Shown: positions 1 to 64,000 of the stretch, piece after piece
How the letters are laid out: each line of letters opens with the position of its first letter
Position numbering within the stretch: the stretch's first letter is position 1
DNA from: Herbiconiux sp.
GTDB taxonomy: Bacteria > Actinomycetota > Actinomycetes > Actinomycetales > Microbacteriaceae
Assembly (NCBI RefSeq): GCF_023264855.1
Contig: NZ_JAHFUW010000006.1
Span: 1 to 64,000, forward strand
Length of the DNA stretch: 64,000 nt
Direction: 5' to 3'
Position numbers and translations under genes: made by a program
The notes under the pieces: model-generated
The model's input: the letters and a program-made list of their open reading frames with translations, nothing else
Database searches by the model: none
Told to the model about the DNA's origin: nothing

Positions 1-1
1 G

Positions 2-1336
2 GGCCGCCGGGCGAGCACGGCGGCGCCCGTGGATGCCGAGTCGACGTCGACGCGTGCGCGCAAGAAGACTCCGAACGCTCCGGATGCCGCCACCGCACAG
101 CCCGTGATCGCCGCGAACCACGTCACGGCGGTGCGTCCGCACGCGCCGAAGGCCGGGCGCCGCGCCGCGGATGCGTTCAGCGACACCATCGAGAAGCCCG
201 CCGGCGGTCGCCGCGCCCGCATCGTGACGCCCACCTCCGCCCCGTCCGTCGACGACTCGGCGGTCGTCTCGGGCGTGACGGCCGTGACGGCCGGAGAGGT
301 CGAGGTCACGGTGGAGACCGTCGCCGTGGAGTCTGTCGCTGGGGAGTCTGTCGCTGGGGAGCCTGTCGCTGGGGAGTCCGTTCCCGCGGAGCCGGCTGCG
401 GTGGAACCCGCCGCCCCTGCAGCCCGCACGGTCTCGCGCCGTACCTTGCGCACCGCGGCCCCCGTCTTCGACGAAGAACAGGCCTCGACGGCTGCGCCCA
501 CGCCCGCCTCCGTGGAGGCGCCGGCCGAAGCATCCGGAACCCCCGCATCCGGAACCCCCGCATCCGGAACCCCCGCATCCGGAACCCCCGGAGCGCCTCG
601 CGCCTCCGGACGCCGGGTTCGCCGCGGCGACATCGCCAAGGGTGCCTTCAGCATCGCGGCGATGCTGTTCGCCACCGGTATCGCCGTGGCCACCACGATG
701 CCGGCTTCGGCCTGGCACGCGGCCTCCGACTCGTCCTCGTCGTCGGTCGTGCTCGTGTCGAGCGTCACGACCCCCGGCCAGGAGCTCACCACCAGTGCCG
801 AGGCCGCGGTGTCGTCGGTGGCCCGCGACGGCTACGCGGTGCGCGACACCGTCGCCGAGCTGCGGGCAGCCGGCATGCGCGTGGCCGACACCTTCACGAA
901 CAACCCGACGGGCGCCATCCAGTGGCCGTTCCCGGTGGGCGTGCCGATCAGCGACTACTTCGGCGCCCGTGAGTCGCCCGGCGGCATCGGGAGCACCGAC
1001 CACAAGGGCGTCGACTTCACACCCGGCCAGGGCACGAACATCTTCTCGATCGCCGATGGTGTCGTCAGCTTCGTGCAGTCCTCCGACAACGGCGGCCTCG
1101 GCGTGCACGTGATCGTCGACCACGTGATCGACGGCCAGAAGGTGTCGAGCGTCTACGGGCACATGCTCGCCGGCTCGATCACGGTGACCGAGGGCCAGGT
1201 CGTCAAGGTCGCCCAGCCCATCGGCCAGGTCGGCAACACCGGCACCTCCACGGGCGCGCACCTGCACCTGGAGATCCGCCTGAACGGCACCACCCCCGTC
1301 GACCCCTACGCCTGGCTCCAGACCCACGCGGTCTGA
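2..1336 (+). CDS. M23 family metallopeptidase, 5' partial
   Basis: Cell-wall endopeptidase of the lysostaphin/M23 type, acting outside the membrane. A GTG at 29 opens a 435-residue reading, but the frame stays open to the window edge and the upstream codons look coding, so the true start probably lies outside. The first 200 residues are Ala/Pro/Glu/Thr-rich, low-complexity and cytoplasmic or linker-like, with two sets of 5-residue repeats. One hydrophobic segment follows (about residues 205-228, ending in an ASA signal-like site). The C-terminal M23 domain holds the zinc motif HKGVDF (about residue 325) and HLHLEIR (about residue 412). Ends 31 bases before a long hairpin shared with the convergent glucosidase. 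The enzyme class is clear; whether it cleaves peptidoglycan cannot be seen. Confidence 0.87.
   Translation, partial: GRRASTAAPVDAESTSTRARKKTPNAPDAATAQPVIAANHVTAVRPHAPKAGRRAADAFSDTIEKPAGGRRARIVTPTSAPSVDDSAVVSGVTAVTAGEVEVTVETVAVESVAGESVAGEPVAGESVPAEPAAVEPAAPAARTVSRRTLRTAAPVFDEEQASTAAPTPASVEAPAEASGTPASGTPASGTPASGTPGAPRASGRRVRRGDIAKGAFSIAAMLFATGIAVATTMPASAWHAASDSSSSSVVLVSSVTTPGQELTTSAEAAVSSVARDGYAVRDTVAELRAAGMRVADTFTNNPTGAIQWPFPVGVPISDYFGARESPGGIGSTDHKGVDFTPGQGTNIFSIADGVVSFVQSSDNGGLGVHVIVDHVIDGQKVSSVYGHMLAGSITVTEGQVVKVAQPIGQVGNTGTSTGAHLHLEIRLNGTTPVDPYAWLQTHAV
331..375 (+). repeat. 15-bp in-frame tandem repeat, 3 copies
   Basis: Three head-to-tail copies of GTCTGTCGCTGGGGA (the third begins GCC), each adding five residues (SVAGE-type) to the linker of the M23 peptidase. 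Length divisible by three keeps the frame. Confidence 0.85.
530..589 (+). repeat. 15-bp in-frame tandem repeat, 4 perfect copies
   Basis: Four identical copies of GCATCCGGAACCCCC giving an ASGTP pentapeptide repeat just before the membrane segment of the M23 peptidase. Perfect identity suggests recent slippage expansion; copy number is likely to vary between strains. Confidence 0.9.
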
Positions 1337-1366
1337 CCCACCCACCCCCACCCCACCCGAAGCCCC

Positions 1367-1425
1367 TCGAGACATCGCAAATGGCCCCTAAGCGGCGACG
1401 TTAGGGGCCATTTGTGACGTCTCGA
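1367..1425. terminator. Long hairpin between convergent genes
   Basis: A 59-nt inverted repeat: 25-nt arms with two mismatches around a 9-nt loop (1392-1400). The inner 14 bp (CAAATGGCCCCTAA at 1378-1391 against TTAGGGGCCATTTG at 1401-1414) are perfect. It sits between the ends of the M23 peptidase and the glucosidase, so a bidirectional terminator is the simplest reading, although neither side has a long T-run. It could also be a dispersed intergenic element. Confidence 0.6.
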
Positions 1426-1441
1426 TAGGGTGGGGGCGGGG

Positions 1442-3229
1442 CTAGGCGGAGGCGAGCCAGACCGTGGTGTCGGTGGGGAGGGCCGGCTCTGTGAGGGCTT
1501 CGGAGCACAGGAGCACGTCTTCGGTGCGGGTCTCGACCGGGAGCTCGACGGGAGCCGCGCCCAGGTTCGAGATGACGGTGACGCCGTTCGTGCGGAAGGC
1601 GATCACGTCGGGGCCGTACCCGCTCAGCCACTCGACCGTGCCGGTGCCCGATCCGGTGCCGACACCCAGTGCGAAGCGCGCACGGAGCGAGAGTGCGAGG
1701 CGGTAGAGCTCGAGCGTGGAGCCGGCGACGCCGCTCTGCTGATCGCGCGCGAAGCCGTCCCAGTCGCCGGGCTGGGGGAGCCAGCTCGCGGCGGTCGGAC
1801 CGAAGCCGTATGAGGGCGCACCGGCCTCCCACGGGATCGGTACGCGGCATCCGTCGCGCCCGTACTTCTCGCCGTTCGTGCGGAACCAGGTGGGGTCCTG
1901 ACGGGCGGAATCCGGCAGGTCGATGACCTCGGGAAGCCCGAGCTCTTCGCCCTGGTAGATGTAGGCGCTGCCGGGCAGGGCGAGCATGACGGCGGTCGCG
2001 GCGCGGGCACGGCGGAGGCCGACCACCGGATCGGGCAGGCCGGGCGAGTTCGGCCCGATCCCGGCGCCCTGCAGGTTCTCGGCGGTGAGGGCCAGCCGCG
2101 AGGCGTGCCGCACCACGTCGTGGTTGGACAGCACCCAGGTGGAGGGGGCGCCGACGGTGCCGAAGGCGTGGATCGAGGTGTCGATCACACTGCGGAGCTC
2201 GGGCGCCGACCAGCCGGCCGAGAGGTAGGTGAAGTTGAACGCCTGCTGCATCTCGTCGGGCCGCACCCAGCGGGCGAGCTTGGTGAGCGGCTCCACCCAG
2301 GCCTCGGCGCAGAGCACACGCTCGCCCTCGTACTCGTCGAGCACGCGGTGCCAGCCGCGGTAGATCTCGTGCACGCCGTCCTGTGCCCAGTAGGGCGGGG
2401 TGGACGGGTCGAGGGTGGCGTCGGCGTCGATGCCGGGCTCCAGGCCCACCAGGGAGTCGGATGCGCCGCCGCCCATGCTCCCCGCGTCGGCGGGCGGCGT
2501 GTAGTCGGGCAGGCCTTCTTCTTTGATGAGGCCGTGCGCGACATCCACTCGGAAGCCGTCGACGCCGCGATCGAGCCAGAACCGCAGGATGTCGTGGAAG
2601 CGCTCGCGCACCCACGGGTTCTCCCAGTTGAGGTCGGGCTGGGACTTGTCGAAGATGTGCAGGTACCACTGGCCCGGGGTGCCGTCGGGGTTGGTGACGC
2701 GTTCCCACATCGGGCCGCCGAACACGCTCTCCCAGTTGTTGGGCATCTCTTCGCCGTTCGGGCCCTTGCCGTCGCGGAACATGTAGCGGTCGCGCTCCGG
2801 GCTCCCCTCGGGGGCGGCGAGGGCCTCCTGGAACCACTTGTGGTCCCAGGAGGTGTGATTGGGAACCAGGTCGACGATGACCCGGATGTCGAGCTCGTGG
2901 GCGCGGGCGAGCATCCGGTCGAAGTCGGCCAGGGTGCCGAACAGCGGATCGACGTCGCAGTAGTCGGCCACGTCGTAGCCGGCGTCGTGCTGGGGGCTCG
3001 TCATGAAGGGGGAGAGCCAGATCGCGTCGACGCCGAGGTCGGACAGCGAGTCCAGGCGTGCGGTGATGCCGGGCAGATCGCCGATGCCGTCGCCGTCGCT
3101 GTCGGCGAACGAGCGCGGGTAGATCTGGTAGATGACGGCGGAGCGCCACCATTCGCTGCCGGTGCCGATCACGGTACCGAGGGTCTGCACCTCGGGGACG
3201 TCGGGATCGGGTGAGGTCTCGATAGTCAT
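1442..3229 (-). CDS. GH13 alpha-glucosidase / oligo-1,6-glucosidase type
   Basis: Cytoplasmic glycoside hydrolase of the alpha-amylase family, expected to release glucose from short alpha-glucosides. About 595 residues, the normal length. A (beta/alpha)8 barrel opens with WWRSAVIYQIYPRSFADSDG. Catalytic sites: FRVDVAHG (nucleophile Asp, about residue 226), CAEAW (acid/base Glu, about 305) and LSNHDVVRHASR (third Asp, about 368); a C-terminal beta domain follows. The ATG at 3229 was chosen because GH13 homology begins soon after; the frame extends 40 codons upstream without family-like sequence, and the ribosome site at 3229 is weak. Single gene, convergent with the M23 peptidase; no transporter or regulator alongside. 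Confidence 0.9.
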   Translation of the reverse strand: MTIETSPDPDVPEVQTLGTVIGTGSEWWRSAVIYQIYPRSFADSDGDGIGDLPGITARLDSLSDLGVDAIWLSPFMTSPQHDAGYDVADYCDVDPLFGTLADFDRMLARAHELDIRVIVDLVPNHTSWDHKWFQEALAAPEGSPERDRYMFRDGKGPNGEEMPNNWESVFGGPMWERVTNPDGTPGQWYLHIFDKSQPDLNWENPWVRERFHDILRFWLDRGVDGFRVDVAHGLIKEEGLPDYTPPADAGSMGGGASDSLVGLEPGIDADATLDPSTPPYWAQDGVHEIYRGWHRVLDEYEGERVLCAEAWVEPLTKLARWVRPDEMQQAFNFTYLSAGWSAPELRSVIDTSIHAFGTVGAPSTWVLSNHDVVRHASRLALTAENLQGAGIGPNSPGLPDPVVGLRRARAATAVMLALPGSAYIYQGEELGLPEVIDLPDSARQDPTWFRTNGEKYGRDGCRVPIPWEAGAPSYGFGPTAASWLPQPGDWDGFARDQQSGVAGSTLELYRLALSLRARFALGVGTGSGTGTVEWLSGYGPDVIAFRTNGVTVISNLGAAPVELPVETRTEDVLLCSEALTEPALPTDTTVWLASA

Positions 3230-3370
3230 GACGAGAACTCTAACCGCAGGCCCGGTCGCTGTGGAATCGTTTGCAGACGCCCGGCGGAGCATCCGGAGCC
3301 GATGCGGCAAAACCGGGCCCCGCGGGATGCTATTCTCTACTGGTGCCAAAAGCCGCTCGCGGCTGTGCGC

Positions 3371-3442
<72 letters not shown>

Positions 3443-3496
3443 CCGGCTTCCGGCCGGCCCCGGCCCTCGCGGGCTGCGGCCGTTCTCTGGAGTCAA

Positions 3497-3570
3497 GGCG
3501 GGGTAGCTCAGGTGGTTAGAGCACACGGCTCATAATCGTGGTGTCGCGGGTTCAAGTCCCGCTCCCGCTA
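3497..3570 (+). tRNA. tRNA-Met (CAT), probably elongator
   Basis: Acceptor GGCGGGG (3497-3503) pairs with TCCCGCT (3563-3569) with two G-U pairs; anticodon loop CTCATAA gives CAT; T-arm GCGGG/CCCGC. The three G-C pairs in the anticodon stem that mark initiator tRNA are absent (the stem is CACGG/TCGTG), so it is elongator Met or the lysidine-modified Ile2 type; sequence alone does not settle this. CCA not encoded. Confidence 0.88.
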
Positions 3571-3572
3571 CG

Positions 3573-3606
3573 AAAACCCCCAAGATCTCGCCATCTTGGG
3601 GGTTTT
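3573..3606. terminator. Rho-independent terminator, bidirectional
   Basis: Perfect 14-bp stem AAAACCCCCAAGAT / ATCTTGGGGGTTTT with a 6-nt loop (3587-3592) and T-run on both strands. It ends the tRNA transcript and faces the end of the sulfide:quinone reductase gene on the other strand. Confidence 0.9.
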
Positions 3607-3631
3607 TGCTTGCCCGGATCCGAACCGGGTG

Positions 3632-4855
3632 TCAGGCGCGGCCTTTGAGGATGAGGTTCCAGTAGACCCAGGGCAGCACGTAGCGGTCGGCGACGAACGT
3701 GAACCGGTGCTCCTTGGCGAGGCCCTTCCAGAACGGGATCGTGGGCTTCGGGCGGTACCGGTCGTCGAACTCCGCGAAGACGACCGTCGAGCGCGACACC
3801 ACGAACGGGCAGACCGAGTAGCCGTTGTACTCCTGAGGGAGCGACTGGCCCTTCACCGCGGCGGCGAGGTTCTTCGCGAGGACTTTGGTCTGCTGGCGGA
3901 GCGCGCCGCCCGACTTGGAGTTGAAGGTCGCTGCGGCGTCTCCGAGCGCCCAGACATCCGGATACCGGCGGTGCCGGAGCGTCAGCGAGTCGACGTCGAC
4001 GAAGCCGTCGGTCGCGCCCTCCACTCCGAGCGGCGTGCCGGCCAGCCAGCTGGGGGCGGACTGCGGCGGCACCGCGTGCAGCACGTCGTAGGGGAGGGTC
4101 TCGCGGGCATCCGGATCCGAATCGACGCCGGCGATCGTGACCGTCTTCTGCTCGGCGTCCACCGCTGTCAGCTCCCGGCTGTAGCGCACGTCGATGCCGT
4201 ACTCGGCGGCCTTGCGCTCGAGCTCGGCGTCGATGAGAGGCATGCCGAACAGGGTCGGCGTGGGCACGACCAGCACCACGTGGATGTCGTCGAGCACCCC
4301 GGTCGCGCGCCAGAAGTCGCATGCGAGGTACATCGGCTTCTGCGCCGCTCCCGCGCAGGTCGCCGGGCCGGAGGGCTGGGTGAACACCACGGTGCCGCTC
4401 CGCGTCTCCCGCAGCACCCGCGACGCCTTCTGCGCGTAGTCGAACTCGTAGTTGGAGATGCCGGATGGCGACGCCATCGCCTCCACCAGACCGGGAACCG
4501 CGTCCCAGTTCTTCTGGATGCCCGGGCAGACGATCAGCTGGCCGTAGCTCACGAGCCCGCCCGAGGTGAGGTCGACGGTCTTCCCGACCGGGTCGATGCC
4601 GCGCACCCGCGCCTTGATCCAGCTCACGCCCCTGGGCATCACGGAGGCCTGCGGGCGGGTCGCTCGTGAGGCGGGCGCCGTTCCTCCGGCGACGTGGGAG
4701 AACATCGGCTGGTAGAGGTGGTGCTCGCGGGGCTCGATCACCGCGACGTCGGCGACACCGGAGCGCCGCAGCCGCCCTGCGACGGAGAGGCCGGCGTTGC
4801 CACCTCCGATGACGACCACATCGTGATGCACGGGCGCGGTCTGTGAAGAGGTCAT
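3632..4855 (-). CDS. sqr: Sulfide:quinone oxidoreductase, type II (SQOR-like)
   Basis: Membrane-associated flavoprotein that oxidises sulfide and passes electrons to quinone. About 407 residues. N-terminal FAD motif GGGNAGLSVAGRL (about residue 17). Both redox cysteines expected from mitochondrial-type SQOR are present: TCAGAAQKPMYLACDF (about Cys165) and YSVCPFVV (about Cys347), and the C-terminal YWNLILKGRA resembles the membrane-contact tail of that group. HRRYPDVWALGDAA is the second FAD-contact motif. ATG at 4855 taken; a GTG one codon upstream (4858) is equally possible. A TetR gene lies just upstream on the same strand. Sulfide detoxification is the likely role; no persulfide dioxygenase gene is nearby. 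Confidence 0.85.
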   Translation of the reverse strand: MTSSQTAPVHHDVVVIGGGNAGLSVAGRLRRSGVADVAVIEPREHHLYQPMFSHVAGGTAPASRATRPQASVMPRGVSWIKARVRGIDPVGKTVDLTSGGLVSYGQLIVCPGIQKNWDAVPGLVEAMASPSGISNYEFDYAQKASRVLRETRSGTVVFTQPSGPATCAGAAQKPMYLACDFWRATGVLDDIHVVLVVPTPTLFGMPLIDAELERKAAEYGIDVRYSRELTAVDAEQKTVTIAGVDSDPDARETLPYDVLHAVPPQSAPSWLAGTPLGVEGATDGFVDVDSLTLRHRRYPDVWALGDAAATFNSKSGGALRQQTKVLAKNLAAAVKGQSLPQEYNGYSVCPFVVSRSTVVFAEFDDRYRPKPTIPFWKGLAKEHRFTFVADRYVLPWVYWNLILKGRA

Positions 4856-4900
4856 CACTTCACCGTACGCTCGTCCTGGCCGGGAACAGCCCGACGGGGA

Positions 4901-5530
4901 CTACGGATTCCGGATGGCGATGCCCGCGAGGATGATGTCGACGCCCCAGTCGAAAGCTTCGTCGGCGTCGCCGAGGAACGCCTCGTTGGCGGCATCCGTC
5001 AGAGGGAAGCGCTCGGCGTCGATGCGCTGGTGCCGGAGGGCGGCGGAATACCGTTCCGGGGTCGCGGCCCGGTGCTGCTCCTCGATGACGTGCCCGATCA
5101 CGAAGGCGTAGAGGGTCTGGAAGGAGCGCAGAGCGTCGACCAGGCCGAAGCCCGCCTCCGTGAGCACCCGCAGCGGCGCCTCCATGGAGCCGAGGGCGTC
5201 GTCGTCGGTGAGGTAGGTGCCGGAGAACAGTTTCGCGCCCTCGCGGTAGCGCAGCAGCACTCGCCGGATGTGCTGGGCCGAGTCGCGCAAGAAGGGGCGC
5301 CACTCGGCGTTCGGATGCGCCGCATCCGCCCCGGGGAGCATCAGCTCACGCATGATGACGGTGGCCATCTCGTCGCTGAGTGCTGCCATGTCGGGCACGT
5401 GGTAGTACAGCGCACCCGGTCGCACACCGAGCCGGCCGGCCAGCGCGCGGGCCGTGATGGCGGCCGTGCCGCCCTCGGCGAGCAGCTCGAACGCGGCCTC
5501 GACGATCGCCCCGCGAGTGAGTCCCGCCAT
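4901..5530 (-). CDS. TetR/AcrR family repressor
   Basis: 209-residue DNA-binding regulator. N-terminal helix-turn-helix (about residues 5-50: TRGAIVEAAFELLAEGG, then GVRPGALYYHVPD), followed by an all-helical ligand domain of the TetR_C type. Divergently transcribed from the oxidoreductase at 5622 with two copies of TGAAC-N3-GTTCA between them, so it most likely represses itself and that gene. Followed on its strand by the sulfide:quinone reductase 45 bases on, which could be cotranscribed. Effector unknown. Confidence 0.85.
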   Translation of the reverse strand: MAGLTRGAIVEAAFELLAEGGTAAITARALAGRLGVRPGALYYHVPDMAALSDEMATVIMRELMLPGADAAHPNAEWRPFLRDSAQHIRRVLLRYREGAKLFSGTYLTDDDALGSMEAPLRVLTEAGFGLVDALRSFQTLYAFVIGHVIEEQHRAATPERYSAALRHQRIDAERFPLTDAANEAFLGDADEAFDWGVDIILAGIAIRNP

Positions 5531-5555
5531 CGCACCTCCCAGTGGCCTTGACTTT

Positions 5556-5568
5556 TGAACAACGTTCA
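5556..5568. promoter_or_regulatory. Operator-like palindrome TGAAC-N3-GTTCA, site 1
   Basis: TGAACAACGTTCA, in the 91-bp divergent region, 26 bases before the TetR start. Shares both half-sites with the second copy at 5592-5604; centres are 36 bp apart. Confidence 0.6.
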
Positions 5569-5589
5569 GTCAGTCTAGCGGTGCAGAGA

Positions 5590-5606
5590 TTTGAACACTG
5601 TTCAAA
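5590..5606. promoter_or_regulatory. Operator-like palindrome, site 2
   Basis: Perfect 17-bp palindrome TTTGAACACTGTTCAAA (one central base), containing the same TGAAC-N3-GTTCA core as site 1, and lying just before the AGGAGG ribosome site of the gene at 5622. Expected target of the divergent TetR protein. Confidence 0.7.
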
Positions 5607-5621
5607 AACAAGGAGGACACC

Positions 5622-6563
5622 ATGAAAGCCGCCGTCGTCTCCGATCTGGCCCGGCCCCCGCGCTACGCCGACTTCCGCGATCCGGAGCCCCGCGAAGGGT
5701 TCGTGCCGGTGCGGATGCTCGCCGTCGGGGTGCATCGTATCGTCCGCTCGCTCGCGTCCGGCGCCCACTACGGAGCGGGTGACGAGTTGCCGTTCGTGCC
5801 CGGGGTCGACGGGGTCGGGCTGCTCGACGACGGCCGTCGGGTGTACACCGGGGGCTCGCCCGATCCCTTCGGCACGCTGGCCGAGCGCACCATCGTGCCC
5901 GACGGGTTCGCGGTGCCGGTTCCCGACGGCCTCGACAGCGCCGTCGCGGCCGGCATCGTGAATCCGGCCATGTCGTCGTGGCTGCCCCTCGTCGGGCGAG
6001 CCGGCCTCCGCGAGGGCGGCACGGTGCTCGTGCTCGGGGCGACCGGCGCGTCGGGAGGTCTGGCGGTGCGAATCGCGCTGCACCTTGGGGCCGCCCGGGT
6101 GATCGCGGCGGGGCGGGACGCCGAAGCGCTCTCCCGACTCGGCGCCGACCCCCGGGTGACCACCGTGACGATCGACGATGGGCTCGCCGACGGCATCCGT
6201 GCGGCGGCCCCCGAGGGGATCGACGTGGTGCTCGACTACGTCTGGGGTCCGGTCGCCGAGACCGCGCTGGAGGCGCTGCGCCGCACGGGTCTCTCCCACA
6301 CCTCCGCCGGCACGTCGTACGTGCAGATCGGCGCGGTCGCCGGCACCCGGATCGCGCTGGACGCCGCGCTGCTGCGCTCGTCGGGGATCACGATCATGGG
6401 CAGCGGTGCCGGATCGATCGCTCCGCGCCTGCTCCTGCAGGAGCTGCCGAAGATCCTCGACCTCGCCGCCGCCGGCGGGATCGGCCTGCCCGTGCGCGTC
6501 GCTCCGCTTTCGGCGGTCGAAGCCGAATGGCCGGAGCCGGGTCGCCTCGTCCTCACGCCGTGA
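5622..6563 (+). CDS. Zinc-independent MDR oxidoreductase (quinone oxidoreductase-like)
   Basis: 313-residue medium-chain dehydrogenase/reductase. N-terminal GroES-like domain (residues 1-120) without the Cys/His set of zinc enzymes; Rossmann domain with VLVLGATGASGGLAVRIA (about residue 137) for NADPH. Likely reduces a quinone, enal or other electrophile. AGGAGG at 5611 decides the ATG start. Divergent from a TetR gene, with operator-like palindromes in between, so induction by an electrophilic ligand is plausible. Confidence 0.75.
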   Translation: MKAAVVSDLARPPRYADFRDPEPREGFVPVRMLAVGVHRIVRSLASGAHYGAGDELPFVPGVDGVGLLDDGRRVYTGGSPDPFGTLAERTIVPDGFAVPVPDGLDSAVAAGIVNPAMSSWLPLVGRAGLREGGTVLVLGATGASGGLAVRIALHLGAARVIAAGRDAEALSRLGADPRVTTVTIDDGLADGIRAAAPEGIDVVLDYVWGPVAETALEALRRTGLSHTSAGTSYVQIGAVAGTRIALDAALLRSSGITIMGSGAGSIAPRLLLQELPKILDLAAAGGIGLPVRVAPLSAVEAEWPEPGRLVLTP

Positions 6564-6571
6564 CGCGCGCT

Positions 6572-6910
6572 CTAGAAGTCCTCGAGCAGCGTTCCGGACA
6601 GTCCTTCGTCTGTCGGCAGGGCGACCGCCGAGGTCGGGCCGAGCATCGCCGTGCGCTGCCGGAGTTCTGCGGTGAGAGTCGCGTCGCGGAGGTCGGCGTC
6701 TGCCCCGTCGGCCGCCGTCGGGGTGCAGAAGAGCTGGCTCGAAGGTCCGAGAACGAGGTTCGCCGACTCGCGGCGCCCGCCCCACAGGATGGGGATCGTG
6801 ATCAGATCGGCGCTTCCGGACCGGGCCAATGCCACCGCGTATTCGAAGACCGCGAGACAGACCTCGTCGTCGACGATGAGCACGTCGTCGATGTAGTGGA
6901 GTGCTCGCAT
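6572..6910 (-). CDS. Small protein, DUF7882-like
   Basis: 112-residue protein of unknown role. Start at the ATG 6910 because GGAGG precedes it; a longer reading exists to 6946. Aligns by eye with the gene at 10218 (DEV..A...YA..L....ADLITIP against DEVADALMAYAATL...QLLTVP, then ESANLVLGPSSQL against GSISILVGPGIPM) and more weakly with the gene at 10566. No signal peptide or membrane segment. Converges with the oxidoreductase at 5622, ends 9 bases apart. Confidence 0.6.
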   Translation of the reverse strand: MRALHYIDDVLIVDDEVCLAVFEYAVALARSGSADLITIPILWGGRRESANLVLGPSSQLFCTPTAADGADADLRDATLTAELRQRTAMLGPTSAVALPTDEGLSGTLLEDF

Positions 6911-6988
6911 ACCAGCAAGCCTCCGCCGTTCGGCGGCGAACGCCAACAGGTTGAGGTCAGATCCACATCTGTGGGCGAGCGGGGCGGG

Positions 6989-7984
6989 CTAGGCGGAGGC
7001 GGTCGCGGCGTTGCGCGCGGCCAGCTCGGCGAACGCCTCCCTCAGCTCGGCGGGGTGGAGCACCTCGATCTCGGTGTCGAAGCGGTTGAGGGAGGCGGCG
7101 AGGGCGACCCACGACCAGGAACCCGTCTCGAGGCGGCAGCGGTCGGGACCGAGGTCTTCGACCGTGCCGTCGCCGGCGAAGGGGAGAACGGATGCGGCGG
7201 GCCGGTGCAGGATCACCGCACCGGTGCAGGGCCAACGGCCGGCGCTCGTGGCGCTCGTGGCGCCCGTGAAGCGGGCCGAGACGTAGGCGGTGACGTCGCC
7301 GCCGGGAACCTCGCGAGGGGTGAAGCGCGGGCCGGTGGGGCTGCGGGGCGTGATGCGGTCGGCGCGGAAGAGGCGCCAGTCGGAGCGGTCCAGATCCCAG
7401 GCCACGAGGTACCAGCGGCCGTGCGAGGTCACGAGGTGGTGCGGCTCGACCCGTCGAGGGGGAGGCGGGGTGGCTCCCTGCTCGGGGCGGTGGCCGGCGT
7501 AGTCGAAGCGCAGCACCTCGTGAGCGCGGGCCGCCGTCGACAGGGCGATCAGCACATCCGTCGACACCGGATCGGGCATCGCCTCGCCCGCGCGGCCCGG
7601 GATCGCCGTGAACTCCAGCGCGTTCACGCGGTGCCGCAGCCGCGACGGCATCACCTGCCGCACGGTGGTGAGCGCGCGCAGGGCGGCCTCCTCGATGCCC
7701 ACGCCCGTCAGCGTGGCGGCCTGCAGGGCCACGGCCAGCGCGACGACCTGCTCGTCGTCGAACAGGAGCGGCGGCAGCTCGCTGCCGGCATCGAGGCGGT
7801 AGCCGCCATCCGGACCCATCGTGGACAGGATGCTGTACCCCATCTCGCGCAGCCGTTCCACGTCTCGGCGCACCGTGCGATGGCTGATCTCGAGCCGGTC
7901 GGCGAGCACCGAGCCCGGCCAGTCGCGCCGCGTCTGCAGCAGCGAGAGCAGGTTCAGCAATCGCGTGGTGGAGGACGTCGTCAT
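6989..7984 (-). CDS. WYL-domain transcriptional regulator (YafY type)
   Basis: 331 residues. N-terminal winged helix (TTRLLNLLSLLQTRRDWPG... HRTVRRDVERLREMGY, residues 1-60), then a WYL domain (about residues 145-230: HEVLRFDYAG, HLVTSHGRWYLVAWDLDR, WRLFRADRI) and a WCX-like C-terminus. Such proteins sense small ligands. Divergent from the VOC gene at 8088 with a perfect 9-bp inverted repeat between them, so it probably controls that gene and itself. Confidence 0.85.
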   Translation of the reverse strand: MTTSSTTRLLNLLSLLQTRRDWPGSVLADRLEISHRTVRRDVERLREMGYSILSTMGPDGGYRLDAGSELPPLLFDDEQVVALAVALQAATLTGVGIEEAALRALTTVRQVMPSRLRHRVNALEFTAIPGRAGEAMPDPVSTDVLIALSTAARAHEVLRFDYAGHRPEQGATPPPPRRVEPHHLVTSHGRWYLVAWDLDRSDWRLFRADRITPRSPTGPRFTPREVPGGDVTAYVSARFTGATSATSAGRWPCTGAVILHRPAASVLPFAGDGTVEDLGPDRCRLETGSWSWVALAASLNRFDTEIEVLHPAELREAFAELAARNAATASA

Positions 7985-8000
7985 GACCCGATCCTAGTTT

Positions 8001-8029
8001 CCGTCTAGGACAGGAACTGACCTAGACGG
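8001..8029. promoter_or_regulatory. Inverted repeat CCGTCTAGG-N11-CCTAGACGG
   Basis: Perfect 9-bp arms with an 11-nt spacer in the divergent region between the WYL regulator and the VOC gene, 17 bases before the regulator's start. Further CTAG cores lie next to it (CCTAGT at 7993). Likely operator of the WYL protein. Confidence 0.65.
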
Positions 8030-8087
8030 CTGTGAGAGTGGAGCTCGTCAGGGAGAACCCCGACGACCTTCCCCACTAGGAGCAGTC

Positions 8088-8552
8088 ATGAGCCTCACGA
8101 CCACCACCCACCTCAACTTCCGCGGCGACGCCCGAGCGGCCCTGGAGTTCTACCGGTCCGTCTTCGGCGGCCACCTCGTCGTCACCACCTACGGCGACTT
8201 CGGCATGCCGGCGGATGCTCCGGGCGCCGACAAGGTCGTCTTCGGCCAGGTGGCGACCGACGACGGCTTCCGCGTGCTGGCGTACGACATCCCCGGGCAG
8301 TCGGGCGGGTCATCCGTCGACCCCGGATCGACGCGTCGCGAGAACGGCGTCACGATCACCGAACAGCCCTTCTTCGTCGCGGTCGACGGCGACAGCCTCG
8401 ACGAGGTGCAGGGCTACTGGGACGCGCTGGCCGCCGAGGCGACGATCGTCGAGCCGCTCGCGGCCTCGGCCTGGAGTGCAGGCTTCGGCATGCTCACCGA
8501 CCGGTTCGGCGTGACCTGGATCCTCGGCGTCGCCGCACCCTCGGCGGCATGA
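8088..8552 (+). CDS. VOC family protein (PhnB/glyoxalase-like)
   Basis: 154-residue single-domain vicinal-oxygen-chelate protein of the 3-demethylubiquinone-methyltransferase/PhnB type: opens with HLNFRGDARAALEFYRSVFGG and ends with MLTDRFGVTWILGV. Function within the fold (lyase, resistance or binding protein) cannot be told. TAGGAG precedes the ATG. Paired with the divergent WYL regulator, a common arrangement for this family. Confidence 0.8.
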   Translation: MSLTTTTHLNFRGDARAALEFYRSVFGGHLVVTTYGDFGMPADAPGADKVVFGQVATDDGFRVLAYDIPGQSGGSSVDPGSTRRENGVTITEQPFFVAVDGDSLDEVQGYWDALAAEATIVEPLAASAWSAGFGMLTDRFGVTWILGVAAPSAA

Positions 8553-8554
8553 TG

Positions 8555-8582
8555 CTCAGCGGAGTGATGTCTCCCCGCTGAG
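8555..8582. terminator. Hairpin between convergent genes
   Basis: CTCAGCGG (8555-8562) pairs with CCGCTGAG (8575-8582), directly after the VOC stop codon and before the end of the convergent DUF2277 gene. No T-run; weak terminator candidate. Confidence 0.4.
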
Positions 8583-8605
8583 GGAGGGCTGCGCCGGTCG
8601 GCGGT

Positions 8606-8902
8606 TCACGCGGAGGCGGTGCGGATGCGCACCTCGCGCTCCATCCGCTTCTCGTGCCGCTGCCGGCCCTTGACCGTCTCGGCTTCGCGGCTCTTGGGCG
8701 GGGCGTTCGTCACCAGGCCGTCGAGCAGGCGCCGGGTCGCTACGGCGATCTCCTCGATGGCCTGGTCGAACGCCTCGGCGTTCGCCCGCGAGGGATGCGT
8801 GGAGCCGCTGACCTTGCGTACGAACTGCAGCGCGGCCTCGCGCACCTCGTCGTCGGTGGTGGGCGGGTCGAAGTTGTGGAGCACACGGATGTTCCTGCAC
8901 AT
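8606..8902 (-). CDS. DUF2277 family protein
   Basis: 98 residues, beginning MCRNIRVLHNFDPPTTDDEVREA, the typical start of the DUF2277 family, and ending in a basic helix (KGRQRHEKRMEREVRIR). Function unknown; the family is widespread in actinobacteria and proteobacteria. The conserved N-terminus fixes the start. Confidence 0.85.
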   Translation of the reverse strand: MCRNIRVLHNFDPPTTDDEVREAALQFVRKVSGSTHPSRANAEAFDQAIEEIAVATRRLLDGLVTNAPPKSREAETVKGRQRHEKRMEREVRIRTASA

Positions 8903-8931
8903 GCGAGCGAGGATACTCCCGGCCCGCCCCT

Positions 8932-9287
8932 GTGATTAGGTTGCTCCATGTCATCTCGGGAGTGGGGGCCGGGGTGCAGGACGAGCGGCGCGAGCATCCG
9001 TCGGCCACCTTGGCCGGGTTCGACCGGACCATCGACGCCAGGGACACGCCGCCCGCTGCGTCCGCGACACGCCTGGTGGAGGCGGTGGTGCACGGGGAGG
9101 ACATCCGTCGCGCGCGGCCGGCTTCCGGCTGGAGGCTTCGGATGCGGACTTCTCGTCGGGTACGGGTCCTGAGGTGCGGGGGACCGCACTGGCTCTGCTG
9201 CTGGCGACCTCGGGGCGGCCCGTCGAGCCCGGCGATTTCTCCGGTGCGGGGGCGGCGGCCTTCATCCGGCACCTCGGCGCGCGCTAG
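8932..9287 (+). pseudogene. Decayed TIGR03083-like (mycothiol-dependent) enzyme gene
   Basis: Two frames carry pieces of one protein family. From 8932 one frame reads GAGVQDERREHPSATLAGFD and RLVEAVVHGEDIRR, recalling the maleylpyruvate isomerase/TIGR03083 family. From 9123 a second frame continues FRLEASDADFSSGTGPEVRG, then TALALLLATSGRPVEP, and stops at 9285-9287, which is that family's C-terminus. The N-terminal metal-binding DinB-like half and about 40 residues between the pieces are missing and the frame is shifted, so this is a remnant. Identification of the family is from memory of its motifs. Confidence 0.68.
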
Positions 9288-9337
9288 GGTCGTGCCATGA
9301 ACGCGCAGTCGACCCCGTCCGGCCGGGAGCACCGGTC

Positions 9338-10168
9338 ATGATCGAGACGCTGGCGGTCATCGCGACCGGCGTCTACATCGCCCTGTGGCTGTTCTTCATC
9401 TACGGGCTGGTCGGCGTGATCATCGAGATGGTCTACTGCTGGACCATCGAGTACCGCGGCGTGATCGAGTCGCGGCTCGGGCTGCTCTACGTGCCGTTCA
9501 ACCTGCTCTACGGTGCCGGCGGGGTGTTCATCACCCTGGCGCTGCTGCCGGTGGTCGACAATCCGTTCGCGGTCTTCGGAGTGGGACTCGTGGTCGGCAC
9601 CGCGCTGGAGTACCTCACGAGCCTGCTGATGGAGAAGATCTTCCACGCCGTCTACTGGGACTACAGCAAGGAGTTCCTCAACGTGCAGGGGCGCATCTGC
9701 CTGAAGTACGCCATCATCTGGGGTCTGCTCTCGCTGGTGCTGCTGTACGTCTTCGACGCGGTGAACGTGCACGCTCTGGCCGAAATCCCGGTCGTGATCG
9801 GCCTGCCGGTGCTGCTCCTGCTCATCGTCGTGACGATCTTCTCGGTCGTGCTCACGCTGCTCACCTACCGCCGCACCGCGCAGAAGAACACCTACCTGCT
9901 CGCGCGGCGGGCCGGCGACGCGAATGCGGTGCTCCCGATGCCGTGGTGGGGGCGGATGGTGGACGCCCTCGTTCCCGACTCGGTGCTCGTGAACACCTTC
10001 CCCCGCCTCAGCCTCGTGGCCGAGTACCAGGAGCTCAGCGGCCACCATCGCACACTGCTGTTCTGGCTGCCGGCGATCGGCCGCCCCTCGGCCGAGACCG
10101 CGCGCCTCGGCGACAAGGCCCGCGAGGCGGAGGCCGCCCGCCTGCTCGCGGCGGTGCCGAACTCGTGA
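9338..10168 (+). CDS. Membrane protein, ABC_trans_CmpB-like
   Basis: 276-residue integral membrane protein with about six hydrophobic segments. RGVIESRLGLLYVPFNLLYG, LEYLTSLLMEKIF and DYSKEFLNVQGRICLKY match the CmpB/'putative ABC transporter permease' family (PF06541), whose function is unproven; no ATPase gene is adjacent. The last 90 residues are cytoplasmic. GGGAG 8 bases before the ATG. A 14-codon open frame (9297-9341) ends on its start codon. Confidence 0.75.
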   Translation: MIETLAVIATGVYIALWLFFIYGLVGVIIEMVYCWTIEYRGVIESRLGLLYVPFNLLYGAGGVFITLALLPVVDNPFAVFGVGLVVGTALEYLTSLLMEKIFHAVYWDYSKEFLNVQGRICLKYAIIWGLLSLVLLYVFDAVNVHALAEIPVVIGLPVLLLLIVVTIFSVVLTLLTYRRTAQKNTYLLARRAGDANAVLPMPWWGRMVDALVPDSVLVNTFPRLSLVAEYQELSGHHRTLLFWLPAIGRPSAETARLGDKAREAEAARLLAAVPNS

Positions 10169-10217
10169 GCTGCGCCCGGTTCGGGCCCGATGCCGTCTAC
10201 GGGTGCATGGTGGGAAC

Positions 10218-10541
10218 ATGAAGAGTGTCAAATACGGAACCGAGACGTTCATCACGTCGGATGAGGTCGCGGATGCGCTGATGGCCTACGCCGCCACTCT
10301 TCGCGGCATGGACCACGGCCAGCTGCTGACCGTGCCCACGATCGAGGACGACGGCAGCGAGGGGTCGATCTCGATCCTGGTCGGCCCGGGCATCCCGATG
10401 CTGTCCCGGCCGAGTGTGTCCGAGGTCGCGGAGCCCGAGGCGATCGCGCTGATCGAGCAGATGCTGCAGCTGACCGTGGTGAAGACCGGCACGCTGCGGG
10501 CGGAACCCGATGCGGCCCCGGCCGCCGAGATCCACGAATGA
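10218..10541 (+). CDS. Small protein, DUF7882-like
   Basis: 107 residues from the ATG at 10218 (a GTG at 10203 would add five). Paralogue by eye of the genes at 6572 and 10566: short beta-rich start (KSVKYGTETFITSDEVADAL), a LLTVP strand, then SISILVGPGIPMLSR. Function unknown. 24 bases before the next member of the same family, so a tandem pair. Confidence 0.6.
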   Translation: MKSVKYGTETFITSDEVADALMAYAATLRGMDHGQLLTVPTIEDDGSEGSISILVGPGIPMLSRPSVSEVAEPEAIALIEQMLQLTVVKTGTLRAEPDAAPAAEIHE

Positions 10542-10565
10542 CGCGCACGACGAAGGGCGGTACCC

Positions 10566-10868
10566 ATGGGACGACTCCTCTACGGGTCTCAGGAGCGTGA
10601 GATCCAGATCGACGACCGGTCCCTGGCGCATGCCCAGCTCGTGATCATCGGCAAGCTGCGGCGCTCCGAGAGCTTCACCTTCAGCTGGGCGGCGGCGGAG
10701 GACACCGGTCGTGCCACGGTCTGGATCCACCCGTCGATCCCTCTCCAGTTCCAGTACGACGGCAAGGCCTCGGTGCCGATCAATCAGGAGTGGCTGAAGG
10801 AACTCACCGCGATCGCCTCCCGGGGCGATCTGCGCCTCACCTCCGAACCGCCCGGAAGCTCGAACTGA
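10566..10868 (+). CDS. DUF7882 family protein
   Basis: 100 residues. MGRLLYGSQEREIQIDDRSL, HAQLVIIGKLRRSESFTFSW and TVWIHPSIPLQFQY match, from memory, a small family common in Microbacteriaceae genomes (DUF7882; some members are mislabelled as DNA ligase). No catalytic motif is apparent. Second of a tandem pair with 10218. The stop codon lies inside a local duplication (10859-10903). Confidence 0.7.
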   Translation: MGRLLYGSQEREIQIDDRSLAHAQLVIIGKLRRSESFTFSWAAAEDTGRATVWIHPSIPLQFQYDGKASVPINQEWLKELTAIASRGDLRLTSEPPGSSN

Positions 10869-10903
10869 CCCGGCGCCTCGAACTGAGGGGCGCCTCGAAC
10901 TGA
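10859..10903 (+). repeat. Three direct copies of CTCGAACTGA
   Basis: CTCGAACTGA at 10859-10868, 10877-10886 and 10894-10903; the last two sit in 14-bp identical units GCGCCTCGAACTGA 17 bp apart. The first copy carries the TGA stop of the upstream gene, so the 3' end of that gene has been duplicated. Confidence 0.7.
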
Positions 10904-10931
10904 CAGGATGGGGGCGAGGGAAGGCGGGCGC

Positions 10932-12935
10932 ATGGAGCGGATCGACGTCGTCGAGCTGGGGATCGGGGAGATGCTCGAGGCGCTCGCCGCCGGGAGGGTG
11001 ACGAGCGTCGAGCTCGTGACGGCCTACCTCAACCGCATCGCGTACTACGACCGCACCGGGCTCTGCCTGCACGCCATCGCGGTGCTCGACCCGAGCTGCC
11101 TCGAGCAGGCGGCGGCCTCGGATGCCCGGCGGCGCGCCGGAACGGCCGGCCCGCTCGAGGGGGTCCCGTTCACCGTCAAGGACAGCTACAAGGTCAGGGG
11201 CCTCACCGTCGCGTCGGGGAGCCCCGCGCTCGCCGAGTTGGTGGCGGGCGACGACGCGGCATCCGTCGCCCAGTTGCGCGCTGCGGGTGCTGTGCTGATC
11301 GGCAAGACGAACATGCCGCCGATGGCCGCGGGCGGGATGCAGCCGGGCGTCTACGACTACGCGCGGAGCCCCTACCACCCGCAGTACTTGACGGCGGCGT
11401 GGGGCTCGGGGTCGTCGAACGGTTCCGGCACCGCCACGGCCGCGAGCTTCGCCGCCTTCGGGATGGCCGAGGAGACCGTGTCGTCGGGGCGTGCGCCGGC
11501 CTCGAACAACAGCCTGGTGGCGTACACGCCGTCGCGAGGCGTGCTGTCGATCCGCGGCAACTGGCCGCTGCGGCCGAGCTGCGACGTGGTGGTGCCGCAC
11601 ACCCGCACCGTCGCCGACCTGCTGCGGCTTCTCGACGTGCTCGCCGTCGACGACCCCGATCGCTCGGGCGATTTCTGGCGGCAGCAGAGCGCCGTCGCGC
11701 TGCCGGCCCCCGAAGACGTGCTGCCGCATCCGGTCTCCCGGCCGCGCCCCGACCGCCTCGACGGGCTGCGGATCGGCGTTCCGCGCCTCTACCTCGGCGA
11801 AGACGACGCGCCGCTGGACCCACCGGCCATCCGCCCCAGCGTGCGAGCACTCTGGGACCGCGCGGCCGCCGACCTGCGGGCACTCGGCGCCGAGGTGGTC
11901 AAGGTCGACTTCCCGGTGGTGTCGAACTACGAAGAAGACCGGCCCGAGGCCGTGGGGCTCGCCGCCCGCCGCCTGGTGCCGGCGAATTGGCGCGCGCTCG
12001 AGGGCGGGCCGATCACGGCGATGGCGCTCGATGCCTTCCTGCGCGACAACGGCGATCCGAACCTGAGCAGCTGGGCGGATGTGGACGGCGACACCGTCTT
12101 CCCCGTCGACACGGCTCCCGTTCCGGTGTGGATCACCCGCGCCCGCGGCGGCTTCGACTGGCAGCGCCTCGCCGAACTCGTGAAGCAGGGGCTGCCCGCG
12201 ACCTACGACGAGGTGCCCGGCCTCGCCCAGCTGCTGACCGGTCTCGAACAGGCCCGCCGGGAAGACTTCGAGGAGTGGATGACCGCCGAGGGGCTCGACC
12301 TCGTCGTGTTCCCCGCGGCCGGCGACGTGGGACGGGTCGACCTGTTCGAGCGGCCCGAGAGCCTGGAGGCCGCATCGCGCAACGGTGTGGTGTATTCCAA
12401 CGGCAACCGCGTCATCCGGCACCTCGGCATCCCCACGGTCACGGTTCCGATGGGCTTCATGGGCGACATCCAGATGCCCGTGGGCCTCACCTTCGCGGGT
12501 GCCGCCTACAGCGACGACCGGCTGCTCGATCACGCCTCCGCGTACGAGCGGGCGACGCAGAGGCGGCAGCCGGCGTTCTTGACACCCACCCTGCCGAGCA
12601 ATCAGATCGACGTGCCTGACGCCCCTCGCGCTCCGGATGCGGCGACGGATGCCGGTGCGGGTGCCGTGCCGCCGGTTGTCGCCTGGGTGCAGCCCGTCGG
12701 GCGATCCTGGCAGGTGGAGGTGCGGGTCGGCAGCGCCGAGGATCCGATGCCGCCCGCCACACGGGTGTGGGCCGACGGGCACATTCTGCGCCCCTCGCCC
12801 AACGAGCCGGGCGTCTTCCGGGGCGCGGTCTCGCTGTCGCGCAAGCGGCTGAGCGACGAGATGATGGTCGTCGTGGCCGCCGGGCGCTCGGCCGCCTCGA
12901 TGCAGATCGTGCCGCTGCCCGCCCGCGACGCCTGA
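10932..12935 (+). CDS. Amidase (amidase-signature family)
   Basis: 667 residues. Amidase-signature hydrolase with the Ser-cisSer-Lys arrangement: VPFTVKDSYK carries the Lys (about residue 82), GSGSSNGSGTA the cis-Ser region (about 160), and MAEETVSSGRAPAS the nucleophile Ser (about 185). A 100-residue C-terminal extension (after about 560, beta-rich, Ala/Pro linker) is longer than in ordinary amidases. The ATG at 10932 follows GAAGGCGGG; another ATG at 10908 is possible. Substrate unknown. Not in an obvious operon. Confidence 0.85.
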   Translation: MERIDVVELGIGEMLEALAAGRVTSVELVTAYLNRIAYYDRTGLCLHAIAVLDPSCLEQAAASDARRRAGTAGPLEGVPFTVKDSYKVRGLTVASGSPALAELVAGDDAASVAQLRAAGAVLIGKTNMPPMAAGGMQPGVYDYARSPYHPQYLTAAWGSGSSNGSGTATAASFAAFGMAEETVSSGRAPASNNSLVAYTPSRGVLSIRGNWPLRPSCDVVVPHTRTVADLLRLLDVLAVDDPDRSGDFWRQQSAVALPAPEDVLPHPVSRPRPDRLDGLRIGVPRLYLGEDDAPLDPPAIRPSVRALWDRAAADLRALGAEVVKVDFPVVSNYEEDRPEAVGLAARRLVPANWRALEGGPITAMALDAFLRDNGDPNLSSWADVDGDTVFPVDTAPVPVWITRARGGFDWQRLAELVKQGLPATYDEVPGLAQLLTGLEQARREDFEEWMTAEGLDLVVFPAAGDVGRVDLFERPESLEAASRNGVVYSNGNRVIRHLGIPTVTVPMGFMGDIQMPVGLTFAGAAYSDDRLLDHASAYERATQRRQPAFLTPTLPSNQIDVPDAPRAPDAATDAGAGAVPPVVAWVQPVGRSWQVEVRVGSAEDPMPPATRVWADGHILRPSPNEPGVFRGAVSLSRKRLSDEMMVVVAAGRSAASMQIVPLPARDA

Positions 12936-13021
12936 GGCCGCCACCTGGGGGCGAAACCGAATAGGATTCTGCTCGTCCCGGCGCTCGTCGGCGGCGCACG
13001 AGCGACCTGGGGGAGCGGCGG

Positions 13022-13402
13022 ATGACGGGGATGTTCAGCTGGGAGTACGTGCTCTCCGGAGACGACGCGGCGGCGCGGAGTGCGGTGCGGAGCGGCTTCG
13101 AGCAGCAGGGGTTCACGATCGAGCAGCAGTCGGCCGATCAGTGGACGGTGACGCAGGGCGAGCGCCCGTCGTTCCTGGAGCGCCTGACCACCAACGCCCA
13201 CGAGCCGATCGTGCTCACGGTGAAGTTCGCGCCGGGCGCCGATGGCCTCGTGGTCGACCTGCACCGGAACCCCTTCGGCCGCAGCGGCATGACGCGCAAC
13301 GCCGTGCAGATGGCCGCCCTCGACAAGGGTTACCGTGCCGCGGCCGATGCGCTGCACGAGCACCTGGCGGCCGCCGGCATCCTGCTCTCGTCCCGCGAGT
13401 AG
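13022..13402 (+). CDS. Hypothetical protein
   Basis: 126 residues, no recognised family, no signal peptide or membrane segment. Alternating hydrophobic strands around residues 30-85 and a C-terminal helix (AADALHEHLAAAGILLSS). GGGAGCGG precedes the ATG. Convergent with the glutamate decarboxylase gene, stops 16 bases apart. Confidence 0.6.
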   Translation: MTGMFSWEYVLSGDDAAARSAVRSGFEQQGFTIEQQSADQWTVTQGERPSFLERLTTNAHEPIVLTVKFAPGADGLVVDLHRNPFGRSGMTRNAVQMAALDKGYRAAADALHEHLAAAGILLSSRE

Positions 13403-13417
13403 CGCTCGCCGCACGGC

Positions 13418-14839
13418 TCAGTGCGTGAAGCTGGTCACCTGCCCCTCGACGGGCATCGGCGACTCGAGGGCGTCGAGGTGGGCGACGGCCTCGCGGATGT
13501 CGAGCATGAGGCTCTCGGCCAGGTTGCGGCTGAGCCCGTTGCGCACGACGATGCGCTGCACGACCACGTCGGGCAGGTCATCCGGCATCGGATAGGCCGG
13601 GATGAGCCAGCCCTTCAGGCGCAGCCGCTCCGACAGGTGGTACAGCTTCCAGTTCTGCGTGTGACCGGGGGTCAGCTGCCAGGCGAACACGGGGATGTCG
13701 GTGCCGTCGTTCCACAGGTCGAAGGCGGGCATCGCGCCGATCTCCGTGGCCAGGTAGACCGCGACATCCTGCGACGCCTTCTGCACCTTGTAGTAGCCGT
13801 CGAAGCCGAGCCGGAGGAACAGGTAGTACTGCAACAGCACCTGCGCGCCGGGCCGGGAGAAGTTGAGCGCGAAACTCGGCATGTGGCCGCCGAGGTAGGT
13901 GACGTCGAACACGAGGTCGGCCGGCAGGTCGTCCACGGTGCGCCAGATCACCCAGCCGAGGCCGGGGTAGACGAGTCCGTACTTGTGGGCGGAGGTGCTG
14001 ATCGAGGCGACGCGCTCAAGGCGGAAGTCCCAGACGAGGTCGGGCTGCAGGAAAGGGGCGATCATGCCGCCGGATGCTCCGTCGACGTGGATCGGGATGT
14101 CGAGCCCGGTCGCGGCCTGGATGCGGTCGAGGGCGGCGGCGATCTCGGCGACGGGTTCGTACATGCCGGTGTAGGTCACGCCCATGATGGCGACGACGCC
14201 GATGGTGTTCTCGTCGACGTACTTCTCGAGGTCGGTGCCGTCGAGCACCTTGTGCTCGAGCGAGATGGGCACGTAGCGGGGTTCGACGTCCCAGTAGTTG
14301 CAGAACTTCTCCCAGCACACCTGCACGGCGCTGGAGAGGATGAGGTTCGGCTTCTCGGTGGAGAGGCCGGCCGCGCGGCGGGACTTCTGCCAGCGGCGTT
14401 TCAGGGCGAGACCGCCCAGCATGCAGGCCTCGGACGAGCCGATGGTGGAGGTGCCGATCGCCTTCTCGGCATCCGGGGCGTTCCAGAGCGTGGCGAGCAT
14501 CTTCCAGCAGCGGGTCTCGATGGCGGCCGTCTGGGGGTACTCGTCCTTGTCGACCATGTTCTTGTCGGCCGTCTCGGAGTAGAGCTTGTTGGCGTGGGAG
14601 TCCATCCAGGTGCCCACGAAGGTCGCGAGGTTCAGCCGCGAGTTGCCGTCGAGCATGGCCTCGTCGTGCACCACCTGGTAGGCGGTCTCGGGCAGCGATT
14701 CCCCATCGGGCAGCCGGTTCAACGGGAAATCGGTGGCCTCGCCCTCGCGCGCGAAGATCGGATTGAGCTGGTTCTCGGGGCTGATACCGGTGAAGGCCTG
14801 GGCTGACTCGCGGGATCGCACGCGCGGCGGGGTTGTCAT
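13418..14839 (-). CDS. gadB: Glutamate decarboxylase (PLP-dependent)
   Basis: 473 residues, the usual size. Converts glutamate to GABA and CO2, consuming a proton. PLP sites: HVDGASGGMIAPF (Asp) and SISTSAHKYGLVYPG (Schiff-base Lys, about residue 285). N-terminal INPIFA-like segment and C-terminal TSFTH, similar to the tail of E. coli GadB that ends close to a regulatory His. No glutamate/GABA antiporter gene adjoins it, although two succinate-semialdehyde-type dehydrogenases occur elsewhere in the window. Single gene, divergent from the lipoprotein at 14938. Confidence 0.92.
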   Translation of the reverse strand: MTTPPRVRSRESAQAFTGISPENQLNPIFAREGEATDFPLNRLPDGESLPETAYQVVHDEAMLDGNSRLNLATFVGTWMDSHANKLYSETADKNMVDKDEYPQTAAIETRCWKMLATLWNAPDAEKAIGTSTIGSSEACMLGGLALKRRWQKSRRAAGLSTEKPNLILSSAVQVCWEKFCNYWDVEPRYVPISLEHKVLDGTDLEKYVDENTIGVVAIMGVTYTGMYEPVAEIAAALDRIQAATGLDIPIHVDGASGGMIAPFLQPDLVWDFRLERVASISTSAHKYGLVYPGLGWVIWRTVDDLPADLVFDVTYLGGHMPSFALNFSRPGAQVLLQYYLFLRLGFDGYYKVQKASQDVAVYLATEIGAMPAFDLWNDGTDIPVFAWQLTPGHTQNWKLYHLSERLRLKGWLIPAYPMPDDLPDVVVQRIVVRNGLSRNLAESLMLDIREAVAHLDALESPMPVEGQVTSFTH

Positions 14840-14937
14840 GGGCTCACGTTACCGAGATCGGGACACCCGCCGCTCGGCCGTTCCGTCGCATCCTGTCAAG
14901 GGTGCGCGGGAAACGCCTGCCTGCGGTTTGGTTGACC

Positions 14938-15162
14938 ATGACACCTCACACGAACACGATCGCCCGGCGCGTGCTGACGCTCGGAGCCGCAACGGCGTTG
15001 GCCTTCGGGGCGGCGGTCGGGCTCGCCGGATGCGACGCGGGCGCCCAGACGCCGTATCCGGAGCAGACCTCGACCGACACGGCGACCCCCACCCCGATTC
15101 CGAGCGACTCGGAGACTCCGGTTCCGCGGTCGTCGGACGACTCCGGCACGCTCGGCGGGTGA
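14938..15162 (+). CDS. Small lipoprotein
   Basis: 74 residues: basic start, hydrophobic segment and lipobox GLAGC (Cys about residue 32), then a short Thr/Pro/Ser-rich, disordered mature part. Exported and lipid-anchored by prediction. Function unknown. Its stop codon is next to the start of the membrane protein downstream, suggesting a pair. Confidence 0.65.
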   Translation: MTPHTNTIARRVLTLGAATALAFGAAVGLAGCDAGAQTPYPEQTSTDTATPTPIPSDSETPVPRSSDDSGTLGG

Positions 15163-15170
15163 TCGGCGGC

Positions 15171-15563
15171 ATGAGCGCCGCCGAGCCCGCCGGCGACCGC
15201 GCAGCCGAGCCCGCCTCCGCTGCCGAGGTGTCGGCCGGGCGGCGCCGGGCCGAGCTCGAGCGGCACGCCGCCACGCTCTTCGTGGGCGCCGTGCTCACGA
15301 TGGCGGTCGTGTGCGGTGCCGCGATCGTCTCGGGGTGGTTCGCGGGAGTACTCGTCGACTCCTGGGAGCGCCTGTTCTGGGCGGGATTCGTGACGAGTCT
15401 CGTCATGGTGGCCGTGTTCGCCGTCGCGGCCGCCCCCGGCGGGCGGGATGCTCGTCGTGCGTGCATCCGTATCACCTGGCTGCTCCGGATCGGCCTCACC
15501 CTCTTCGTGCTCGCGCCCCTGCTGTGCACCCTCGCCCTCGTCGGCGACTTCTACCGCCTGTGA
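15171..15563 (+). CDS. Small membrane protein, three predicted helices
   Basis: 130 residues from ATG 15171; a GTG at 15159 would overlap the stop of the lipoprotein gene by four bases. Charged N-terminal 35 residues, then hydrophobic stretches LFVGAVLTMAVVCGAAIVSG, FWAGFVTSLVMVAVFAVA and IGLTLFVLAPLLCTLALVG. No family recognised. Confidence 0.6.
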   Translation: MSAAEPAGDRAAEPASAAEVSAGRRRAELERHAATLFVGAVLTMAVVCGAAIVSGWFAGVLVDSWERLFWAGFVTSLVMVAVFAVAAAPGGRDARRACIRITWLLRIGLTLFVLAPLLCTLALVGDFYRL

Positions 15564-15588
15564 CCTAAGTCAGGCCCTGCTGGCCGGC

Positions 15589-15843
15589 TCAGTCGTAGAC
15601 GCGGGCGACGCTCCAGCCCTCGGGGCCCTGCACCACATCGAAGACGTGCGTGTCGCCCGCGGCGTTGGTGCCCTGGAAGCGCCACGAGACGGCCGGCGGC
15701 AGGTGGGTCGACCAGTAGAAGCCCTCCGGTTCGGTGGGGGTGTCGGTGACCCGCCAGCGCTCGCCGCGCCACACCATCCGGGCCGGTATCCCGTTCGCCA
15801 ACCAGATCGTCGCGGTGTCGGTGGCGTGCGCCAGACTCATCAT
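15589..15843 (-). CDS. Hypothetical protein (possibly DUF6504-like)
   Basis: 84 residues with Trp-rich strands (IPARMVWRGERWRVTDTP ... FYWSTHLPP ... WSVARVYD), a pattern I loosely associate with DUF6504. AGGAGG precedes tandem ATGs (15843, 15840). Divergent from the MarR gene across a control region with two kinds of palindrome. Confidence 0.55.
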   Translation of the reverse strand: MMSLAHATDTATIWLANGIPARMVWRGERWRVTDTPTEPEGFYWSTHLPPAVSWRFQGTNAAGDTHVFDVVQGPEGWSVARVYD

Positions 15844-15857
15844 GCCCTCCTCGTCAT

Positions 15858-15873
15858 TCGAACATATGTTCGA
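15858..15873. promoter_or_regulatory. 16-bp perfect palindrome TCGAACATATGTTCGA
   Basis: Lies 15 bases upstream of the divergent hypothetical gene at 15843 in an AT-rich control region. Typical operator geometry; regulator not certain, with the adjacent MarR protein first choice. Confidence 0.6.
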
Positions 15874-15939
15874 TGGTTAATGGATAGCCCACTCCTGCTC
15901 GACACGCCAAGAGGGCGACATATAAATTCTCGGGAATAT

Positions 15940-15965
15940 ACTTCCCACCAATGGAAGTTGACTTC
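15940..15965. promoter_or_regulatory. Overlapping inverted repeats upstream of marR-like gene
   Basis: ACTTCC-N7-GGAAGT (15940-15958) overlaps GAAGT-TG-ACTTC (15954-15965), giving three GAAGT half-sites 29-54 bases before the MarR start codon. Candidate autoregulatory operator. Confidence 0.55.
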
Positions 15966-15993
15966 AGAACGACGTGGAACGAAAGGAGCCCGC

Positions 15994-16437
15994 ATGACCG
16001 CCTACGGCGATGTGTTCACCGAACTCGTCTCGACCGAGATCGCCCTGTGGAACCAGCTCGACCGGATGCTGACGACCGCGACCGGCGTCAGCGCCGCCCA
16101 GCTGCAGGCGCTGACCGCCATCGACCGCCTGGCCGGGTCGGCCCGGGTGCAGGATGTGTCCGAGACGCTGCAGATCACGGTGGGGGCGGCCAGCAAGCTG
16201 ATCGACCGGCTGGAGAGGGACGGCCTCGCCGGCCGCTCCGCTCATCCGCGTGACCGCCGGTCGATGGTGATCCAGCTCACCACCGCGGGGGAGGAGGCAC
16301 TCGCCGAGGCCTCCGTGGCGGCCGAGTCGAGCCTGGTGCGGCTCCTGGGCGCCCATCTCGATCCCGATCGGGCGCGATCGCTGGCGACGGCCCTGCGATC
16401 CGTTCGCGAGGGTCTGACCGCGGGGGTGCTCGCGTGA
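15994..16437 (+). CDS. MarR family regulator
   Basis: 147 residues, winged helix-turn-helix: LQALTAIDRLAGSARVQDVS, ITVGAASKLIDRLERDGL (recognition helix, about residues 60-80) and the wing AHPRDRRSMVIQLTTAGEE. AAAGGAG precedes the ATG. Overlaps the quinone oxidoreductase gene by four bases (GTGA) so it is co-translated with it; autoregulation through the palindromes at 15940-15965 would make the whole three-gene operon inducible. Confidence 0.87.
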   Translation: MTAYGDVFTELVSTEIALWNQLDRMLTTATGVSAAQLQALTAIDRLAGSARVQDVSETLQITVGAASKLIDRLERDGLAGRSAHPRDRRSMVIQLTTAGEEALAEASVAAESSLVRLLGAHLDPDRARSLATALRSVREGLTAGVLA

Positions 16438-17417
16438 GCGCCACCATGCGGGCCGTGGTCGTCGATGCGCCGGGAGGCCCCGAGGTCCTGCAGCTGAAAG
16501 ACGTGCCCATCCCCGAAGCGCGCCCCGGCCAGGTGCTCATCCGGGTGCGGGCCTTCGGGCTGAACCGCAGCGAACTTCATTTCCGCCGCGGTCAGGCCTC
16601 CAGCGGGAGCTTTCCGCGCATCCCGGGCATCGAGGCCACGGGTGAGGTGGCGGATGCGCCGGGTGGGGAGTTCGCGCCGGGCACGCAGGTGATGACGATG
16701 ATGGGCGGCATGGGCCGCAGTATCGACGGCGGCTACGCCGAGTACGTGCTCGTGCCGGCCGCGCAGGTCATCCCGTTCGCCAGCGACCTGCCCTGGTCGA
16801 CGCTCGGTGCCGTGCCCGAGATGCTGCAGACCGCCTACGGCTCGCTCGCCGTCGGGCTCGAGGCGGTCGACGGCCAGAGCGTGCTCATCCGCGGCGGCAC
16901 CTCGTCGGTCGGTCTCGCCGCCGCCGTGCTGGCCAAGCGCCGCGGGATGACGGTGATCTCCACCACGCGGAGTGCCTCGAGATTCGGCCTGCTCGAACAG
17001 GTGGGGGTGGATCATCCGCTCGTCGACGACGGCGAGGTGGCGGGCGCCGTGCGGGCGCTCGTGCCGGGCGGCGTGGACGGCGCGATCGAGCTCGTGGGCG
17101 TGAACGTGATGCGCGACACCCTGAGGGCCACCCGCACGGGCGGAACGGTGTGCTTCACCGGGATGCTGTCGGACGAGTGGACCATCCCCGAGTTCTATCC
17201 CATGGACTGGCTGCCCAACGGGGTGCGCCTCACCGCTTACTCCGGTGAGGCCGAAGGCCTGCCGGCCCCGGTGCTGCAGGACTACCTCGACGCGGTCGCC
17301 GCCGGCTCGGCGGTCGTGCCGATCGGGCGTCGCTACGGGCTCGACGACATCGTGCAGGCGCATCGCGACCTGGAGGCGAACGCCGTCGGCGGCAAAGCCG
17401 TCGTCGTGCTGGAATGA
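16434..17417 (+). CDS. Quinone oxidoreductase-like MDR enzyme
   Basis: 327 residues, NADPH-dependent zinc-independent MDR enzyme: MRAVVVDAPGGPEVLQLKD, FGLNRSELHFRRG, nucleotide-binding VLIRGGTSSVGLAAAVLA (about residue 155). GTG start at 16434 overlaps the MarR stop; an internal ATG at 16446 is an alternative. Its own stop overlaps the next gene (ATGA). Probable role: reduction of a quinone or unsaturated carbonyl sensed by MarR. Confidence 0.82.
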   Translation: MSATMRAVVVDAPGGPEVLQLKDVPIPEARPGQVLIRVRAFGLNRSELHFRRGQASSGSFPRIPGIEATGEVADAPGGEFAPGTQVMTMMGGMGRSIDGGYAEYVLVPAAQVIPFASDLPWSTLGAVPEMLQTAYGSLAVGLEAVDGQSVLIRGGTSSVGLAAAVLAKRRGMTVISTTRSASRFGLLEQVGVDHPLVDDGEVAGAVRALVPGGVDGAIELVGVNVMRDTLRATRTGGTVCFTGMLSDEWTIPEFYPMDWLPNGVRLTAYSGEAEGLPAPVLQDYLDAVAAGSAVVPIGRRYGLDDIVQAHRDLEANAVGGKAVVVLE

Positions 17418-18241
17418 CGGCCCGGATGACGCCGACGAGCGGTGTGTCGCTCGGCATCGCGTCCCGGGATGCCGCGGTCGTGGCCGAGGCCAGCGGCGTT
17501 CTCGAGCGCGGAACCACCGTGAACGTCGGCTTCATCGATGGGGAGGGCCGGGATGCGCGCCTCGCGGCGGTGCGCGCCGTCGTGAGGGCCGGACTCGTGC
17601 CGGTGGCGCACCTCTCGGCGCGGCGCCTGGCGTCGGAGGGCGAGCTGGCGGAGTACCTGCGCCTGCTGAGGGAGAGTGCCGCCGGCTCCCACGTGTTCGT
17701 GGTGGGCGGTGACCCGGCCGTCCCCGCGGGGCTGTACGCGAACGCGCTCGACGTCATCCGCTCCCGGGTGCTGGAACACCACGGCGCGGCCTCGGTGAGC
17801 CTCGGTGGCTATCCGGAGGGACACCCGGTGATCCCGGAGCCCGCGCTCTGGGCGGCTCTGCAGGAGAAGGCGGCGGTGCTGGAGGAGCAGGGCCGCGCCG
17901 GCGAGATCATCACCCAGGTCGCCCTCGATCCGGATGCCGTGCTCGCCTGGATCGCCCGGGTGCGCGATCGCGGGATCGCCTTGCCGATCCGGGTCGGCGT
18001 GGCGGGTCCGGTGCTGACGGGCGAACTGCTCGGGCTGGCGAAGAGCTTCGGCGCGCGCGCCGACCACGTCGTCGCGAAGCGGTACGGACTCGGCGCGGCC
18101 GACACCGTGGCCACGGCGTCGCGATTCGTCGACGTGCTCGCGTCGCGGGCCGACCCCGCGACGCACGGCGAGGTGGGGCTGCACGTGTTCACCTTCGGCA
18201 GCCTGGTGCGCACGACGGAGTGGATCGCGGGCCTGGGCTGA
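17414..18241 (+). CDS. Methylenetetrahydrofolate reductase-like protein
   Basis: 275 residues, (beta/alpha)8 protein of the MetF type: VNVGFIDGEGRD, VPVAHLSARRLAS, HVFVVGGDP, SLGGYPEGHPVIP (the most typical MetF motif, about residue 135), and EIITQVALDP, with a LPIRVGVAGP strand after it. Expected FAD/folate site. It lies in an operon with MarR and a quinone oxidoreductase rather than with methionine genes, so a C1 role in demethylation of a methoxylated compound is possible, as for MetF homologues in tetrahydrofolate-dependent O-demethylation; this is inference. Converges on the TetR gene, stop codons abutting within a GGCTGATCAGCC palindrome. Confidence 0.72.
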   Translation: MTARMTPTSGVSLGIASRDAAVVAEASGVLERGTTVNVGFIDGEGRDARLAAVRAVVRAGLVPVAHLSARRLASEGELAEYLRLLRESAAGSHVFVVGGDPAVPAGLYANALDVIRSRVLEHHGAASVSLGGYPEGHPVIPEPALWAALQEKAAVLEEQGRAGEIITQVALDPDAVLAWIARVRDRGIALPIRVGVAGPVLTGELLGLAKSFGARADHVVAKRYGLGAADTVATASRFVDVLASRADPATHGEVGLHVFTFGSLVRTTEWIAGLG

Positions 18242-18832
18242 TCAGCCTCCGGCCGGGCCTTCGAGCAGGCCCCGGGTCAGGGCCTCGGTGGTGGCCGTGA
18301 CGATGCGGCGCCGGCCTTCGTGGTCGCCGTCGTCGCCGGTGATGATCAGCCCCAGATTCGGCGACGCGAACCAGGAATGGCACAGGCTCACGATCGTGAG
18401 CAGCAGGCTCGCCGCATCGCGGCCGGAGAGCTCGCCGACCGCGGCGCCCAGCTCGGCCGACTTGAGGGCGGCGCGCGCGGTGCGCGTGTCGGTGTCGATC
18501 GGGTAGGTGAGTTCCAGGCCCTCCCAGAACACCAGCCGGGGAAGCTCCGGATGACTCCGGCAGGCGTCGAAGTACCTCCCGGCGAAGCCCGCTGCCGCGG
18601 CCGGGCCCGTCTCCGTCACCGGCACCCCGTCGAGAATGGTGCCGAGCTGATCGGCCAGCACGGCCTCGAACAGCTGCCGCTTGTTGCCGAAGTAGGAGTA
18701 CAGCCGCTCGCGGTTCACGCCGGCGCGCTCCGAGATGCGATCGATGCGGGCGCCGCCGAAGCCCTTCTCGCTGAACTCGGCCACGGCCGCCGTGAGCAGT
18801 GCGCGTTTCGTTCCCTCGACATCCCAAGCCAT
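18242..18832 (-). CDS. TetR/AcrR family regulator
   Basis: 196 residues. N-terminal HTH (KRALLTAAVAEFSEKGFGGA ... GVNRERLYSYFGNKRQLFEAV, residues 8-55), ligand domain behind it. Divergent from the small membrane protein at 18878 and the dehydrogenase at 19202; the 45-bp gap holds TCCAA-N8-TTGGA (18854-18871), a likely operator. Ligand unknown. Confidence 0.83.
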   Translation of the reverse strand: MAWDVEGTKRALLTAAVAEFSEKGFGGARIDRISERAGVNRERLYSYFGNKRQLFEAVLADQLGTILDGVPVTETGPAAAAGFAGRYFDACRSHPELPRLVFWEGLELTYPIDTDTRTARAALKSAELGAAVGELSGRDAASLLLTIVSLCHSWFASPNLGLIITGDDGDHEGRRRIVTATTEALTRGLLEGPAGG

Positions 18833-18853
18833 GGATCGAGTGTAGTATCAATT

Positions 18854-18871
18854 TCCAACTAAACGTTTGGA
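18854..18871. promoter_or_regulatory. Inverted repeat TCCAA-N8-TTGGA
   Basis: Centred on an 8-bp palindrome AAACGTTT (18861-18868) in the short divergent gap between the TetR gene and the membrane protein gene. Candidate TetR operator. Confidence 0.5.
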
Positions 18872-18877
18872 GATTCG

Positions 18878-19162
18878 ATGGAGCGTGAGGGCAAGGCGCT
18901 GGCCGCCGACGAACTCGACGGGCAGCACCGGCACGCTCCCGGCGTCGCCTCGGTGCACGTCCGGGTGATCGTGACGTGGCTCGCCATCTTTCCGCTGGTC
19001 GCCGTGGGGATGTCGGTGATGGGGCTCTTCGCCACCGGATGGTCGCCTGTGCTGCGGGCGCTGCTTCTCACCGCCGTCGTCGTGCCCACCACCGTGTACT
19101 TCATCGTGCCGAAGCTCCTGCTCGCCTACGGCAAGCTCTCCCGACGCCACCAGACGCGGTAG
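18878..19162 (+). CDS. Small two-helix membrane protein
   Basis: 94 residues: 27 hydrophilic residues, then VRVIVTWLAIFPLVAVGMSV and LRALLLTAVVVPTTVYFIVP. The spacing resembles the membrane tail found fused to some antibiotic-biosynthesis-monooxygenase proteins, here standing alone (from memory, moderate certainty). GGAG before the ATG. First gene after the TetR operator, 39 bases before the alcohol dehydrogenase, presumably one transcript. Confidence 0.6.
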   Translation: MEREGKALAADELDGQHRHAPGVASVHVRVIVTWLAIFPLVAVGMSVMGLFATGWSPVLRALLLTAVVVPTTVYFIVPKLLLAYGKLSRRHQTR

Positions 19163-19201
19163 CACCCCGCTGCCGGCCACACAGAACCGAGGAAACAGAA
19201 C

Positions 19202-20302
19202 ATGCAGATCACCGCCGCCGTCGTGCGATCCCAGGGCGCCGACTTCACCATCGAGCAGCTCGAGCTCGACGAACTCCGTCACAACGAAGTGCGGGTGAGG
19301 CTCGTCGCGACCGGCATCTGCCACACCGACGCGCTCGTGCGCGACGCGGTGTATCCGACCCCGCTCCCGGCGGTGCTCGGCCACGAGGGCGCCGGCGTCG
19401 TCGAGGCGATCGGCGATTCGGTCATCTCCGTCGCCCCAGGCGACCACGTGGTGCTCGCCGCCGCCTACTGCGGTCACTGCAAGCGCTGCCGCCGCGGCGA
19501 GATGGCGTACTGCGAGAACCTGTTCGCCGCCGACTTCGGCGGTCGCCGGCTCGACGGCACGACCGCCCTCAGCAAGGACGGCGAGGCCGTCTCGTCGCAC
19601 TTCTTCGGCCAGTCGTCGTTTGCGACCTACGCCAACGTCGTCGAGGAATCCGTCGTGAAGGTGAACCCGGATGTGCCCCTGGAGCACCTGGGCCCCCTCG
19701 GCTGCGGCATCAACACCGGCGCCGGCACGGTGCTCAACGAGCTGAAGCCCGAGATCGGCAGCTCGCTGGCCGTGTTCGGCGCCGGGGCCGTCGGGAGTGC
19801 CGCCGTCATGGCGGCCAAGGTGGCCGACTGCGCCGTCGTCGTGGCGATCGACATCCACGACTCGCGCCTCGAGCTCGCCCGCGAGCTGGGCGCCACCCAC
19901 ACCATCAACTCGCTGACCGAGGATGTCGCGGCCCGGCTGCGCGAGATCACCGGTGACGCGGGCATCGACTACGTCGTCGACACGACCGCGCGCCCCGAGC
20001 TCCTGCGCCAGGCCGCCGAGGCCATCGGCGTTCGCGGCACCATCGCCCTCGTCGGGGCCGCGAAGCCCGGAACCGAGGTCGCCTTCGAGATCGGGGCGTC
20101 GCTGGTCAAGGGCTGGACCTTCAAGACCGTCGTGCAGGGCAGTTCGGTGCCGCAGGTGTTCATCCCGCAGCTCATCCAGCTCTGGCAGGAGGGCCGGTTC
20201 CCGTTCGAGAAGCTCGTGCAGAACTACGAGCTCGCGCAGATCAACGAGGGATTCGCCGACTCCAAGAGCGGCGCGACCGTGAAGCCGGTCATCGTCTTCT
20301 GA
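19202..20302 (+). CDS. Zinc-dependent alcohol dehydrogenase (aryl-alcohol type)
   Basis: 366 residues. Catalytic zinc: GICHTDALVRD (Cys about 39) and GHEGAGVVE; structural zinc four-Cys set in YCGHCKRCRRGEMAYC; NAD motif VFGAGAVGSAAVMAA (about residue 192). Sequence pattern is that of aryl/benzyl-alcohol dehydrogenases (GTTALSKDGEAVSSHFFGQS, GPLGCGINTGAGTVLN). Oxidises a primary, perhaps aromatic alcohol with NAD. Preceded by GAGGAAACAGAAC. Likely under the TetR at 18242. Confidence 0.88.
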   Translation: MQITAAVVRSQGADFTIEQLELDELRHNEVRVRLVATGICHTDALVRDAVYPTPLPAVLGHEGAGVVEAIGDSVISVAPGDHVVLAAAYCGHCKRCRRGEMAYCENLFAADFGGRRLDGTTALSKDGEAVSSHFFGQSSFATYANVVEESVVKVNPDVPLEHLGPLGCGINTGAGTVLNELKPEIGSSLAVFGAGAVGSAAVMAAKVADCAVVVAIDIHDSRLELARELGATHTINSLTEDVAARLREITGDAGIDYVVDTTARPELLRQAAEAIGVRGTIALVGAAKPGTEVAFEIGASLVKGWTFKTVVQGSSVPQVFIPQLIQLWQEGRFPFEKLVQNYELAQINEGFADSKSGATVKPVIVF

Positions 20303-20329
20303 CCGCACTCCTCCGGCGCGATCCGCGTC

Positions 20330-20362
20330 ATCTCGAGATAGTACAATGTTTGATTATCTCGA
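20330..20362. promoter_or_regulatory. Operator-like inverted repeats, TCGAGATA-N14-TATCTCGA
   Basis: TCGAGATA (20333-20340) and TATCTCGA (20355-20362) bracket a TACAAT (-10-like, 20342-20347); the left side is itself a palindrome ATCTCGAGAT (20330-20339). Located 18 bases before the flavin monooxygenase start. The half-site matches, from memory, that of MhqR-type MarR repressors (TATCTCGA/TCGAGATA). The MarR gene at 21612 is a candidate regulator. Confidence 0.6.
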
Positions 20363-20379
20363 CTTGAATTGGAGGCCTC

Positions 20380-21630
20380 ATGGGTGATCGGACGGAGCGC
20401 GACGCCATCGAGCTGCTCGGTGGGCTCGAGCTGGAGCATGCGGACGACCGCCCGATCGCCCTGGAGGTCATCCGGGGTGCGCGCGCGCTTCGCGGGCAGC
20501 TGCGTGACGAGCAGGCGGAGTCGGAGCGACGCGGAACGTACTCGGTCGCCGTGCACGAGCGGATGCGCGAGGCCGGCCTCTACCGCATCACCGCACCGCG
20601 CGCCTATGGCGGTCTGCAGCTTCCGCTGCCCGTGCTCACGAAGACGATCATCGAGGTGGCCCAGGGCGACCCGGGGAGCGGCTGGTGCTACGCCCTGGCG
20701 GCCGGCCACCAGATCACGATGGCCTCCTACTGGCCCGAGCCGGTACAGGCCGCGGCGTTCGGCGAGCACGGTGAGTTCCTCGCCCCGCACAACTTCGCCT
20801 GGGGCGGGAGTGCCGAGCGGGTGGCCGGCGGCTGGCTGATCGACGGCACCTTCCCGTTCGGATCCGGCGCCCCCTACTCGACCCACTTCCTGCTCACCAT
20901 CACCGCGCGCGACGGCGACCGGATGCGCCCGCTCACGGTGGTGCTCGAGCGCGCCGAGTACGAGGTGCTCGACGACTGGTCGGGGGCGTTCGGGATGAAG
21001 GCGAGCGGCTCCAACGGCGTGCGCGTCCCGGCGCTGATCGTGCCCGACGCGCGGGCGGTCGTCGACGGATTCGACGACCCGCACGCCCTCCGCACCCCGG
21101 GGTCGCTCCTGCACGACGAGCCCGGGTACTTCGGCCGCACCACCGCGTACCACCCCGCCGGGCTCGCCGCCGTGGCGGTGGGGACGGGGCGGGCGGCCCT
21201 GGACGAGTTCGAGCGGATCATCGCCGGCTCGGCCAGCAAGAACGCCCCGGGGCTGCGCAAGATCGACGACCCCGTCTACCGGGAGGTCTACGGAACCGCC
21301 CTGGCGGCGGTCGATGCCGCGGAGGCGCTCGCGCTCGCCGCGGCCGGCGCCTACGTGCGGGCAGGCCACAGAGCGGCGGCGCACGCGGAGGCGCTGTCGG
21401 TCGCCGATGAGGTGCGCCTGGCGAACGTCTCGCGCACGGCCGGCCGGCTCGTGGCGGAGGCGGTGGACGAGCTCTTCCTGCACGCCGGAACGCTCACCGT
21501 GAGTGACGGATCGCGCATGCAGCGCTACTTCCGTGACATCTCGATGCTGCGCACCCACGGCCGGCAGCTGCCGCGGTCATCCGCCGTTCAGCTGGCGGGT
21601 GCCGTGCTGGATCAGGAGCCGTCGTCCTGA
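20380..21630 (+). CDS. Acyl-CoA-dehydrogenase-fold flavin monooxygenase (group D)
   Basis: 416 residues, oxygenase component of a two-component flavin-dependent monooxygenase (HpaB/HsaA-like fold), needing reduced flavin from a separate reductase. MREAGLYRITAPRAYGGLQL, IEVAQGDPGSGWCYALAAGH, FAWGGSAERVAGGW and the C-terminal SDGSRMQRYFRDISMLRTHG are typical of this class rather than of true acyl-CoA dehydrogenases, and the catalytic Glu of the latter is absent. GGAGG precedes the ATG. Its end overlaps by 19 bases the end of the convergent MarR gene. The only flavin reductase in the window (32418) could serve it. Confidence 0.78.
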   Translation: MGDRTERDAIELLGGLELEHADDRPIALEVIRGARALRGQLRDEQAESERRGTYSVAVHERMREAGLYRITAPRAYGGLQLPLPVLTKTIIEVAQGDPGSGWCYALAAGHQITMASYWPEPVQAAAFGEHGEFLAPHNFAWGGSAERVAGGWLIDGTFPFGSGAPYSTHFLLTITARDGDRMRPLTVVLERAEYEVLDDWSGAFGMKASGSNGVRVPALIVPDARAVVDGFDDPHALRTPGSLLHDEPGYFGRTTAYHPAGLAAVAVGTGRAALDEFERIIAGSASKNAPGLRKIDDPVYREVYGTALAAVDAAEALALAAAGAYVRAGHRAAAHAEALSVADEVRLANVSRTAGRLVAEAVDELFLHAGTLTVSDGSRMQRYFRDISMLRTHGRQLPRSSAVQLAGAVLDQEPSS

Positions 21631-22187
21631 GTGCCGTCCGGGGCCGGGGAGACGAGCTTCGCCAACAGGGCGATCAGCTGGCCGGTCTCGTCGGCGGTCA
21701 GGTTGGAGACCCAGTGCTTCTCCCGGTCATTGACGTTCTGCACCACGGCGCCGATGCGGGCGCTGCCGCTTTCGGTCAGAGACAGCAGCACGGCGCGGGC
21801 GTCGGTCTCGGAGTGCGTGCGCAGCACCCATCCGTCGCGCACCAGGGTCTTCGTGAGCGAGGACACCGCCGAGCGGGTCATCCCGCTGATCGCCGCGGCG
21901 ACGGAGCTCTCCAGCGGTCCGGTCAGCCACAGGATGGCGGCGAGATAGAACGCGGGGGAGCTCAGCCCGCCGGGACGCTGGGCGCGCGACTCGATGTCGT
22001 GCGAGACCATCTTCGACACGCGGGTGAGCAGAAGGATGGCGTGCATGGCCGACCGGTCGATCGCGGGTGCCTTCTGCACGGTGAGATCGACGTAGTCCTC
22101 GGTGAAGGAGAAAATGTCGCCCACGCGGAACGCCTCGCTCTCCACGAGGGACTCGCGGGCTGAGCTCTCGGATCCGTCGTCGCGCAC
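21612..22187 (-). CDS. MarR family regulator
   Basis: 191 residues, GTG start. Winged HTH about residues 75-140: AFYLAAILWLTGPLESSVAA, GMTRSAVSSLTKTLVRDGWV and the wing SETDARAVLLSLTESG. Convergent with the flavin monooxygenase and divergent from the cysteine-hydrolase-like gene at 22308, so placed between the two transcription units it may control. Operator-like repeats occur at 20330-20362 and 22925-22971. Confidence 0.82.
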   Translation of the reverse strand: MRDDGSESSARESLVESEAFRVGDIFSFTEDYVDLTVQKAPAIDRSAMHAILLLTRVSKMVSHDIESRAQRPGGLSSPAFYLAAILWLTGPLESSVAAAISGMTRSAVSSLTKTLVRDGWVLRTHSETDARAVLLSLTESGSARIGAVVQNVNDREKHWVSNLTADETGQLIALLAKLVSPAPDGTQDDGS

Positions 22188-22307
22188 CCCAGCACCCTAC
22201 CGGGAATACCCGGATCACCCGGAATGTATTACTAGGAATAGAAATGAGCGACCCGCAGGCGACCGACCGCGTCGTGCCGCAGGTTCGCGCGAGATGAGAG
22301 AAGTCAC

Positions 22308-22916
22308 ATGACCACCCTGGACATCACCACCCCCGCCGCCGTTCTCGTGATCGACATGCAGAACGACACCGTGGGCGCCGAGGGCGCCTACGCCTCCTTC
22401 GGGGCCGCCGCGCACGCCGAGAGCCAGCACGTGGTGGCGCACATCGGCGCCGTCCTCGAGGCGGCGCGCACCGCGGGTGTCCCCGTCTTCCACAGCCGCA
22501 TCCTCGTGCATCCGCTCGCCGGTGTGGGCGGCTCGAACGCCCCGGTGTTCCGGATGCTGGCGCCCGACACCTTCAAGGTGGGCAGCTGGGGTGCGCAGAT
22601 CGTCGACGAACTGACCCCCGCGGCGGAGGAGATCGTGCTCGACCGCACCCGGATGAGCGTGTTCAACGGCACCGAGATCGACGCCCTGCTGCGCAATCTC
22701 GGGGTGCGCACGCTGATCGTGGTCGGCGCCTGGACCAACATGGCCGTCGAGCACACCGTCCGTGACGCGGCCGACCACGGCTACGAGGTGACGATCGTCT
22801 CGGATGCCACGTCGAGCCTGAGCGAGGACTGGCAGCGCGGAGCGCTCGACTACGCCCTCACCAACATCGCCACCGTGGCTGTCACCGCAGACGTGGTGGA
22901 GGCGATCTCGGCCTGA
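22308..22916 (+). CDS. Isochorismatase-fold protein lacking the usual Cys
   Basis: 202 residues of the cysteine hydrolase/isochorismatase fold: AAVLVIDMQNDTVG carries the conserved Asp (about residue 16). The Lys expected in the second motif is Arg (VLDRTRMSVFNGTEID), and the nucleophile motif, normally TN.CVE.T..DA, reads TNMAVEHTVRDA (about residue 147), with Ala in place of Cys. EntB/PhzD-type isochorismatases also lack the Cys, so a non-Cys mechanism is possible, but they keep the Lys. Either a divergent hydrolase or a binding protein. The start follows GAGAGAAGTCAC. Confidence 0.75.
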   Translation: MTTLDITTPAAVLVIDMQNDTVGAEGAYASFGAAAHAESQHVVAHIGAVLEAARTAGVPVFHSRILVHPLAGVGGSNAPVFRMLAPDTFKVGSWGAQIVDELTPAAEEIVLDRTRMSVFNGTEIDALLRNLGVRTLIVVGAWTNMAVEHTVRDAADHGYEVTIVSDATSSLSEDWQRGALDYALTNIATVAVTADVVEAISA

Positions 22917-22924
22917 TCTGCAAA

Positions 22925-22971
22925 TACTTGTAGCAACAACTAATTTGTGTGTATAGTTGTTGCTACAAGTA
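22925..22971. promoter_or_regulatory. 18-bp perfect inverted repeat overlapping a promoter
   Basis: Arms 22925-22942 (TACTTGTAGCAACAACTA) and 22954-22971 are exactly complementary around an 11-nt spacer. Each arm contains the near-palindrome TTGTAGCAACAA. TTGTAG (22928-22933) and TATAGT (22952-22957) form a -35/-10 pair with an 18-base spacer, so one arm covers each element. Strong candidate for cooperative repressor binding in front of the operon starting at 23008. Confidence 0.8.
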
Positions 22972-23007
22972 AGCGCTTCGGCGACAAGCAGAAAAGAAGG
23001 ACACGTC

Positions 23008-23583
23008 ATGGCACGCATCACAATCTTCGGCAAGGGCTCCATGGGAGACGCCATCGGTGGAGTGCTCGCCGCCGGCGGCAGCGACGTCGACTACATCACC
23101 CGCGGCGACGCCGGTGCACAGGTCGCAGGCGACATCGTCGTGCTGGCCGTCCCCTACCCCGCGGTCGACGGCATCATCGCCGCCTACGGCGCACAGCTGG
23201 CCGGCAAGACCGTGGTCGACATCACCAACCCGCTCGACTTCGCCACCTTCGACTCCCTGGTCGTTCCGGCCGACGGATCGGCTGCGGCCGAGATCCAGGC
23301 CAAGCTCCCCGAGAGCCACGTCGTGAAGGCGTTCAACACCACCTTCGCGGCCACCCTGGCCTCCAAGCAGCTCGGTGGCGTGCAGACCACCGTCCTGGTC
23401 GCCGGTGACGACACCGACGCCAAGACCGCTCTCGTCGAGGCGATCATCGCCGGCGGCGTCGCGGCCATCGATGCCGGCGCCCTCAGCCGCGCCCGTGAGC
23501 TCGAGGCCATCGGCTTCCTGCAGCTCACCCTCGCCGTGGGCGAGAAGATCGGCTGGAACGCCGGCTTCGCCGTCGTCCGCTGA
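23008..23583 (+). CDS. F420-dependent NADP reductase-like protein
   Basis: 191 residues, NADP-binding Rossmann fold of the F420_oxidored type: ITIFGKGSMGDAIGGVLAAG at the N-terminus, DIVVLAVPYPAVDGI, TVVDITNPLDF, HVVKAFNTTFA and DAGALSRARELEAIGFLQ. May pass electrons between NADPH and F420 or act as a small reductase. AAGAAGGA before the ATG. First gene of a four-gene operon ending with an LLM flavoprotein, a group that sometimes uses F420; behind the strong palindromic operator at 22925. Confidence 0.8.
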   Translation: MARITIFGKGSMGDAIGGVLAAGGSDVDYITRGDAGAQVAGDIVVLAVPYPAVDGIIAAYGAQLAGKTVVDITNPLDFATFDSLVVPADGSAAAEIQAKLPESHVVKAFNTTFAATLASKQLGGVQTTVLVAGDDTDAKTALVEAIIAGGVAAIDAGALSRARELEAIGFLQLTLAVGEKIGWNAGFAVVR

Positions 23584-23645
23584 TCGACCTCTGATCATCC
23601 GAGGTGGGGCCGGGAGACCGGCCCCACCGCACGAGGGAGAAACCC

Positions 23646-24557
23646 ATGGCCCAGACGCCTGACGACATCCTGGATTCCGGCACCTCGATGGGGGCGGTGA
23701 CCCTGCGGGTCGGTGACCTCGAGGCGATGTCCGACTACTACGCGCGCGCCTTCGCGATGGAGCCGCTGCACGAGCGCGCCGACCGGCGCGAGGCGCACCG
23801 GGTGCTCGGCCGCGGTGCGACCCCGCTCGTGCGCCTCATCCACACGCCGGATCTGCCGTCGGTCGACCCCCGCCAGGCGGGTCTGTTCCACACGGCGTTC
23901 CTGTTCGGAACACCGGCCGAGCTGGCGGCCACGGTCTACCGCGCTGCTCAGGAACCGCGCAGCCGTTTCGTGGGCTCGAGCGATCACAGCGTGAGCGAGG
24001 CGTTCTACTTCACCGACCCCGAGGGCAACGGCGTCGAGCTCTACACCGATCGCGACCGCTCCGAATGGATCCACGACGGCGACGAGATCCGCATCTCCAC
24101 CGATTTCCTCGACCCGAACCTGTACCTCCAGCGACACCTCGACGAGACGGTCGTGGCTGCCGGACCCGATCGCGCCGGAACGGTGGGTCACGTGCACCTC
24201 CAGGTGGGCGACCTCGCCACGGCGCGCTCGTTCTACATGGATGCGCTCGGGTTCGAGACCACGCAGACCGGCTACAGCGGCGCGTTGTTCGCCTCGGCCG
24301 GCGGCTACCACCACCATGTCGCGATGAACGTCTGGAACAGCCGCGGCGCCGGCCCCCGGGCCGCCGCGCTGGGCCTCGGCGACGTCTCGATCACGGTGCC
24401 CGAGGCGAGCGACCTCGCCGCGCTGACCGAGCGCCTGCGCGCGCGGTCCCTCCCCTTCGCGAGCGACGGCCGTACCGTCTCGCTCGAGGATCCCTGGGGC
24501 ACGCACGTCAGCGTCTCCCTTCCCGACCTGTCTTCTGAGGAACTACTGGCCCGATGA
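23646..24557 (+). CDS. Two-domain VOC protein, ring-cleaving dioxygenase-like (CatE/MhqO type)
   Basis: 303 residues with two vicinal-oxygen-chelate domains. Domain 1: VTLRVGDLEAMSDYYARAF, LFHTAFLFGT, YFTDPEGNGVELY. Domain 2: GHVHLQVGDLATARSFYMDA, YHHHVAMNVWNSRG and SLEDPWGTHVSV. H-x...H...E metal ligands are plausible (His in HTAF, Glu in VELY). This layout is that of extradiol dioxygenase-like proteins such as CatE and MhqO/MhqA of Bacillus, which act on catechols or hydroquinones. Overlaps the esterase gene by four bases (ATGA). Confidence 0.78.
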   Translation: MAQTPDDILDSGTSMGAVTLRVGDLEAMSDYYARAFAMEPLHERADRREAHRVLGRGATPLVRLIHTPDLPSVDPRQAGLFHTAFLFGTPAELAATVYRAAQEPRSRFVGSSDHSVSEAFYFTDPEGNGVELYTDRDRSEWIHDGDEIRISTDFLDPNLYLQRHLDETVVAAGPDRAGTVGHVHLQVGDLATARSFYMDALGFETTQTGYSGALFASAGGYHHHVAMNVWNSRGAGPRAAALGLGDVSITVPEASDLAALTERLRARSLPFASDGRTVSLEDPWGTHVSVSLPDLSSEELLAR

Positions 24558-25200
24558 CCGCTCTTCTGCACGCCGTCCACTCCGACCCCCGCGCCATGGC
24601 CGAGGGCGATGCCACCGACATCACCGTTCTGCTCCTGCACGGCTACGGCTCGAACGAGCACGATCTCACCGGGATCGTGCCGGCGCTCGGTCTGGGCGTG
24701 CCGTGGGCCTCGCTCCGGGCGCCGATCGAGCTCGGCAACGGCGGCGCGGCCTGGTTCGCGATCACCACCCCAGGCGACCCCGACCCCGAGCCGCTGGCCG
24801 AGGCGACCGACGCCATCTGGGCCTGGATCGACGCGACCCGCGGCGAGTCGAGCCGCGTGCTGCCGATCGGCTTCTCGCAGGGCGGCCTGATGGCCAGCCA
24901 GCTGCTGCGAACGCGTCCCGAGCGGGTCGGGGCCCCCGTGGTGCTCGGCGGCTTCGTGCAGCGCTCGGCGCAGCGGTGCTCGCCGAGACCCGTCCGGCGC
25001 TGTTCTGGGGCCGTGGCTCCGAGGACCGCGTGATCGGTGCTCCCGCGATCGCCCGCACCCGCGAGTTCCTGCCCGCGCACACGGCGCTCGTCGAGCGTGT
25101 CTACCCGGGACTGGCGCACGGCATCCATGCGCAGGAGCTGGCGGATGTGCGCGAGTTCATCGCGCCGTACACGGGTGCGAGCGCGCCGAGCCCTCGATGA
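24554..25200 (+). pseudogene. Phospholipase/carboxylesterase (MhqD-like), frameshifted
   Basis: Alpha/beta hydrolase of the YvaK/MhqD group. The first frame (from 24554) holds VLLLHGYGSNEHDL and the nucleophile elbow GFSQGGLMASQ, then runs into LGGFVQRSAQ and non-family sequence to a stop at 25033. The second frame resumes AVLAETRPALFWGRGSEDRV and LAHGIHAQELADVREFI, supplying the Asp and His of the triad, and ends at 25200. A single missing G near 24973 (GCGCAG-CGGTG) would restore one 215-residue protein. The ATGA overlap with both neighbours is intact, so the break is recent or a sequencing error. Confidence 0.8.
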
Positions 25201-26234
25201 GTGGGGCGCCCGCGTTCGAGATCGGCGTCTTCACCTTCGGCGAGCTCACCCGCGGAGCCGACGGATCGCCGATCCCCGCCGCCCGGCGCCTGCTCGACGT
25301 GCTGGAGTGGGCTCGTACGGCCGACCAGGCCGGTCTCGACGTGTTCGGTGTGGGTGAGCACCACCGCGAGGACTTCGCCGTGTCGTCGCCGCAGACGGTG
25401 CTCGCCGCCGTTGCCGCGCAGACGACCCGCATCCGTTTGACCAGCACCGTCACCGTGCTCTCCAGTGCCGACCCCGTGCGCGTGTTCGAGGAGTTCGCCA
25501 CGCTCGACCTGCTGAGCGGAGGGCGGGCCGAACTCACCGCGGGCCGCGGTGCCTACCTCGAGTCGTTCCCGCTGTTCGGCCAGTCGCTCGACCACTACGA
25601 CCAGTACTTCGACGAGCGCCTCGAGCTCTTGCTGCGCATCCGTTCGGGCAATCCCGTCACCTGGTCCGGCGCCACCCGCGCACCCCTGGAGAACGCGGGC
25701 GTCTGGCCGCGGCCCGTTCAGGACGAGCTGCCGGTGTGGATCGCGGTCGGGGGCACCCCGGCCTCGGTGGTGCGTGCCGGAACGCTCGGCCTCCCGCTGT
25801 ACCTGGCCATCCTCGGCGCCCCCGAGCGCTTCGCCCCGCTGGCCGAGCTCTACCGCGCCTCGGCGGCGGAGGCGGGCCGCGCTCCCGAGCGCATCGGCGT
25901 CACCTCCCACTTCCACGTGGAGCCGACCTCGCAGGGTGCCAAGAACACGTTCTACCCGCACTACGCGCAGTACATCGGGCAGAACATGCCGCGCACCGGG
26001 CGGCTCGACCGCGAGGCGTTCGAGCAGTGGTCGGGCCCGCGGGGTGCCCTCTTCGCCGGCAGCCCGGCCGAGATCGTCGACAAGATCCTCTGGGAGCACG
26101 AGCTTCTCGGTCACTCCCGCTTCCTCGCGCAGGTGGGCCTCGGCGGCCTCGGCCAGGCCGAGACCCTGCGCTCGATCGAGCTGCTGGCCACAGAGGTGCT
26201 GCCGCAGGTGCGCGCCGCGCTCGGTGACGCCTGA
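25197..26234 (+). CDS. LLM class flavin-dependent oxidoreductase
   Basis: 345 residues, luciferase-like (beta/alpha)8 barrel using FMN or F420: FEIGVFTFGELTRG, EWARTADQAGLDVFGVGEHH, TTRIRLTSTVTVLSSADPVR, EFATLDLLSGGRAELTAGRG. This pattern is that of the actinobacterial 'LLM, YtbE/atypical' oxidoreductases. Start overlaps the esterase stop (ATGA). Ends only four bases from the convergent ABC permease gene, leaving no space for a terminator. Likely flavoprotein of the quinone-stress operon. Confidence 0.82.
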   Translation: MSGAPAFEIGVFTFGELTRGADGSPIPAARRLLDVLEWARTADQAGLDVFGVGEHHREDFAVSSPQTVLAAVAAQTTRIRLTSTVTVLSSADPVRVFEEFATLDLLSGGRAELTAGRGAYLESFPLFGQSLDHYDQYFDERLELLLRIRSGNPVTWSGATRAPLENAGVWPRPVQDELPVWIAVGGTPASVVRAGTLGLPLYLAILGAPERFAPLAELYRASAAEAGRAPERIGVTSHFHVEPTSQGAKNTFYPHYAQYIGQNMPRTGRLDREAFEQWSGPRGALFAGSPAEIVDKILWEHELLGHSRFLAQVGLGGLGQAETLRSIELLATEVLPQVRAALGDA

Positions 26235-26238
26235 CGCC

Positions 26239-27222
26239 TCAGACCGCCGCCAGCTCCTGCTGCTCCTCGAGCACGCGTTTGGTGCGCGTGCGGCGGTGCC
26301 GCTCGGAGACCCGCTGGATGACGTACTCCGCGAGCACGATCAGCAGCAGGAAGATGCCGGTGAACAGCTGGGCCACGAAGGCCTTCGACCCCATCGCGGC
26401 CAGCCCCGAGGCCAGCACCGAGATGATGGCGAAGCCGAGGAACACGTTGACCATGGTGCCGCGCCCACCGGCGATGCTGATCCCGCCCACCAGCGCGGCG
26501 GCGATGCCGAGCACCAGCATCGGCTCGAGCGCCGTGGGGGCGGCCGAGCCGGAGACGGCGCTGGTGAGCGCTCCGCCGACCGCTCCGCAGCCGGCCGAGA
26601 TACCGAAGGCGATGACCATGCCGCGCTTGTACCGCACGCCGGCGGCGATGGCCTCGTGGCGCGAGCTGCCGAGTGCGTAGAGTTCGCGACCCCAGCGGGT
26701 GCGGGCGAGGAAGACGCCGAGCGCGATCAGGATGAGGATGGCGATCGTCGACAACGGCGAGAGGAACAGGAACTTGCCGGAGAAGATGTCCGAGGCCGCG
26801 ATGTCCTCGACGCTGATCGACAGACCGCCGCAGACCAGCCAGGTCAGCCCGCGCAGCAGCACGAGCGTGCCGACGGTGAAGACCAGGGAGTTGATCCCGA
26901 GCTTCGCGATCGCCCAGCCCTGCACGATGCCGAGCAGGGTGCAGACCACGATCGCGATCAGCAGCGAGACCACCAGCCCGAGGCCCGACAGAGCGACGGT
27001 GATGGCGCCGGCGAGGGCCGCCATCGAGGCGATCGAGAGATCGAACTCGCCCGCGATCATGGTGACGGCCAGGCCCGCGGCGATCACACCGAGCGGGATG
27101 AGCCGCTCGATCGCGGCCTCGGGGCGGAAGTTCGGGTAGAGCGCGTACATCGCCACGACGACGATGAGCAGAACGATCAGCTGCAGCGCGTAGCGCTTGA
27201 ACCAGGCGGTGACGGATCTCAT
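26239..27222 (-). CDS. Ribose-type ABC transporter permease 2
   Basis: 327 residues, integral membrane subunit of the RbsC/YjfF family with 8-10 hydrophobic helices; GEFDLSIASMAALAG (about residue 58) and ALVGGISIAGGRGTMVNVFLG (the EAA-like region) are typical. The C-terminus is basic and cytoplasmic. Start overlaps the stop of the other permease gene by four bases. Last gene of SBP - ATPase - permease - permease. Confidence 0.88.
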   Translation of the reverse strand: MRSVTAWFKRYALQLIVLLIVVVAMYALYPNFRPEAAIERLIPLGVIAAGLAVTMIAGEFDLSIASMAALAGAITVALSGLGLVVSLLIAIVVCTLLGIVQGWAIAKLGINSLVFTVGTLVLLRGLTWLVCGGLSISVEDIAASDIFSGKFLFLSPLSTIAILILIALGVFLARTRWGRELYALGSSRHEAIAAGVRYKRGMVIAFGISAGCGAVGGALTSAVSGSAAPTALEPMLVLGIAAALVGGISIAGGRGTMVNVFLGFAIISVLASGLAAMGSKAFVAQLFTGIFLLLIVLAEYVIQRVSERHRRTRTKRVLEEQQELAAV

Positions 27223-28223
27223 CGCGAGCTCGCCTTTCTCAGGAGGTGGAGGATGACGACCAGGCCGACCACGACGACGCCCAGCACGAAGTAGCGCACG
27301 CCTTGGGGGATGCTGACCAGCACCATGATCTGGGTGATGGTGGCGATGAACAGTGCACCGATGACGGACTTGACGGGGGAGCCGTCGCCGCCGGTCACGG
27401 CGGTGCCGCCGACCAGCACCGCGGCGACGACGTTCATGGTGAGTTCGCCGAAGTTGTCGGCCTGCACCTGGAGCGTCTGCGACACCTGCAGCACGGCGGC
27501 GACGCCGATCCCGACCGAGAAGGCCAGGAAGGCCCAGATCGTCACGCCCATCGGCGAGATGCCGCTGTTGCGGGCGGTGTTCTTGTTCGAGCCGAGCAGG
27601 TGCAGGTTCCGGCCGATCGTGGTGTGCTCGGTGAGGTACCAGGCCACCGCGGTGAAGACGACCAGCACGATCACCGGGAGCGGCACACCGAACACCGAGA
27701 AGGTCGCGAAGACGCCGAGCGAGTTGCTCGACGCCGCCACCACCTCGCCTCCGGTCACGATCGCCGTCGCCCCGTAGATGATGGCTCCCGCTCCGAGGGT
27801 GACGACCACCGGGTTGAGCCCGAGGCCGACGATGTAGCCCTGCACGAGCCCCACCAGAACGGCGGTCACGATGGCGGCGAAGGCGGCGAAGAAGATGTTG
27901 CCGGTCATCGACCCCGTCCACAGGTACACGACTCCGGAGAGCACGACGGATGCCGTGACACCGAGCGAGAACAGGTTGCCGGAGAGGGTGACCGCCGTCA
28001 TTCCCGCCGCGATGATGCCGGTCACCGAGGTGGCCAGCAGGATCGCGCGGATCGTCTCGACGGTGAAGAACTGCGGCACCGTGATGCTGGCGATGATGAA
28101 CACCAGCACGATCAGGATGGGCAGCGCGGAGGTGCGGATGGTGTCGACCGTCCGGCGGAGGCCGGCGCGTTCCTGGAACACGGTCGGCGACCCCTGGGGG
28201 GTCGGTGTGGTTGTCGTGGTCAC
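27219..28223 (-). CDS. Ribose-type ABC transporter permease 1
   Basis: 334 residues, RbsC-like permease with about ten hydrophobic helices; GNLFSLGVTASVVLSGVV and VLVGGTAVTGGDGSPVKSVIG are the family's landmarks. Two different permeases mean a heterodimeric channel, as in YtfT-YjfF. Six bases after the ATPase gene. The N-terminal 35 residues are hydrophilic and Thr-rich. Confidence 0.88.
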   Translation of the reverse strand: MTTTTTPTPQGSPTVFQERAGLRRTVDTIRTSALPILIVLVFIIASITVPQFFTVETIRAILLATSVTGIIAAGMTAVTLSGNLFSLGVTASVVLSGVVYLWTGSMTGNIFFAAFAAIVTAVLVGLVQGYIVGLGLNPVVVTLGAGAIIYGATAIVTGGEVVAASSNSLGVFATFSVFGVPLPVIVLVVFTAVAWYLTEHTTIGRNLHLLGSNKNTARNSGISPMGVTIWAFLAFSVGIGVAAVLQVSQTLQVQADNFGELTMNVVAAVLVGGTAVTGGDGSPVKSVIGALFIATITQIMVLVSIPQGVRYFVLGVVVVGLVVILHLLRKASSR

Positions 28224-28229
28224 GTCGAT

Positions 28230-29729
28230 CTACTCCTCACGGTGCATGACTTCGCGGACGAGCTCGGGCTCGGTCCACTGATTGGCCGGCTTCTTCGCCG
28301 TCTGGGCGCCGCGGTAATAGGTGGCGACGGTGTCGGACAGGCCGAGCACCTCGTTGGTGTCGGAGGAGCTCACGATCACGCCGACGCCGGAATCGGAGAG
28401 CTGTCGCAGCTGCGCATAGATCTCGGCGCGCGCCCCCACGTCGACGCCGCGGGTCGGCTCCTCGACGAGCAGCACGCGGGGACGGATACCCAGCCACTTG
28501 CCCACGGCGACCTTCTGCTGGTTGCCTCCGGAGAGGTTGCCCACCAGCGCCTGCATGCGCGAGCGGTCGATCGCGAACTGCGCCGCGCTGCTCGCGGCCT
28601 CGTCGGCCTCCTTCTTCGCATTGACGAAGCCGAGGTTCGACACCCGTTTCAGCCAGGGCGAGGAGAGGTTGCGCCGGATCGAGATGCCGCCGAAGATGCC
28701 GTCCTTCTTGCGATCGGGGGAGCAGTACGCGATCCCCATCGCGATGCCGTGGCGGCGTCCTCCGACCTCGATCGGGGTGCCGTCGAGCTCGATGGTGCCG
28801 GCGGCCACGTCGCCGGTGCCGGCGATGGCCTTGAGGATGTCGGTGGTCCCGGATCCGAGCTGGCCGGTGAGCCCGAGGATCTCGCCGCGACGCAGCTGCA
28901 GATCGACCTCACCGCGCAGACCCGCCACCTTGAGACCCTTGGCCTCCAGGACGACGTCGCCCATCCCGGCCGAGCGGTCGGGGTAGAGGTCGCCGAGCTC
29001 GCGGCCGATCATCATGGTCACGACCTTGTCGACCGTGAGTTCTCCGACGGGCTGGGGCGGGTGGCTGCGGCCGTTGCGGAAGATGACCACTTGGTCGGCG
29101 ATCTCGAACACCTCGCCGAGCCGATGGGTGACGTAGATGATGCTGCGGCCTTCGGCGGCGAGCCGCTTGACCACCGAGAGCACGCGTTCGATCTCGCGAT
29201 CCGACAGCGCCGCCGTCGGCTCGTCGAAGATCACGATCTTGGCGTCCCTGGCCAGCACCCGAGCGATCTCGAGCAGCTGCATCTCGGCCACCGAGAGGTT
29301 CTCGACCAGCGTGTTCGGGTCGAGGTCGTCCAGGCCCACCCGGGCCAGGATGCCCGTGGCGGCCTGGTTGAGCTTGCGGGGGCCCCACCACCAGGGTGCG
29401 CCGCGCTGGCCGAGGGCCAGGTTCTCGGCGACGCTGAGGGTGCCGACGGTGCTGAACTCCTGCTGCACGACCGCGATGCCGGCCGCCTGCGAGGCGTTCA
29501 CCGTGTGCAGCTGCACCTCTTCGCCGTCGATCTTGATGGTGCCCTGGTCGGGCACGATCAGGCCGGAGATGATCTTCACGATCGTGCTCTTGCCGGCGCC
29601 GTTCTCGCCCAGCAGGGCCATCACCTCGCCCGGCTTGAGGGCGATCTCCACGTCGGTCAGGGCACTGATCGCCCCGTACGACTTCGAGATGCCCGTCGCC
29701 TCGAGGCGGTAGGGGGTCGTCGCGTCCAT
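28230..29729 (-). CDS. Sugar ABC transporter ATP-binding protein
   Basis: 499 residues with two nucleotide-binding domains, as in RbsA/MglA. NBD1: GENGAGKSTIVKI (Walker A, about residue 40), NLSVAEMQLLEIARVLA (signature), KIVIFDEPTAALSD (Walker B). NBD2 has a degenerate Walker A (GQLGSGTTDIL) but a good signature LSGGNQQKVAVGKWL and Walker B LLVEEPTRGVDVG. Drives import of the ligand bound by the lipoprotein encoded upstream. Confidence 0.93.
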   Translation of the reverse strand: MDATTPYRLEATGISKSYGAISALTDVEIALKPGEVMALLGENGAGKSTIVKIISGLIVPDQGTIKIDGEEVQLHTVNASQAAGIAVVQQEFSTVGTLSVAENLALGQRGAPWWWGPRKLNQAATGILARVGLDDLDPNTLVENLSVAEMQLLEIARVLARDAKIVIFDEPTAALSDREIERVLSVVKRLAAEGRSIIYVTHRLGEVFEIADQVVIFRNGRSHPPQPVGELTVDKVVTMMIGRELGDLYPDRSAGMGDVVLEAKGLKVAGLRGEVDLQLRRGEILGLTGQLGSGTTDILKAIAGTGDVAAGTIELDGTPIEVGGRRHGIAMGIAYCSPDRKKDGIFGGISIRRNLSSPWLKRVSNLGFVNAKKEADEAASSAAQFAIDRSRMQALVGNLSGGNQQKVAVGKWLGIRPRVLLVEEPTRGVDVGARAEIYAQLRQLSDSGVGVIVSSSDTNEVLGLSDTVATYYRGAQTAKKPANQWTEPELVREVMHREE

Positions 29730-29789
29730 GCGTCTTCCTTCGGGTCGGGTCGGGCCCCATCAGTGCAGCGGGACCAGGAGGGGTGTGGG

Positions 29790-29828
29790 GCGGGTCCCGG
29801 TGCTGGTCGTCCAGCATCCGGAACCCGC
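29790..29828 (-). other. Hairpin between SBP and ATPase genes
   Basis: GCGGGTCCCGGTGCTGG (29790-29806) pairs with CCAGCATCCGGAACCCGC (29811-29828) around TCGT, with one mismatch and one bulge. Position after the binding-protein gene suggests an mRNA 3'-end stabiliser or partial terminator that raises SBP over ATPase. The second importer has the same layout (49314-49343). Confidence 0.6.
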
Positions 29829-29847
29829 CCGATCAGGGGGGCGTGCC

Positions 29848-31020
29848 TCAGGAGGCGGCGTCACCCATCAGGGCCGAGAAGTCGAAGCCCCAGATCTTGA
29901 AGGACTCGATGTTGTCGGCCGTCACCGTCGGGTTCATCATGAACGTCGTGCGGGTGGGTGCGGTGACCTCCAGCTCGGGCTTGGCCTCGTCGGAGGCGAT
30001 CGTCACGGTGTCGTCGACGACCTCGCCGGTCGCGAGGTACTGCGCGGCGTTGTCCACGATCAGCGTTCCCTCGATGACGGGCGACTGGAGCACGGCGCTG
30101 GTGATCTTGCCGTCGCGCAGGTTGGCCGTCGAACCCGAGGAGGTTCCCGTGTTCAGGAACACGTTCTCGCCGGGCTTCAGGCCGTTCTGCTCGGCGGCCT
30201 GCACCACGCCGTTGCCCATGTCGTTGGTCTGCACGTAGATGAAGTCGATGCCCTGCGACAGGTACTTCGGAATGGCGGTGCTGGCCGCGGTGAAGCCGCC
30301 CTGGGCGTCGAATTCTGCGGCGCCCTCCCGTCCGAGGTAGTTGATCTTGCCGTCGACGACCTCCATGAAGGCGTTGTGGCGGTCTTCACCGGCCGAGTAG
30401 TCGCCCGAACCGAGGGTGATCTCCAGCACGTTCGGCAGACCACCGGGTCCGTGGAACGTGTAGCCCTCCGCGGTCAGCGAATCGATCTTGGTGAGCATGT
30501 CCTTGCCCGCCTGGTCGCCGATGCCGAGGTCGGAGACGCCGGCGTAGCCGATCTTGATGAACTCCTCCGCGGCCGGGTCGATCAGCTGGTTCCACTGCAG
30601 AACCGGGGCGACCTTCGACAGGGCGCGGATGGACGCGGTCGCGTTCGCGGCCGATGCGGGCCAGATCAGGACAGCGGCGGCCTCTTCGCCGGTGGCCAGC
30701 CACTCCTGCACCTGCTGGTCCTGCTCGGTCTGGTCGAAGTTGTTCTCCACCACGCTGCTGGTGAAGCCCAGTGCCTCCGCCTCGGCCTCGGCGGCCTTCG
30801 CCGCGGCGGCGAGGTACACGTTCGAGGTCGAGGGCATGAAGATCTTGATGAGCTTGCCGCCGCCCTCGAGCGATCCGGTGCCCGATGCCGAGCTTCCCGA
30901 GTCGCCACCGGAGGTCGAGGTGCTCGAGCCGGAGCTGCAGGCTGCGAGGCTCACGACGAGGCCGGCTGCGGCGACGAGGCCGACCGCCTTCTGCCATCTG
31001 CTGAATTTTCGAGTTCCCAT
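29848..31020 (-). CDS. ABC transporter substrate-binding lipoprotein
   Basis: 390 residues, periplasmic-binding-protein type 1 (Peripla_BP_4). Signal peptide with lipobox SLAAC (Cys about residue 27) followed by a Ser/Gly/Thr linker. AAAGGAG 10 bases before the ATG at 31020 rejects the longer reading from 31041. First gene of the importer operon. Ligand unknown; a sugar or polyol by family, possibly the substrate of the neighbouring catabolic genes. Confidence 0.88.
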   Translation of the reverse strand: MGTRKFSRWQKAVGLVAAAGLVVSLAACSSGSSTSTSGGDSGSSASGTGSLEGGGKLIKIFMPSTSNVYLAAAAKAAEAEAEALGFTSSVVENNFDQTEQDQQVQEWLATGEEAAAVLIWPASAANATASIRALSKVAPVLQWNQLIDPAAEEFIKIGYAGVSDLGIGDQAGKDMLTKIDSLTAEGYTFHGPGGLPNVLEITLGSGDYSAGEDRHNAFMEVVDGKINYLGREGAAEFDAQGGFTAASTAIPKYLSQGIDFIYVQTNDMGNGVVQAAEQNGLKPGENVFLNTGTSSGSTANLRDGKITSAVLQSPVIEGTLIVDNAAQYLATGEVVDDTVTIASDEAKPELEVTAPTRTTFMMNPTVTADNIESFKIWGFDFSALMGDAAS

Positions 31021-31243
31021 TCCTACTGTGCTCCTTTGCATAGTGTGTGATTGCTCTGGTGGTGCGGGGCGGCCGTCTCGGTGCCGAAAACCTGCGGCAC
31101 CGGCCGCGCTGGCAATCCTCCACGCGGTGTCCTCGGCCCTCGGGGGCGTGTGCAGGATTTACACAAAGCCCGCGGATGCCGGGCTCGGCCGGGCTCGGGT
31201 GTTCAGAATTCAGGCGCTCGGCATGCCGGCACGGACGCCGTCG

Positions 31244-32416
31244 TCAGCGTTCGAGCACGACGGCGAGGCCTTGGCCGACGCCGATGCAGATGGCCGCGAC
31301 CGCGACCCCGCGTCCGCGGCGCGCGAGCTCGTGGGCGGCGTGGCCGACGATGCGGCCTCCCGAGGCCCCGAGCGGATGCCCGATCGCGATCGCGCCGCCG
31401 TGGACGTTGACCCGATCCGGGTCGAGCTCGGGCCACAGCCGAAGGCACGCCAGCGACTGCGCCGCGAAGGCCTCGTTGAGCTCGACGAAGTCGACGTCGG
31501 CCCAGGTCTTGCCCGCGTTCGCGAGCGCCCGGTTCACGGCCTCGACCGGCCCGATGCCGAACACGTCGGGGTCGACGGCGGCCGCCCCGCGCCCGATGAT
31601 CCTGGCCAGCGGCTCGGCCTCGATCGGCGCGTGCTCACCGCCCACGATCACCATCGAGGCCCCGTCGTTCAGCGGCGAGGCGTTGCCGGCGGTGATGGAA
31701 CCGTCCGGCCGGAAGGCCGGTCTCAGCCCGGCCAGCGACTCCACCGTCGCATCCGGCCGGATGCCTTCGTCGCGCGTCAGATCGACACCGGGCACCCGCA
31801 CGATCTCGCCGTCGTAGACGCCGGCATCCCAGGCCGCGGCCGCCTTGACATGACTGGCTGCTGCGAAGGAGTCCTGCTCCTCGCGCGTGATGCCGTAGCG
31901 CTCGGCCAGGATCTCGTTCGACTCGCCCAGCGAGATCGTCCACTCCTTCGGCATCGCGGGGTTGATCAGCCGCCATCCCAGCGTGGTCGAGTGCAGCGTC
32001 TCGTTGCCCGCCGGGTAGGTGCGCTCGGGTTTGGGCAGCACCCACGGCGCCCGGCTCATCGACTCCACACCGCCGGCCAGCACCAGCCGGGAATCACCCG
32101 CTTCGACCGCCCGGCTGGCATCCATCACCGCCTGCAGGCTCGAGCCGCAGAGGCGGTTCACGGTGACACCGGGCACCGAGGTCGGCAGCCCCGCGAGCAA
32201 CACCGCCATCCGGGCGACGTCGCGGTTGTCCTCGCCGGCCTGGTTCGCCGCTCCGGCCACGACGTCGTCGATGGTGCCGGGGTCGACATCCGGATGCCGG
32301 TCGAGGATGCCACGCACGGTGACGGCGAGCAGATCGTCGGGGCGCACCCCGGCGAGGGACTTGCCGAAGCGCCCGAACGGGGTGCGGACCGCGTCGTAGA
32401 CGAAACTCGCGGTCAC
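31244..32416 (-). CDS. Acetyl-CoA acyltransferase / 3-oxoacyl-CoA thiolase
   Basis: 390 residues. Catalytic residues in place: VNRLCGSSLQAVMD (nucleophile Cys, about residue 88), NEAFAAQSLACLR, GGAIAIGHPLGASGGRI (His) and AICIGVGQGLA (second Cys). Closest in style to beta-ketoadipyl-CoA thiolases (PcaF/PaaJ), which fits a dicarboxylyl-CoA substrate. Last gene of a six-gene minus-strand CoA operon; one base separates it from the flavin reductase gene. Confidence 0.9.
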   Translation of the reverse strand: MTASFVYDAVRTPFGRFGKSLAGVRPDDLLAVTVRGILDRHPDVDPGTIDDVVAGAANQAGEDNRDVARMAVLLAGLPTSVPGVTVNRLCGSSLQAVMDASRAVEAGDSRLVLAGGVESMSRAPWVLPKPERTYPAGNETLHSTTLGWRLINPAMPKEWTISLGESNEILAERYGITREEQDSFAAASHVKAAAAWDAGVYDGEIVRVPGVDLTRDEGIRPDATVESLAGLRPAFRPDGSITAGNASPLNDGASMVIVGGEHAPIEAEPLARIIGRGAAAVDPDVFGIGPVEAVNRALANAGKTWADVDFVELNEAFAAQSLACLRLWPELDPDRVNVHGGAIAIGHPLGASGGRIVGHAAHELARRGRGVAVAAICIGVGQGLAVVLER

Positions 32417-32417
32417 G

Positions 32418-32954
32418 TCAGTCGATCCGGCTGTGGTCGCCGAGGCGGTGCCAGGTGCGGTTGTGGTACACCAGCGGTTCGGACGACGCCTCGTCGGCCG
32501 GCTTCGCCTCGAGGGCCTCGACCAGCAGCACGGCCGAGCCGCCCGCGAGCATGAGATCGATCACGCGCGCCCGGATCCAGGTGCGGGCGCCGGGGAAGTA
32601 GGTCTCCCCCGTGGGCAGCACGTCCCAGACCGAGCGGTCGGCGAAGCGGTCGATGCCGCTGGTCGCGCCGAGCTTGGCGATGTGCACCTGGTCGGCTCCC
32701 AGCAGGTGCACGACCACGGTCTTGGCCTGGCGGATGGTCGGCGTGCTCGAAGACATCTCCGAGACCGAGAACATGATCAGGGGCGGCTCGGCGCTGACCG
32801 AGGCGACCGAGCTCGCCGTCAGGGCGACGGGCCCGGAACCGGCATCGGCGGTGATGACGGCCACACCGGCGGGATGATCCCGGAACGCCGCCCGGAACTC
32901 CTCTGAACTGAGCACGGTCTCCTGCGCCTTCGGGGCGCTCTTCAGCTTGACCAT
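32418..32954 (-). CDS. Flavin reductase family protein
   Basis: 178 residues, HpaC/FRED-type NAD(P)H:flavin reductase: FRAAFRDHPAGVAVITADAG, GPVALTASSVASVSAEPPLI, TIRQAKTVVVHLLGADQ. Supplies reduced FMN/FAD to two-component monooxygenases; it is the only such gene in the window and can serve the LLM enzymes at 38647 and 44640 and the group D oxygenase at 20380. Sits inside the beta-oxidation operon. Confidence 0.87.
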   Translation of the reverse strand: MVKLKSAPKAQETVLSSEEFRAAFRDHPAGVAVITADAGSGPVALTASSVASVSAEPPLIMFSVSEMSSSTPTIRQAKTVVVHLLGADQVHIAKLGATSGIDRFADRSVWDVLPTGETYFPGARTWIRARVIDLMLAGGSAVLLVEALEAKPADEASSEPLVYHNRTWHRLGDHSRID

Positions 32955-32966
32955 GATTCTTCCTTC

Positions 32967-34169
32967 CTAGTTGAACGCGGCGATGCCGGTGATGTCCCGG
33001 CCGACGATGAGGGATTGGATGGAGTCGGTGCCTTCGTAGGTGTGCACGACCTCCATGTCGGTGAGGTGGCGGGCCACGTGGTTCTCGAGCAGGATGCCGT
33101 TGCCGCCGAGCATGTCGCGCGCCTCGCGGCACAGCGCCCGGGACTTCTGGCCGGTGAACAGCTTCGCCAGCGAGGCCTGCTCGTTGCTCAGCCGGCCCTC
33201 GTTCTGCAGGGCGCCGGTGCGGAAGCACATCAGCTGCATGGCGGTGAGGTCGGCCAGCATGTTCGCGAGCTTGTTCTGCACCAGCTGATAGCTCGCGATC
33301 GGCTTGCCGAACTGCACCCGGTCGTGGGCGAAGCGCACCGCGATCTCGTAGGCCGCCAGCGCATGCCCGAGGGCTTCCCACGCGACCGTCGTGCGGGTGG
33401 TGTTCAGGACGGCGGAGACATCGCGGAACGAGGTCGACTTCTCCAGGCGGTTCCCGGCGGGCACGCGCACGCCGGTCAGGGTGATCTTCGCCTGCTGGAT
33501 GGCGCGCTTGGCCATCTTCCCGGTGATCGCCTCGGCCTCGTACCCCTCGGGATACGCGCCGTCCTCGCCCTTCTCCATCACGAAGGCCTTCACTTTGCCG
33601 TCGCCCACGTCGCGCGCCCAGACGATCACGACGTCGGCCACGTGGCCGAGGCCGATCCAGCGTTTCTCGCCGTTCAGCACGTAGTGGTCGCCGACCAGCT
33701 CGGCGGTGGTCGCGAGGGCGACCGAGTCGGAGCCGTGCTCGGCCTCGGTGAGGGCGAAGGCGCCGAGCAGCTGCAGCTGCACGAGTCGCGGCAGCCAGCG
33801 CTGCTTCTGCTCTTCGCTGCCGAGCAGGTTGATCGTGCCGATCACCAGCCCCGACTGCACCGCGTTCAGGGTGTTGAAGCTGCCGTCGCCCCGGGAGAGC
33901 TCCATGGCCACCAGGCCCGTCTGCAGGCGGGTCAGCCCGGGAGCGCCGTAGCCCTGCACCGCGGTGCCCACGATGCCGAGCTCGGCGAGCTTGGGCAGCA
34001 GGTGATAGGGGAAGTCGGCTTTCTCCCAGTACTCGTTGATCACCGGGGTCACCTCGGTGTCGACGAAGGCGCGCACCCGGGCGACGAGGGCGAGATCCTC
34101 GTCGCTGAGGTAGTCGGCGACCGCGTAGTAGTCGGAGTTCACCGGCAGGGAGGTGTCTATGTCAGTCAT
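32967..34169 (-). CDS. Acyl-CoA dehydrogenase, glutaryl-CoA dehydrogenase-like
   Basis: 400 residues. FAD enzyme with LLGAFALTEAEHGSDS (flavin contact) and the C-terminal VVHTYEGTDSIQSLIVGRDITG whose Glu matches the catalytic base of glutaryl-CoA dehydrogenases (about residue 375). QVQFGKPI-type motif reads DRVQFGKPIASYQLVQ. Likely acts on a dicarboxylyl-CoA. Overlaps the CoA-transferase gene by eight bases. Confidence 0.87.
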   Translation of the reverse strand: MTDIDTSLPVNSDYYAVADYLSDEDLALVARVRAFVDTEVTPVINEYWEKADFPYHLLPKLAELGIVGTAVQGYGAPGLTRLQTGLVAMELSRGDGSFNTLNAVQSGLVIGTINLLGSEEQKQRWLPRLVQLQLLGAFALTEAEHGSDSVALATTAELVGDHYVLNGEKRWIGLGHVADVVIVWARDVGDGKVKAFVMEKGEDGAYPEGYEAEAITGKMAKRAIQQAKITLTGVRVPAGNRLEKSTSFRDVSAVLNTTRTTVAWEALGHALAAYEIAVRFAHDRVQFGKPIASYQLVQNKLANMLADLTAMQLMCFRTGALQNEGRLSNEQASLAKLFTGQKSRALCREARDMLGGNGILLENHVARHLTDMEVVHTYEGTDSIQSLIVGRDITGIAAFN

Positions 34170-35364
34170 GGTGGCCTTTCTCAGGGGTGGCGCGGGCGCC
34201 GACGAGCCAGTCGAGGATGTCGGATCGGCCCTCGTCGAGCAGGGGCGGCGCCCAGTCGTAGCTCGGGGCGGTGCGCGAGAAGCCGATCGGGTTGCGGATG
34301 CCGGGGATCACGCGGTCGCCGGATCCGGCCTCGACCACGGGCGCGAGGCCGAGCTTCGTGGCCGCGTCGATGCCGCCCTGCACGTCGAGGATGGGCGCAG
34401 CGGGCACGCCCGCCGCCTGCAGCAGCGCGGCCCAGTCGGTGGCGCTCTTGTGCCGCAGGCTCTCCACCAGGATGGCGCGCAGCTCGATGCGGTGCGCGCT
34501 GCGGGCCGGTGGCGATGAGAAGCGCGGGTCCTCGCTCAGGTCGCGGAGGCCGAGGTGGCGGCACAGGGCGCGGAACAGCGAGTCGTTGCCGACGGCGATC
34601 ACGATCTCGCCGTCGGCGGTGGGGAAGGGGGCGTAGGGGTACAGACTCGGATGCTCGTTCCCCATCCGCGTGGGCACGTGGCCGGCGATGGCGTAGGCAG
34701 CGGTCTGATTCACCAGTCCGGACAAGGCGGAGGACATCAGGTTCATCTCCACCTGCTGCCCCTCGCCCGTGAGGTCGCGGTGGTGCAGGGCGGCCAGGAT
34801 GCCGATGCAGGCGTGCAGGCCGGTCATCACGTCGAACACCGCGACGCCCGAGCGGAAGGGTGCTCCATGGGGGTCGCCGGTGAGGCTCATCATGCCGGAG
34901 AGGGCCTGGGCCAGGAGGTCGTAGCCGGGGAGGGCGGCGCCTCCGGCCGTGCCGAATCCGGTGATCGACGCGTAGATCACCGAGGGGTTCGCCGGCATGA
35001 TCGAGGCGTAGTCGAGACCGAACCGCGCGAATCCGCCCGGCTTGAAGTTCTCGATCACCACGTCGGCCCGGCTCGCCAGTTCCCGGGCGGTGCTCAGGTC
35101 GTCCGCGTCGCCGAGATCGAGCGCGATCGAGCGCTTGTTGCGGTTCACCGAGAGGTAGTAGGTCGACTCGTCGCCGCTGACCGGCGGCTTGTACTGCCGG
35201 GTCTCGTCGCCGCCGGGCGACTCGATCTTGATCACCGTGGCGCCCATGTCGGCCAGCAGCATGGTGCAGTAGGGACCGGCCAGCACCCGGGAGAAGTCGG
35301 CCACCACGAGCCCCGCCAGGGCCCCGGTGGCCTCGCGGCCGAAGATCGCCTCGTTCAGGGTCAT
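34162..35364 (-). CDS. Family III CoA-transferase (CaiB/BaiF)
   Basis: 400 residues. N-terminal LAGLVVADFSRVLAGPYCTM, central YASITGFGTAGG and GYDLLAQALSG with the catalytic Asp (about residue 165), then DPHGAPFRSGVAVFDVMTG. Transfers CoA, probably from succinyl-CoA, onto a carboxylic acid; no CoA ligase is present in the cluster, so this is the likely entry step. Overlaps neighbours on both sides (8 and 4 bases), hence one transcript. Confidence 0.9.
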   Translation of the reverse strand: MTLNEAIFGREATGALAGLVVADFSRVLAGPYCTMLLADMGATVIKIESPGGDETRQYKPPVSGDESTYYLSVNRNKRSIALDLGDADDLSTARELASRADVVIENFKPGGFARFGLDYASIMPANPSVIYASITGFGTAGGAALPGYDLLAQALSGMMSLTGDPHGAPFRSGVAVFDVMTGLHACIGILAALHHRDLTGEGQQVEMNLMSSALSGLVNQTAAYAIAGHVPTRMGNEHPSLYPYAPFPTADGEIVIAVGNDSLFRALCRHLGLRDLSEDPRFSSPPARSAHRIELRAILVESLRHKSATDWAALLQAAGVPAAPILDVQGGIDAATKLGLAPVVEAGSGDRVIPGIRNPIGFSRTAPSYDWAPPLLDEGRSDILDWLVGARATPEKGHHD

Positions 35365-36230
35365 CGCGCCGCCCCGTCCTCGTCGTAGTCGAAGAAGCCG
35401 CGGCCGCTCTTGCGGCCGAGCGCTCCCTCGGCCACCAGATCGATCAGGATCTGCGGCGGTTCGAACCGGGGGCCGATCGTCTCGTGCAGGTACCGGGCGA
35501 TGCCCAGGCGCACGTCAAGGCCCACCAGGTCGGAGGTGCGCAGTGGGCCCACCGGATGGCGGTAGCCGAGCGTCATGGCCGCGTCGATGTCGGCGGCGTC
35601 GGCGACGCCCTCCTCCACCATGCGCATCGCCTCGAGGGCGATGGCGAGACCGAGTCGCGAACTGGCGAAGCCCGGGCTGTCGCGCACCGTGATCGCGGTC
35701 TTGCCGAGGGCCTGCACCCATTCGGCGGCCTGTACGGCGTAGTCGGGGGAGGTGGCTTCGGCGACCACGATCTCGACCAGGGCCGAGGCGGGAACGGGGT
35801 TGAAGAAATGCAGGCCGCCGAAGCGCTCGGGCCGGGCCAGCTCGCCTGCCAGCCGCGCGAGCGAGAGCGACGAGGTGTTCGTCGCGAGCCAGGCCCCGTC
35901 GTCGAGCTGCTGCTCGGCTTCGGCCAGGGCGGTGCTCTTCAGCGCGAAGTCCTCGGGAACGGCCTCCACCACGAGGCCCGCGCCGGCGAAGACGCTCTTG
36001 TCGGTGCTGACACGCAGCCGCCCGAGCAGGTCGCTCTCGCTCTCGTCGACGGCGCCACGCGCGATGCTCGTGCGCACGCTGGCGGCGATGCGCTCGTAAG
36101 CGGCATCCGCCCACTCCGGCTTCTGCTCCACCACCACGACGGCGGCTCCCGAGGTGAGGAACGCGTGGGCGATACCCGCGCCCATCCGGCCCCCGCCCAG
36201 CACGCCCACGCGCTCGGGCACGGCGCTCAT
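35361..36230 (-). CDS. 3-hydroxyacyl-CoA dehydrogenase
   Basis: 289 residues, stand-alone HbdA/PaaH type. NAD motif GVLGGGRMGAGIAHAF at the N-terminus; GGLHFFNPVPASALVEIV with the catalytic His (about residue 140), Glu partner in that motif; DSPGFASSRLG and GYRHPVGPLRTSDLVGLD in the C-terminal helical domain. Oxidises the 3-hydroxyacyl-CoA made by the hydratase encoded just upstream. Confidence 0.92.
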   Translation of the reverse strand: MSAVPERVGVLGGGRMGAGIAHAFLTSGAAVVVVEQKPEWADAAYERIAASVRTSIARGAVDESESDLLGRLRVSTDKSVFAGAGLVVEAVPEDFALKSTALAEAEQQLDDGAWLATNTSSLSLARLAGELARPERFGGLHFFNPVPASALVEIVVAEATSPDYAVQAAEWVQALGKTAITVRDSPGFASSRLGLAIALEAMRMVEEGVADAADIDAAMTLGYRHPVGPLRTSDLVGLDVRLGIARYLHETIGPRFEPPQILIDLVAEGALGRKSGRGFFDYDEDGAAR

Positions 36231-36979
36231 CGGGCCACCCGCTTGCGATTCAGGAACTCGGCCATCCGCACGTTCTTCCCCTCCGATTCGAACAGCACCG
36301 CCTGGGCGAGGTTGTCGACGTACGGATGCGCCGACTCCGGCATCCGCATGACGAGCTTGCTCACCCGCACCGCGACGGGATCCTGGGTGGCGATGCGGTC
36401 GGCGAGGCGGGAGGCGGCGTCCATCAGGTCCTCCGGCTCGTGCAGCTCGGTGACCAGGTGCAGGTCGAGCGCCTCGCGGGCGTCGAGGATGCGGCCGGCC
36501 AGGAGCACCTCGGTGGCGATGGCCTCGCCGATCAGGTTGCGCAGGCGCCAGGTGCCGCCGGCCGCGGCCATGATGCCGAGGCCCGTCTCGGGATTGCCGA
36601 AGCGGGCCCGCGGCGTGGCGATGCGGAAGTCCGCCGCCATGGCCAGCTCGGCGCCGCCGCCGAGGGCGAACCCGTCGATCGCGGCGATGGTGGGCAGCGG
36701 GAGGCGGGAGATGCGGTCGAACAGCCCGGAGTTGATTCCGGCGAGGGCGTCGATCGCGCGACGCTCCTTCAGCTCGCCGATGTCGGCTCCGGAGGCGAAC
36801 ACGGCGCTGGAGCCCGTCAGGGATCCCGAGAGGATCAGGATGCGCGGCGTGCGTTCCAGCGAATCGCAGAGCCGGTGCAGCTCGGCGACGACCTCCTGAT
36901 CGATCGCGTTCCGCGTCTCGGGCCGTTCGATCCGCGCGAAGACGCGGTCGGACTCCTCGTCGATGTGAATTGACGGCAT
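36227..36979 (-). CDS. Enoyl-CoA hydratase/isomerase
   Basis: 250 residues, crotonase fold. FASGADIGELKE forms the CoA site, AAIDGFALGGGAELAMAADF the oxyanion hole and first Glu, RFGNPETGLGIM the second Glu. ATG at 36979 chosen: GAAAGGG upstream and crotonase homology starts at once; longer readings add unrelated residues. First gene of the CoA operon, divergent from the aldehyde dehydrogenase at 37192 over a 212-bp control region. Confidence 0.9.
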   Translation of the reverse strand: MPSIHIDEESDRVFARIERPETRNAIDQEVVAELHRLCDSLERTPRILILSGSLTGSSAVFASGADIGELKERRAIDALAGINSGLFDRISRLPLPTIAAIDGFALGGGAELAMAADFRIATPRARFGNPETGLGIMAAAGGTWRLRNLIGEAIATEVLLAGRILDAREALDLHLVTELHEPEDLMDAASRLADRIATQDPVAVRVSKLVMRMPESAHPYVDNLAQAVLFESEGKNVRMAEFLNRKRVAR

Positions 36980-37191
36980 CTTCGCCTGCACCCTTTCTCG
37001 CGACTGTGCGACCGGCCCCTGCGACCTGAGTTGCCAGTGAACACGATCGGCTGAGCGGCGGCGGGCGAGTGTGCAGTTATTGACCATTCCCCGGGTGCGA
37101 CCGGGGCGGCATCCGCCCGACGCCGGAGAATTCGGGTGGGCGCTTCATCGCGCCCGCACGCTTCGGTCCAATCAATGTCGAGGAGGCATCG
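36980..37191. promoter_or_regulatory. Divergent control region
   Basis: 212 bp between the CoA operon and the aldehyde dehydrogenase gene. Contains a TGAACAC half-site (37038-37044) like that of the palindromes at 39860 and 41961, a repeated TGCGACC, and a 6-bp hairpin CCCCGG/CCGGGG (37089-37106). No clear -35/-10 pair was found. Confidence 0.35.
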
Positions 37192-38565
37192 GTGAGTTAC
37201 TACCAGACCATCAACCCAGCAACCGGACAGGTGGAGGAGGAGTTCGAGACCCTGCACGACGAGGCGATCGAGCCCGTGCTCGCCACGGCCGACGCCGCCT
37301 ACCGTGCGTGGCGGGCGCGCCCGCTCGCCGAGCGGAGCGCGATCGTGAGCCGTGCCGCCGCGATCTGCCGGGAGCGCACCGAGGAGCTCGCCGCCGTGCT
37401 CACCGCCGAGATGGGCAAGCCGATCGTGCAGGCCCGGGGCGAGGTGGGCATCTGGGCGGCCATCTTCGACTACTTCGCCGACAACGCCGAGAAGTTCCTC
37501 GCCGACGAGGATCTGGAGATCATGGGCGGCGGCGAGGCCTGGGTGCGCACCGAGCCGATCGGCGTGCTGCTGGGCATCATGCCGTGGAACTTCCCGTACT
37601 ACCAGGCGGCCCGGTTCATCGCCCCCAACCTGGTGCTCGGCAACGCGATCGTGCTGAAGCACGCGCGCAACTGCCCGCGCTCGGCGCTCGCGATCGCTCA
37701 GGTGATGACGGATGCCGGCGTGCCCGAGGGCGTGTACACCAACGTCTTCGCCACCAACGAGCAGGTCGCCACCATCCTCGCCGACCCGCGCATCCAGGGC
37801 GTCTCGCTCACCGGCTCCGAGCGGGCGGGCTCCGCCGTCGGCGAGATCGCCGGGCGGCACATGAAGAAGTACGTGCTGGAGCTCGGCGGTTCCGACCCGT
37901 TCATCGTGGTCGACCCCGTCGACATGGCCGCCGCCGCCCAGGCCGCGGCGATCGGGCGGATGCACAACGCCGGCCAGGTCTGCACCGCCTCGAAGCGGTT
38001 CATCGTGCTCGACGCCGTCTACGACGACTTCGTCTCGCAGTTCGTCAAGGCCATCGACGTCTACCAGCCCGGTGACCCGACCGCGGAGAGCACGAACCTC
38101 GGGCCGTTGTCGACCGCCGCCGCCGTCGATGAACTCGAAGAGCAGCTCGGTGAGGCCGTACGGGCCGGCGCGACCGTGCTGGTGGAGGGCGGACGGGTCG
38201 AGGGCGAGGGCAGCTACTTCCGCCCCTCGGTGCTCACCGATGTCACGCCCGGGATGCGCGCCTACAGCGAGGAGCTGTTCGGGCCGGTGGCGGTCGTCTA
38301 CCGCGTCGCCGACCTCGACGAGGCGGTCGCGCTCGCCAACACCTCGCCCTACGGCCTCGCGGTCTCGCTCTTCGGGCAGGACGAGGAGACGTTACGGGCG
38401 GCGGCGGAGGATCTCGACTTCGGCATGGTGTGGATCAACGGGATCAGCCGCAGTGCGCCCGACCTGCCCTTCGGCGGGGTCAAGCGCTCCGGCGTCGGCC
38501 GGGAGCTCTCCCGCTACGGCATGTACGAGTTCGCCAACAAGAAGCTCGTGCGCATTCCGCGCTGA
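37192..38565 (+). CDS. NAD(P)-dependent succinate-semialdehyde-type dehydrogenase
   Basis: 457 residues, ALDH superfamily, short GabD2/Sad/YneI style. LGIMPWNFPYYQAARFIAPN (cofactor), LELGGSDPFIVV (catalytic Glu, about residue 231) and NAGQVCTASKRF (Cys, about 265). GTG start is set by AGGAGG at 37180-37185. Likely oxidises a dicarboxylate semialdehyde, feeding the CoA-transferase operon that runs away from it. Followed by a strong terminator. Confidence 0.9.
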   Translation: MSYYQTINPATGQVEEEFETLHDEAIEPVLATADAAYRAWRARPLAERSAIVSRAAAICRERTEELAAVLTAEMGKPIVQARGEVGIWAAIFDYFADNAEKFLADEDLEIMGGGEAWVRTEPIGVLLGIMPWNFPYYQAARFIAPNLVLGNAIVLKHARNCPRSALAIAQVMTDAGVPEGVYTNVFATNEQVATILADPRIQGVSLTGSERAGSAVGEIAGRHMKKYVLELGGSDPFIVVDPVDMAAAAQAAAIGRMHNAGQVCTASKRFIVLDAVYDDFVSQFVKAIDVYQPGDPTAESTNLGPLSTAAAVDELEEQLGEAVRAGATVLVEGGRVEGEGSYFRPSVLTDVTPGMRAYSEELFGPVAVVYRVADLDEAVALANTSPYGLAVSLFGQDEETLRAAAEDLDFGMVWINGISRSAPDLPFGGVKRSGVGRELSRYGMYEFANKKLVRIPR

Positions 38566-38598
38566 GCATCGGCCGAAGGGCCGGCCGCCGACGAAAGA

Positions 38599-38624
38599 GG
38601 GCCCGGAGCGAAAGCTCCGGGCCC
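38599..38624. terminator. Hairpin with GAAA loop between convergent genes
   Basis: 11-bp perfect stem GGGCCCGGAGC / GCTCCGGGCCC closed by GAAA, followed by TTCC. Separates the convergent aldehyde dehydrogenase and LLM genes. Confidence 0.8.
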
Positions 38625-38646
38625 TTCCTGGTGCGGTGACCGGTGA

Positions 38647-39744
38647 TCAGGCCAGTGCGGGCACCGACGCGAACCGGGGCGCGACCTCGGTGGCCAGCAG
38701 CGTGAGCGTCTCGCGCTCACGCGCCTCGTTCTTGCCGCCGTCCATCATCGACAGCAGCAGCGTGCCGAACGGGCCGGTCGACTCGCGGAACGCCTGCAGC
38801 TTCTGCGTCACGGTGTCGGGCGAGCCGTAGATGACCATGCTCTCGATCAGGTCGTCGACGGTGAGGTCGTCGTCGGCGACGGACGGGTCCTGCTTCATGA
38901 CGGCGGTGTAGTTGGCCGCCTTCAGCACCTCCCAGAGGTACGCGAAGTAGTAGTAGTTGCCGCCTTCGGGGTCGAACACCCGATCCTTGGCCTCGGCGTC
39001 GGTCTGCGCGATGACCATGTTGCGCGACACCCGCCACTCGTCGCCCGTGGGCTCCCGGCCGATCGTCTCGCAGCCCTCGACATACTTCTTCCAGTGGCTC
39101 TCCACCACGAACTGCGGACAGAAGTTCGCCGTCATCGGCGCCCATCCGCGCTCGACCGCCTTCTTGACGCTGCCTGAGAACGGCGACATCGCCGTCGAGA
39201 GGATCGGCGGGTGGGGCTGCTGCAGCGGCTTGCCGATGCTGCCCACGCCGAGCTCGGGGATGACGGTGCCCGCGATGCCGAACTCGTAGTGCTTCGTCTT
39301 GATCGCGTAGGGCGGGTCGCTCTTCCAGAGGTCGAGGATGATGTCGATCGACTCCTCCATCTTCTCGTTGCGCAGCTCGCCGTCGAGCACGTCGAACAGC
39401 TCCATGTCGCTGGCGAGGCCGCCCGGGCCGATTCCGAACAGGAAGCGCCCGTTGCTCAGGTGGTCGAACATCGCGGCCTCGGCGGCGACGATCGCGGGGT
39501 GGTGGTTGGGCAGGGCGAGAACGCCGGTGCCGAGCTTGATGTTCTTGGTGCGGCTGATCAGCGATGCGAGGAACATCATCGGGGCCGGAATGGGCTCCGT
39601 GGTGCAGGAGATGTGCTCTCCGATGAACACCTCCTCGTATCCGAGCTGATCCGCCAGGATGATCCGTTCTGCATCCTCCACATAGACCTCCGCGCGATTG
39701 CGCGTCGGCGGGTGGAGAGGCATTCCGAACAGGCCGATTTTCAT
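38647..39744 (-). CDS. LLM class flavin-dependent monooxygenase
   Basis: 365 residues, luciferase-like barrel: MKIGLFGMPLHPPTRN, ADQLGYEEVFIGEHI, RTKNIKLGTGVLALPNHHP, MFDHLSNGRFLFGIGPGGL. Pattern is that of limonene monooxygenase/alkanal monooxygenase-like enzymes and type II Baeyer-Villiger enzymes, which use FMNH2 from a separate reductase. AAAGGA before the ATG. Divergent from the GAF-Fis regulator at 39952 with two TGTTC-N7-GAACA sites between, so probably under that regulator. Confidence 0.85.
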   Translation of the reverse strand: MKIGLFGMPLHPPTRNRAEVYVEDAERIILADQLGYEEVFIGEHISCTTEPIPAPMMFLASLISRTKNIKLGTGVLALPNHHPAIVAAEAAMFDHLSNGRFLFGIGPGGLASDMELFDVLDGELRNEKMEESIDIILDLWKSDPPYAIKTKHYEFGIAGTVIPELGVGSIGKPLQQPHPPILSTAMSPFSGSVKKAVERGWAPMTANFCPQFVVESHWKKYVEGCETIGREPTGDEWRVSRNMVIAQTDAEAKDRVFDPEGGNYYYFAYLWEVLKAANYTAVMKQDPSVADDDLTVDDLIESMVIYGSPDTVTQKLQAFRESTGPFGTLLLSMMDGGKNEARERETLTLLATEVAPRFASVPALA

Positions 39745-39817
39745 GGTGTTCCTTTCTCCGTTGAATGGCTCTTCGACGCTCTGATCGTCACGCGCTTCGA
39801 CGGTGCCGGAGCGGCCG

Positions 39818-39834
39818 TGTTCATGAACCGAACA
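39818..39834. promoter_or_regulatory. TGTTC-N7-GAACA palindrome, site A
   Basis: In the divergent region of the LLM gene (39744) and the GAF-Fis regulator (39952). Centre is 42 bp (four helical turns) from site B. Confidence 0.65.
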
Positions 39835-39859
39835 TCCGGCGGCCCCGGATCCGGCCCGG

Positions 39860-39876
39860 TGTTCAAGTGCTGAACA
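39860..39876. promoter_or_regulatory. TGTTC-N7-GAACA palindrome, site B
   Basis: Extends to GTGTTCA-N5-TGAACAC (39859-39877), identical in both half-sites to site C at 41961. Lies about 75 bases before the regulator start. Confidence 0.75.
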
Positions 39877-39951
39877 CTTTCGGCACCTTCAGGGGGTTGA
39901 CGGGCGACACTGGATCGTCACGCGATGAGGCGCGGCGAAGTGAGGTGCGAG

Positions 39952-40986
39952 ATGCAGACAGCAGTCAGTTGGGAATCGTTCGTCAGTGACGCGGGCCTGG
40001 CCAAGCCCGCGCCGGCTCCGTGGCCGGCGGCCGAGTCCGCCGATTCGGCCCCCAGCCCGTACGAGCTCAGCCAGGAACTGATGCGCTCGGCCACCGACAT
40101 CCTCCGCTCCACCGAGGACTCGCTCGCCGACACCACGAGCTGGCTCGCGCTCGCCGACGCCTCGGGTGTCATCACCTACGAGTGGGCCTCCAGCTCGAAC
40201 CTCAAGCACCTCATGTCCCGGGCCGATGTCGAGGCGGGTGCCGACCTCGCCGAGTCGCACGTGGGCCCGAACGGCGTGGGATCCGCGCTCGCCCGCCGCA
40301 CCCGGATGCTGGTCAGGGGAGACGAGCACGCGAACGAGAGCTGGTACTCGCTCGCGTGCGGAGCCAGCCCGATCGTGCACCCGGTGACGCGGTCCCTGAT
40401 GGGCGTCGTGAACGTCACCTGTCTGGCCGACGAGCAGAACCAGCACCTCAAGATCACCCTGAACTCGATGGTCATGGGCATCCAGCAGGCACTGCTGGCC
40501 CGGTCCCGTACGCGCCATCAGCGCCTGCTCGACGCGCACCTGCGGGTACGGCAGGCCTCACGGGGGTCGGTCGTCACCCTCGACGCGTTCACGATGATCG
40601 TCGAGGACGACCTGGGCGGGCTCGTGGACCGGCAGGCGATGTGGGCGCTGATCGAGTCGGTCGGACCGCTCGCCACCGAGCTGCCCCTTCCCTCGGGACA
40701 GCGGATGCAGATCGTGCCGGTCGTGCGCGGGCGTCTCTCGGAGGGATGCTCCCTCCTGTTCGATCGTGGCCGGGGCAGCGATCTGGCGGGGCAGCCCCCG
40801 TTGGGTTCCCTCGACGGAAACCGGGTGCGCCGCGAGCGGCTGAGCCCGCTCGAGCAGGCCGAGTTCGACGTGATCGTCGCCGTTCTGCACGAGACGGCCG
40901 GCAACAAGTCCGAGGCGGCTGCTCAGCTGCAGATCTCCCGCGGCACGCTCTACGAGCGCCTGCGCCGCTACGGGCTCCAGAGCTGA
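39952..40986 (+). CDS. GAF-Fis transcriptional regulator without AAA+ domain (1)
   Basis: 344 residues. N-terminal GAF-type sensor (about residues 55-175: TTSWLALADASGVITYEW, ESHVGPNGVGSALA, VNVTCLADEQNQHLKIT) as in AcoR/DhaR, a divergent linker, and a C-terminal Fis-type HTH (LSPLEQAEFDVIVAVLHETA, NKSEAAAQLQISRGTLYERL). The sigma54-interacting AAA+ module of classical AcoR/DhaR is missing. ATG 39952 chosen because the paralogue at 41028 aligns from the same point (SWESFVS / SWEKFVE). Probably controls the LLM gene and itself. Confidence 0.82.
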   Translation: MQTAVSWESFVSDAGLAKPAPAPWPAAESADSAPSPYELSQELMRSATDILRSTEDSLADTTSWLALADASGVITYEWASSSNLKHLMSRADVEAGADLAESHVGPNGVGSALARRTRMLVRGDEHANESWYSLACGASPIVHPVTRSLMGVVNVTCLADEQNQHLKITLNSMVMGIQQALLARSRTRHQRLLDAHLRVRQASRGSVVTLDAFTMIVEDDLGGLVDRQAMWALIESVGPLATELPLPSGQRMQIVPVVRGRLSEGCSLLFDRGRGSDLAGQPPLGSLDGNRVRRERLSPLEQAEFDVIVAVLHETAGNKSEAAAQLQISRGTLYERLRRYGLQS

Positions 40987-41027
40987 TCGCGGCCACTCCG
41001 GCACGGTGAGTGCCGGGCCGGAGCGCG

Positions 41028-41885
41028 TCAGCTGTCGGTGATGCCGTACCGGCGCAGGCGCTCGTAGAGCGTGCCGCGGGAGATGCGCAATCTCTCCGCC
41101 GCTTCCGACTTGTTGCCCTCGACGTCGCGCAGCACGCTGCGGATGACGTCGTACTCGGCCTGTTCGATCGGCCCGAGAGGTCCGACGTCGGTGCGCATCC
41201 GCCTTCCCCCGCCCGGCGCGTTCGGCTCGGCGCCGAACACGCTCGACCAGCCCCCCTCGTGGTGCGGGAGGGGCCGCCGGCGGTGGCTGCGCAGTCCCGC
41301 TGTCAGCACCGAACGGATCCCGGCGACCATGAGCTCGAGGGTGATCTTGAGGTGCTGGTTCTCGTCGCCGGCGAGACAGGTGATGTTCACCGCCCCGAGC
41401 GGTTCGTTGGTGATCGGATGCGGTATCGGGGCGGCCGCGCACACCAGGCTGTGCCAGTTCGAGTTGAAATGCTCACTGCCGCGCACGACGGCCGGAGCCC
41501 GGGTGGCGAGAGCGAGGCCCACTCCGTTCGTGCCGACGGTGCTCTCGTCGAGCACCACACCGCTGGAGACCGCCATGGCGGTCAAGCGGTCACGGAGCGA
41601 GACCGTGGAGGACCACTCGTAGATCACCACGCCGCGGGCGTCGGCCACCGAAACCCAGGTCGTGGTGCCGGACAGGGCATCCTGATAGCCGCGCACCACC
41701 TGACGGGTGGCCCGGGCGAGCATGTCGTCGGGGTCGAACTCCCGCCTCGCCTCCAGTCGTGCGGAGGAGGTAGGCGCGGACGTCGACCTGGTCCACGACG
41801 CGGCGATCGGCAGTCGCACCCCGTCGATCGAGCGCGACTCGACGAACTTCTCCCAGCTGCTGGAGTCGGCCTTGTCGTCCGTCAC
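41028..41885 (-). CDS. GAF-Fis transcriptional regulator without AAA+ domain (2)
   Basis: 285 residues from GTG 41885, preceded by GGAG; a longer reading to 41957 would run towards the palindrome and lacks homology. GAF-like sensor (TTTWVSVADARGVVIYEWSS, TVGTNGVGLALATRAP, VNITCLAGDENQHLKITLEL) followed by Fis HTH (IEQAEYDVIRSVLRDVEGNK, SEAAERLRISRGTLYERLRR). Clear paralogue of the gene at 39952 but without its 70-residue linker; stops of the two convergent genes are 41 bases apart. Divergent from the SDR operon at 42116. Confidence 0.82.
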   Translation of the reverse strand: MTDDKADSSSWEKFVESRSIDGVRLPIAASWTRSTSAPTSSARLEARREFDPDDMLARATRQVVRGYQDALSGTTTWVSVADARGVVIYEWSSTVSLRDRLTAMAVSSGVVLDESTVGTNGVGLALATRAPAVVRGSEHFNSNWHSLVCAAAPIPHPITNEPLGAVNITCLAGDENQHLKITLELMVAGIRSVLTAGLRSHRRRPLPHHEGGWSSVFGAEPNAPGGGRRMRTDVGPLGPIEQAEYDVIRSVLRDVEGNKSEAAERLRISRGTLYERLRRYGITDS

Positions 41886-41960
41886 GTCATCTCCGGGTCG
41901 GATGGAGCGCGTCTTTGCGTGTGGCACCAGGCTACCGCGCCCGGCGCGCGCAGTCACGGG

Positions 41961-41977
41961 TGTTCAATTCGTGAACA
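41961..41977. promoter_or_regulatory. TGTTC-N7-GAACA palindrome, site C
   Basis: GTGTTCA-N5-TGAACAC (41960-41978) in the 230-bp region between regulator 2 and the SDR operon, 76 bases upstream of regulator 2's start. Same half-sites as site B. Confidence 0.75.
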
Positions 41978-42115
41978 CCCGGCGCCGATCGAGGTGCCTC
42001 CCGTGCAATTCTTCGACAGCGATCCTCCGGGTCCGTACCGCGGCGACATCATCGACAGCGACGGTCCGGCCCCGCGAGGTTCGGACGCACGATTTCGATA
42101 CGAGGAGGTATCCCC

Positions 42116-42904
42116 ATGAGTGGACGCGTGAGCGGCACCCGCATCCTGGTGACCGGAGCCGGCAGCGGTATGGGTAGATCGATCGCCCGCGCCCTGGCCG
42201 CCGAAGGCGCCCGGCTGACCCTGTTCGACCTGAACGGCGAGGCGGCCGAGGTGGTGCGCGACGAGATCGTCTCGCAGGGCGGCGAAGCGGTCGTCTCAGC
42301 CGGCAACGTGACCGTGCGTGCCGACGTGGCCGCGGCGGTCGCCGCATCCGTCGACGCCTACGGCGGCCTCGACGTGCTGTTCGCGATCGCCGGGATGATC
42401 AAGCCGATGCACTTCCTCGAGACCACCGAGGAGAACTGGCGCCTGACCCTCGACGTGAACGGCCTGGGAACTCTGATCTGCCAGCAGGAGGCCGCGAAGC
42501 AGATGATCGCCCAGGGCACCGGCGGCAAGCTGATCCTGACCTCCTCGATCGCCGGCCGCCAGGGCTACCCCAACTTCGCCTCCTACTGCGCGAGCAAGTT
42601 CGCCGTCACGGCGCTCACCCAGGCCGGGGCCCGCGCGCTCGCCGAGCACAAGATCACGGTCAACGCCTTCGCGCCCGGCGTGGTCGACACGCCTCTGTGG
42701 CAGAAGCTCGACCTCGACATCATGGAGCTCGGCGACACCGAGAAGCCGGGGCAGGCGTTCGCCGAGTTCTCGGGCGACATCCTCGCCGGCCGGGCCGGGC
42801 GGGCGGAAGACGTGAACGGCACGGCGCTCTATCTGGCGTCGAGCGACTCCGACTACATGACAGGACAAATCGTGATGATCGACGGCGGGATGGTGCTGGT
42901 CTGA
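42116..42904 (+). CDS. SDR family oxidoreductase
   Basis: 262 residues, classical short-chain dehydrogenase: VTGAGSGMGRSIARAL (NAD site), catalytic Ser in LILTSSIAGRQGY, and YCASK (Tyr/Lys, about residue 158). GQIVMIDGGM at the C-terminus. Probably oxidises a secondary alcohol to a ketone. AGGAGG before the ATG. First gene of a five-gene operon with the dehydrogenase, tautomerase, ABM protein and LLM enzyme. Confidence 0.9.
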   Translation: MSGRVSGTRILVTGAGSGMGRSIARALAAEGARLTLFDLNGEAAEVVRDEIVSQGGEAVVSAGNVTVRADVAAAVAASVDAYGGLDVLFAIAGMIKPMHFLETTEENWRLTLDVNGLGTLICQQEAAKQMIAQGTGGKLILTSSIAGRQGYPNFASYCASKFAVTALTQAGARALAEHKITVNAFAPGVVDTPLWQKLDLDIMELGDTEKPGQAFAEFSGDILAGRAGRAEDVNGTALYLASSDSDYMTGQIVMIDGGMVLV

Positions 42905-43959
42905 TGAAGGCTTCTCTCTACTACGGACAGCGCGACCTCCGGGTCGAAGAGATCGCCGAGCCCGAGGTTCGCCCCGGCACGGTGAAGATCAAGGTCGAGT
43001 GGACCGGCATCTGCGGCACCGACCTGCACGAGTACGAAGACGGTCCCACCTTCTGTCCGGCCCCGGGGCATCCGCACCCGCTGACCGGCGAGACGGTGCC
43101 GGTGGTGCTCGGCCACGAGATGGCCGGCGTCGTGGCGGAGGTCGGCGAGGGGGTCACGCACGTCAAACCCGGCGACCGCGTGGCCGTCGAGCCGTACATC
43201 ACCTGCGGTGAGTGCGAGTACTGCGTCAACGGGCCGTACAACCTCTGCGTGAAGATGGGGTACTACGGCCTCTCCGGCTGGGGCGGCGGCTTCGCGGAGT
43301 ACGTCGTGGTGGGCGCGAATCGCGTCTTCGACCTCGGCGAGATCTCGACCGAGGTCGGCGCCCTGGTGGAACCGCTCTCGGTGGCCCACCACGCCATCCG
43401 CCGTTCCGGCGCGAAGCCCGGTGACAGCGTCGCCGTGTTCGGCGCCGGACCGATCGGGCTGTTCATCATCTCGATCCTCAAGGCCCTCGGCATCGACGAC
43501 GTGTACAGCGTCGAGCTGTCGTCGGTGCGCAAGGAGAAGGCGAAGGCGGCCGGGGTCGTGCGCGTGCTCGATCCCTCGGTCGACGACGTCGTGTCGATCC
43601 TCCAGGAGGCCACCGGGGGCTACGGCGTCAACGTCGCGTTCGAAGCGGTGGGCGCGTCACCCGCCCTGCAGGCGGCGATCGACGCAACCCGCAGCGGCGG
43701 CACCGTCGTCAACGTGTCGATCTGGAGCAAGAAGGCCGAGATCGACATGTTCGGCCTCGTGATGCGCGAGATCACCCTGAAGGGCACCAGTGCCTACAAG
43801 GACGACCACGCCGACGTGATCGAGCTGCTGCAGTCGGGCAAGCTCACGGTCGAGCAGTTCATCACCGGGCGCATCGCGGCCGAGGATGTCGGCGAGCTCG
43901 GCATCCGGCAGCTGATCGAGAACAAGGACGAGAACGTCAAGATCATCGTCCACCCCTGA
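42904..43959 (+). CDS. Zinc alcohol dehydrogenase, 2,3-butanediol dehydrogenase-like
   Basis: 351 residues. Catalytic zinc ligands in GICGTDLHEYEDGP and GHEMAGVV; structural zinc Cys set in CGECEYCVNGPYNLC; NAD motif VAVFGAGPIGLFIISIL (about residue 176). EALVEPLSVAHHAIRR-type motif is present. Family oxidises vicinal diols or acyloins. Its ATG shares one base with the SDR stop (TGATG), so translation is coupled. AcoR-like regulators nearby agree with a diol/ketol theme. Confidence 0.88.
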   Translation: MKASLYYGQRDLRVEEIAEPEVRPGTVKIKVEWTGICGTDLHEYEDGPTFCPAPGHPHPLTGETVPVVLGHEMAGVVAEVGEGVTHVKPGDRVAVEPYITCGECEYCVNGPYNLCVKMGYYGLSGWGGGFAEYVVVGANRVFDLGEISTEVGALVEPLSVAHHAIRRSGAKPGDSVAVFGAGPIGLFIISILKALGIDDVYSVELSSVRKEKAKAAGVVRVLDPSVDDVVSILQEATGGYGVNVAFEAVGASPALQAAIDATRSGGTVVNVSIWSKKAEIDMFGLVMREITLKGTSAYKDDHADVIELLQSGKLTVEQFITGRIAAEDVGELGIRQLIENKDENVKIIVHP

Positions 43960-43982
43960 CGGTCCACCCAGCAGGAGGAACA

Positions 43983-44222
43983 ATGCCGATCATCGAGATC
44001 TCCCTTGCGGCGGGCCGTGACCCGCAGCAGGTGAGGACACTCCTCGCCGACGTGCACGAGGCGGTGCTGCGCTCGCTCGGCGAGCCGCAGCTGCAGGTGC
44101 GTGTGCTCGTTCGCGAGATCCCGCCGGAGCACTGGCTCTCGAACGGGGTCACCCTCGCCGAGATCGCCGAGAAGGCCTCGGCGGCCACCACGACGGACAC
44201 GATTGCAGGAGGACCATCATGA
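43983..44222 (+). CDS. 4-oxalocrotonate tautomerase family protein
   Basis: 79 residues with the catalytic N-terminal Pro (MPIIEISLAAGRDPQQ) and LQVRVLVREIPPEHW. Keto-enol tautomerase of an unsaturated oxo acid. AGGAGGAAC before the ATG; stop overlaps the ABM gene by four bases. Confidence 0.85.
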   Translation: MPIIEISLAAGRDPQQVRTLLADVHEAVLRSLGEPQLQVRVLVREIPPEHWLSNGVTLAEIAEKASAATTTDTIAGGPS

Positions 44223-44584
44223 CCCAACGCGACGAGATCTACTGGCTGGTGACCTGCGCGGTCAAGCCGGGCAAGTTCGAGGACTTCACCAAGGTGGTCG
44301 AGCCGCTGGTGGCGGCGACCAAGGCGGAGGAAGGCTCGATCGCCTACGACTACAGCGTGAACGAGGACGAGACCCTCGTGCACATCTTCGAGAGCTACCG
44401 CGACTCCCGGGCTGTGGTCAGCCACGTGACGACGGTGTTCTCGCAGTTCGCCGAGGGCTTCCTGGAGGGAGTCGACGTCACGGGGTTCGTGGTGTTCGGC
44501 AGCCCCGACGCCGAGGCGAAGGAGATCCTCGACGGTTTCGGTTCGACCTACATGCGCCCCTTCGAGGGGTTCACCCGCAGATAA
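44219..44584 (+). CDS. Antibiotic biosynthesis monooxygenase (ABM)-domain protein
   Basis: 121 residues, ferredoxin-like ABM fold: VTCAVKPGKFEDFTKVVEPL, GSIAYDYSVNEDETLVHIFE, YRDSRAVVSHVTTVFSQFAE. Such proteins are cofactor-free oxygenases or small accessory proteins. Coupled to the tautomerase gene; followed by a hairpin (44591-44618) and the LLM gene. Confidence 0.83.
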   Translation: MTQRDEIYWLVTCAVKPGKFEDFTKVVEPLVAATKAEEGSIAYDYSVNEDETLVHIFESYRDSRAVVSHVTTVFSQFAEGFLEGVDVTGFVVFGSPDAEAKEILDGFGSTYMRPFEGFTRR

Positions 44585-44590
44585 CCCCCG

Positions 44591-44618
44591 GTGCCCGCTC
44601 GACGTGTCGAGCGGGCAC
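44591..44618 (+). other. Intergenic hairpin
   Basis: GTGCCCGCTCGAC (44591-44603) against GTCGAGCGGGCAC (44606-44618), perfect. Lies inside the operon between the ABM and LLM genes; no T-run, so attenuator or processing site rather than full terminator. Confidence 0.65.
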
Positions 44619-44639
44619 CCACTCGAGTGAAGGACGACG

Positions 44640-45668
44640 ATGTCTGCACCCTCTTTCGGCCTCTGGTACGACTTCCGCAACCCCCCGCAGTGGGCCCAGC
44701 CGGCCGGCGCGCTCTACCGTGACACGCTCGACCAGATCGTCTGGGCCGAGCAGCTCGGCTACGGCTCGGTGTGGCTCAGCGAGCACCACTTCGCCCCGGA
44801 CGACTACGCCAGCTCGCCGCTGATCGTGGCCGCCGCGGTCGGCGCCCGCACCACCACGATGCGCATCGCGACGAACATCGTGGTCGCGGCCCTGCACAAC
44901 CCGATCCGGCTCGCCGAGGACTCCAACGCCCTGTCGCTGCTGACCGACGGACGCTTCGACCTCGGCGTGGGCCTGGGCTACAACGAGCGCGAGTTCGAGG
45001 CCTTCGGGCGGGTGCGCAAGCAGCGCCCGAGCCTGCTCGAAGACGCGATCGCCATCATCCGCACCGCCTGGAGCGGCAGCGACGCCGGCTACCAGGGCAC
45101 CCGCCTGTCGATGCCGCCGGTACGGGTCACCCCGATGGCCGAGAAGGTGCCCCGGATGCCGATCGGTGCGGTCGCGCCGAAGGGCATCGAGCGGGCCGCC
45201 CGTCTCGGAGACGGCGTCATCACGCTCTCCAACGCGTCCTTCGACACCTACCTCGACGCCCTGGTGGCGAACGGCAAGCCGGTCGAGGACGGCGACATCT
45301 ACGCCAGCCAGTGGGTGGTGGTGGCCGAGGATCCCGAGCGCGAGTGGAGCCGCATCGGCGAGAAGGTGCTCTACCAGGTGAACAAGTACATCGAGTGGGG
45401 ATCGTTCGAGGGATCGGGCGTGCCCGACCACTTCGAGGCGCCCGACGACCTGCTCGACTTCGGCATCTATCAGCTCTGGGACGGCCCGAAGGCGGTCGAC
45501 GAGCTGGTCGGACTGGCCACGCGCTACCCGCAGGTGCGCGACTTCCACTTCTGGGCCCAGTTCCCGGGCGAGACCGTCGAGTCGGGCTCAGCCAGGGTGC
45601 AGTACATCGCCGACGCGGTGATCCCCGAGGTGACCCGGCAGCTCGAAGGCGTGCCCGCGGCGCTCTGA
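44640..45668 (+). CDS. LLM class flavin-dependent oxidoreductase
   Basis: 342 residues, luciferase-like barrel: SFGLWYDFRNPPQWAQP, WAEQLGYGSVWLSEHHF, RIATNIVVAALHNPIRLAED, LLTDGRFDLGVGLGYNEREF. Flavin-dependent monooxygenase expected to need FMNH2. Last gene of the SDR operon, converging with the IclR genes. Could be the oxygen-inserting (Baeyer-Villiger-like) step after ketone formation; inference from context. Confidence 0.85.
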   Translation: MSAPSFGLWYDFRNPPQWAQPAGALYRDTLDQIVWAEQLGYGSVWLSEHHFAPDDYASSPLIVAAAVGARTTTMRIATNIVVAALHNPIRLAEDSNALSLLTDGRFDLGVGLGYNEREFEAFGRVRKQRPSLLEDAIAIIRTAWSGSDAGYQGTRLSMPPVRVTPMAEKVPRMPIGAVAPKGIERAARLGDGVITLSNASFDTYLDALVANGKPVEDGDIYASQWVVVAEDPEREWSRIGEKVLYQVNKYIEWGSFEGSGVPDHFEAPDDLLDFGIYQLWDGPKAVDELVGLATRYPQVRDFHFWAQFPGETVESGSARVQYIADAVIPEVTRQLEGVPAAL

Positions 45669-45681
45669 CCGCCCGCCGGTA

Positions 45682-46434
45682 TCAGCCGCCGTCCGCGGCG
45701 ATCGTGGTCGCGGCGGCGTGCAGTCTCTGGGCGAGCAGTGTCTCGTCGTCGAGCACCTCTTCGCGCCGGCCCGCGACTGAGAGGGCGGCGAGGAACTCGC
45801 CCGACGGCGCGAACACCGGCACGGCGATGGCCGCCACACCGACCGTCGAGTCGTTGTCGGACAAGCAGTAGCCGCGCTCACGGCTCAGGGCCACGTCGGC
45901 CCGCAGCTCGTCGGGTCGGGTGATGCTGTACGACGTGACGGCCTCCGGAGCCGACCGGGCGAGGTAGTCCTCGAGCGACTGCGGCCCGTAGGCGAGGGTG
46001 ATGCGGCCCACACCACCGATGTTGAGCGGAAGGCTGCCACCCGGCTTCAGGATGAGCACCTGCACGCTGCGGCCGTGCAGCCGGCGCACGCAGACCGTGC
46101 GGTCGGGCCGCGGCACGCACAGGAACACGGTGAGCCGGGTGTCGTCGCGCAGGTCGCGCAGCACGTCGTCGCGCGTGAACCAGGAGGCGGCGCTCGCGAG
46201 GGCGCTGTCGCCGAGGGCGAGCCATGTCGTGCTGAGCGAGACCGAGCCGTCCGCATCCTGCACGGCGAGCCCGGCGTGCACGAGCGCGCTCGCGAGCCGG
46301 TAGGCGCTGGGGCGCGGCACGCCGATCGACTTGGCGACCTCGGCGGGCGTCATCGGCCCCCGGGCGGCGAGCGTCTCGACGGCGTTGCGGCAGTGCCCGA
46401 GCACCCGGCTGGTTCCCTCACTGGCGGCCATCAT
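45682..46434 (-). CDS. IclR family regulator (1)
   Basis: About 250 residues: winged helix (VLGHCRNAVETLAARGPMT, SIGVPRPSAYRLASALVHAG, residues 8-60) and IclR effector domain (LPLNIGGVGRITLAYGPQS, GYCLSDNDSTVGVAAIAVPV). Start ambiguous: GTG 46437 (GTGA overlap), ATG 46434 or ATG 46431. Second gene of a tandem IclR pair; likely co-regulates the operon beginning at 47445. Confidence 0.85.
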   Translation of the reverse strand: MMAASEGTSRVLGHCRNAVETLAARGPMTPAEVAKSIGVPRPSAYRLASALVHAGLAVQDADGSVSLSTTWLALGDSALASAASWFTRDDVLRDLRDDTRLTVFLCVPRPDRTVCVRRLHGRSVQVLILKPGGSLPLNIGGVGRITLAYGPQSLEDYLARSAPEAVTSYSITRPDELRADVALSRERGYCLSDNDSTVGVAAIAVPVFAPSGEFLAALSVAGRREEVLDDETLLAQRLHAAATTIAADGG

Positions 46435-47216
46435 CACTCCCGGTGTCCGAGCTGGGTCGAGACGGTTCTCGCCTCGAGTCGCACGAGGTCGTCGTATTCG
46501 CCGAACCGGTCGTCGTTGCCGGCGCGCAGGCTGCTGAGGGTGATCGAGCCGATCACCTCGTCGCGGTGGCTGAACACGGGTGCGGCCACGCTGTAGATGC
46601 CGGGGGTGACATCGCCGTCGGACACCGCGATGCCGGTCTCCCTGGTGCGTCGCAGCTCGGCGGTCAGGCGGGCCAGATCGGCGTGGTTCATGGGATTGAG
46701 CTGCGCCGAGGCGAGCGCCCCGAGGTAGCGCTCCTGGAAGGCCGGCGACTCGAACGCCAGGATCGCGCGCGGCCCGGCGCCCTGGTGCAGGGGGAGCGAG
46801 CCGCCGATCGGCAGCTCCTCGGTGCGGGTGTAGCGGCCGTCGATGCGTTCGATGCAGGCGGCGCGATTGCCGTCGCGCACGCAGAGATAGCTCGTCTCGT
46901 GGGTGGCGTCGTTGATGCGCGTGAGCGCCGCGAGGGCGCTCTGCCGCGAGTCGAGCGATTCCTCGACCGCCTGACCCACCGCCACCAGGTCGATCCCGAG
47001 CCGCACCGATCCGCCGCGCTTGGACTCGCGTTCGATCCAGCCGATCGCCTCGAGGTTGCCGAGCATCCGGTACACGGTCGTGATCGGCTCGTCGAGGGTG
47101 CCGGCCAGCTCGGCGGCCGTGAGTTCTCCGGTCTCGGCGAGGGCGGTGAGAACCCGCATCGCCTTGCTGACGGCGCTCATCCCCGTGGCGTCGCCGACGG
47201 CCTCAGTTGAAGACAC
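46434..47216 (-). CDS. IclR family regulator (2)
   Basis: 260 residues, GTG start after AGGAGG. Winged helix (SAVSKAMRVLTALAETGEL, LDEPITTVYRMLGNLEAIGW) and effector domain (LPLHQGAGPRAILAFESP, GIAVSDGDVTPGIYSVAAPV). Divergent from the long catabolic operon; the 228-bp gap has a TGTCC-type palindrome at 47319-47338. Both IclR proteins may form hetero-oligomers or answer to different ligands. Confidence 0.87.
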   Translation of the reverse strand: MSSTEAVGDATGMSAVSKAMRVLTALAETGELTAAELAGTLDEPITTVYRMLGNLEAIGWIERESKRGGSVRLGIDLVAVGQAVEESLDSRQSALAALTRINDATHETSYLCVRDGNRAACIERIDGRYTRTEELPIGGSLPLHQGAGPRAILAFESPAFQERYLGALASAQLNPMNHADLARLTAELRRTRETGIAVSDGDVTPGIYSVAAPVFSHRDEVIGSITLSSLRAGNDDRFGEYDDLVRLEARTVSTQLGHRE

Positions 47217-47318
47217 AGTTCCTCCTGCTTTCTGGACACGACTCTACCCAGAATCGAACTACAGGCCGGAAGGGATTTTCGCGTCCTCCTTACGCTGAAT
47301 CCAACTTTTCGAACAGAG

Positions 47319-47338
47319 TGTCCAGTTTTAACTAGACA
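47319..47338. promoter_or_regulatory. IclR operator-like palindrome
   Basis: TGTCCAGTTTTAACTAGACA, arms matching at 8 of 10 positions, in the divergent region between the IclR pair and the operon at 47445. A further TGTCCAG half-site (reverse strand, CTGGACA at 47232-47238) lies just upstream of IclR gene 2. Confidence 0.65.
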
Positions 47339-47444
47339 AACCCGCTTGAGAGGAGTTGAATCTCCTCTGTAGTCATCATCACGAAGCGATCAGATGCCCG
47401 AACGTGCGTCGTCACCTCGAATCCGAAGCCGCAAAGGAGCGCGC

Positions 47445-48206
47445 ATGAAGAACCAGTTCCGCCTCGACGGCAGCGTGGCCCTGGTGACGGGGGCCGGGTC
47501 CGGAATCGGCCGGGCGATCGCGATCGGACTGGCGAGGGCGGGAGCGGCCGTCGCCGCGGTCGACCTCACCGCCGAGCGCGTCGCCGGCACCGTCGCGGCC
47601 ATCGAGCAGGAGGGCGGGCGCGCGCTGGCCGTCGCCGCCGACGTCTCGACCGATCAGATCTCGGATGCCGTCGACGAGGCCCAGCGCACCCTCGGCCCGC
47701 TCGAGGTCGCCGTCAACTCCGCCGGGATCGCCCGGGCCGTGCCGGCGCGGGACATGACGGTCGAGGAGTTCGAGGCGATGTACCGCATCAACGTCACCGG
47801 CGTGTTCCGCAGCTGCCAGGCCGAGGCGCGGGCGATGGCCGCTCGCGGCGGCGGGTCGATCGTCAACCTCGCCTCCATCAGCGGCATCGTGTCGCATCGG
47901 CAGATGCTGCAGGCGCACTACAACAGCTCGAAGGCGGCGGTCGCGCACCTCACCCGTTCGCTGGCGACCGAGTGGGCCGCCGACGGCATCCGCGTGAACG
48001 CGCTCTCGCCCGGCTTCACCCTCACTCCCATGAACCTGCGCGACGAGGTGGCCTCGATCCGCGAGAGCGTGTCGCACGAGATCCCGCTCGGCCGCTTCGC
48101 CGAGCCCGCCGAGCTCGTGGGGCCTGCGATCTTCCTGCTCTCGGAGGCCTCGTCGTACTGCACCGGGGTGAACCTCGTCGTCGACGGAGGCTTCACCCTG
48201 CTCTGA
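47445..48206 (+). CDS. SDR family oxidoreductase
   Basis: 253 residues. VTGAGSGIGRAIAIGL (NAD site), SIVNLASISGIVS (Ser), YNSSKAAVAHL (Tyr/Lys, about residue 157), NLVVDGGFTLL tail. AAAGGAG fixes the ATG at 47445. First gene of the long operon, directly before its sugar-binding lipoprotein, so it probably oxidises the imported compound or a polyol derived from it. Confidence 0.9.
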   Translation: MKNQFRLDGSVALVTGAGSGIGRAIAIGLARAGAAVAAVDLTAERVAGTVAAIEQEGGRALAVAADVSTDQISDAVDEAQRTLGPLEVAVNSAGIARAVPARDMTVEEFEAMYRINVTGVFRSCQAEARAMAARGGGSIVNLASISGIVSHRQMLQAHYNSSKAAVAHLTRSLATEWAADGIRVNALSPGFTLTPMNLRDEVASIRESVSHEIPLGRFAEPAELVGPAIFLLSEASSYCTGVNLVVDGGFTLL

Positions 48207-48210
48207 TCCC

Positions 48211-48256
48211 CGTCTCCCGTACCCGAGGAGACGCCCTTGCCCGCCATCACGGCGGG
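48211..48256 (+). other. Two small hairpins before the SBP gene
   Basis: CGTCTCC/GGAGACG (48211-48233) and CCCGCC/GGCGGG (48240-48256) in tandem between the SDR stop and the AAAGGAGG of the binding-protein gene. Possible processing or stability elements in the transcript. Confidence 0.45.
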
Positions 48257-48284
48257 ACCCTTACCAAAGGAGGTAATGAGTCAC

Positions 48285-49292
48285 ATGAAAATCGTCAACA
48301 GCACCCGAACCCGCACTCGCACCCTGGCCGTGGCGGCCGTCGTGGGCGCCGCCGCCCTCGTGCTCTCCGGCTGTTCCGTGGACAACGCCGACGCCCCGAG
48401 CGGCGGCAGCACCGGCGGCAGCGATTCGAAGACCATCGGTGTCTCGATGTCGTTCGTGAACCAGTTCTACTCCGCCGCCCAGGAGGGCATGGAGGACGAG
48501 GCCGAGGAGCAGGGCTACAAGCTCACCGTTCTGAACGCCCAGGGCAACAGCTCCACCCAGGTGAACCAAGTGCAGAACCTGGTGAGTCAGGGCGTCGGCT
48601 CGATCATCTTCATCCAGCTCGACGCCTCCTCCGGCGGTGCGTCGCTGGACCAGGCGAGCGCGGCCGGCATCCCGGTCATCGGGGTCGACCAGGTGCCGGT
48701 CAGCGACGACTACGTCACCTACATCGGCAGCGACAGCGTCGAGATGGCCAAGCAGACCTGCGACTACCTGAACGAGCTGCTCGGCGGGAAGGGCCAGATC
48801 GCCATTGTCGAGGGCATCCCCGCCTCCTCCACCCAGATGCAGCGCACCGAGGGTTGCGGCGACGTGCTCACCGCGAACCCGGGGCTGGACGTCGTGTCGA
48901 CCACCAGCGCCGACTGGGATCAGAACAAGGCGGTGAGCGTGTTCACCAACGTGCTCACGGCGAACCCGGGCCTGCAGGGCGTCTTCGCCCAGAACGACGA
49001 CATGGCGCTGGGTGTCGCGAGCGCCATCCAGACCGCGGGCGCACCGCAGATCCCGGTGGTCAGCATCGACGGATTCCCGGCCGCCTACACCGCGATCGAG
49101 GACGGCACGATGACCTCGACGATGAGCCAGCAGCCCTACAACATGGGCCGCCTCGCGGTGAAGAACGCCATCCAGGCGATGAACGGCGATGCCGCCGACA
49201 TCCCGAAGACGCAGATCCAGGATTCCGTGCTCGTCACGAAGGACAACCTCGACGAGGCCCGTGCCGCCAAGTACTACGGCAGCCAGGGCTGA
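48285..49292 (+). CDS. Sugar ABC transporter substrate-binding lipoprotein
   Basis: 335 residues, Peripla_BP_4 (RbsB-like). Signal peptide and lipobox LVLSGC (Cys about residue 33), Gly/Ser linker, then KTIGVSMSFVNQFYSAAQEG and the later GVFAQNDDMALGVASAIQ and VVSIDGFPAAYTAIEDG typical of ribose/galactose binders. ATG 48285 favoured: AAAGGAGG is 11 bases away, only two bases from the ATG at 48276. Ligand unknown. Confidence 0.9.
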   Translation: MKIVNSTRTRTRTLAVAAVVGAAALVLSGCSVDNADAPSGGSTGGSDSKTIGVSMSFVNQFYSAAQEGMEDEAEEQGYKLTVLNAQGNSSTQVNQVQNLVSQGVGSIIFIQLDASSGGASLDQASAAGIPVIGVDQVPVSDDYVTYIGSDSVEMAKQTCDYLNELLGGKGQIAIVEGIPASSTQMQRTEGCGDVLTANPGLDVVSTTSADWDQNKAVSVFTNVLTANPGLQGVFAQNDDMALGVASAIQTAGAPQIPVVSIDGFPAAYTAIEDGTMTSTMSQQPYNMGRLAVKNAIQAMNGDAADIPKTQIQDSVLVTKDNLDEARAAKYYGSQG

Positions 49293-49313
49293 CCCACCCC
49301 CATCCCCACGATC

Positions 49314-49343
49314 GCGGCCGGCTCCCCTCGCGGAGCCGGCCGC
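49314..49343 (+). other. Hairpin between SBP and ATPase genes
   Basis: Perfect 12-bp stem GCGGCCGGCTCC / GGAGCCGGCCGC around a 6-nt loop. Same position as the hairpin of the first importer (29790-29828); likely raises expression of the binding protein relative to downstream genes. Confidence 0.7.
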
Positions 49344-49357
49344 CGAGGAGCAGACAG

Positions 49358-50842
49358 ATGACCGACGAGATCGCCACCACCCTGGTGGCCACCGGCCTGA
49401 TCAAGCGCTACGGCGAGGCGACCGTGCTGCGCGGGGTCGACTTCACCCTGGAATCCGGCACGGTGGTGGGCCTGATCGGCGAGAACGGCGCCGGCAAGTC
49501 GACGCTCAGCTCGATCATCGCGGGCATCAAGCAGCCGGATGGCGGATCGATGACCATCGACGGCCGGCCCTACGCGCCGTCGGGTCCGCTCGAGGCCCTC
49601 ACCTCGGGCGTCGCCATCATCCACCAGGAGATCAAGATGATCCCCGAGCTGTCGGTGGCCGAGAACATGTTCCTCGGCCGGGTGCCCACCCGCCGGGGCC
49701 GCGTCGACTACGCGGGCATGTACGAGAGCGCATCCGGCGTGCTGGCTCAGCTCGGGGTGCACCTGGACCCGCGGATGCTCGTCGGCGGCCTCTCAACGGC
49801 GACCCAGCAGGAGATCGAGATCGCCCGCGCCATCCTGCGCGAGCCCTCGTTCGTGATCTTCGACGAACCCTCCGCCTCGCTCGGCCAGGAGGAGACCGAG
49901 CGGGTGCTCGAACAGATCGGTCTGCTGCGCGACCGCGGCACCGGCGTGGTCTACATCAGCCACCGCCTCGACGAGGTCTCCGCCATCTCCGACCGCGTGG
50001 TGTGCCTGCGCGACGGAGCCAAGGTGGGCGATCGGCCGGCCGCCGAGATCGATCGCGACGGGATGATCCGGGCCATGGTCGGGCGCTCCATCGAGCGTCG
50101 CGCGATCGAGCCCGAACCGCACGGGAGCGAGGTGGTGGCGCGGGTCACCGATCTGTGCTCCGACCGCTTCGAGCACGTCTCGTTCGACCTGCACGAGGGC
50201 GAGATCCTGGGGCTCTCCGGGCTCGTGGGAGCCGGCCGCACCGAGATCGTGCGCGCCCTCGCGGGCGCCGATCCGTTCCGCTCCGGCGAGGTGGAGGTGC
50301 GCGGGCGGCGGGTGCGCATCCGCTCGATGAGCGACGCGATCGCCGCCGGCATCGTCATGGTGCCCGAAGACCGCAAGACCCAGGGCCTCAACCTCAACCG
50401 CTCCAGCGCCGAGAACATCGCCACGCCGTGGGAGTCGCGTCTGGCGAAGGGCTTCGTCACCCGGCGGTTCCTCACCAAGCTGAAGAAGCGGATGGCCGAG
50501 GAGCTCGACATCCGCGGCGACCTCGACAAGCCCGTCGGCCTGCTCTCCGGCGGCAACCAGCAGAAGGTGCTGCTCGGCAAATGGCTCGTGCAGAAGCCGA
50601 CCGTGCTCATCCTCGACGAGCCCACCCGCGGCGTCGACGTGGGCGCCAAGGAGGCGATCTACGAGATCATCCGCGGGCTCTCGCGTCAGGGAGTCGCCGT
50701 GATCGTCGTCTCCTCGGAGCTCGAGGAGGTGCTGCTGCTCTCGCACCGGGTGATGGTGGTGGCCGGCGGGCGGCCGCGCGATCTGCTCGACCGCGAGCAG
50801 GCGACGCCTGAGCGCATCATGCAGCTCTCGGTGCCGTCATGA
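49358..50842 (+). CDS. Sugar ABC transporter ATP-binding protein
   Basis: 494 residues, two nucleotide-binding domains. NBD1: GENGAGKSTLSSIIAG, FVIFDEPSASLG, with a weak signature (LSTATQQEIEIARA). NBD2: Walker A replaced by GLVGAGRTEIVRALAG, signature LLSGGNQQKVLLGKW, Walker B LILDEPTRGVDVG. RbsA/XylG family. The usual NBD1/NBD2 asymmetry of this family is seen. Energises the importer whose lipoprotein is encoded just upstream. Confidence 0.93.
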   Translation: MTDEIATTLVATGLIKRYGEATVLRGVDFTLESGTVVGLIGENGAGKSTLSSIIAGIKQPDGGSMTIDGRPYAPSGPLEALTSGVAIIHQEIKMIPELSVAENMFLGRVPTRRGRVDYAGMYESASGVLAQLGVHLDPRMLVGGLSTATQQEIEIARAILREPSFVIFDEPSASLGQEETERVLEQIGLLRDRGTGVVYISHRLDEVSAISDRVVCLRDGAKVGDRPAAEIDRDGMIRAMVGRSIERRAIEPEPHGSEVVARVTDLCSDRFEHVSFDLHEGEILGLSGLVGAGRTEIVRALAGADPFRSGEVEVRGRRVRIRSMSDAIAAGIVMVPEDRKTQGLNLNRSSAENIATPWESRLAKGFVTRRFLTKLKKRMAEELDIRGDLDKPVGLLSGGNQQKVLLGKWLVQKPTVLILDEPTRGVDVGAKEAIYEIIRGLSRQGVAVIVVSSELEEVLLLSHRVMVVAGGRPRDLLDREQATPERIMQLSVPS

Positions 50843-50901
50843 CGGCGGCGCCCGAACCCGACCCGACGACCCGCACCACCCGCACGACCGAAGGAGACAT
50901 C

Positions 50902-51963
50902 GTGACCAGCCCCGTGAACACCGCACCGGCAGCCCAGGCGGCGCCGACACCGCCGCCACCCCCGGCGAGCGCTCCGCCCGGGCCGGCGGCATCGGCCGGC
51001 CGGTTCCGGCAGGCCCTCCGGTCGATCTCGGGGCCGCTGGTGGGCCTGGTGCTGCTGGTCGTGGTGATGTCGCTGCTCTCGCCGGTGTTCTTCACTCCCA
51101 ACAACCTGGTCAACATCCTGGTGCAGGTCTCCTACATCGGGATCATGGCCGCCGGGGCGACCCTCGTGATCATCCTGGGCGGGATCGACCTCTCGGTCGC
51201 CGCCGTGCTGGGCTTCAGCTTCATGGTGGTGGCCGTGCTCTACCAGAACCTCGGCTGGCCGTTCTGGCTGTGCATCATCGCCGGGCTCGCGGTGGGTGCG
51301 GGGGTGGGTCTGGTCAACGGGGTGCTGATCGCCTTCGGCAACGTGCAGCCGTTCATCGCGACCCTGTCGACGATGTTCGCCGCAACCGGCCTCTCGCTCT
51401 ACCTCACCAACGGAACCCCCATCCTCGGCCTTCCCGACTGGTTCCAGGGGCTCTCGCACGTGAGGCTGGCGGGCATCTCGCTGCAGGTCTTCCTGATGAT
51501 CGGCGTGTTCGTGATCGGCGGACTGTGGCTGAAGTACCGGCCGGCCGGCCGCTCGCTCTACGCGATCGGCAGCAACGACGAGGTGGCCAGGCTCTCGGGC
51601 ATCCGGGTGAAGGCCATGCAGTTGCGGGTCTATGCGATCGCCGGCCTGCTGGCGGCCGTGGCGGGTCTGGTCGTGGGTGCGCGGCTGAACGCCGCCCAGC
51701 CCTCGGCGGGCAACTCGAGCGATCTGCTGAGTGTGATCGCGGCCGTCGTGATCGGCGGGGCTAGCCTCGCCGGCGGTGTCGGCTCGATGCGCGGCACCTT
51801 CATCGGCCTGCTGATCATCGGTGTGCTGAACAACGGCCTCACGCTCCTGAACGTCTCGCCCTACCTGCAGCCCGTGGTGATCGGCGCCGTGATCATCCTC
51901 GCCGTGCTGAGCGACGGCAAGCTGATCGGCCAGCTGCGCGCACGATTCCGGCGGCGCGCATGA
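50902..51963 (+). CDS. Ribose-type ABC transporter permease
   Basis: 353 residues from GTG 50902, which follows AAGGAGACATC; an ATG at 50839 overlapping the ATPase stop (ATGA) would add 21 residues and cannot be excluded. N-terminal Pro/Ala-rich cytoplasmic part, then about ten helices; LGGIDLSVAAVLGFSFM and VVIGGASLAGGVGSMRGTFIG are RbsC landmarks. Only one permease here, so a homodimer. Stop overlaps the SDR start. Confidence 0.88.
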   Translation: MTSPVNTAPAAQAAPTPPPPPASAPPGPAASAGRFRQALRSISGPLVGLVLLVVVMSLLSPVFFTPNNLVNILVQVSYIGIMAAGATLVIILGGIDLSVAAVLGFSFMVVAVLYQNLGWPFWLCIIAGLAVGAGVGLVNGVLIAFGNVQPFIATLSTMFAATGLSLYLTNGTPILGLPDWFQGLSHVRLAGISLQVFLMIGVFVIGGLWLKYRPAGRSLYAIGSNDEVARLSGIRVKAMQLRVYAIAGLLAAVAGLVVGARLNAAQPSAGNSSDLLSVIAAVVIGGASLAGGVGSMRGTFIGLLIIGVLNNGLTLLNVSPYLQPVVIGAVIILAVLSDGKLIGQLRARFRRRA

Positions 51964-52766
51964 GCGCGCGGGTCTGGGACCCTGCCCTGTTCGAGGGCCG
52001 GGTCGTCGCGGTCAGCGGCGCCGCATCCGGGATCGGTGCGGCCATCGCGCAGGCGTTCCTCGACTGCGGAGCCGTAGTGGTGGGCGGCGACATCGACGAG
52101 GCGGCCGGCCGGAGGTTCGCCGAGAGGCTGCCCGAAGGCGTCCGCTCGCGGTTCCGGGCCGTCGCCCTCGACGTGGCCGACCCGGAGTCGGCCGGGGCCT
52201 TCGCCGACGGCATCGCCGCGACCGAAGGGCGGCTCGACCTGCTGGTCAACAACGCGGGCGTCGCCCCGGTGGGCTCCGCGACCGACACCAGCGACGCCAC
52301 CTGGCGGCGGGTGATGTCGGTCGACCTCGACGGCGCGTTCTACCTCGCGCGGGCGGCACTGCCCCTGTTGATCGCGAACGGTGGATCGATCGTCAACACC
52401 GCCTCGGTGTCGGGCACCGGCGCCGACTTCAACTACGCCGCCTACAACGCCGCGAAAGGGGCGATCGTGAACCTCACCCGCAGCCTCGCCGTCGACTACG
52501 GCAAGAAGGGCGTGCGCGTGAACGCGATCGCTCCGGGGCCGGTGCGCACCCCGTTGCTGCAGGGCAACCTCGACGCCCTGCCCGGGCTCGAACAGGCCTT
52601 CCACCGCTTCATCCCCCTCGGGCGGATCGCCGAACCGGATGAGGTGGCCGGCGCCGTCGTCTTCCTCGCCTCGCCGGCCGCCTCCTTCATCACGGGCGTC
52701 ATCCTGCCCATTGACGGTGGGGTCACGGCCTGGAACGGTCAGCCCAACGGCGATTTCGTCGACTAG
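51960..52766 (+). CDS. SDR family oxidoreductase
   Basis: 268 residues: VSGAASGIGAAIAQAF, LVNNAGVAPVGSAT, NTASVSGTGADFNYAAYNAAK (Ser, Tyr, Lys; first and last parts), ITGVILPIDGGVTAWNGQP. ATGA overlap with the permease gene. Second classical SDR of the operon, so at least two alcohol/ketone steps on the imported compound. Confidence 0.88.
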   Translation: MSARVWDPALFEGRVVAVSGAASGIGAAIAQAFLDCGAVVVGGDIDEAAGRRFAERLPEGVRSRFRAVALDVADPESAGAFADGIAATEGRLDLLVNNAGVAPVGSATDTSDATWRRVMSVDLDGAFYLARAALPLLIANGGSIVNTASVSGTGADFNYAAYNAAKGAIVNLTRSLAVDYGKKGVRVNAIAPGPVRTPLLQGNLDALPGLEQAFHRFIPLGRIAEPDEVAGAVVFLASPAASFITGVILPIDGGVTAWNGQPNGDFVD

Positions 52767-52828
52767 ACGCCCCGCCGCACACCGATCAGCCACCGCCCAC
52801 CAGCTGCCTCCCGAAAGGATCCTTCCCC

Positions 52829-53839
52829 ATGAAAGACGGGATGTTCATCTTCGACTGCGTCGTGCACACGCAGGACTTCACCGACCGCCAGATCGCGCCC
52901 GGAACCGACGGCAAGAACGTCGTCGCCCACCGCACCAATCAGCAGGAGTTCAACAAGCTGATGGCCAGCAAGGGCGGGCCGGCCGACAAGCCCGACTTCT
53001 ACGACCCGGTCGACCCCGACTGGGCAAGGGCACAGCTGTTCGAGCGCTCGGACACCGACATCGCCATGGTGCAGACCGTGCCGCTGTTCGGCCCGTGGAA
53101 GGACTCGCTCGGTCCCGCCCAGCTCTGCTACGACCTCACCCAGCGCGATCCGGAGCGGCTGATCTTCTGCGGCGGCGTCGACCCGAGCTGGCAGGGCCTC
53201 GAGTTCGCGCTCGACGAGATGGAGCGCCAGGTCGTCGAGTGGGGCGCCAGGAGCTTCAAGTTCTACGGCTACCAGGATCGCGACCACCACTGGCGGGCGG
53301 ACGACCCCGAGCTCGCCTATCCGCTCTACGAGAAGGCGCTCGAGCTCGGCATCAAGATGGTGCAGTTCCACAAGGGCTACCCGCTCGGCATGCACCCCGT
53401 CGAGGCGTTCAAGCCGAACGACCTGCAGATGGCCGCCTACGACTTCCCCGACCTGAACTTCGGCATCCACCACATGGGCGACCCGTACGTCGACGAGACG
53501 ATCTCGATCGCCGGGCGCTTCCCCAACATCCACCTGATGCTGCCGCTGTGGTTCAACCAGTACTTCCTGCAGCCGTACCCGATGCTGCACCGGATCGGCC
53601 AGGCCCTGCTGATGGTCGGCCCCGACCGGCTCGCCTACGGATCGGAGGGCTTCATCTGGCCCGACGTGCAGGCCTACATCACGATGTGGGCGAACCTCGA
53701 GATGCCCGACGAGCTCCAGGACAAGTACGGCTACCCCGAACTCACGCGCGAGATCAAGGAGAAGATCTTCGGCCTGAACTTCGCGAACGCCCTCGGCTAC
53801 GAGATCCCCGAGCAGTACCGCGGAGGCGAGCGGTCATGA
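52829..53839 (+). CDS. Amidohydrolase_2 family protein with altered metal site
   Basis: 336 residues, TIM-barrel amidohydrolase of the ACMSD/Amidohydrolase_2 type. The N-terminal HxH metal motif reads MFIFDCVVHTQDF, with Val in place of the first His; later His are kept (VQFHKGYPLGMH, FGIHHMGDPYVDE), while the usual fGSDyP Asp is Glu (LAYGSEGFIWP). So a decarboxylase, lactonase or hydrolase with an unusual metal site. AAAGGA before the ATG; stop overlaps the Nfu-like gene. Confidence 0.78.
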   Translation: MKDGMFIFDCVVHTQDFTDRQIAPGTDGKNVVAHRTNQQEFNKLMASKGGPADKPDFYDPVDPDWARAQLFERSDTDIAMVQTVPLFGPWKDSLGPAQLCYDLTQRDPERLIFCGGVDPSWQGLEFALDEMERQVVEWGARSFKFYGYQDRDHHWRADDPELAYPLYEKALELGIKMVQFHKGYPLGMHPVEAFKPNDLQMAAYDFPDLNFGIHHMGDPYVDETISIAGRFPNIHLMLPLWFNQYFLQPYPMLHRIGQALLMVGPDRLAYGSEGFIWPDVQAYITMWANLEMPDELQDKYGYPELTREIKEKIFGLNFANALGYEIPEQYRGGERS

Positions 53840-54123
53840 CCGTCGACCGCGCCGCTCTCGAGCAGGCGCTCGAGTTCATCCGGCCACGCCTGCGCGGGCA
53901 CGCCGGCGACATGGACGTGCAGGTCGACGACGAGCAGGGCGTGGTGGAGGTCACCTTCTGGGGGGCCTGCGAGAGCTGCCCCGCCATGGCGGTCACCTAC
54001 GCGGGCCTGGTGTCGACCACCCTCGAGAAGGTTCCCGGCGTCACCCTCGTGCGAGCCGAGCAGGTGCACGCTTCGCCGCGGGCGCTGCTCGGCATCCGCC
54101 GCCGGCTGGGGATGGCGTCGTGA
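53836..54123 (+). CDS. NifU C-terminal-like (Nfu) iron-sulfur protein
   Basis: 95 residues, stand-alone Nfu domain: LEFIRPRLRGHAGDMDVQV, VEVTFWGACESCPAMAVTYA with the CxxC cluster site (about residues 46-49), then LEKVPGVTLVRAEQ. Binds and passes on an Fe-S cluster. Overlaps both neighbours by four bases, between amidohydrolase and PRISE-like reductase, which is an unusual home for a Nfu protein; no isc/suf gene is near. It may mature or form part of an enzyme of this pathway. Confidence 0.82.
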   Translation: MTVDRAALEQALEFIRPRLRGHAGDMDVQVDDEQGVVEVTFWGACESCPAMAVTYAGLVSTTLEKVPGVTLVRAEQVHASPRALLGIRRRLGMAS

Positions 54124-55175
54124 GCGTTCTCGTGGTGGGGGCGCACGGCGTGGCCGGAGGGGCGGCGGCGGCGCACCTGTCGTCGATGGGGCGGCCGGTC
54201 ACCACCCTGGGGCGCCGGCCTGTCGAGCCGGCACCGGGTGACCCGGCCGCCATCCGCTCGCACCTGCAGGCCGACCTGCTCGATCCGGACTCCCTCCCGC
54301 CGGAATCGCTCTCCGGCATCACCGCGGTGGTCTACGCCGGTTACGCCGAGCGAGCCGGGTTCGCCGAGACGACCGAACTCAACGAACGGATGCTCGCCGG
54401 GCTCCTGCACGCCCTGGAGCGCGACGGGGCCGCTCCCGAGCGCTTCGTGCTGATCGGCGGCGACAAATCCTACGGCGAGCACCTCGGGCCGTATCGCACG
54501 CCCGCCAAGGAGTCGGATCCGCGACTGCTCGGCCCCATCCTGTACAACCCGCAGGAGGATCTGGTGCAGGGCGCCGCAGCCCGGTTCGGCTGGAGCTGGA
54601 CCGTGCTGCGCCCCGACGGGATCTTCGGGCACAGCATCGGTTCGCCGATGAACATCCTCACCGGGATCGCGGCGTTCGCGACCCTCAGCAAAGAGGAGGG
54701 CGTGCCCCTGCGCTACCCCGGCTCGCTGGCCGGCTGGGGTGCGCTGCACCAGGCCACCGACGCGCGCATTCTCGCGCGGGCCGTGGGATGGGCGCTGGAC
54801 GCCGAGACCGCGCGCGACGAGGTCTTCAACGTGACCAACGGCGACACCTTCCGCTGGAAGCACCTCTGGACCGACATCGCCGAATTCTTCGACCTTCCGG
54901 TGGGGGAGCCGCAACCGCTCGACCTGGCCGGGCAGATGCGCGGTCAATCGGCCCGCTGGCGGCGTCTTGCCGAGCGCGACGGCCTGCGCATCACCGAACT
55001 CGACGACTTCGTGCGCTGGCCGTTCGTTCAGGGCTGGCTCGACACCGGCTACGACATGGTGCAGAGCACCGTGAAGATCCGCATCGCCGGCTTCGGCGAC
55101 GCCATCGATTCGCACGAAAGCCTGCGCGATCACCTGCTGCAGCTGCGCCGACACCGCTTCATCCCCGCCAATTGA
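54120..55175 (+). CDS. PRISE-like NAD(P)-dependent reductase (SDR75U type)
   Basis: 351 residues, atypical extended SDR. N-terminal VLVVGAHGVAGGAAAAHL instead of TGxxGxxG; VLIGGDKSYGEHLGPY, SWTVLRPDGIFGHSIGSP, YPGSLAGWGALHQATDARIL and FNVTNGDTFRWKHLW are, from memory, the marks of the progesterone 5-beta-reductase/iridoid synthase group, which reduces activated C=C bonds of enones. Lys in GDKSYG is their catalytic Lys region. GTG start overlaps the Nfu stop. Points to an unsaturated carbonyl intermediate in the pathway. Confidence 0.75.
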   Translation: MSVLVVGAHGVAGGAAAAHLSSMGRPVTTLGRRPVEPAPGDPAAIRSHLQADLLDPDSLPPESLSGITAVVYAGYAERAGFAETTELNERMLAGLLHALERDGAAPERFVLIGGDKSYGEHLGPYRTPAKESDPRLLGPILYNPQEDLVQGAAARFGWSWTVLRPDGIFGHSIGSPMNILTGIAAFATLSKEEGVPLRYPGSLAGWGALHQATDARILARAVGWALDAETARDEVFNVTNGDTFRWKHLWTDIAEFFDLPVGEPQPLDLAGQMRGQSARWRRLAERDGLRITELDDFVRWPFVQGWLDTGYDMVQSTVKIRIAGFGDAIDSHESLRDHLLQLRRHRFIPAN

Positions 55176-55182
55176 CAAAAAG

Positions 55183-55197
55183 CGGACACAACGTCCG
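55183..55197. promoter_or_regulatory. Inverted repeat CGGAC-N5-GTCCG with nearby TTGACA
   Basis: In the 70-bp gap before the transketolase genes. TTGACA at 55172-55177 could be a -35; the closest -10-like hexamer is at poor spacing. Possible internal promoter or operator in the operon. Confidence 0.4.
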
Positions 55198-55245
55198 AAA
55201 TATGGTAATTTAGAGCCATTCCAATCCGATCGTAGGAGCGAGAAC

Positions 55246-56169
55246 ATGACCGAACGAAGCGAACGACCACCGCTGGGTGAGTTGGAGCGGCTCGCTCGAC
55301 TCGTGCGCTGGCATGTGCTCAACACCGTCGCGCAGAGCAAGGCCGGCCACATCGGCGGCCCCCTCTCCATGACCGACCTGCTCGTGGCGCTGTACTTCTC
55401 CGAGCTCTCCATCGACCCCGCCCGGCCGGACGACCCGGATCGCGACCGCTTCGTGCTCTCGAAGGGCCACTCGGCCATCGGCCTCTACTCGGTGCTGGCG
55501 CTGCGGGGCTACTTCCCGGTGGACGAGCTCTCGAGCTTCGATCACGGCGACTCACGGCTGCAGGGGCATCCCGACATGCGGCTGACGCCCGGGGTCGACG
55601 TGTCGAGCGGGTCGCTCGGCCAGGGGCTGTCGGCAGGGGTGGGCATCGCACTCGGTGCCCGGGCCCGGCAGCAGCCCTTCCACACCTGGGTGGTGCTCGG
55701 CGACGGCGAGCTGCAGGAGGGCATGGTGTGGGAGGCCGTGAACTCCGCCAAACGTTTCGGGCTGAGCAACCTCACGGCCATCGTCGACCTCAACGGACTC
55801 CAGCAGTACGGCTGGGCGGCCGAGGCCGGTCGCGACCGGTTCGATCGCAGCGAGCCGTGGGGTCACGCCGACCTGCCGATGATCTTCCGCGGTCACGGCT
55901 GGAACGTGATCGAGATCGACGGCCACTCCTTCGAGGAGATCTTCGGCGCGTTCGACCGGGTGCGGGAGGCGGCATCCGCCGGTCTCGGCCCCTCGGTGAT
56001 CGTGGCCCGCACCGAGAAGGGACACGGCATCTCCTTCACCCGGGGCACCTACAAGTGGCACAACGGCGTGGCCGACGACGCGCAGCTCGCCCTGGCGCGA
56101 GCCGAGCTGCTGACCGAGCCGGAACCCGTGGCGGAAGCCGCACTACTGACAGAAGGAGACCGGTCATGA
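55246..56169 (+). CDS. Transketolase N-terminal subunit
   Basis: 307 residues: the thiamine-diphosphate domain alone. HVLNTVAQSKAGHIGGPLSM, RFVLSKGHSAIGLYSVLALR, GQGLSAGVGIALGARAR, and LGDGELQEGMVWEAVNSAKR followed by NLTAIVDLNGLQ (the GDG...N ThDP/metal motif). Needs the next gene for the pyrimidine-binding half. TAGGAGCGAGAAC before the ATG; stop overlaps the second half (ATGA). Moves a two-carbon ketol unit; the donor here is unknown. Confidence 0.93.
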   Translation: MTERSERPPLGELERLARLVRWHVLNTVAQSKAGHIGGPLSMTDLLVALYFSELSIDPARPDDPDRDRFVLSKGHSAIGLYSVLALRGYFPVDELSSFDHGDSRLQGHPDMRLTPGVDVSSGSLGQGLSAGVGIALGARARQQPFHTWVVLGDGELQEGMVWEAVNSAKRFGLSNLTAIVDLNGLQQYGWAAEAGRDRFDRSEPWGHADLPMIFRGHGWNVIEIDGHSFEEIFGAFDRVREAASAGLGPSVIVARTEKGHGISFTRGTYKWHNGVADDAQLALARAELLTEPEPVAEAALLTEGDRS

Positions 56170-57116
56170 AAGCGCAGCGCGATGTCTGGGGCGAGACCCT
56201 CGTCGAGGTCGCCCGCACCGACGAGACGGTGATGGTGGTCGACGGCGACCTGGCCAACTCCACCAAGGCCGATCTGTTCGCGGCGGCCTATCCCGACCGT
56301 TTCGTCGAGGTGGGCATCGCCGAGCAGAACATGGTGGGGATCGCCTTCGGCCTCTCCACGCTCGGCTACCGACCGTGGCTGTCGACGTTCGGGGTGTTCC
56401 TCACCCATCGCGCGCTCGACCCGATCCGGATGCTGGTGTCGCAGACGGGCGCGCCGGTGCGGCTGGCCGGCGCGTACAGCGGCCTGCTCAACGGCAGCAG
56501 CGGCAAGACGCATCAGGACATCGAAGACCTCGCCATCATGCGGGCGATGCCGAACCTCACCGTGATCGCACCGGCCGACGAGGTCGAGGCCGCCGCCGTG
56601 GTGCGCTGGGCCTGCGAGCACGACGGGCCCGTCTACGTGCGGCTCGCCCGCGACGCCGTGGCTCCCGTGCTGCCCGAGGACTACGAGTTCGAGCTCGGCC
56701 GGGTGGTGCAGCTGCGCCCCGGCGGCCCGATCGCGCTGGTCTCGACCGGGGTGCAGTCCAGCCGGGTGATGCAGGCGGCCGCACTGCTCGAGGCCGACGG
56801 CGTCGACGTGCGGGTGGTGCACGTTCCCACCATCAAGCCGCTCGACGAGTGCTCGCTGCTCGATGCCCTGGAGGGCTGCAGCCAGGTCATCACGGTCGAG
56901 GAGCACTCGGTGATCGGCGGCCTCGGCGGCCTGGTGGCCGAGACGCTCACCACGCACGGGCTCGCTCTGCCGGTGACCCGGCTGGGGCTCGCCGACTCCT
57001 GGTCGGAGTCGGGGCCGAACGGGTTCCTGCTGGAGAAGTACGGCCTCTCGCCCGAGCAGGTCGCGGTGCGCGTGGTGGCCTCGCTGCTGGTCGGTCTACC
57101 GACCCGGGCGGGTTGA
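56166..57116 (+). CDS. Transketolase C-terminal subunit
   Basis: 316 residues: pyrimidine-binding and C-terminal domains. VDGDLANSTKADLFAAAYPD, FVEVGIAEQNMVGIAFGLST (catalytic Glu), SGKTHQDIEDLAIMRAMPN, GPVYVRLARD, and VITVEEHSVIGGLGGLVAET. Forms one enzyme with the preceding gene. Split transketolases of this type commonly serve special pathways rather than the pentose phosphate pathway; one known example is the sulfo-transketolase route. Confidence 0.93.
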   Translation: MKAQRDVWGETLVEVARTDETVMVVDGDLANSTKADLFAAAYPDRFVEVGIAEQNMVGIAFGLSTLGYRPWLSTFGVFLTHRALDPIRMLVSQTGAPVRLAGAYSGLLNGSSGKTHQDIEDLAIMRAMPNLTVIAPADEVEAAAVVRWACEHDGPVYVRLARDAVAPVLPEDYEFELGRVVQLRPGGPIALVSTGVQSSRVMQAAALLEADGVDVRVVHVPTIKPLDECSLLDALEGCSQVITVEEHSVIGGLGGLVAETLTTHGLALPVTRLGLADSWSESGPNGFLLEKYGLSPEQVAVRVVASLLVGLPTRAG

Positions 57117-57118
57117 TC

Positions 57119-58189
57119 ATGGCGAGCCGGCCGCACGCCCCCACAGGCGCACGCACCGCTCCCCGAGTGGTGACGCTCACCCCCTCGCCGGCGATCGACC
57201 GGGTCTACTCCGGCGACGGGATCGTTCCGGGGGTGGTCAACCGGGTCAGCTACCAGAACTCCTACCTGGCGGGCAAAGGCCTCAACATCGCCTACGGCCT
57301 CTCGCTGGTCTCCCCGCACGTGAAGGCGGTCGTGCCGCTCGGCGCGGTCGACGGCGCTCCGCCGCACCGCGGATGGTGGCCCGACGTGGCCGACGGCGTG
57401 GTCGAAGTGGTGCCCGTGAGCCGGCCGGTGCGGCAGAACGCCATCATCGCCACGGTCGACGGACACACCACGAACCTCAACGAGGAGCCACCCTCGCTCG
57501 ACCGCGCGGAGTGGGCCCGCACCGTCGACCGCACCCTGGCGATGATCGAGTGGATCGGGGCGGATCGGCTCGTCGTCGGCGGGACTCTTCCCCGCGCCAC
57601 CGAGACGGGTGGCCACGTCGACCTCGGCCCGCTGTTCGAGTCCGCCCACGCGCTCGGCGCCCGCATCGCCATCGACATGAGCGGCACCGCGCTCTCCCGC
57701 TACGCCCGGCATCCGCTGGTCGATGTGATCAAGCCCAACCTCAGCGAACTGCAGGGCATCGCGCACGACACCTTGCGCACCTTCGGTGACGTCGTGGAGG
57801 CCGCCCGGGCCGTGATCCGGCGCCACGGCAGCCCGCTTACGGTCGTCGTCAGCCTCGGCGAGGACGGTCTGCTCGGCGTGCGCGCCGATGCGGTCAGCTG
57901 GGCACCCGCCCTCGCGGTCCCCGTGGTCAACACCACGGGAGCGGGCGACTCCGCGCTCGCCGGAGTACTCAGCGCCCTCGACCACCCCACCGACCCGGTG
58001 CATCCGCTCGACGAGGCGATCGCGATCGGAGCCACCTGGGGTTCGCTCGCCGTCGCGCACTCCACCACCAGGCCGCCCCAGCTCCCGGTGCGAGCACTCG
58101 TCGCCACCGAACCCGTCCAGTCCCATCAGGCACTCGCGGAGCCCTCGGCCATCCGCACGGTGTCCGGTCTCACAGGAGCACACGCATGA
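57119..58189 (+). CDS. PfkB family sugar kinase (1-phosphofructokinase/LacC-like)
   Basis: 356 residues. VVTLTPSPAIDRVYSGDGIV, YQNSYLAGKGLNIAYGLSLV (substrate site), VVGGTLPRATETG, DVIKPNLSELQGIA, and NTTGAGDSALAGVLSAL with the catalytic Asp (about residue 280). Phosphorylates a sugar (phosphate) or keto-polyol. Starts two bases after the transketolase stop and overlaps the aldehyde dehydrogenase gene. Gives the phosphorylated ketose that a transketolase could use; order of steps is inferred. No aldolase gene is present. Confidence 0.85.
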   Translation: MASRPHAPTGARTAPRVVTLTPSPAIDRVYSGDGIVPGVVNRVSYQNSYLAGKGLNIAYGLSLVSPHVKAVVPLGAVDGAPPHRGWWPDVADGVVEVVPVSRPVRQNAIIATVDGHTTNLNEEPPSLDRAEWARTVDRTLAMIEWIGADRLVVGGTLPRATETGGHVDLGPLFESAHALGARIAIDMSGTALSRYARHPLVDVIKPNLSELQGIAHDTLRTFGDVVEAARAVIRRHGSPLTVVVSLGEDGLLGVRADAVSWAPALAVPVVNTTGAGDSALAGVLSALDHPTDPVHPLDEAIAIGATWGSLAVAHSTTRPPQLPVRALVATEPVQSHQALAEPSAIRTVSGLTGAHA

Positions 58190-59652
58190 ACGACCACGAA
58201 CGACAGCTGATCGACGCGATCCCGAGCGACCTCTTCATCGGCGGCGAGTGGCAGACCGCCTCGGGCGGAGCGCGCTTCGACGTGGTCGATCCGTCGACCG
58301 GGGAGGTGCTCTGCTCCGTGGCGGATGCGGACCCGGCCGACGGGATGCGCGCCCTCGACGCCGCGGATGCCGCGCAGGCGGCCTGGGGCCGCACGGCACC
58401 GCGCACGCGGAGCGACCTGCTGCAGCGCTGGTACGGCCTGGTGCACGAGCACGCCGACCGGCTCGCCCTGCTGATGACGCTCGAGATGGGCAAGCCGCTC
58501 GCCGAGTCGCACGGCGAGATCCGCTACGGCGCCGAGTTCATCCGCTGGTTCGCCGAAGAGGCGGTGCGGGTGAACGGGCGCTACACACCCGTGCCCGAGG
58601 GCACCGGCACGATGGTGGTGACGCACCGCCCCGTCGGACCGTGCCTGCTGGTCACCCCGTGGAACTTCCCGCTCGCCATGGCGACCCGCAAGATCGCGCC
58701 CGCACTGGCCGCCGGCTGCACGGTGGTGATCAAGCCGGCCGCGCTGACACCCCTGACCACTCTCTATCTGGTGCGGCTGCTCGAGCAGGCCGGGCTGCCC
58801 GCCGGCGTCGTCACTGTGATCACCACCAGCCGCTCGGGTGCCGTCTGCGCGCCGATCATCGCCGACCCGCGGCTGCGCAAGCTCAGTTTCACCGGCTCCA
58901 CCGACGTCGGGCGCGCTCTGCTGCGCCAGGCCGCGGACTCCGTGCTGCGCACCTCGATGGAGCTCGGCGGGAACGCGCCGTTCGTCGTGTTCGAGGACGC
59001 CGACCTCGCCGCCGCCGTGGAGGGGGCGCTCGCCGCGAAATTCCGCAACACCGGACAGGCCTGCACGGCGGCGAACCGCTTCTTCGTGCACGAGTCGATC
59101 GCCGAGGAGTTCGCCCAGACGCTGGCCGCCCGCGTGCGGGGCTTCGCCGTCGGGCGCGGCACCGAGCCCGGTGTGGTGATCGGTCCGCTGATCGACGACG
59201 CGGCCGTGGCGAAAGCCGACTCCCTGGTGCAGGATGCGCTCGGCCGCGGTGCCCGGCTGCTCGCCGGGGGCGCCGCGATCGAGGGACCTGGCAGCTTCTA
59301 CCAGCCCTCGGTGCTCACGGGCGTCGACCCCGGGTCGCGCATCGTCGCCGAGGAGATCTTCGGGCCCGTGGTGTCGATCGTCCCGTTCGCGAGCGAGGCC
59401 GAGGCGATCGCCTTGGCCAACGCCTCGGAATACGGGCTCGCCGCGTACGTCTACACCCAGGACCTCCAGCGCGCCCGACGGATGATCGACCTGATCGACA
59501 CCGGGATGATGGGCATCAACGCCGGCGTCATCTCCAACGCGGCCGCGCCGTTCGGCGGCGTCAAGCAGTCCGGGCTCGGTCGTGAGGGCGGCGCCGAGGG
59601 CATCCACGAGTATCTCGAGACCAAGTACAGCCTGATCCCGAGCGAGGTGTGA
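58186..59652 (+). CDS. NAD-dependent aldehyde dehydrogenase (succinate-semialdehyde type)
   Basis: 488 residues, full-length GabD-like. VTPWNFPLAMATRKIAPALA, LSFTGSTDVGRALLRQAA, MELGGNAPFVVFEDADL (Glu, about residue 262) and FRNTGQACTAANRFFVHES (Cys, about 296); INAGVISNAAAPFGGVKQSG near the end. Oxidises an aldehyde released in the pathway, perhaps from the transketolase or a later cleavage. ATGA/GTGA overlaps on both sides. Confidence 0.92.
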   Translation: MNDHERQLIDAIPSDLFIGGEWQTASGGARFDVVDPSTGEVLCSVADADPADGMRALDAADAAQAAWGRTAPRTRSDLLQRWYGLVHEHADRLALLMTLEMGKPLAESHGEIRYGAEFIRWFAEEAVRVNGRYTPVPEGTGTMVVTHRPVGPCLLVTPWNFPLAMATRKIAPALAAGCTVVIKPAALTPLTTLYLVRLLEQAGLPAGVVTVITTSRSGAVCAPIIADPRLRKLSFTGSTDVGRALLRQAADSVLRTSMELGGNAPFVVFEDADLAAAVEGALAAKFRNTGQACTAANRFFVHESIAEEFAQTLAARVRGFAVGRGTEPGVVIGPLIDDAAVAKADSLVQDALGRGARLLAGGAAIEGPGSFYQPSVLTGVDPGSRIVAEEIFGPVVSIVPFASEAEAIALANASEYGLAAYVYTQDLQRARRMIDLIDTGMMGINAGVISNAAAPFGGVKQSGLGREGGAEGIHEYLETKYSLIPSEV

Positions 59653-59969
59653 GAGTGGCTGCCACCCCGCCGCCGCGGTCGGCGACGATCGCCAAAATGG
59701 TCTTCCTGGCGGTGCATGACGACCGGCGAGACGAATTGCTCACCCTTCTCGAGGCCACGCGCCGGTCCAGCGCCGAGGAGCCGGGAACGCTCCAGTGGGA
59801 ACTCCACGACGACCTCGACGGCGCCTGGTCGTTCGCGCTCTACGAAGCCTTCGCCGACGACGAGGCCGTCGCGGCGCACGACCGATCCACGGCCGTCGAG
59901 GCGTTGCTGGCAGGGTTCGCGCAGTGTCTGAGCTCTCCGCCGGTCGCGCACCTGCTCCGCGTTCGGTGA
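59649..59969 (+). CDS. ABM-domain protein
   Basis: 106 residues from a GTG overlapping the dehydrogenase stop; an ATG at residue 17 is an alternative. MVFLAVHDDRRDELLTLLEA, EEPGTLQWELHDDLDGAWSF, YEAFADDEAVAAHDRST: ABM/YgiN-type ferredoxin fold, cofactor-free oxygenase or quinol monooxygenase-like. Second ABM protein of the window beside the one at 44219. Confidence 0.8.
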   Translation: MRVAATPPPRSATIAKMVFLAVHDDRRDELLTLLEATRRSSAEEPGTLQWELHDDLDGAWSFALYEAFADDEAVAAHDRSTAVEALLAGFAQCLSSPPVAHLLRVR

Positions 59970-60030
59970 CATCCCCGACGCGCCTGCACCATCAGACTCC
60001 CCTTCCGACCATCAGATAGGAACCCCCACA

Positions 60031-60981
60031 ATGACCAAGACCCGCGTGCTCGTGACCGGAGCGGTCGGCTACATCGGCCAGGCCGTCAGTCAGCGCCTGC
60101 AGATCGGCGGCTACGCCGTCAGCGGCCTGTCCCGCTCGAGGGCCGGGCTGCGCGCACTGGACGCGCGCGGCATCACCCCCGTGCAGGGCGACCTCGACGA
60201 CGCGCCCCTTCTCGAGCGTCTGGCGGGGGAGTTCGACGTGATCGTCGACACCGCCACCGCCGACCACGCCGAGTCGACCGCCGCCTTCCTGCGCGGCCTC
60301 GACGGCTCGGGCAAGACGTACGTGCGCACCAGCGGGACGGGCGTGTACACCGACCTCGCGCACGGCGCCGCATCCGATGCCGTGTTCACCGAGGAGACTC
60401 CACATATTCCGGCGGAGGTGGTCGCCACCCGCTACGCCTCGGATGCGGCTGTGCAGGCGGCGGCCGAGCGGAACATCCGCACCGTGGTCATCCGGCCCTC
60501 GATGATCTACGGCGACGGGGCCAGCGAGCAGCTGCCCCTGCTGATCCGCCGGGCGATCATCTCGAACCGGAGCGTCTACGTGGGCGACGGACTGAACCGG
60601 TGGTCGAACGTCTACCTGCCCGACCTCGCCGAGGTCTATGCGCTGGCGCTGGAGAAGGCGCCGGCGGGCTCGGTGTACAACATCGGCTCGGGCGAGGCTG
60701 CGATGGCCGACATCGCGGGAGCTGTGGCGACCCTGATCGGTCTGGGGGCGGCGGAGTCGTGCTCGGCGCAGGAGGCGTTCGACGCCTTCGGGCAGCGCTG
60801 GGTGGAGGTCGCGCTCTCCAGCAACAGCCGGGTCGACTCCACCAAGGCGCGGGAGGAGCTCGGCTGGAATCCGCTCGGCCCCTCGCTGCTCGAAGACCTC
60901 ACCTACGGTTCGTACAAGAGGGTGTGGTCGTTCAAGGGCGATCCGCACGACCACGCGCCGGCCGCCGGCGCCGGGCACTGA
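60031..60981 (+). CDS. NAD-dependent epimerase/dehydratase-like (extended SDR)
   Basis: 316 residues. TGAVGYIGQAVSQRLQIGGY (NADP site), VIVDTATADHAESTAAFL, YVRTSGTGVYTDL, TVVIRPSMIYGDGASEQLP, RWSNVYLPDLAEVYALAL. The usual YxxxK is not clean (TRYASDAAV), so it belongs with atypical reductases or binding proteins of the NmrA/epimerase group. AGGAACCCCCACA before the ATG. Three bases separate it from the last SDR gene. Confidence 0.8.
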   Translation: MTKTRVLVTGAVGYIGQAVSQRLQIGGYAVSGLSRSRAGLRALDARGITPVQGDLDDAPLLERLAGEFDVIVDTATADHAESTAAFLRGLDGSGKTYVRTSGTGVYTDLAHGAASDAVFTEETPHIPAEVVATRYASDAAVQAAAERNIRTVVIRPSMIYGDGASEQLPLLIRRAIISNRSVYVGDGLNRWSNVYLPDLAEVYALALEKAPAGSVYNIGSGEAAMADIAGAVATLIGLGAAESCSAQEAFDAFGQRWVEVALSSNSRVDSTKAREELGWNPLGPSLLEDLTYGSYKRVWSFKGDPHDHAPAAGAGH

Positions 60982-60984
60982 ACG

Positions 60985-61779
60985 ATGGACCTGCAGCTGG
61001 CAGGGCGTCTCGCCCTGGTCACCGCGTCGACCGCGGGCATCGGCAAGGAGATCGCGGCCGCGCTGGCGGCCGAAGGCGCCCATGTGATCGTGAACGGCCG
61101 CTCGCCGCAATCGGTCGACGCCGCGGTCGCCGAGCTCTCGGCGCGCATCCCCTCGGCGCGGTTCGAGGGGCTGGTGGCCGACAACGGCACAGCCGAGGGT
61201 GCCGCCGTCACGGTGGAGGCGTATCCGGCGGTCGACATCCTCGTCAACAACCTCGGCATCTACGGCGCGGTCGACTTCCTCGACATCACCGACGACGCCT
61301 GGCAGGAGATGTTCGAGGTGAACGTGATGAGCGGGGTGCGCCTGGCCCGGCACTACCTGCCCGGGATGCGGGCGACGGACTCCGGGCGGATGATCTTCGT
61401 GGCCAGCGAGGCGGCCGTGATGCCCTCGGCCGAGATGGTGCACTACAGCGCGTCGAAGACCATGCTGCTCGGCGTCGCGCGGGGGGTCGCCGAGCACACG
61501 AAAGGCACGGGGGTGACCTCGAACGCGATCGTGGTCGGTCCCACGAAGACCGATGGGGCGGTGTCGTTCATCGGCGAGCTCTATCCGGGCGTGCCGTTCG
61601 AGGAGGCCGAGGCTCTTTTCATGGGGCCGGGCGCCGCGCGGGGGACCTCGCTCATCGGTCGTCTGATCCGGCCGGAGGAGGTGGGCGGGCTGGTGGCGTA
61701 CGTCAGCAGTCCGCTCGCCGCGGCGATCAACGGTGCGGCCCTGCGGATCGACGGAGGAGTGATGCGCAGCGTGTTCTGA
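60985..61779 (+). CDS. SDR family oxidoreductase
   Basis: 264 residues: VTASTAGIGKEIAAALAAEG (NADP site), ILVNNLGIYGAVDFLDITDD, MIFVASEAAVMPSAEMVHYS (Ser), YSASK (Tyr/Lys, about residue 154), GAALRIDGGVMRSVF. Pattern of the group with an NNLG motif in place of NNAG. Last gene of the long operon. Confidence 0.88.
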   Translation: MDLQLAGRLALVTASTAGIGKEIAAALAAEGAHVIVNGRSPQSVDAAVAELSARIPSARFEGLVADNGTAEGAAVTVEAYPAVDILVNNLGIYGAVDFLDITDDAWQEMFEVNVMSGVRLARHYLPGMRATDSGRMIFVASEAAVMPSAEMVHYSASKTMLLGVARGVAEHTKGTGVTSNAIVVGPTKTDGAVSFIGELYPGVPFEEAEALFMGPGAARGTSLIGRLIRPEEVGGLVAYVSSPLAAAINGAALRIDGGVMRSVF

Positions 61780-61861
61780 GTCGTGCCGGCGCGTGGGCGC
61801 TAGCATCGTGGTGCAGCCGCCGTGACGAGGCGAGGCGAGACGCGAGAGGATCGGGGGATTC

Positions 61862-62335
61862 GTGGGCTATTTCATCGTGGTGATCGCGCAGACGGTGGTG
61901 CTGCCGATCGTGTCGGGCGTGATCGAGCTCGCCACCGCGGGCGGCGATCCGGTGCTGGTCTTCGGCACGTGGTGGGTGTTCTGGGGCGTCGGCACGCGCC
62001 TGCTCTCGGCCGGTCTCGCCCAGGTGTCGGGCAAGGGCCCCACCAGCGCGATCCTCGGCTCGTCCGCCCCGACCGTGCAGGAGAAGCAGCTCACCCGCGA
62101 GCTCGGCACCGCCAACATCGGGATGGGGCTCGCCGGCCTGCTCGCGCTCGTGCCGGGCTGGGCGCTTCCGGCGGGCGCGGCGGGCGGCGTCTTCCTGCTC
62201 CTCGCGGGGCTGATGCACGTCGCCAAACGCGGCAAGAACGCGCAGGAGGCGGTGGCCACCTGGACCGACCTCGTGGTGGGAGTCGCCGTGCTCGTGCTGG
62301 CGGCTGCCGTGCTCATCCGGGCCATCGGCGGCTGA
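61862..62335 (+). CDS. Membrane protein of unknown function
   Basis: 157 residues, GTG start, four predicted helices: FIVVIAQTVVLPIVSGVIEL, FGTWWVFWGVGTRLLSAGL, GLAGLLALVPGWALPAGAAG and LVVGVAVLVLAAAVLIRAI. The hydrophilic middle (QEKQLTRELGTANIGMGLAG) is conserved-looking but I cannot name the family. Single gene after the catabolic operon. Confidence 0.7.
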   Translation: MGYFIVVIAQTVVLPIVSGVIELATAGGDPVLVFGTWWVFWGVGTRLLSAGLAQVSGKGPTSAILGSSAPTVQEKQLTRELGTANIGMGLAGLLALVPGWALPAGAAGGVFLLLAGLMHVAKRGKNAQEAVATWTDLVVGVAVLVLAAAVLIRAIGG

Positions 62336-62472
62336 ATAGCGTTGCCGTCGTGCGCTGCCGTCGCATCCGGCCGAAGCCCGGGACCGGATGGCCGTTCCAC
62401 GATCGATAGGGTGGAGGCACGCGGCCGGATCCGTCGCCGCGCTTGGGGATCAACGGGTGGGGTTCACGGACG

Positions 62473-64000
62473 ATGCGCAAGACGTTTGCCGGTGTGTTCG
62501 GGATGGCGCTGGCAGCGCTGCTGATCGTGGGAACGCCGGCGGTGGCCCATGCGGACGAGCCGGAGCCCGGTGTCGCCGCCGAGGCCGGCGGGCTCTCCGA
62601 CCGCCTGGATGAGCTCGCGGCGGCGCCCGAGACGCTCGACGCCGGCTCGCAGGCGGTGTCCGAGCAGCTCGGGCTGGCGGGGGAGGGCGTCGGCAGCCTC
62701 CAGCTCGACGAGGGGCGCGTGGCCGTCTCGGTGTTCTATGCGACCCAGCCCGGAGCATCCGATTTCGCCGCCCTGGCCGCGCTCGGCGAGGTCGTCGCGA
62801 GCTCGAGCGAGTTCCGGCGCGCCACCGCGTACATCGCACCGGGCCGGCTCTCCGAGGTGGCGGCGCTGCCCGGTGTCTCCTCGGTGACCGAGGCGCTGGC
62901 ATCCGGGACCTCCGGCTCGGCCGGTGTCGCGAGCGGCCTGCCGTCGGTCTCCGCCGGTCCCTCCTGCCGCACGGTCGAGGCCAACGCCCTCGCCCCGCTG
63001 CGCGCCGACCTCGCCGGGGCGCTGCACGGCGTCGACGGCAGCGGCGTGACGATCGGCATCATCTCCGACTCCTTCTCCACCAGCGCGGATTCGCCCACCA
63101 CGCCCGAGCAGGACGTGGCGGCGGGCCTGCTGCCCGGCCCGGGCAACCCCTGCGGTCACGAGACCCCGGTGAGCGTGCTCGCCCAGCGGCCCGGCGGATC
63201 CGACGAGGCCCGCGCGATGGCGCAGGTCGTGCACAGCATCGCTCCGGGCGCGACGCTGCTCATCTCGACCGACGGCGTCGACGACCTCGCGTTCTCGCAG
63301 AACATCACGGCGCTCGCCGCCGCCGGAGCCACCGTGATCGTCGACGACATCTACTCGTTCACCGAACCGTGGTTCCAGCAGGGGCCGGTCGGCGTGGCGA
63401 TCGAGCGCGCGGTGGCCCAGGGCGTCACCTACCTCTCCAGCGCCGGCAACTACAACAACATCGGCCAGGAGGGCCACCTCAGCGCCGGGTACTCGCTCAA
63501 CGGCTGGGACACGGATGCGTACCGCCCCACCGACTGCCCCGCCCCGGTGCTCGCGGCCCTCGGCGACGGCGTCTACGACTGCATGGACTTCGCCCGTCCG
63601 GTGTCCGACGGCGGATCGGGCGTCGCCGACCCGAGCGCGCACCTCGGCCTCGGCGCCACCGACGACCCCGTCACCTGGGCGCTGCAGTGGGCGGAGCCGT
63701 ACAACGCGGCGAAGGGCACGTTCACCCTGGTTGCCACGGCCCCCGACGGGACGGTCTCGGTGCTCGACCGTGGCAACCCCCCGATGCCGGTCACGGCCGG
63801 CGGCTACCGCCCCGAGGTCGACGGCGTCTACGAGTTCTCGATCGTCCGCGACCTCACCGCGGGACCTTCGGCGGCGATCACCCCGGCCCTGAAGTGGATC
63901 TGGGCCTTCCACGACGACATCCTGGTGGCGGAGTACTTCGGCACCACCGCTCACGACCGCGTGGGCGCGTCGATCACGGGCCACACCGGGCTGCCGTCGG
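62473..64000 (+). CDS. Secreted S8-like serine protease, 3' partial
   Basis: 509 codons to the window edge without a stop. Signal peptide MRKTFAGVFGMALAALLIVG... ending AHA (about residue 27). Subtilase-like core: SGVTIGIISDSFS (Asp, about residue 198), DEARAMAQVVHSIAPGATLL (where classical subtilisins have the HGT His; here a DEA..M motif as in a distinct bacterial group), TVIVDDIYSFTEPWFQQG and VTYLSSAGNYNN. A PPC-like beta domain seems to follow. Probably exported; active-site make-up suggests a sedolisin/atypical S8 mechanism or a non-protease. Confidence 0.8.
   Translation, partial: MRKTFAGVFGMALAALLIVGTPAVAHADEPEPGVAAEAGGLSDRLDELAAAPETLDAGSQAVSEQLGLAGEGVGSLQLDEGRVAVSVFYATQPGASDFAALAALGEVVASSSEFRRATAYIAPGRLSEVAALPGVSSVTEALASGTSGSAGVASGLPSVSAGPSCRTVEANALAPLRADLAGALHGVDGSGVTIGIISDSFSTSADSPTTPEQDVAAGLLPGPGNPCGHETPVSVLAQRPGGSDEARAMAQVVHSIAPGATLLISTDGVDDLAFSQNITALAAAGATVIVDDIYSFTEPWFQQGPVGVAIERAVAQGVTYLSSAGNYNNIGQEGHLSAGYSLNGWDTDAYRPTDCPAPVLAALGDGVYDCMDFARPVSDGGSGVADPSAHLGLGATDDPVTWALQWAEPYNAAKGTFTLVATAPDGTVSVLDRGNPPMPVTAGGYRPEVDGVYEFSIVRDLTAGPSAAITPALKWIWAFHDDILVAEYFGTTAHDRVGASITGHTGLPS

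Follow-up and report, generated by a model that had tools for sequence, protein, structure and literature searches.

Which compound is degraded by an operon that joins a sugar importer, a split transketolase, an SSADH-like aldehyde dehydrogenase, an amidohydrolase with a NifU-type partner and a PRISE-family reductase? The question is raised by a 64,000-nucleotide stretch of Herbiconiux sp. (family Microbacteriaceae; contig NZ_JAHFUW010000006.1 of assembly GCF_023264855.1), referred to here as the window, in which 15 genes, all on the plus strand, occupy positions 47445-61779 according to gene calls and family scans. We tentatively propose, with a probability of about 0.4, that this operon imports and degrades a sugar-like or cyclitol compound via an unphosphorylated 5-ketoaldonic acid.

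Layout and conservation of the operon

The features of the locus are as follows.

45682..46437, minus strand, IclR2 regulator (PcaR/BhcR-type IclR models, below cut-off; 43% to Curtobacterium IclRb)
46434..47216, minus strand, IclR1 regulator, divergent from the operon (39% to Curtobacterium IclRa)
47311..47323, plus strand, candidate IclR operator GAACN4TGTCY (comparison of IclR-pair intergenic regions)
47445..48206, plus strand, SDR1, PRK06114-like dehydrogenase (347.8 bits, cut-off 360)
48285..49292, plus strand, RbsB-like sugar-binding protein of a CUT2-type importer (RbsB 167.6 bits, cut-off 337)
49358..50842, plus strand, two-domain sugar ABC ATPase (AraG/XylG/RbsA models, below cut-offs)
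50839..51963, plus strand, RbsC-like sugar ABC permease (model score below cut-off)
51960..52766, plus strand, SDR2, BudC-like vicinal-diol dehydrogenase (NF052558 298.2 bits, above the 270-bit cut-off)
52829..53839, plus strand, TIM-barrel protein of the Amidohydro_2 family, HxH motif incomplete (PF04909, 96.7 bits)
53836..54123, plus strand, NifU-domain protein, amidohydrolase partner, CxxC kept (PF01106, 43.4 bits)
54120..55175, plus strand, PRISE-family reductase (PF22917 49.6 bits, cut-off 27)
55246..56169, plus strand, split transketolase, ThDP-binding half, TKN (family scan; 6yak 1.5e-70)
56166..57116, plus strand, split transketolase, pyrimidine-binding and C-terminal half, TKC (family scan)
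57119..58189, plus strand, PfkB kinase, 1-phosphofructokinase-like (TIGR03168 175.6 bits, cut-off 216.4)
58186..59652, plus strand, SSADH-like aldehyde dehydrogenase, ALDH (TIGR01780 553.4 bits, cut-off 646.35)
59649..59969, plus strand, ABM-fold protein, LsrG-like (family scan; 3qmq LsrG 2.4e-07)
60031..60981, plus strand, extended SDR of the NAD-dependent epimerase/dehydratase family (family scan)
60985..61779, plus strand, SDR3, classical SDR (family scan)

An earlier note on this DNA had described 15 plus-strand genes with gaps of at most 79 bases, in agreement with our widest intergenic gap of 78 bases from 48206 to 48285 (79 as a coordinate difference), and six 4-base overlaps, which become seven by the starts chosen here, a count that varies with start codon choice (ATPase/permease, permease/SDR2, amidohydrolase/NifU, NifU/PRISE, TKN/TKC, kinase/ALDH and ALDH/ABM). 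The IclR pair, which it had placed at the head of the operon, lies on the minus strand with 228 bases in between, and is divergent, flanking the transcript rather than heading it. Its sugar importer within the operon is recovered by the family scans as the RbsB-like, two-domain ATPase and RbsC-like genes. The PfkB kinase was also considered as IolC and rejected (27 bits on the IolC model, cut-off 300). The PRISE reductase is nearest to progesterone 5-beta-reductase among solved structures (4.2e-39), scores above the PF22917 cut-off and aligns Lys and Tyr at both catalytic positions, which we take to be K147 and Y179; enone reduction is its predicted function.

In Subtercola lobariae, all 15 genes occur in identical order together with the divergent IclR pair, at 75-95% identity (ABM 61%). 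Wider conservation was scored by tblastn (E up to 1e-5) in the fetched flanks of a core set of 20 loci returned for the amidohydrolase at 51% identity or more, from 19 genomes that include some near-duplicates. The NifU gene is present in 20/20, PRISE in 17/20 and both transketolase halves in 16/20 of these loci; three further loci have the halves on the same contig at a distance of about 18 kb, which gives 19/20 in all. Three core genomes lack PRISE genome-wide at 1e-25. This co-occurrence, a check proposed in the earlier note, is specific in that neither PRISE nor transketolase was found (0/16 each) in control regions, 10-19 kb long, that surround less closely related amidohydrolases. Relatives of the ATPase occur in 19/20 core loci, the SSADH-type ALDH in 10/20, the extended SDR in 7/20, the ABM gene in 4/20 and PfkB in 3/20, and the kinase is hence not part of the core; SDR3-related SDRs (35-41%) are present in rhizobial clusters. 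Actinobacteria and alphaproteobacteria retain the gene content although they differ in its order and in the type of transporter; the locus is therefore best read, as had been suggested, as a single pathway dedicated to an imported compound that resembles a sugar or polyol.

The transketolase module and its inositol-linked relatives

The closest solved chain to TKN is 6yak, itself a split-chain transketolase. In the transketolase tree, a single clade (100/100) spans both amidohydrolase operons and inositol (iol) clusters, the two being interleaved: Arthrobacter/Paenarthrobacter rows pair with an iol row (93/85), within a group (100/94) of four iol rows and two Arthrobacter/Paenarthrobacter rows. 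These iol clusters, from four other Microbacteriaceae, lack iolC but contain iolG, iolB, iolD and a gene of a TIM-barrel isomerase family, adjoined by a related split transketolase, an IclR pair, PfkB and an SSADH-like dehydrogenase. The window shares 66% (TKN), 64% (TKC), 54% (SSADH-like ALDH) and 37% (PfkB) identity with the Curtobacterium iol cluster, which likewise has a divergent IclR pair (39% and 43% to the window's). Three of these four iol clusters are followed by a PEPCK gene, which fits malate as the product.

Related genes also occur in other settings. Behind a Rhodococcus transketolase of the other clade come an SSADH, a gene annotated as putative quinol monooxygenase and one that resembles L-idonate 5-dehydrogenase (277.9 bits, cut-off 469); the window ABM protein has no match in this cluster at 1e-5. 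In genome G673, a transketolase of the window type lies with an ALDH of 66% identity near an L-idonate 5-dehydrogenase-like gene (227.7 bits), and relatives in Agrobacterium and Phaeobacter adjoin aminotransferases, which suggests that their transketolase clade has other substrates. The transketolase, ALDH, PfkB and IclR pair form a recurrent back-end module that accompanies inositol genes and, for some of its members, L-idonate 5-dehydrogenase-like genes, a distribution that points to cleavage of a 5-ketoaldonate. The product of IolB is 5-keto-2-deoxygluconate, a ketose acid. Two observations limit the link to inositol. Three genomes (G821, G851 and G663) carry an additional, separate iolD near an iolC, so that the transketolase-bearing iol cluster may serve another cyclitol instead of replacing iolC, and G634 has iolD with neither an iolC above cut-off nor a related transketolase, so that an iolD unaccompanied by iolC need not go with the window-type transketolase.

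The regulatory regions also suggest a connection. The motif GAACN4TGTCY is present in 10 of the 11 IclR-pair intergenic regions from which it was itself derived, and was not found in loci L013, L014, L028 and L104. It faces the operon in amidohydrolase operons and the IclR genes in iol clusters and G673. The window alone has two matches against 0.60 expected, with at least two in 13/100 shuffles, so the case for a candidate operator common to the window and the iol clusters rests on the cross-genome comparison.

A proposed route and its alternatives

The front end depends on the amidohydrolase, which by fold and family is an Amidohydrolase_2 protein (PF04909; AlphaFold model, pLDDT 81.9; Foldseek). 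Its top fold neighbours are ACMSD, decarboxylases and the C-C hydrolase LigY, with uronate isomerase (rank 24 on) and a putative 2-pyrone-4,6-dicarboxylate hydrolase (rank 28) lower down, and its metal ligands are incomplete (V-x-H replaces HxH, Glu replaces the terminal Asp). Assignment as the diketo-inositol hydrolase IolN was rejected because no NCBIfam model, NF041098 included, matched even at E of 1; ring hydrolysis is a guess at the level of fold. The NifU-domain protein has its CxxC in 22/22 aligned rows, in keeping with the earlier note's view of an Fe-S cluster carrier, and scores far below the full NfuA/NifU equivalogs (24.4 and 21.1 bits, cut-offs 273.3 and 269.35). Its presence in every core locus argues against a free carrier, and in 24 of 29 further loci of this amidohydrolase clade the amidohydrolase is followed by an Fe-S-carrier-type gene (NifU or MIP18), so that the NifU-type gene looks like a fixed partner of the clade. 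The available parts of two papers place a metal-dependent hydrolase and a metal-sulfur cluster gene downstream of the propane monooxygenase genes prmABCD (PMC4428276, PMC6849523), and in those parts the clade is noted only as an unexplained neighbour of that enzyme. That pair also combines this clade with a small Fe-S-assembly-type gene, but its partner is MIP18-type, whereas the window has a NifU-type partner in an operon without a di-iron monooxygenase. As no di-iron enzyme is recognisable here, the partner may serve the amidohydrolase itself, and the reason for the pairing becomes testable.

The reactions that we infer would start with uptake through the ABC importer and oxidation of the compound by the SDRs to mono- and diketones. 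The amidohydrolase/NifU pair would make an acid, most likely by C-C bond hydrolysis of a beta-diketone ring, and the PRISE protein may reduce an enone intermediate or side product. An acid of the form HOCH2-CO-CHOH-...-COOH would have the shape of a transketolase donor, from which the split transketolase could transfer the HOCH2-CO unit to an acceptor, leaving malate semialdehyde or tartrate semialdehyde, acids of four carbons, for oxidation to a dicarboxylic acid by the SSADH-like dehydrogenase. PfkB, where present, might phosphorylate a ketose built from the C2 unit, and the IclR pair would sense a pathway intermediate as presumed inducer and act at GAACN4TGTCY. Against this reading, the window transketolase appears by alignment to retain two of three arginine or histidine positions that were altered in a 5-ketogluconate-active variant, and the PRISE, ALDH and PfkB genes are missing from some or most of the core loci. 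Candidate substrates, both unproven, are a cyclitol opened by the amidohydrolase pair and a sugar lactone.

The second candidate belongs to a different scheme, possible though on the unlikely side, in which the extended SDR oxidises a sugar at C1 to give a lactone, the amidohydrolase acts as lactonase and a gluconate-5-dehydrogenase-like SDR yields the 5-ketoaldonate for the transketolase and ALDH. PF04909 includes sugar lactonases, the rank 28 fold neighbour would fit, gluconate 5-dehydrogenase is the third-ranked model for SDR1 (207.9 bits, cut-off 279), and L-idonate 5-dehydrogenase-like genes accompany related transketolases. This scheme, however, needs neither a PRISE reductase nor an Fe-S-type partner, and the best-ranked fold neighbours (decarboxylases and a C-C hydrolase) and the incomplete HxH motif speak against a lactonase. 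Improbable is a phosphorylated route, in which the split transketolase would cleave a ketose phosphate made by PfkB, much as D-apiose is degraded through apulose 4-phosphate. A split transketolase, kinase and CUT2-type importer do share one operon, and by alignment the window transketolase appears to retain two arginines at presumably phosphate-binding sites; yet Tyr appears to occupy the His461 position, the kinase is rare in the core loci and family scans found no sugar isomerase among the 15 genes. That several unrelated short operons merely lie head to tail is very improbable: the shuffled gene order and the patchy PfkB, ABM and extended SDR genes would fit, but content is kept across phyla and the controls lack PRISE and transketolase. 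Steroid or terpenoid enone degradation, with PRISE reducing a steroid-type enone and the split transketolase removing a ketol side chain, is scarcely credible, since the nearness to progesterone 5-beta-reductases and the precedent of Clostridium scindens desAB, whose split transketolase product is, in the available part of one paper, a hypothesised steroid-17,20-desmolase (PMC3735941), are set against a sugar-type importer (its ATPase conserved, and the Shinella importer annotated as carbohydrate ABC), regulators and ALDH common to inositol clusters, and a gene context that argues against a DesAB-type role.

Degradation via an unphosphorylated 5-ketoaldonate, our preferred reading, would represent a new form of transketolase sugar-acid cleavage, possibly with a new two-part front enzyme. 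In its most specific version, which we regard as rather unlikely, a cyclitol would be oxidised to a beta-diketone, the ring hydrolysed by the amidohydrolase and Fe-S subunit, and the 5-ketoaldonate split by the heteromeric transketolase into a C4 semialdehyde and a C2 unit; this back end would also take the place of IolC/IolJ/IolA in a transketolase version of inositol degradation that ends in malate, and an amidohydrolase fold with a dedicated Fe-S-carrier-type subunit would be a general, unrecognised enzyme type of many catabolic clusters. If true, this would give the catabolism of inositol and sugar acids a transketolase branch, account for the orphan split transketolases that actinobacteria and proteobacteria carry next to SSADH-type genes, and offer natural enzymes for tartrate or malate semialdehyde production.

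Comparison with known systems

Literature searches found no described pathway with this gene set, as the earlier note had also held. The classical inositol pathway (iolG, iolE, iolD, iolB, iolC, iolJ, iolA) has no gene in the window, and the genome itself has no iolD (TIGR04377) or iolC (TIGR04382) above cut-off; in the four related records, iolG, iolB and iolD nevertheless adjoin a transketolase, PfkB, SSADH and IclR pair of the kind found in the window. The Thermotoga myo-inositol route (IolM/IolN/IolO) proceeds by double oxidation and ring hydrolysis to 5-ketogluconate, and the logic proposed for the window is alike, but the window amidohydrolase falls outside the IolN family. In a Shinella cluster, genes distantly resembling iolM and iolO lie no more than about 12 kb from the amidohydrolase, both below cut-off (202.8 bits against 450 and 130.2 bits against 300). 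The sulfo-transketolase route for sulfoquinovose has in common with the window a split transketolase and an enzyme acting on the residual aldehyde. Family scans of the 15 genes found no sulfosugar isomerase or sulfoquinovosidase family, as had been noted earlier for the isomerase, whereas the overlap, then regarded as minor, corresponds to the recurrent back-end module.

The nearest chemistry is the cleavage of 5-keto-D-gluconate to tartaric semialdehyde by an engineered transketolase variant, and the available parts of the same papers record that transketolase and SSADH had been suggested earlier for tartrate formation, a step called not mechanistically validated (PMC12016104, PMC11066805). 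Both systems would make the same predicted C4-C5 cut in an unphosphorylated ketose acid and then oxidise the semialdehyde. As described there, however, that system is an engineered E. coli enzyme in Gluconobacter or a proposed grapevine step, whereas in the window the transketolase is split and its operon also encodes an importer, SDRs, the amidohydrolase/NifU pair and a PRISE reductase.

Layout and conservation of the operon

The operon described in the earlier note is real and conserved. It lies in a 4.37-Mb draft genome (G000) and comprises 15 plus-strand genes with a largest gap of 78 bases and, with the starts chosen here, seven 4-base overlaps; the two IclR genes do adjoin each other, but they do not head the operon. 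The region contains:

44640-45668, plus strand: luciferase-like flavin monooxygenase upstream of the IclR pair
Minus strand, divergent from the operon: two adjoining IclR genes (IclR1, IclR2)
47445-61779, plus strand: operon, in order SDR1, RbsB-like binding protein, sugar ABC ATPase, permease, SDR2 (BudC-like, above cut-off), Amidohydro_2 protein (the amidohydrolase), NifU-domain protein, PRISE reductase, two transketolase halves (N and C), PfkB, SSADH-like aldehyde dehydrogenase (ALDH), ABM protein, extended SDR, SDR3
62464-63984, plus strand: secreted protein just past the operon, up to the window end, resembling subtilase-type peptidases by eye

A scan of named genomes yielded 20 amidohydrolase loci, several of them from close relatives, so that counts over them are not counts of independent events. 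They belong to the actinobacteria Subtercola (where the entire gene order is kept), Promicromonospora, Microbacterium, Mycolicibacterium, Arthrobacter/Paenarthrobacter and Amycolatopsis, and to Mesorhizobium, Ensifer/Sinorhizobium, Rhizobium, Agrobacterium, Shinella, a Rhizobiales isolate (two loci) and Pseudooceanicola. By tblastn (E ≤1e-5), NifU was present in 20/20, PRISE in 17/20, both transketolase halves in 16/20, the extended SDR in 7/20, ABM in 4/20, PfkB in 3/20 and ALDH in 10/20, the last a lower bound, as some loci stop at a contig end. Three loci lacking transketolase in the fetched stretch (L019, L021, L024) carry it together with ALDH about 18 kb away on the same island, which brings the transketolase count to 19/20. 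No such transketolase was found genome-wide at 1e-40 in Amycolatopsis (L027), where a ThDP-type frame follows the NifU gene, and a search of the whole genome at 1e-25 found no PRISE in Promicromonospora (L010), Mycolicibacterium (L013) or Amycolatopsis. The corresponding ALDH of the Shinella plasmid shares just 35% identity with the ALDH of the window. The co-occurrence of transketolase halves, NifU and PRISE, which the earlier note had proposed to look for across actinobacteria, extends beyond them, and its remark that it knew no described pathway with this gene set agrees with the open-licence literature searched, in which no description was found.

Around more distant amidohydrolases (16 control loci of 10-19 kb), neither PRISE (0/16) nor transketolase (0/16) was detected. 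Among 72,556 plasmid records, the amidohydrolase occurs at at least 60% identity in six and the NifU gene in exactly those six. Near home the amidohydrolase is rare at E 1e-30: 3/248 genomes of the order (33-38% identity in the two besides the window's own) and 2/16 of the genus (the window's own and one at 34%). Split transketolases as such are commoner, with matches at 1e-40 in 36/198 genomes of the order. PRISE matches on plasmids and a Paraburkholderia PRISE record, bare of annotation, gave no lead.

Two further observations concern these regions. An Agrobacterium locus (L025, 7940-9802, minus strand) has both transketolase halves in one 620-residue frame, and another luciferase-like gene lies close to the Arthrobacter cluster (L014, 17992-18963).

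Transketolase back end beside iol genes

The shared transketolase/SSADH/IclR back end is one of the two best-supported advances of this analysis. The closest plasmid-borne relative of the window's N half is found on a Curtobacterium plasmid, in a cluster of iolG, two isomerase/epimerase-family genes, iolB, iolD, SSADH, a divergent IclR pair, both transketolase halves, PfkB and PEPCK, in which no gene is annotated as iolC. Identities to the window's proteins are 66% (N half), 64% (C half), 54% (ALDH), 39% (IclR1), 43% (IclR2) and 37% (PfkB); the Curtobacterium PfkB falls short of the cut-off for both the hexose-kinase model (194.6 against 216.4 bits) and the IolC model (33.5 against 300 bits). 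At 1e-60 the transketolase is matched in 14/249 Microbacteriaceae genomes, the window's own included, with five others at 72% or above. The iol arrangement recurs beside the transketolase in three genomes (G821, G851, G663), so that four iol clusters (L101, L122, L123, L124) combine split transketolase, PfkB and SSADH without iolC, and L101, L122 and L123 also have PEPCK. The isomerase-family gene tested (in L123) fits a dehydroshikimate-dehydratase model rather than an IolE model. Genome G673 has an ALDH of 66% identity, PfkB, the IclR pair, an L-idonate 5-dehydrogenase-like gene (below cut-off) and a sugar-type ABC importer; in G714 the transketolase stands without ALDH, PfkB, IclR pair or iol arrangement.

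The 21 genomes examined for iol markers include 8 with iolC and 10 with iolD above cut-off. Outside the transketolase cluster, G821, G851 and G663 each carry a further iolD, with an iolC within a few kb of it; in G714, iolD lies at another site in the genome and iolC does not reach cut-off. The link between iolD without iolC and the transketolase is not fixed, because in G634, which has iolD, iolC does not reach cut-off and the transketolase has no match. Neither marker is above cut-off in the window's own genome, and a classical inositol pathway was rejected there on that ground. That genome does have a second, distant split transketolase (contig C82, L035, 11294-13160, minus strand; 40% to the window's), which lies beside an SDR gene and further oxidoreductase-like genes.

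A maximum-likelihood tree of 53 N halves, in which the program flagged four long branches, all among general transketolases, contains two clades at 100/100 each. The first unites seven amidohydrolase operons of actinobacteria with the four iol clusters, G673 and G714, and in it Arthrobacter/Paenarthrobacter pair with an iol row (93/85) inside a 100/94 group. The second holds the rhizobial rows, Pseudooceanicola, Mycolicibacterium (grouped with Rhodococcus, 95/85) and transketolases from other clusters, whose neighbours are sugar or sugar-acid genes in Shinella, Paraburkholderia and Rhodococcus and aminotransferases in Agrobacterium and Phaeobacter. Because the tree mixes operon kinds, such transketolases seem to have come together with the amidohydrolase core on several occasions, and the same transketolase type seems also to serve an iol front end.

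A candidate operator, GAACN4TGTCY, occurs once per intergenic region beside the IclR pair in 10/11 loci with the pair (five amidohydrolase operons, the window counted, four iol clusters and G673); it is absent beside the pair of Mycolicibacterium L013 and was not found in L104, L014 and L028, where the IclR gene is single or cut off. Outside those regions there are 3 occurrences in the same loci and 6 in 834 kb of 44 other loci, a contrast that is descriptive, as the pattern was derived from the very regions counted. The window has 2 against 0.60 expected, and 13 of 100 shuffles reach 2. The motif faces the operon in amidohydrolase operons but the IclR genes in iol clusters and G673, a difference that would carry little weight provided that the imperfect palindrome is the site. 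The IclR gap of the window also contains the inverted repeat CTGGACAC, which was dropped in favour of GAACN4TGTCY; none of the other ten regions has it as an exact 8-base repeat.

Amidohydrolase and its Fe-S-type partner

The other of the two best-supported advances is the pairing of the amidohydrolase with a gene of Fe-S-carrier type. The amidohydrolase (PF04909) is predicted to be a TIM barrel (AlphaFold, pLDDT 81.9) with V-x-H in place of the HxH metal residues and Glu in place of the last Asp. Among the best 50 of 75 fold neighbours at E ≤0.001, the highest-ranked are ACMSD, decarboxylases of aromatic acids and LigY, a C-C hydrolase, with a uronate isomerase and a putative 2-pyrone-4,6-dicarboxylate hydrolase lower down; the best TM-score within these 50 belongs to the uncharacterised 3irs. 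Membership in IolN, of the Thermotoga myo-inositol route, was rejected by a family-model scan.

The wider amidohydrolase clade is present in 29/394 Actinomycetes genomes (profile search, window's own included). The partner survey covered 29 loci besides the window (L039-L067; 3 further matches were left out), some of them from close relatives. The next gene, scanned in 26, is MIP18/FeS_assembly_P in 22, NifU in 2 and unrelated in 2, giving 24/29 loci with an Fe-S-type partner, and it overlaps the amidohydrolase by 4 bases in 12/26. No Fe-S-type gene was found after the amidohydrolase in L043, L052 stops at a contig end, and L065 has just a short MIP18-like start, its partner gene apparently truncated or shifted. 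MIP18 partners also occur in L032 and L034, and none was seen by eye in L033 and L036. By eye, di-iron monooxygenase genes lie nearby in L073 and L077, a Rieske-type oxygenase in L059 and ThDP enzymes in L027 and L032.

In propane monooxygenase clusters, a metal-sulfur cluster gene has already been noted directly after that of a metal-dependent hydrolase (PMC4428276, PMC6849523), and no description of the pair beyond such clusters was found in the open-licence literature searched. New here are the reach of the pairing into other contexts and the switch of partner type, because of which the small Fe-S-type protein may serve the amidohydrolase itself. That NifU serves a di-iron oxygenase of the operon was rejected, no such oxygenase being seen among its genes.

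Proposed chemistry and its rivals

The product of IolB is 5-keto-2-deoxygluconate and that of L-idonate 5-dehydrogenase is 5-ketogluconate; both acids have the HOCH2-CO-CHOH-R shape of a transketolase donor. Cleavage of such an acid by transketolase would yield malate or tartrate semialdehyde, which an SSADH-like enzyme could plausibly accept as substrate. A malate product would fit the PEPCK gene adjoining three of the four iol versions. The window's front end may also end in a 5-ketoaldonate. In the best explanation of the operon, to which we give a probability of about 0.4, the importer, SDRs and amidohydrolase/NifU would deliver an unphosphorylated 5-ketoaldonate, which transketolase would split and ALDH would complete by oxidising the residual semialdehyde. 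A cyclitol could be opened as a beta-diketone, directly to the 5-ketoaldonate, for which we take the Thermotoga route as precedent. Distant IolM- and IolO-like genes (below cut-offs) lie near the amidohydrolase/NifU pair in islands of the Shinella type, and PRISE keeps both the Lys and the Tyr that we take to be catalytic. Two plasmid loci of Agrobacterium and Phaeobacter (L103, L105), with split transketolase beside aminotransferases, an ABC importer, GntR and SDR genes, perhaps represent an amino-sugar acid version of this chemistry.

The main rival, with the amidohydrolase as a sugar lactonase, is less likely in our estimate, and it gains from a putative lactone hydrolase among the fold neighbours; this hydrolase and the iolD of G634, without iolC or such a transketolase, weigh slightly against 5-ketoaldonate cleavage and in favour of the lactonase. 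DesAB-like steroid side-chain cleavage was rejected on the sugar-type importer and the back end common to iol clusters, and membership of the sulfo-transketolase pathway on the families of the 15 genes. D-apiose catabolism was also considered; no apulose/transketolase description was found in the open-licence literature searched.

For 5-ketoaldonate cleavage, the E. coli transketolase positions Arg358, His461 and Arg520 presumably map by motif onto the window's enzyme, which then has Arg at the first, Tyr at the second and probably Arg at the third, where the alignment is gapped. By this mapping, the residues at the three sites do not decide the substrate. An earlier suggestion of transketolase plus SSADH is cited in PMC12016104 and is called not mechanistically validated there (also PMC11066805). 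A published precedent in the same two papers is the engineered transketolase R358I/H461S/R520Q, which is reported to convert 5-keto-D-gluconate to tartaric semialdehyde.
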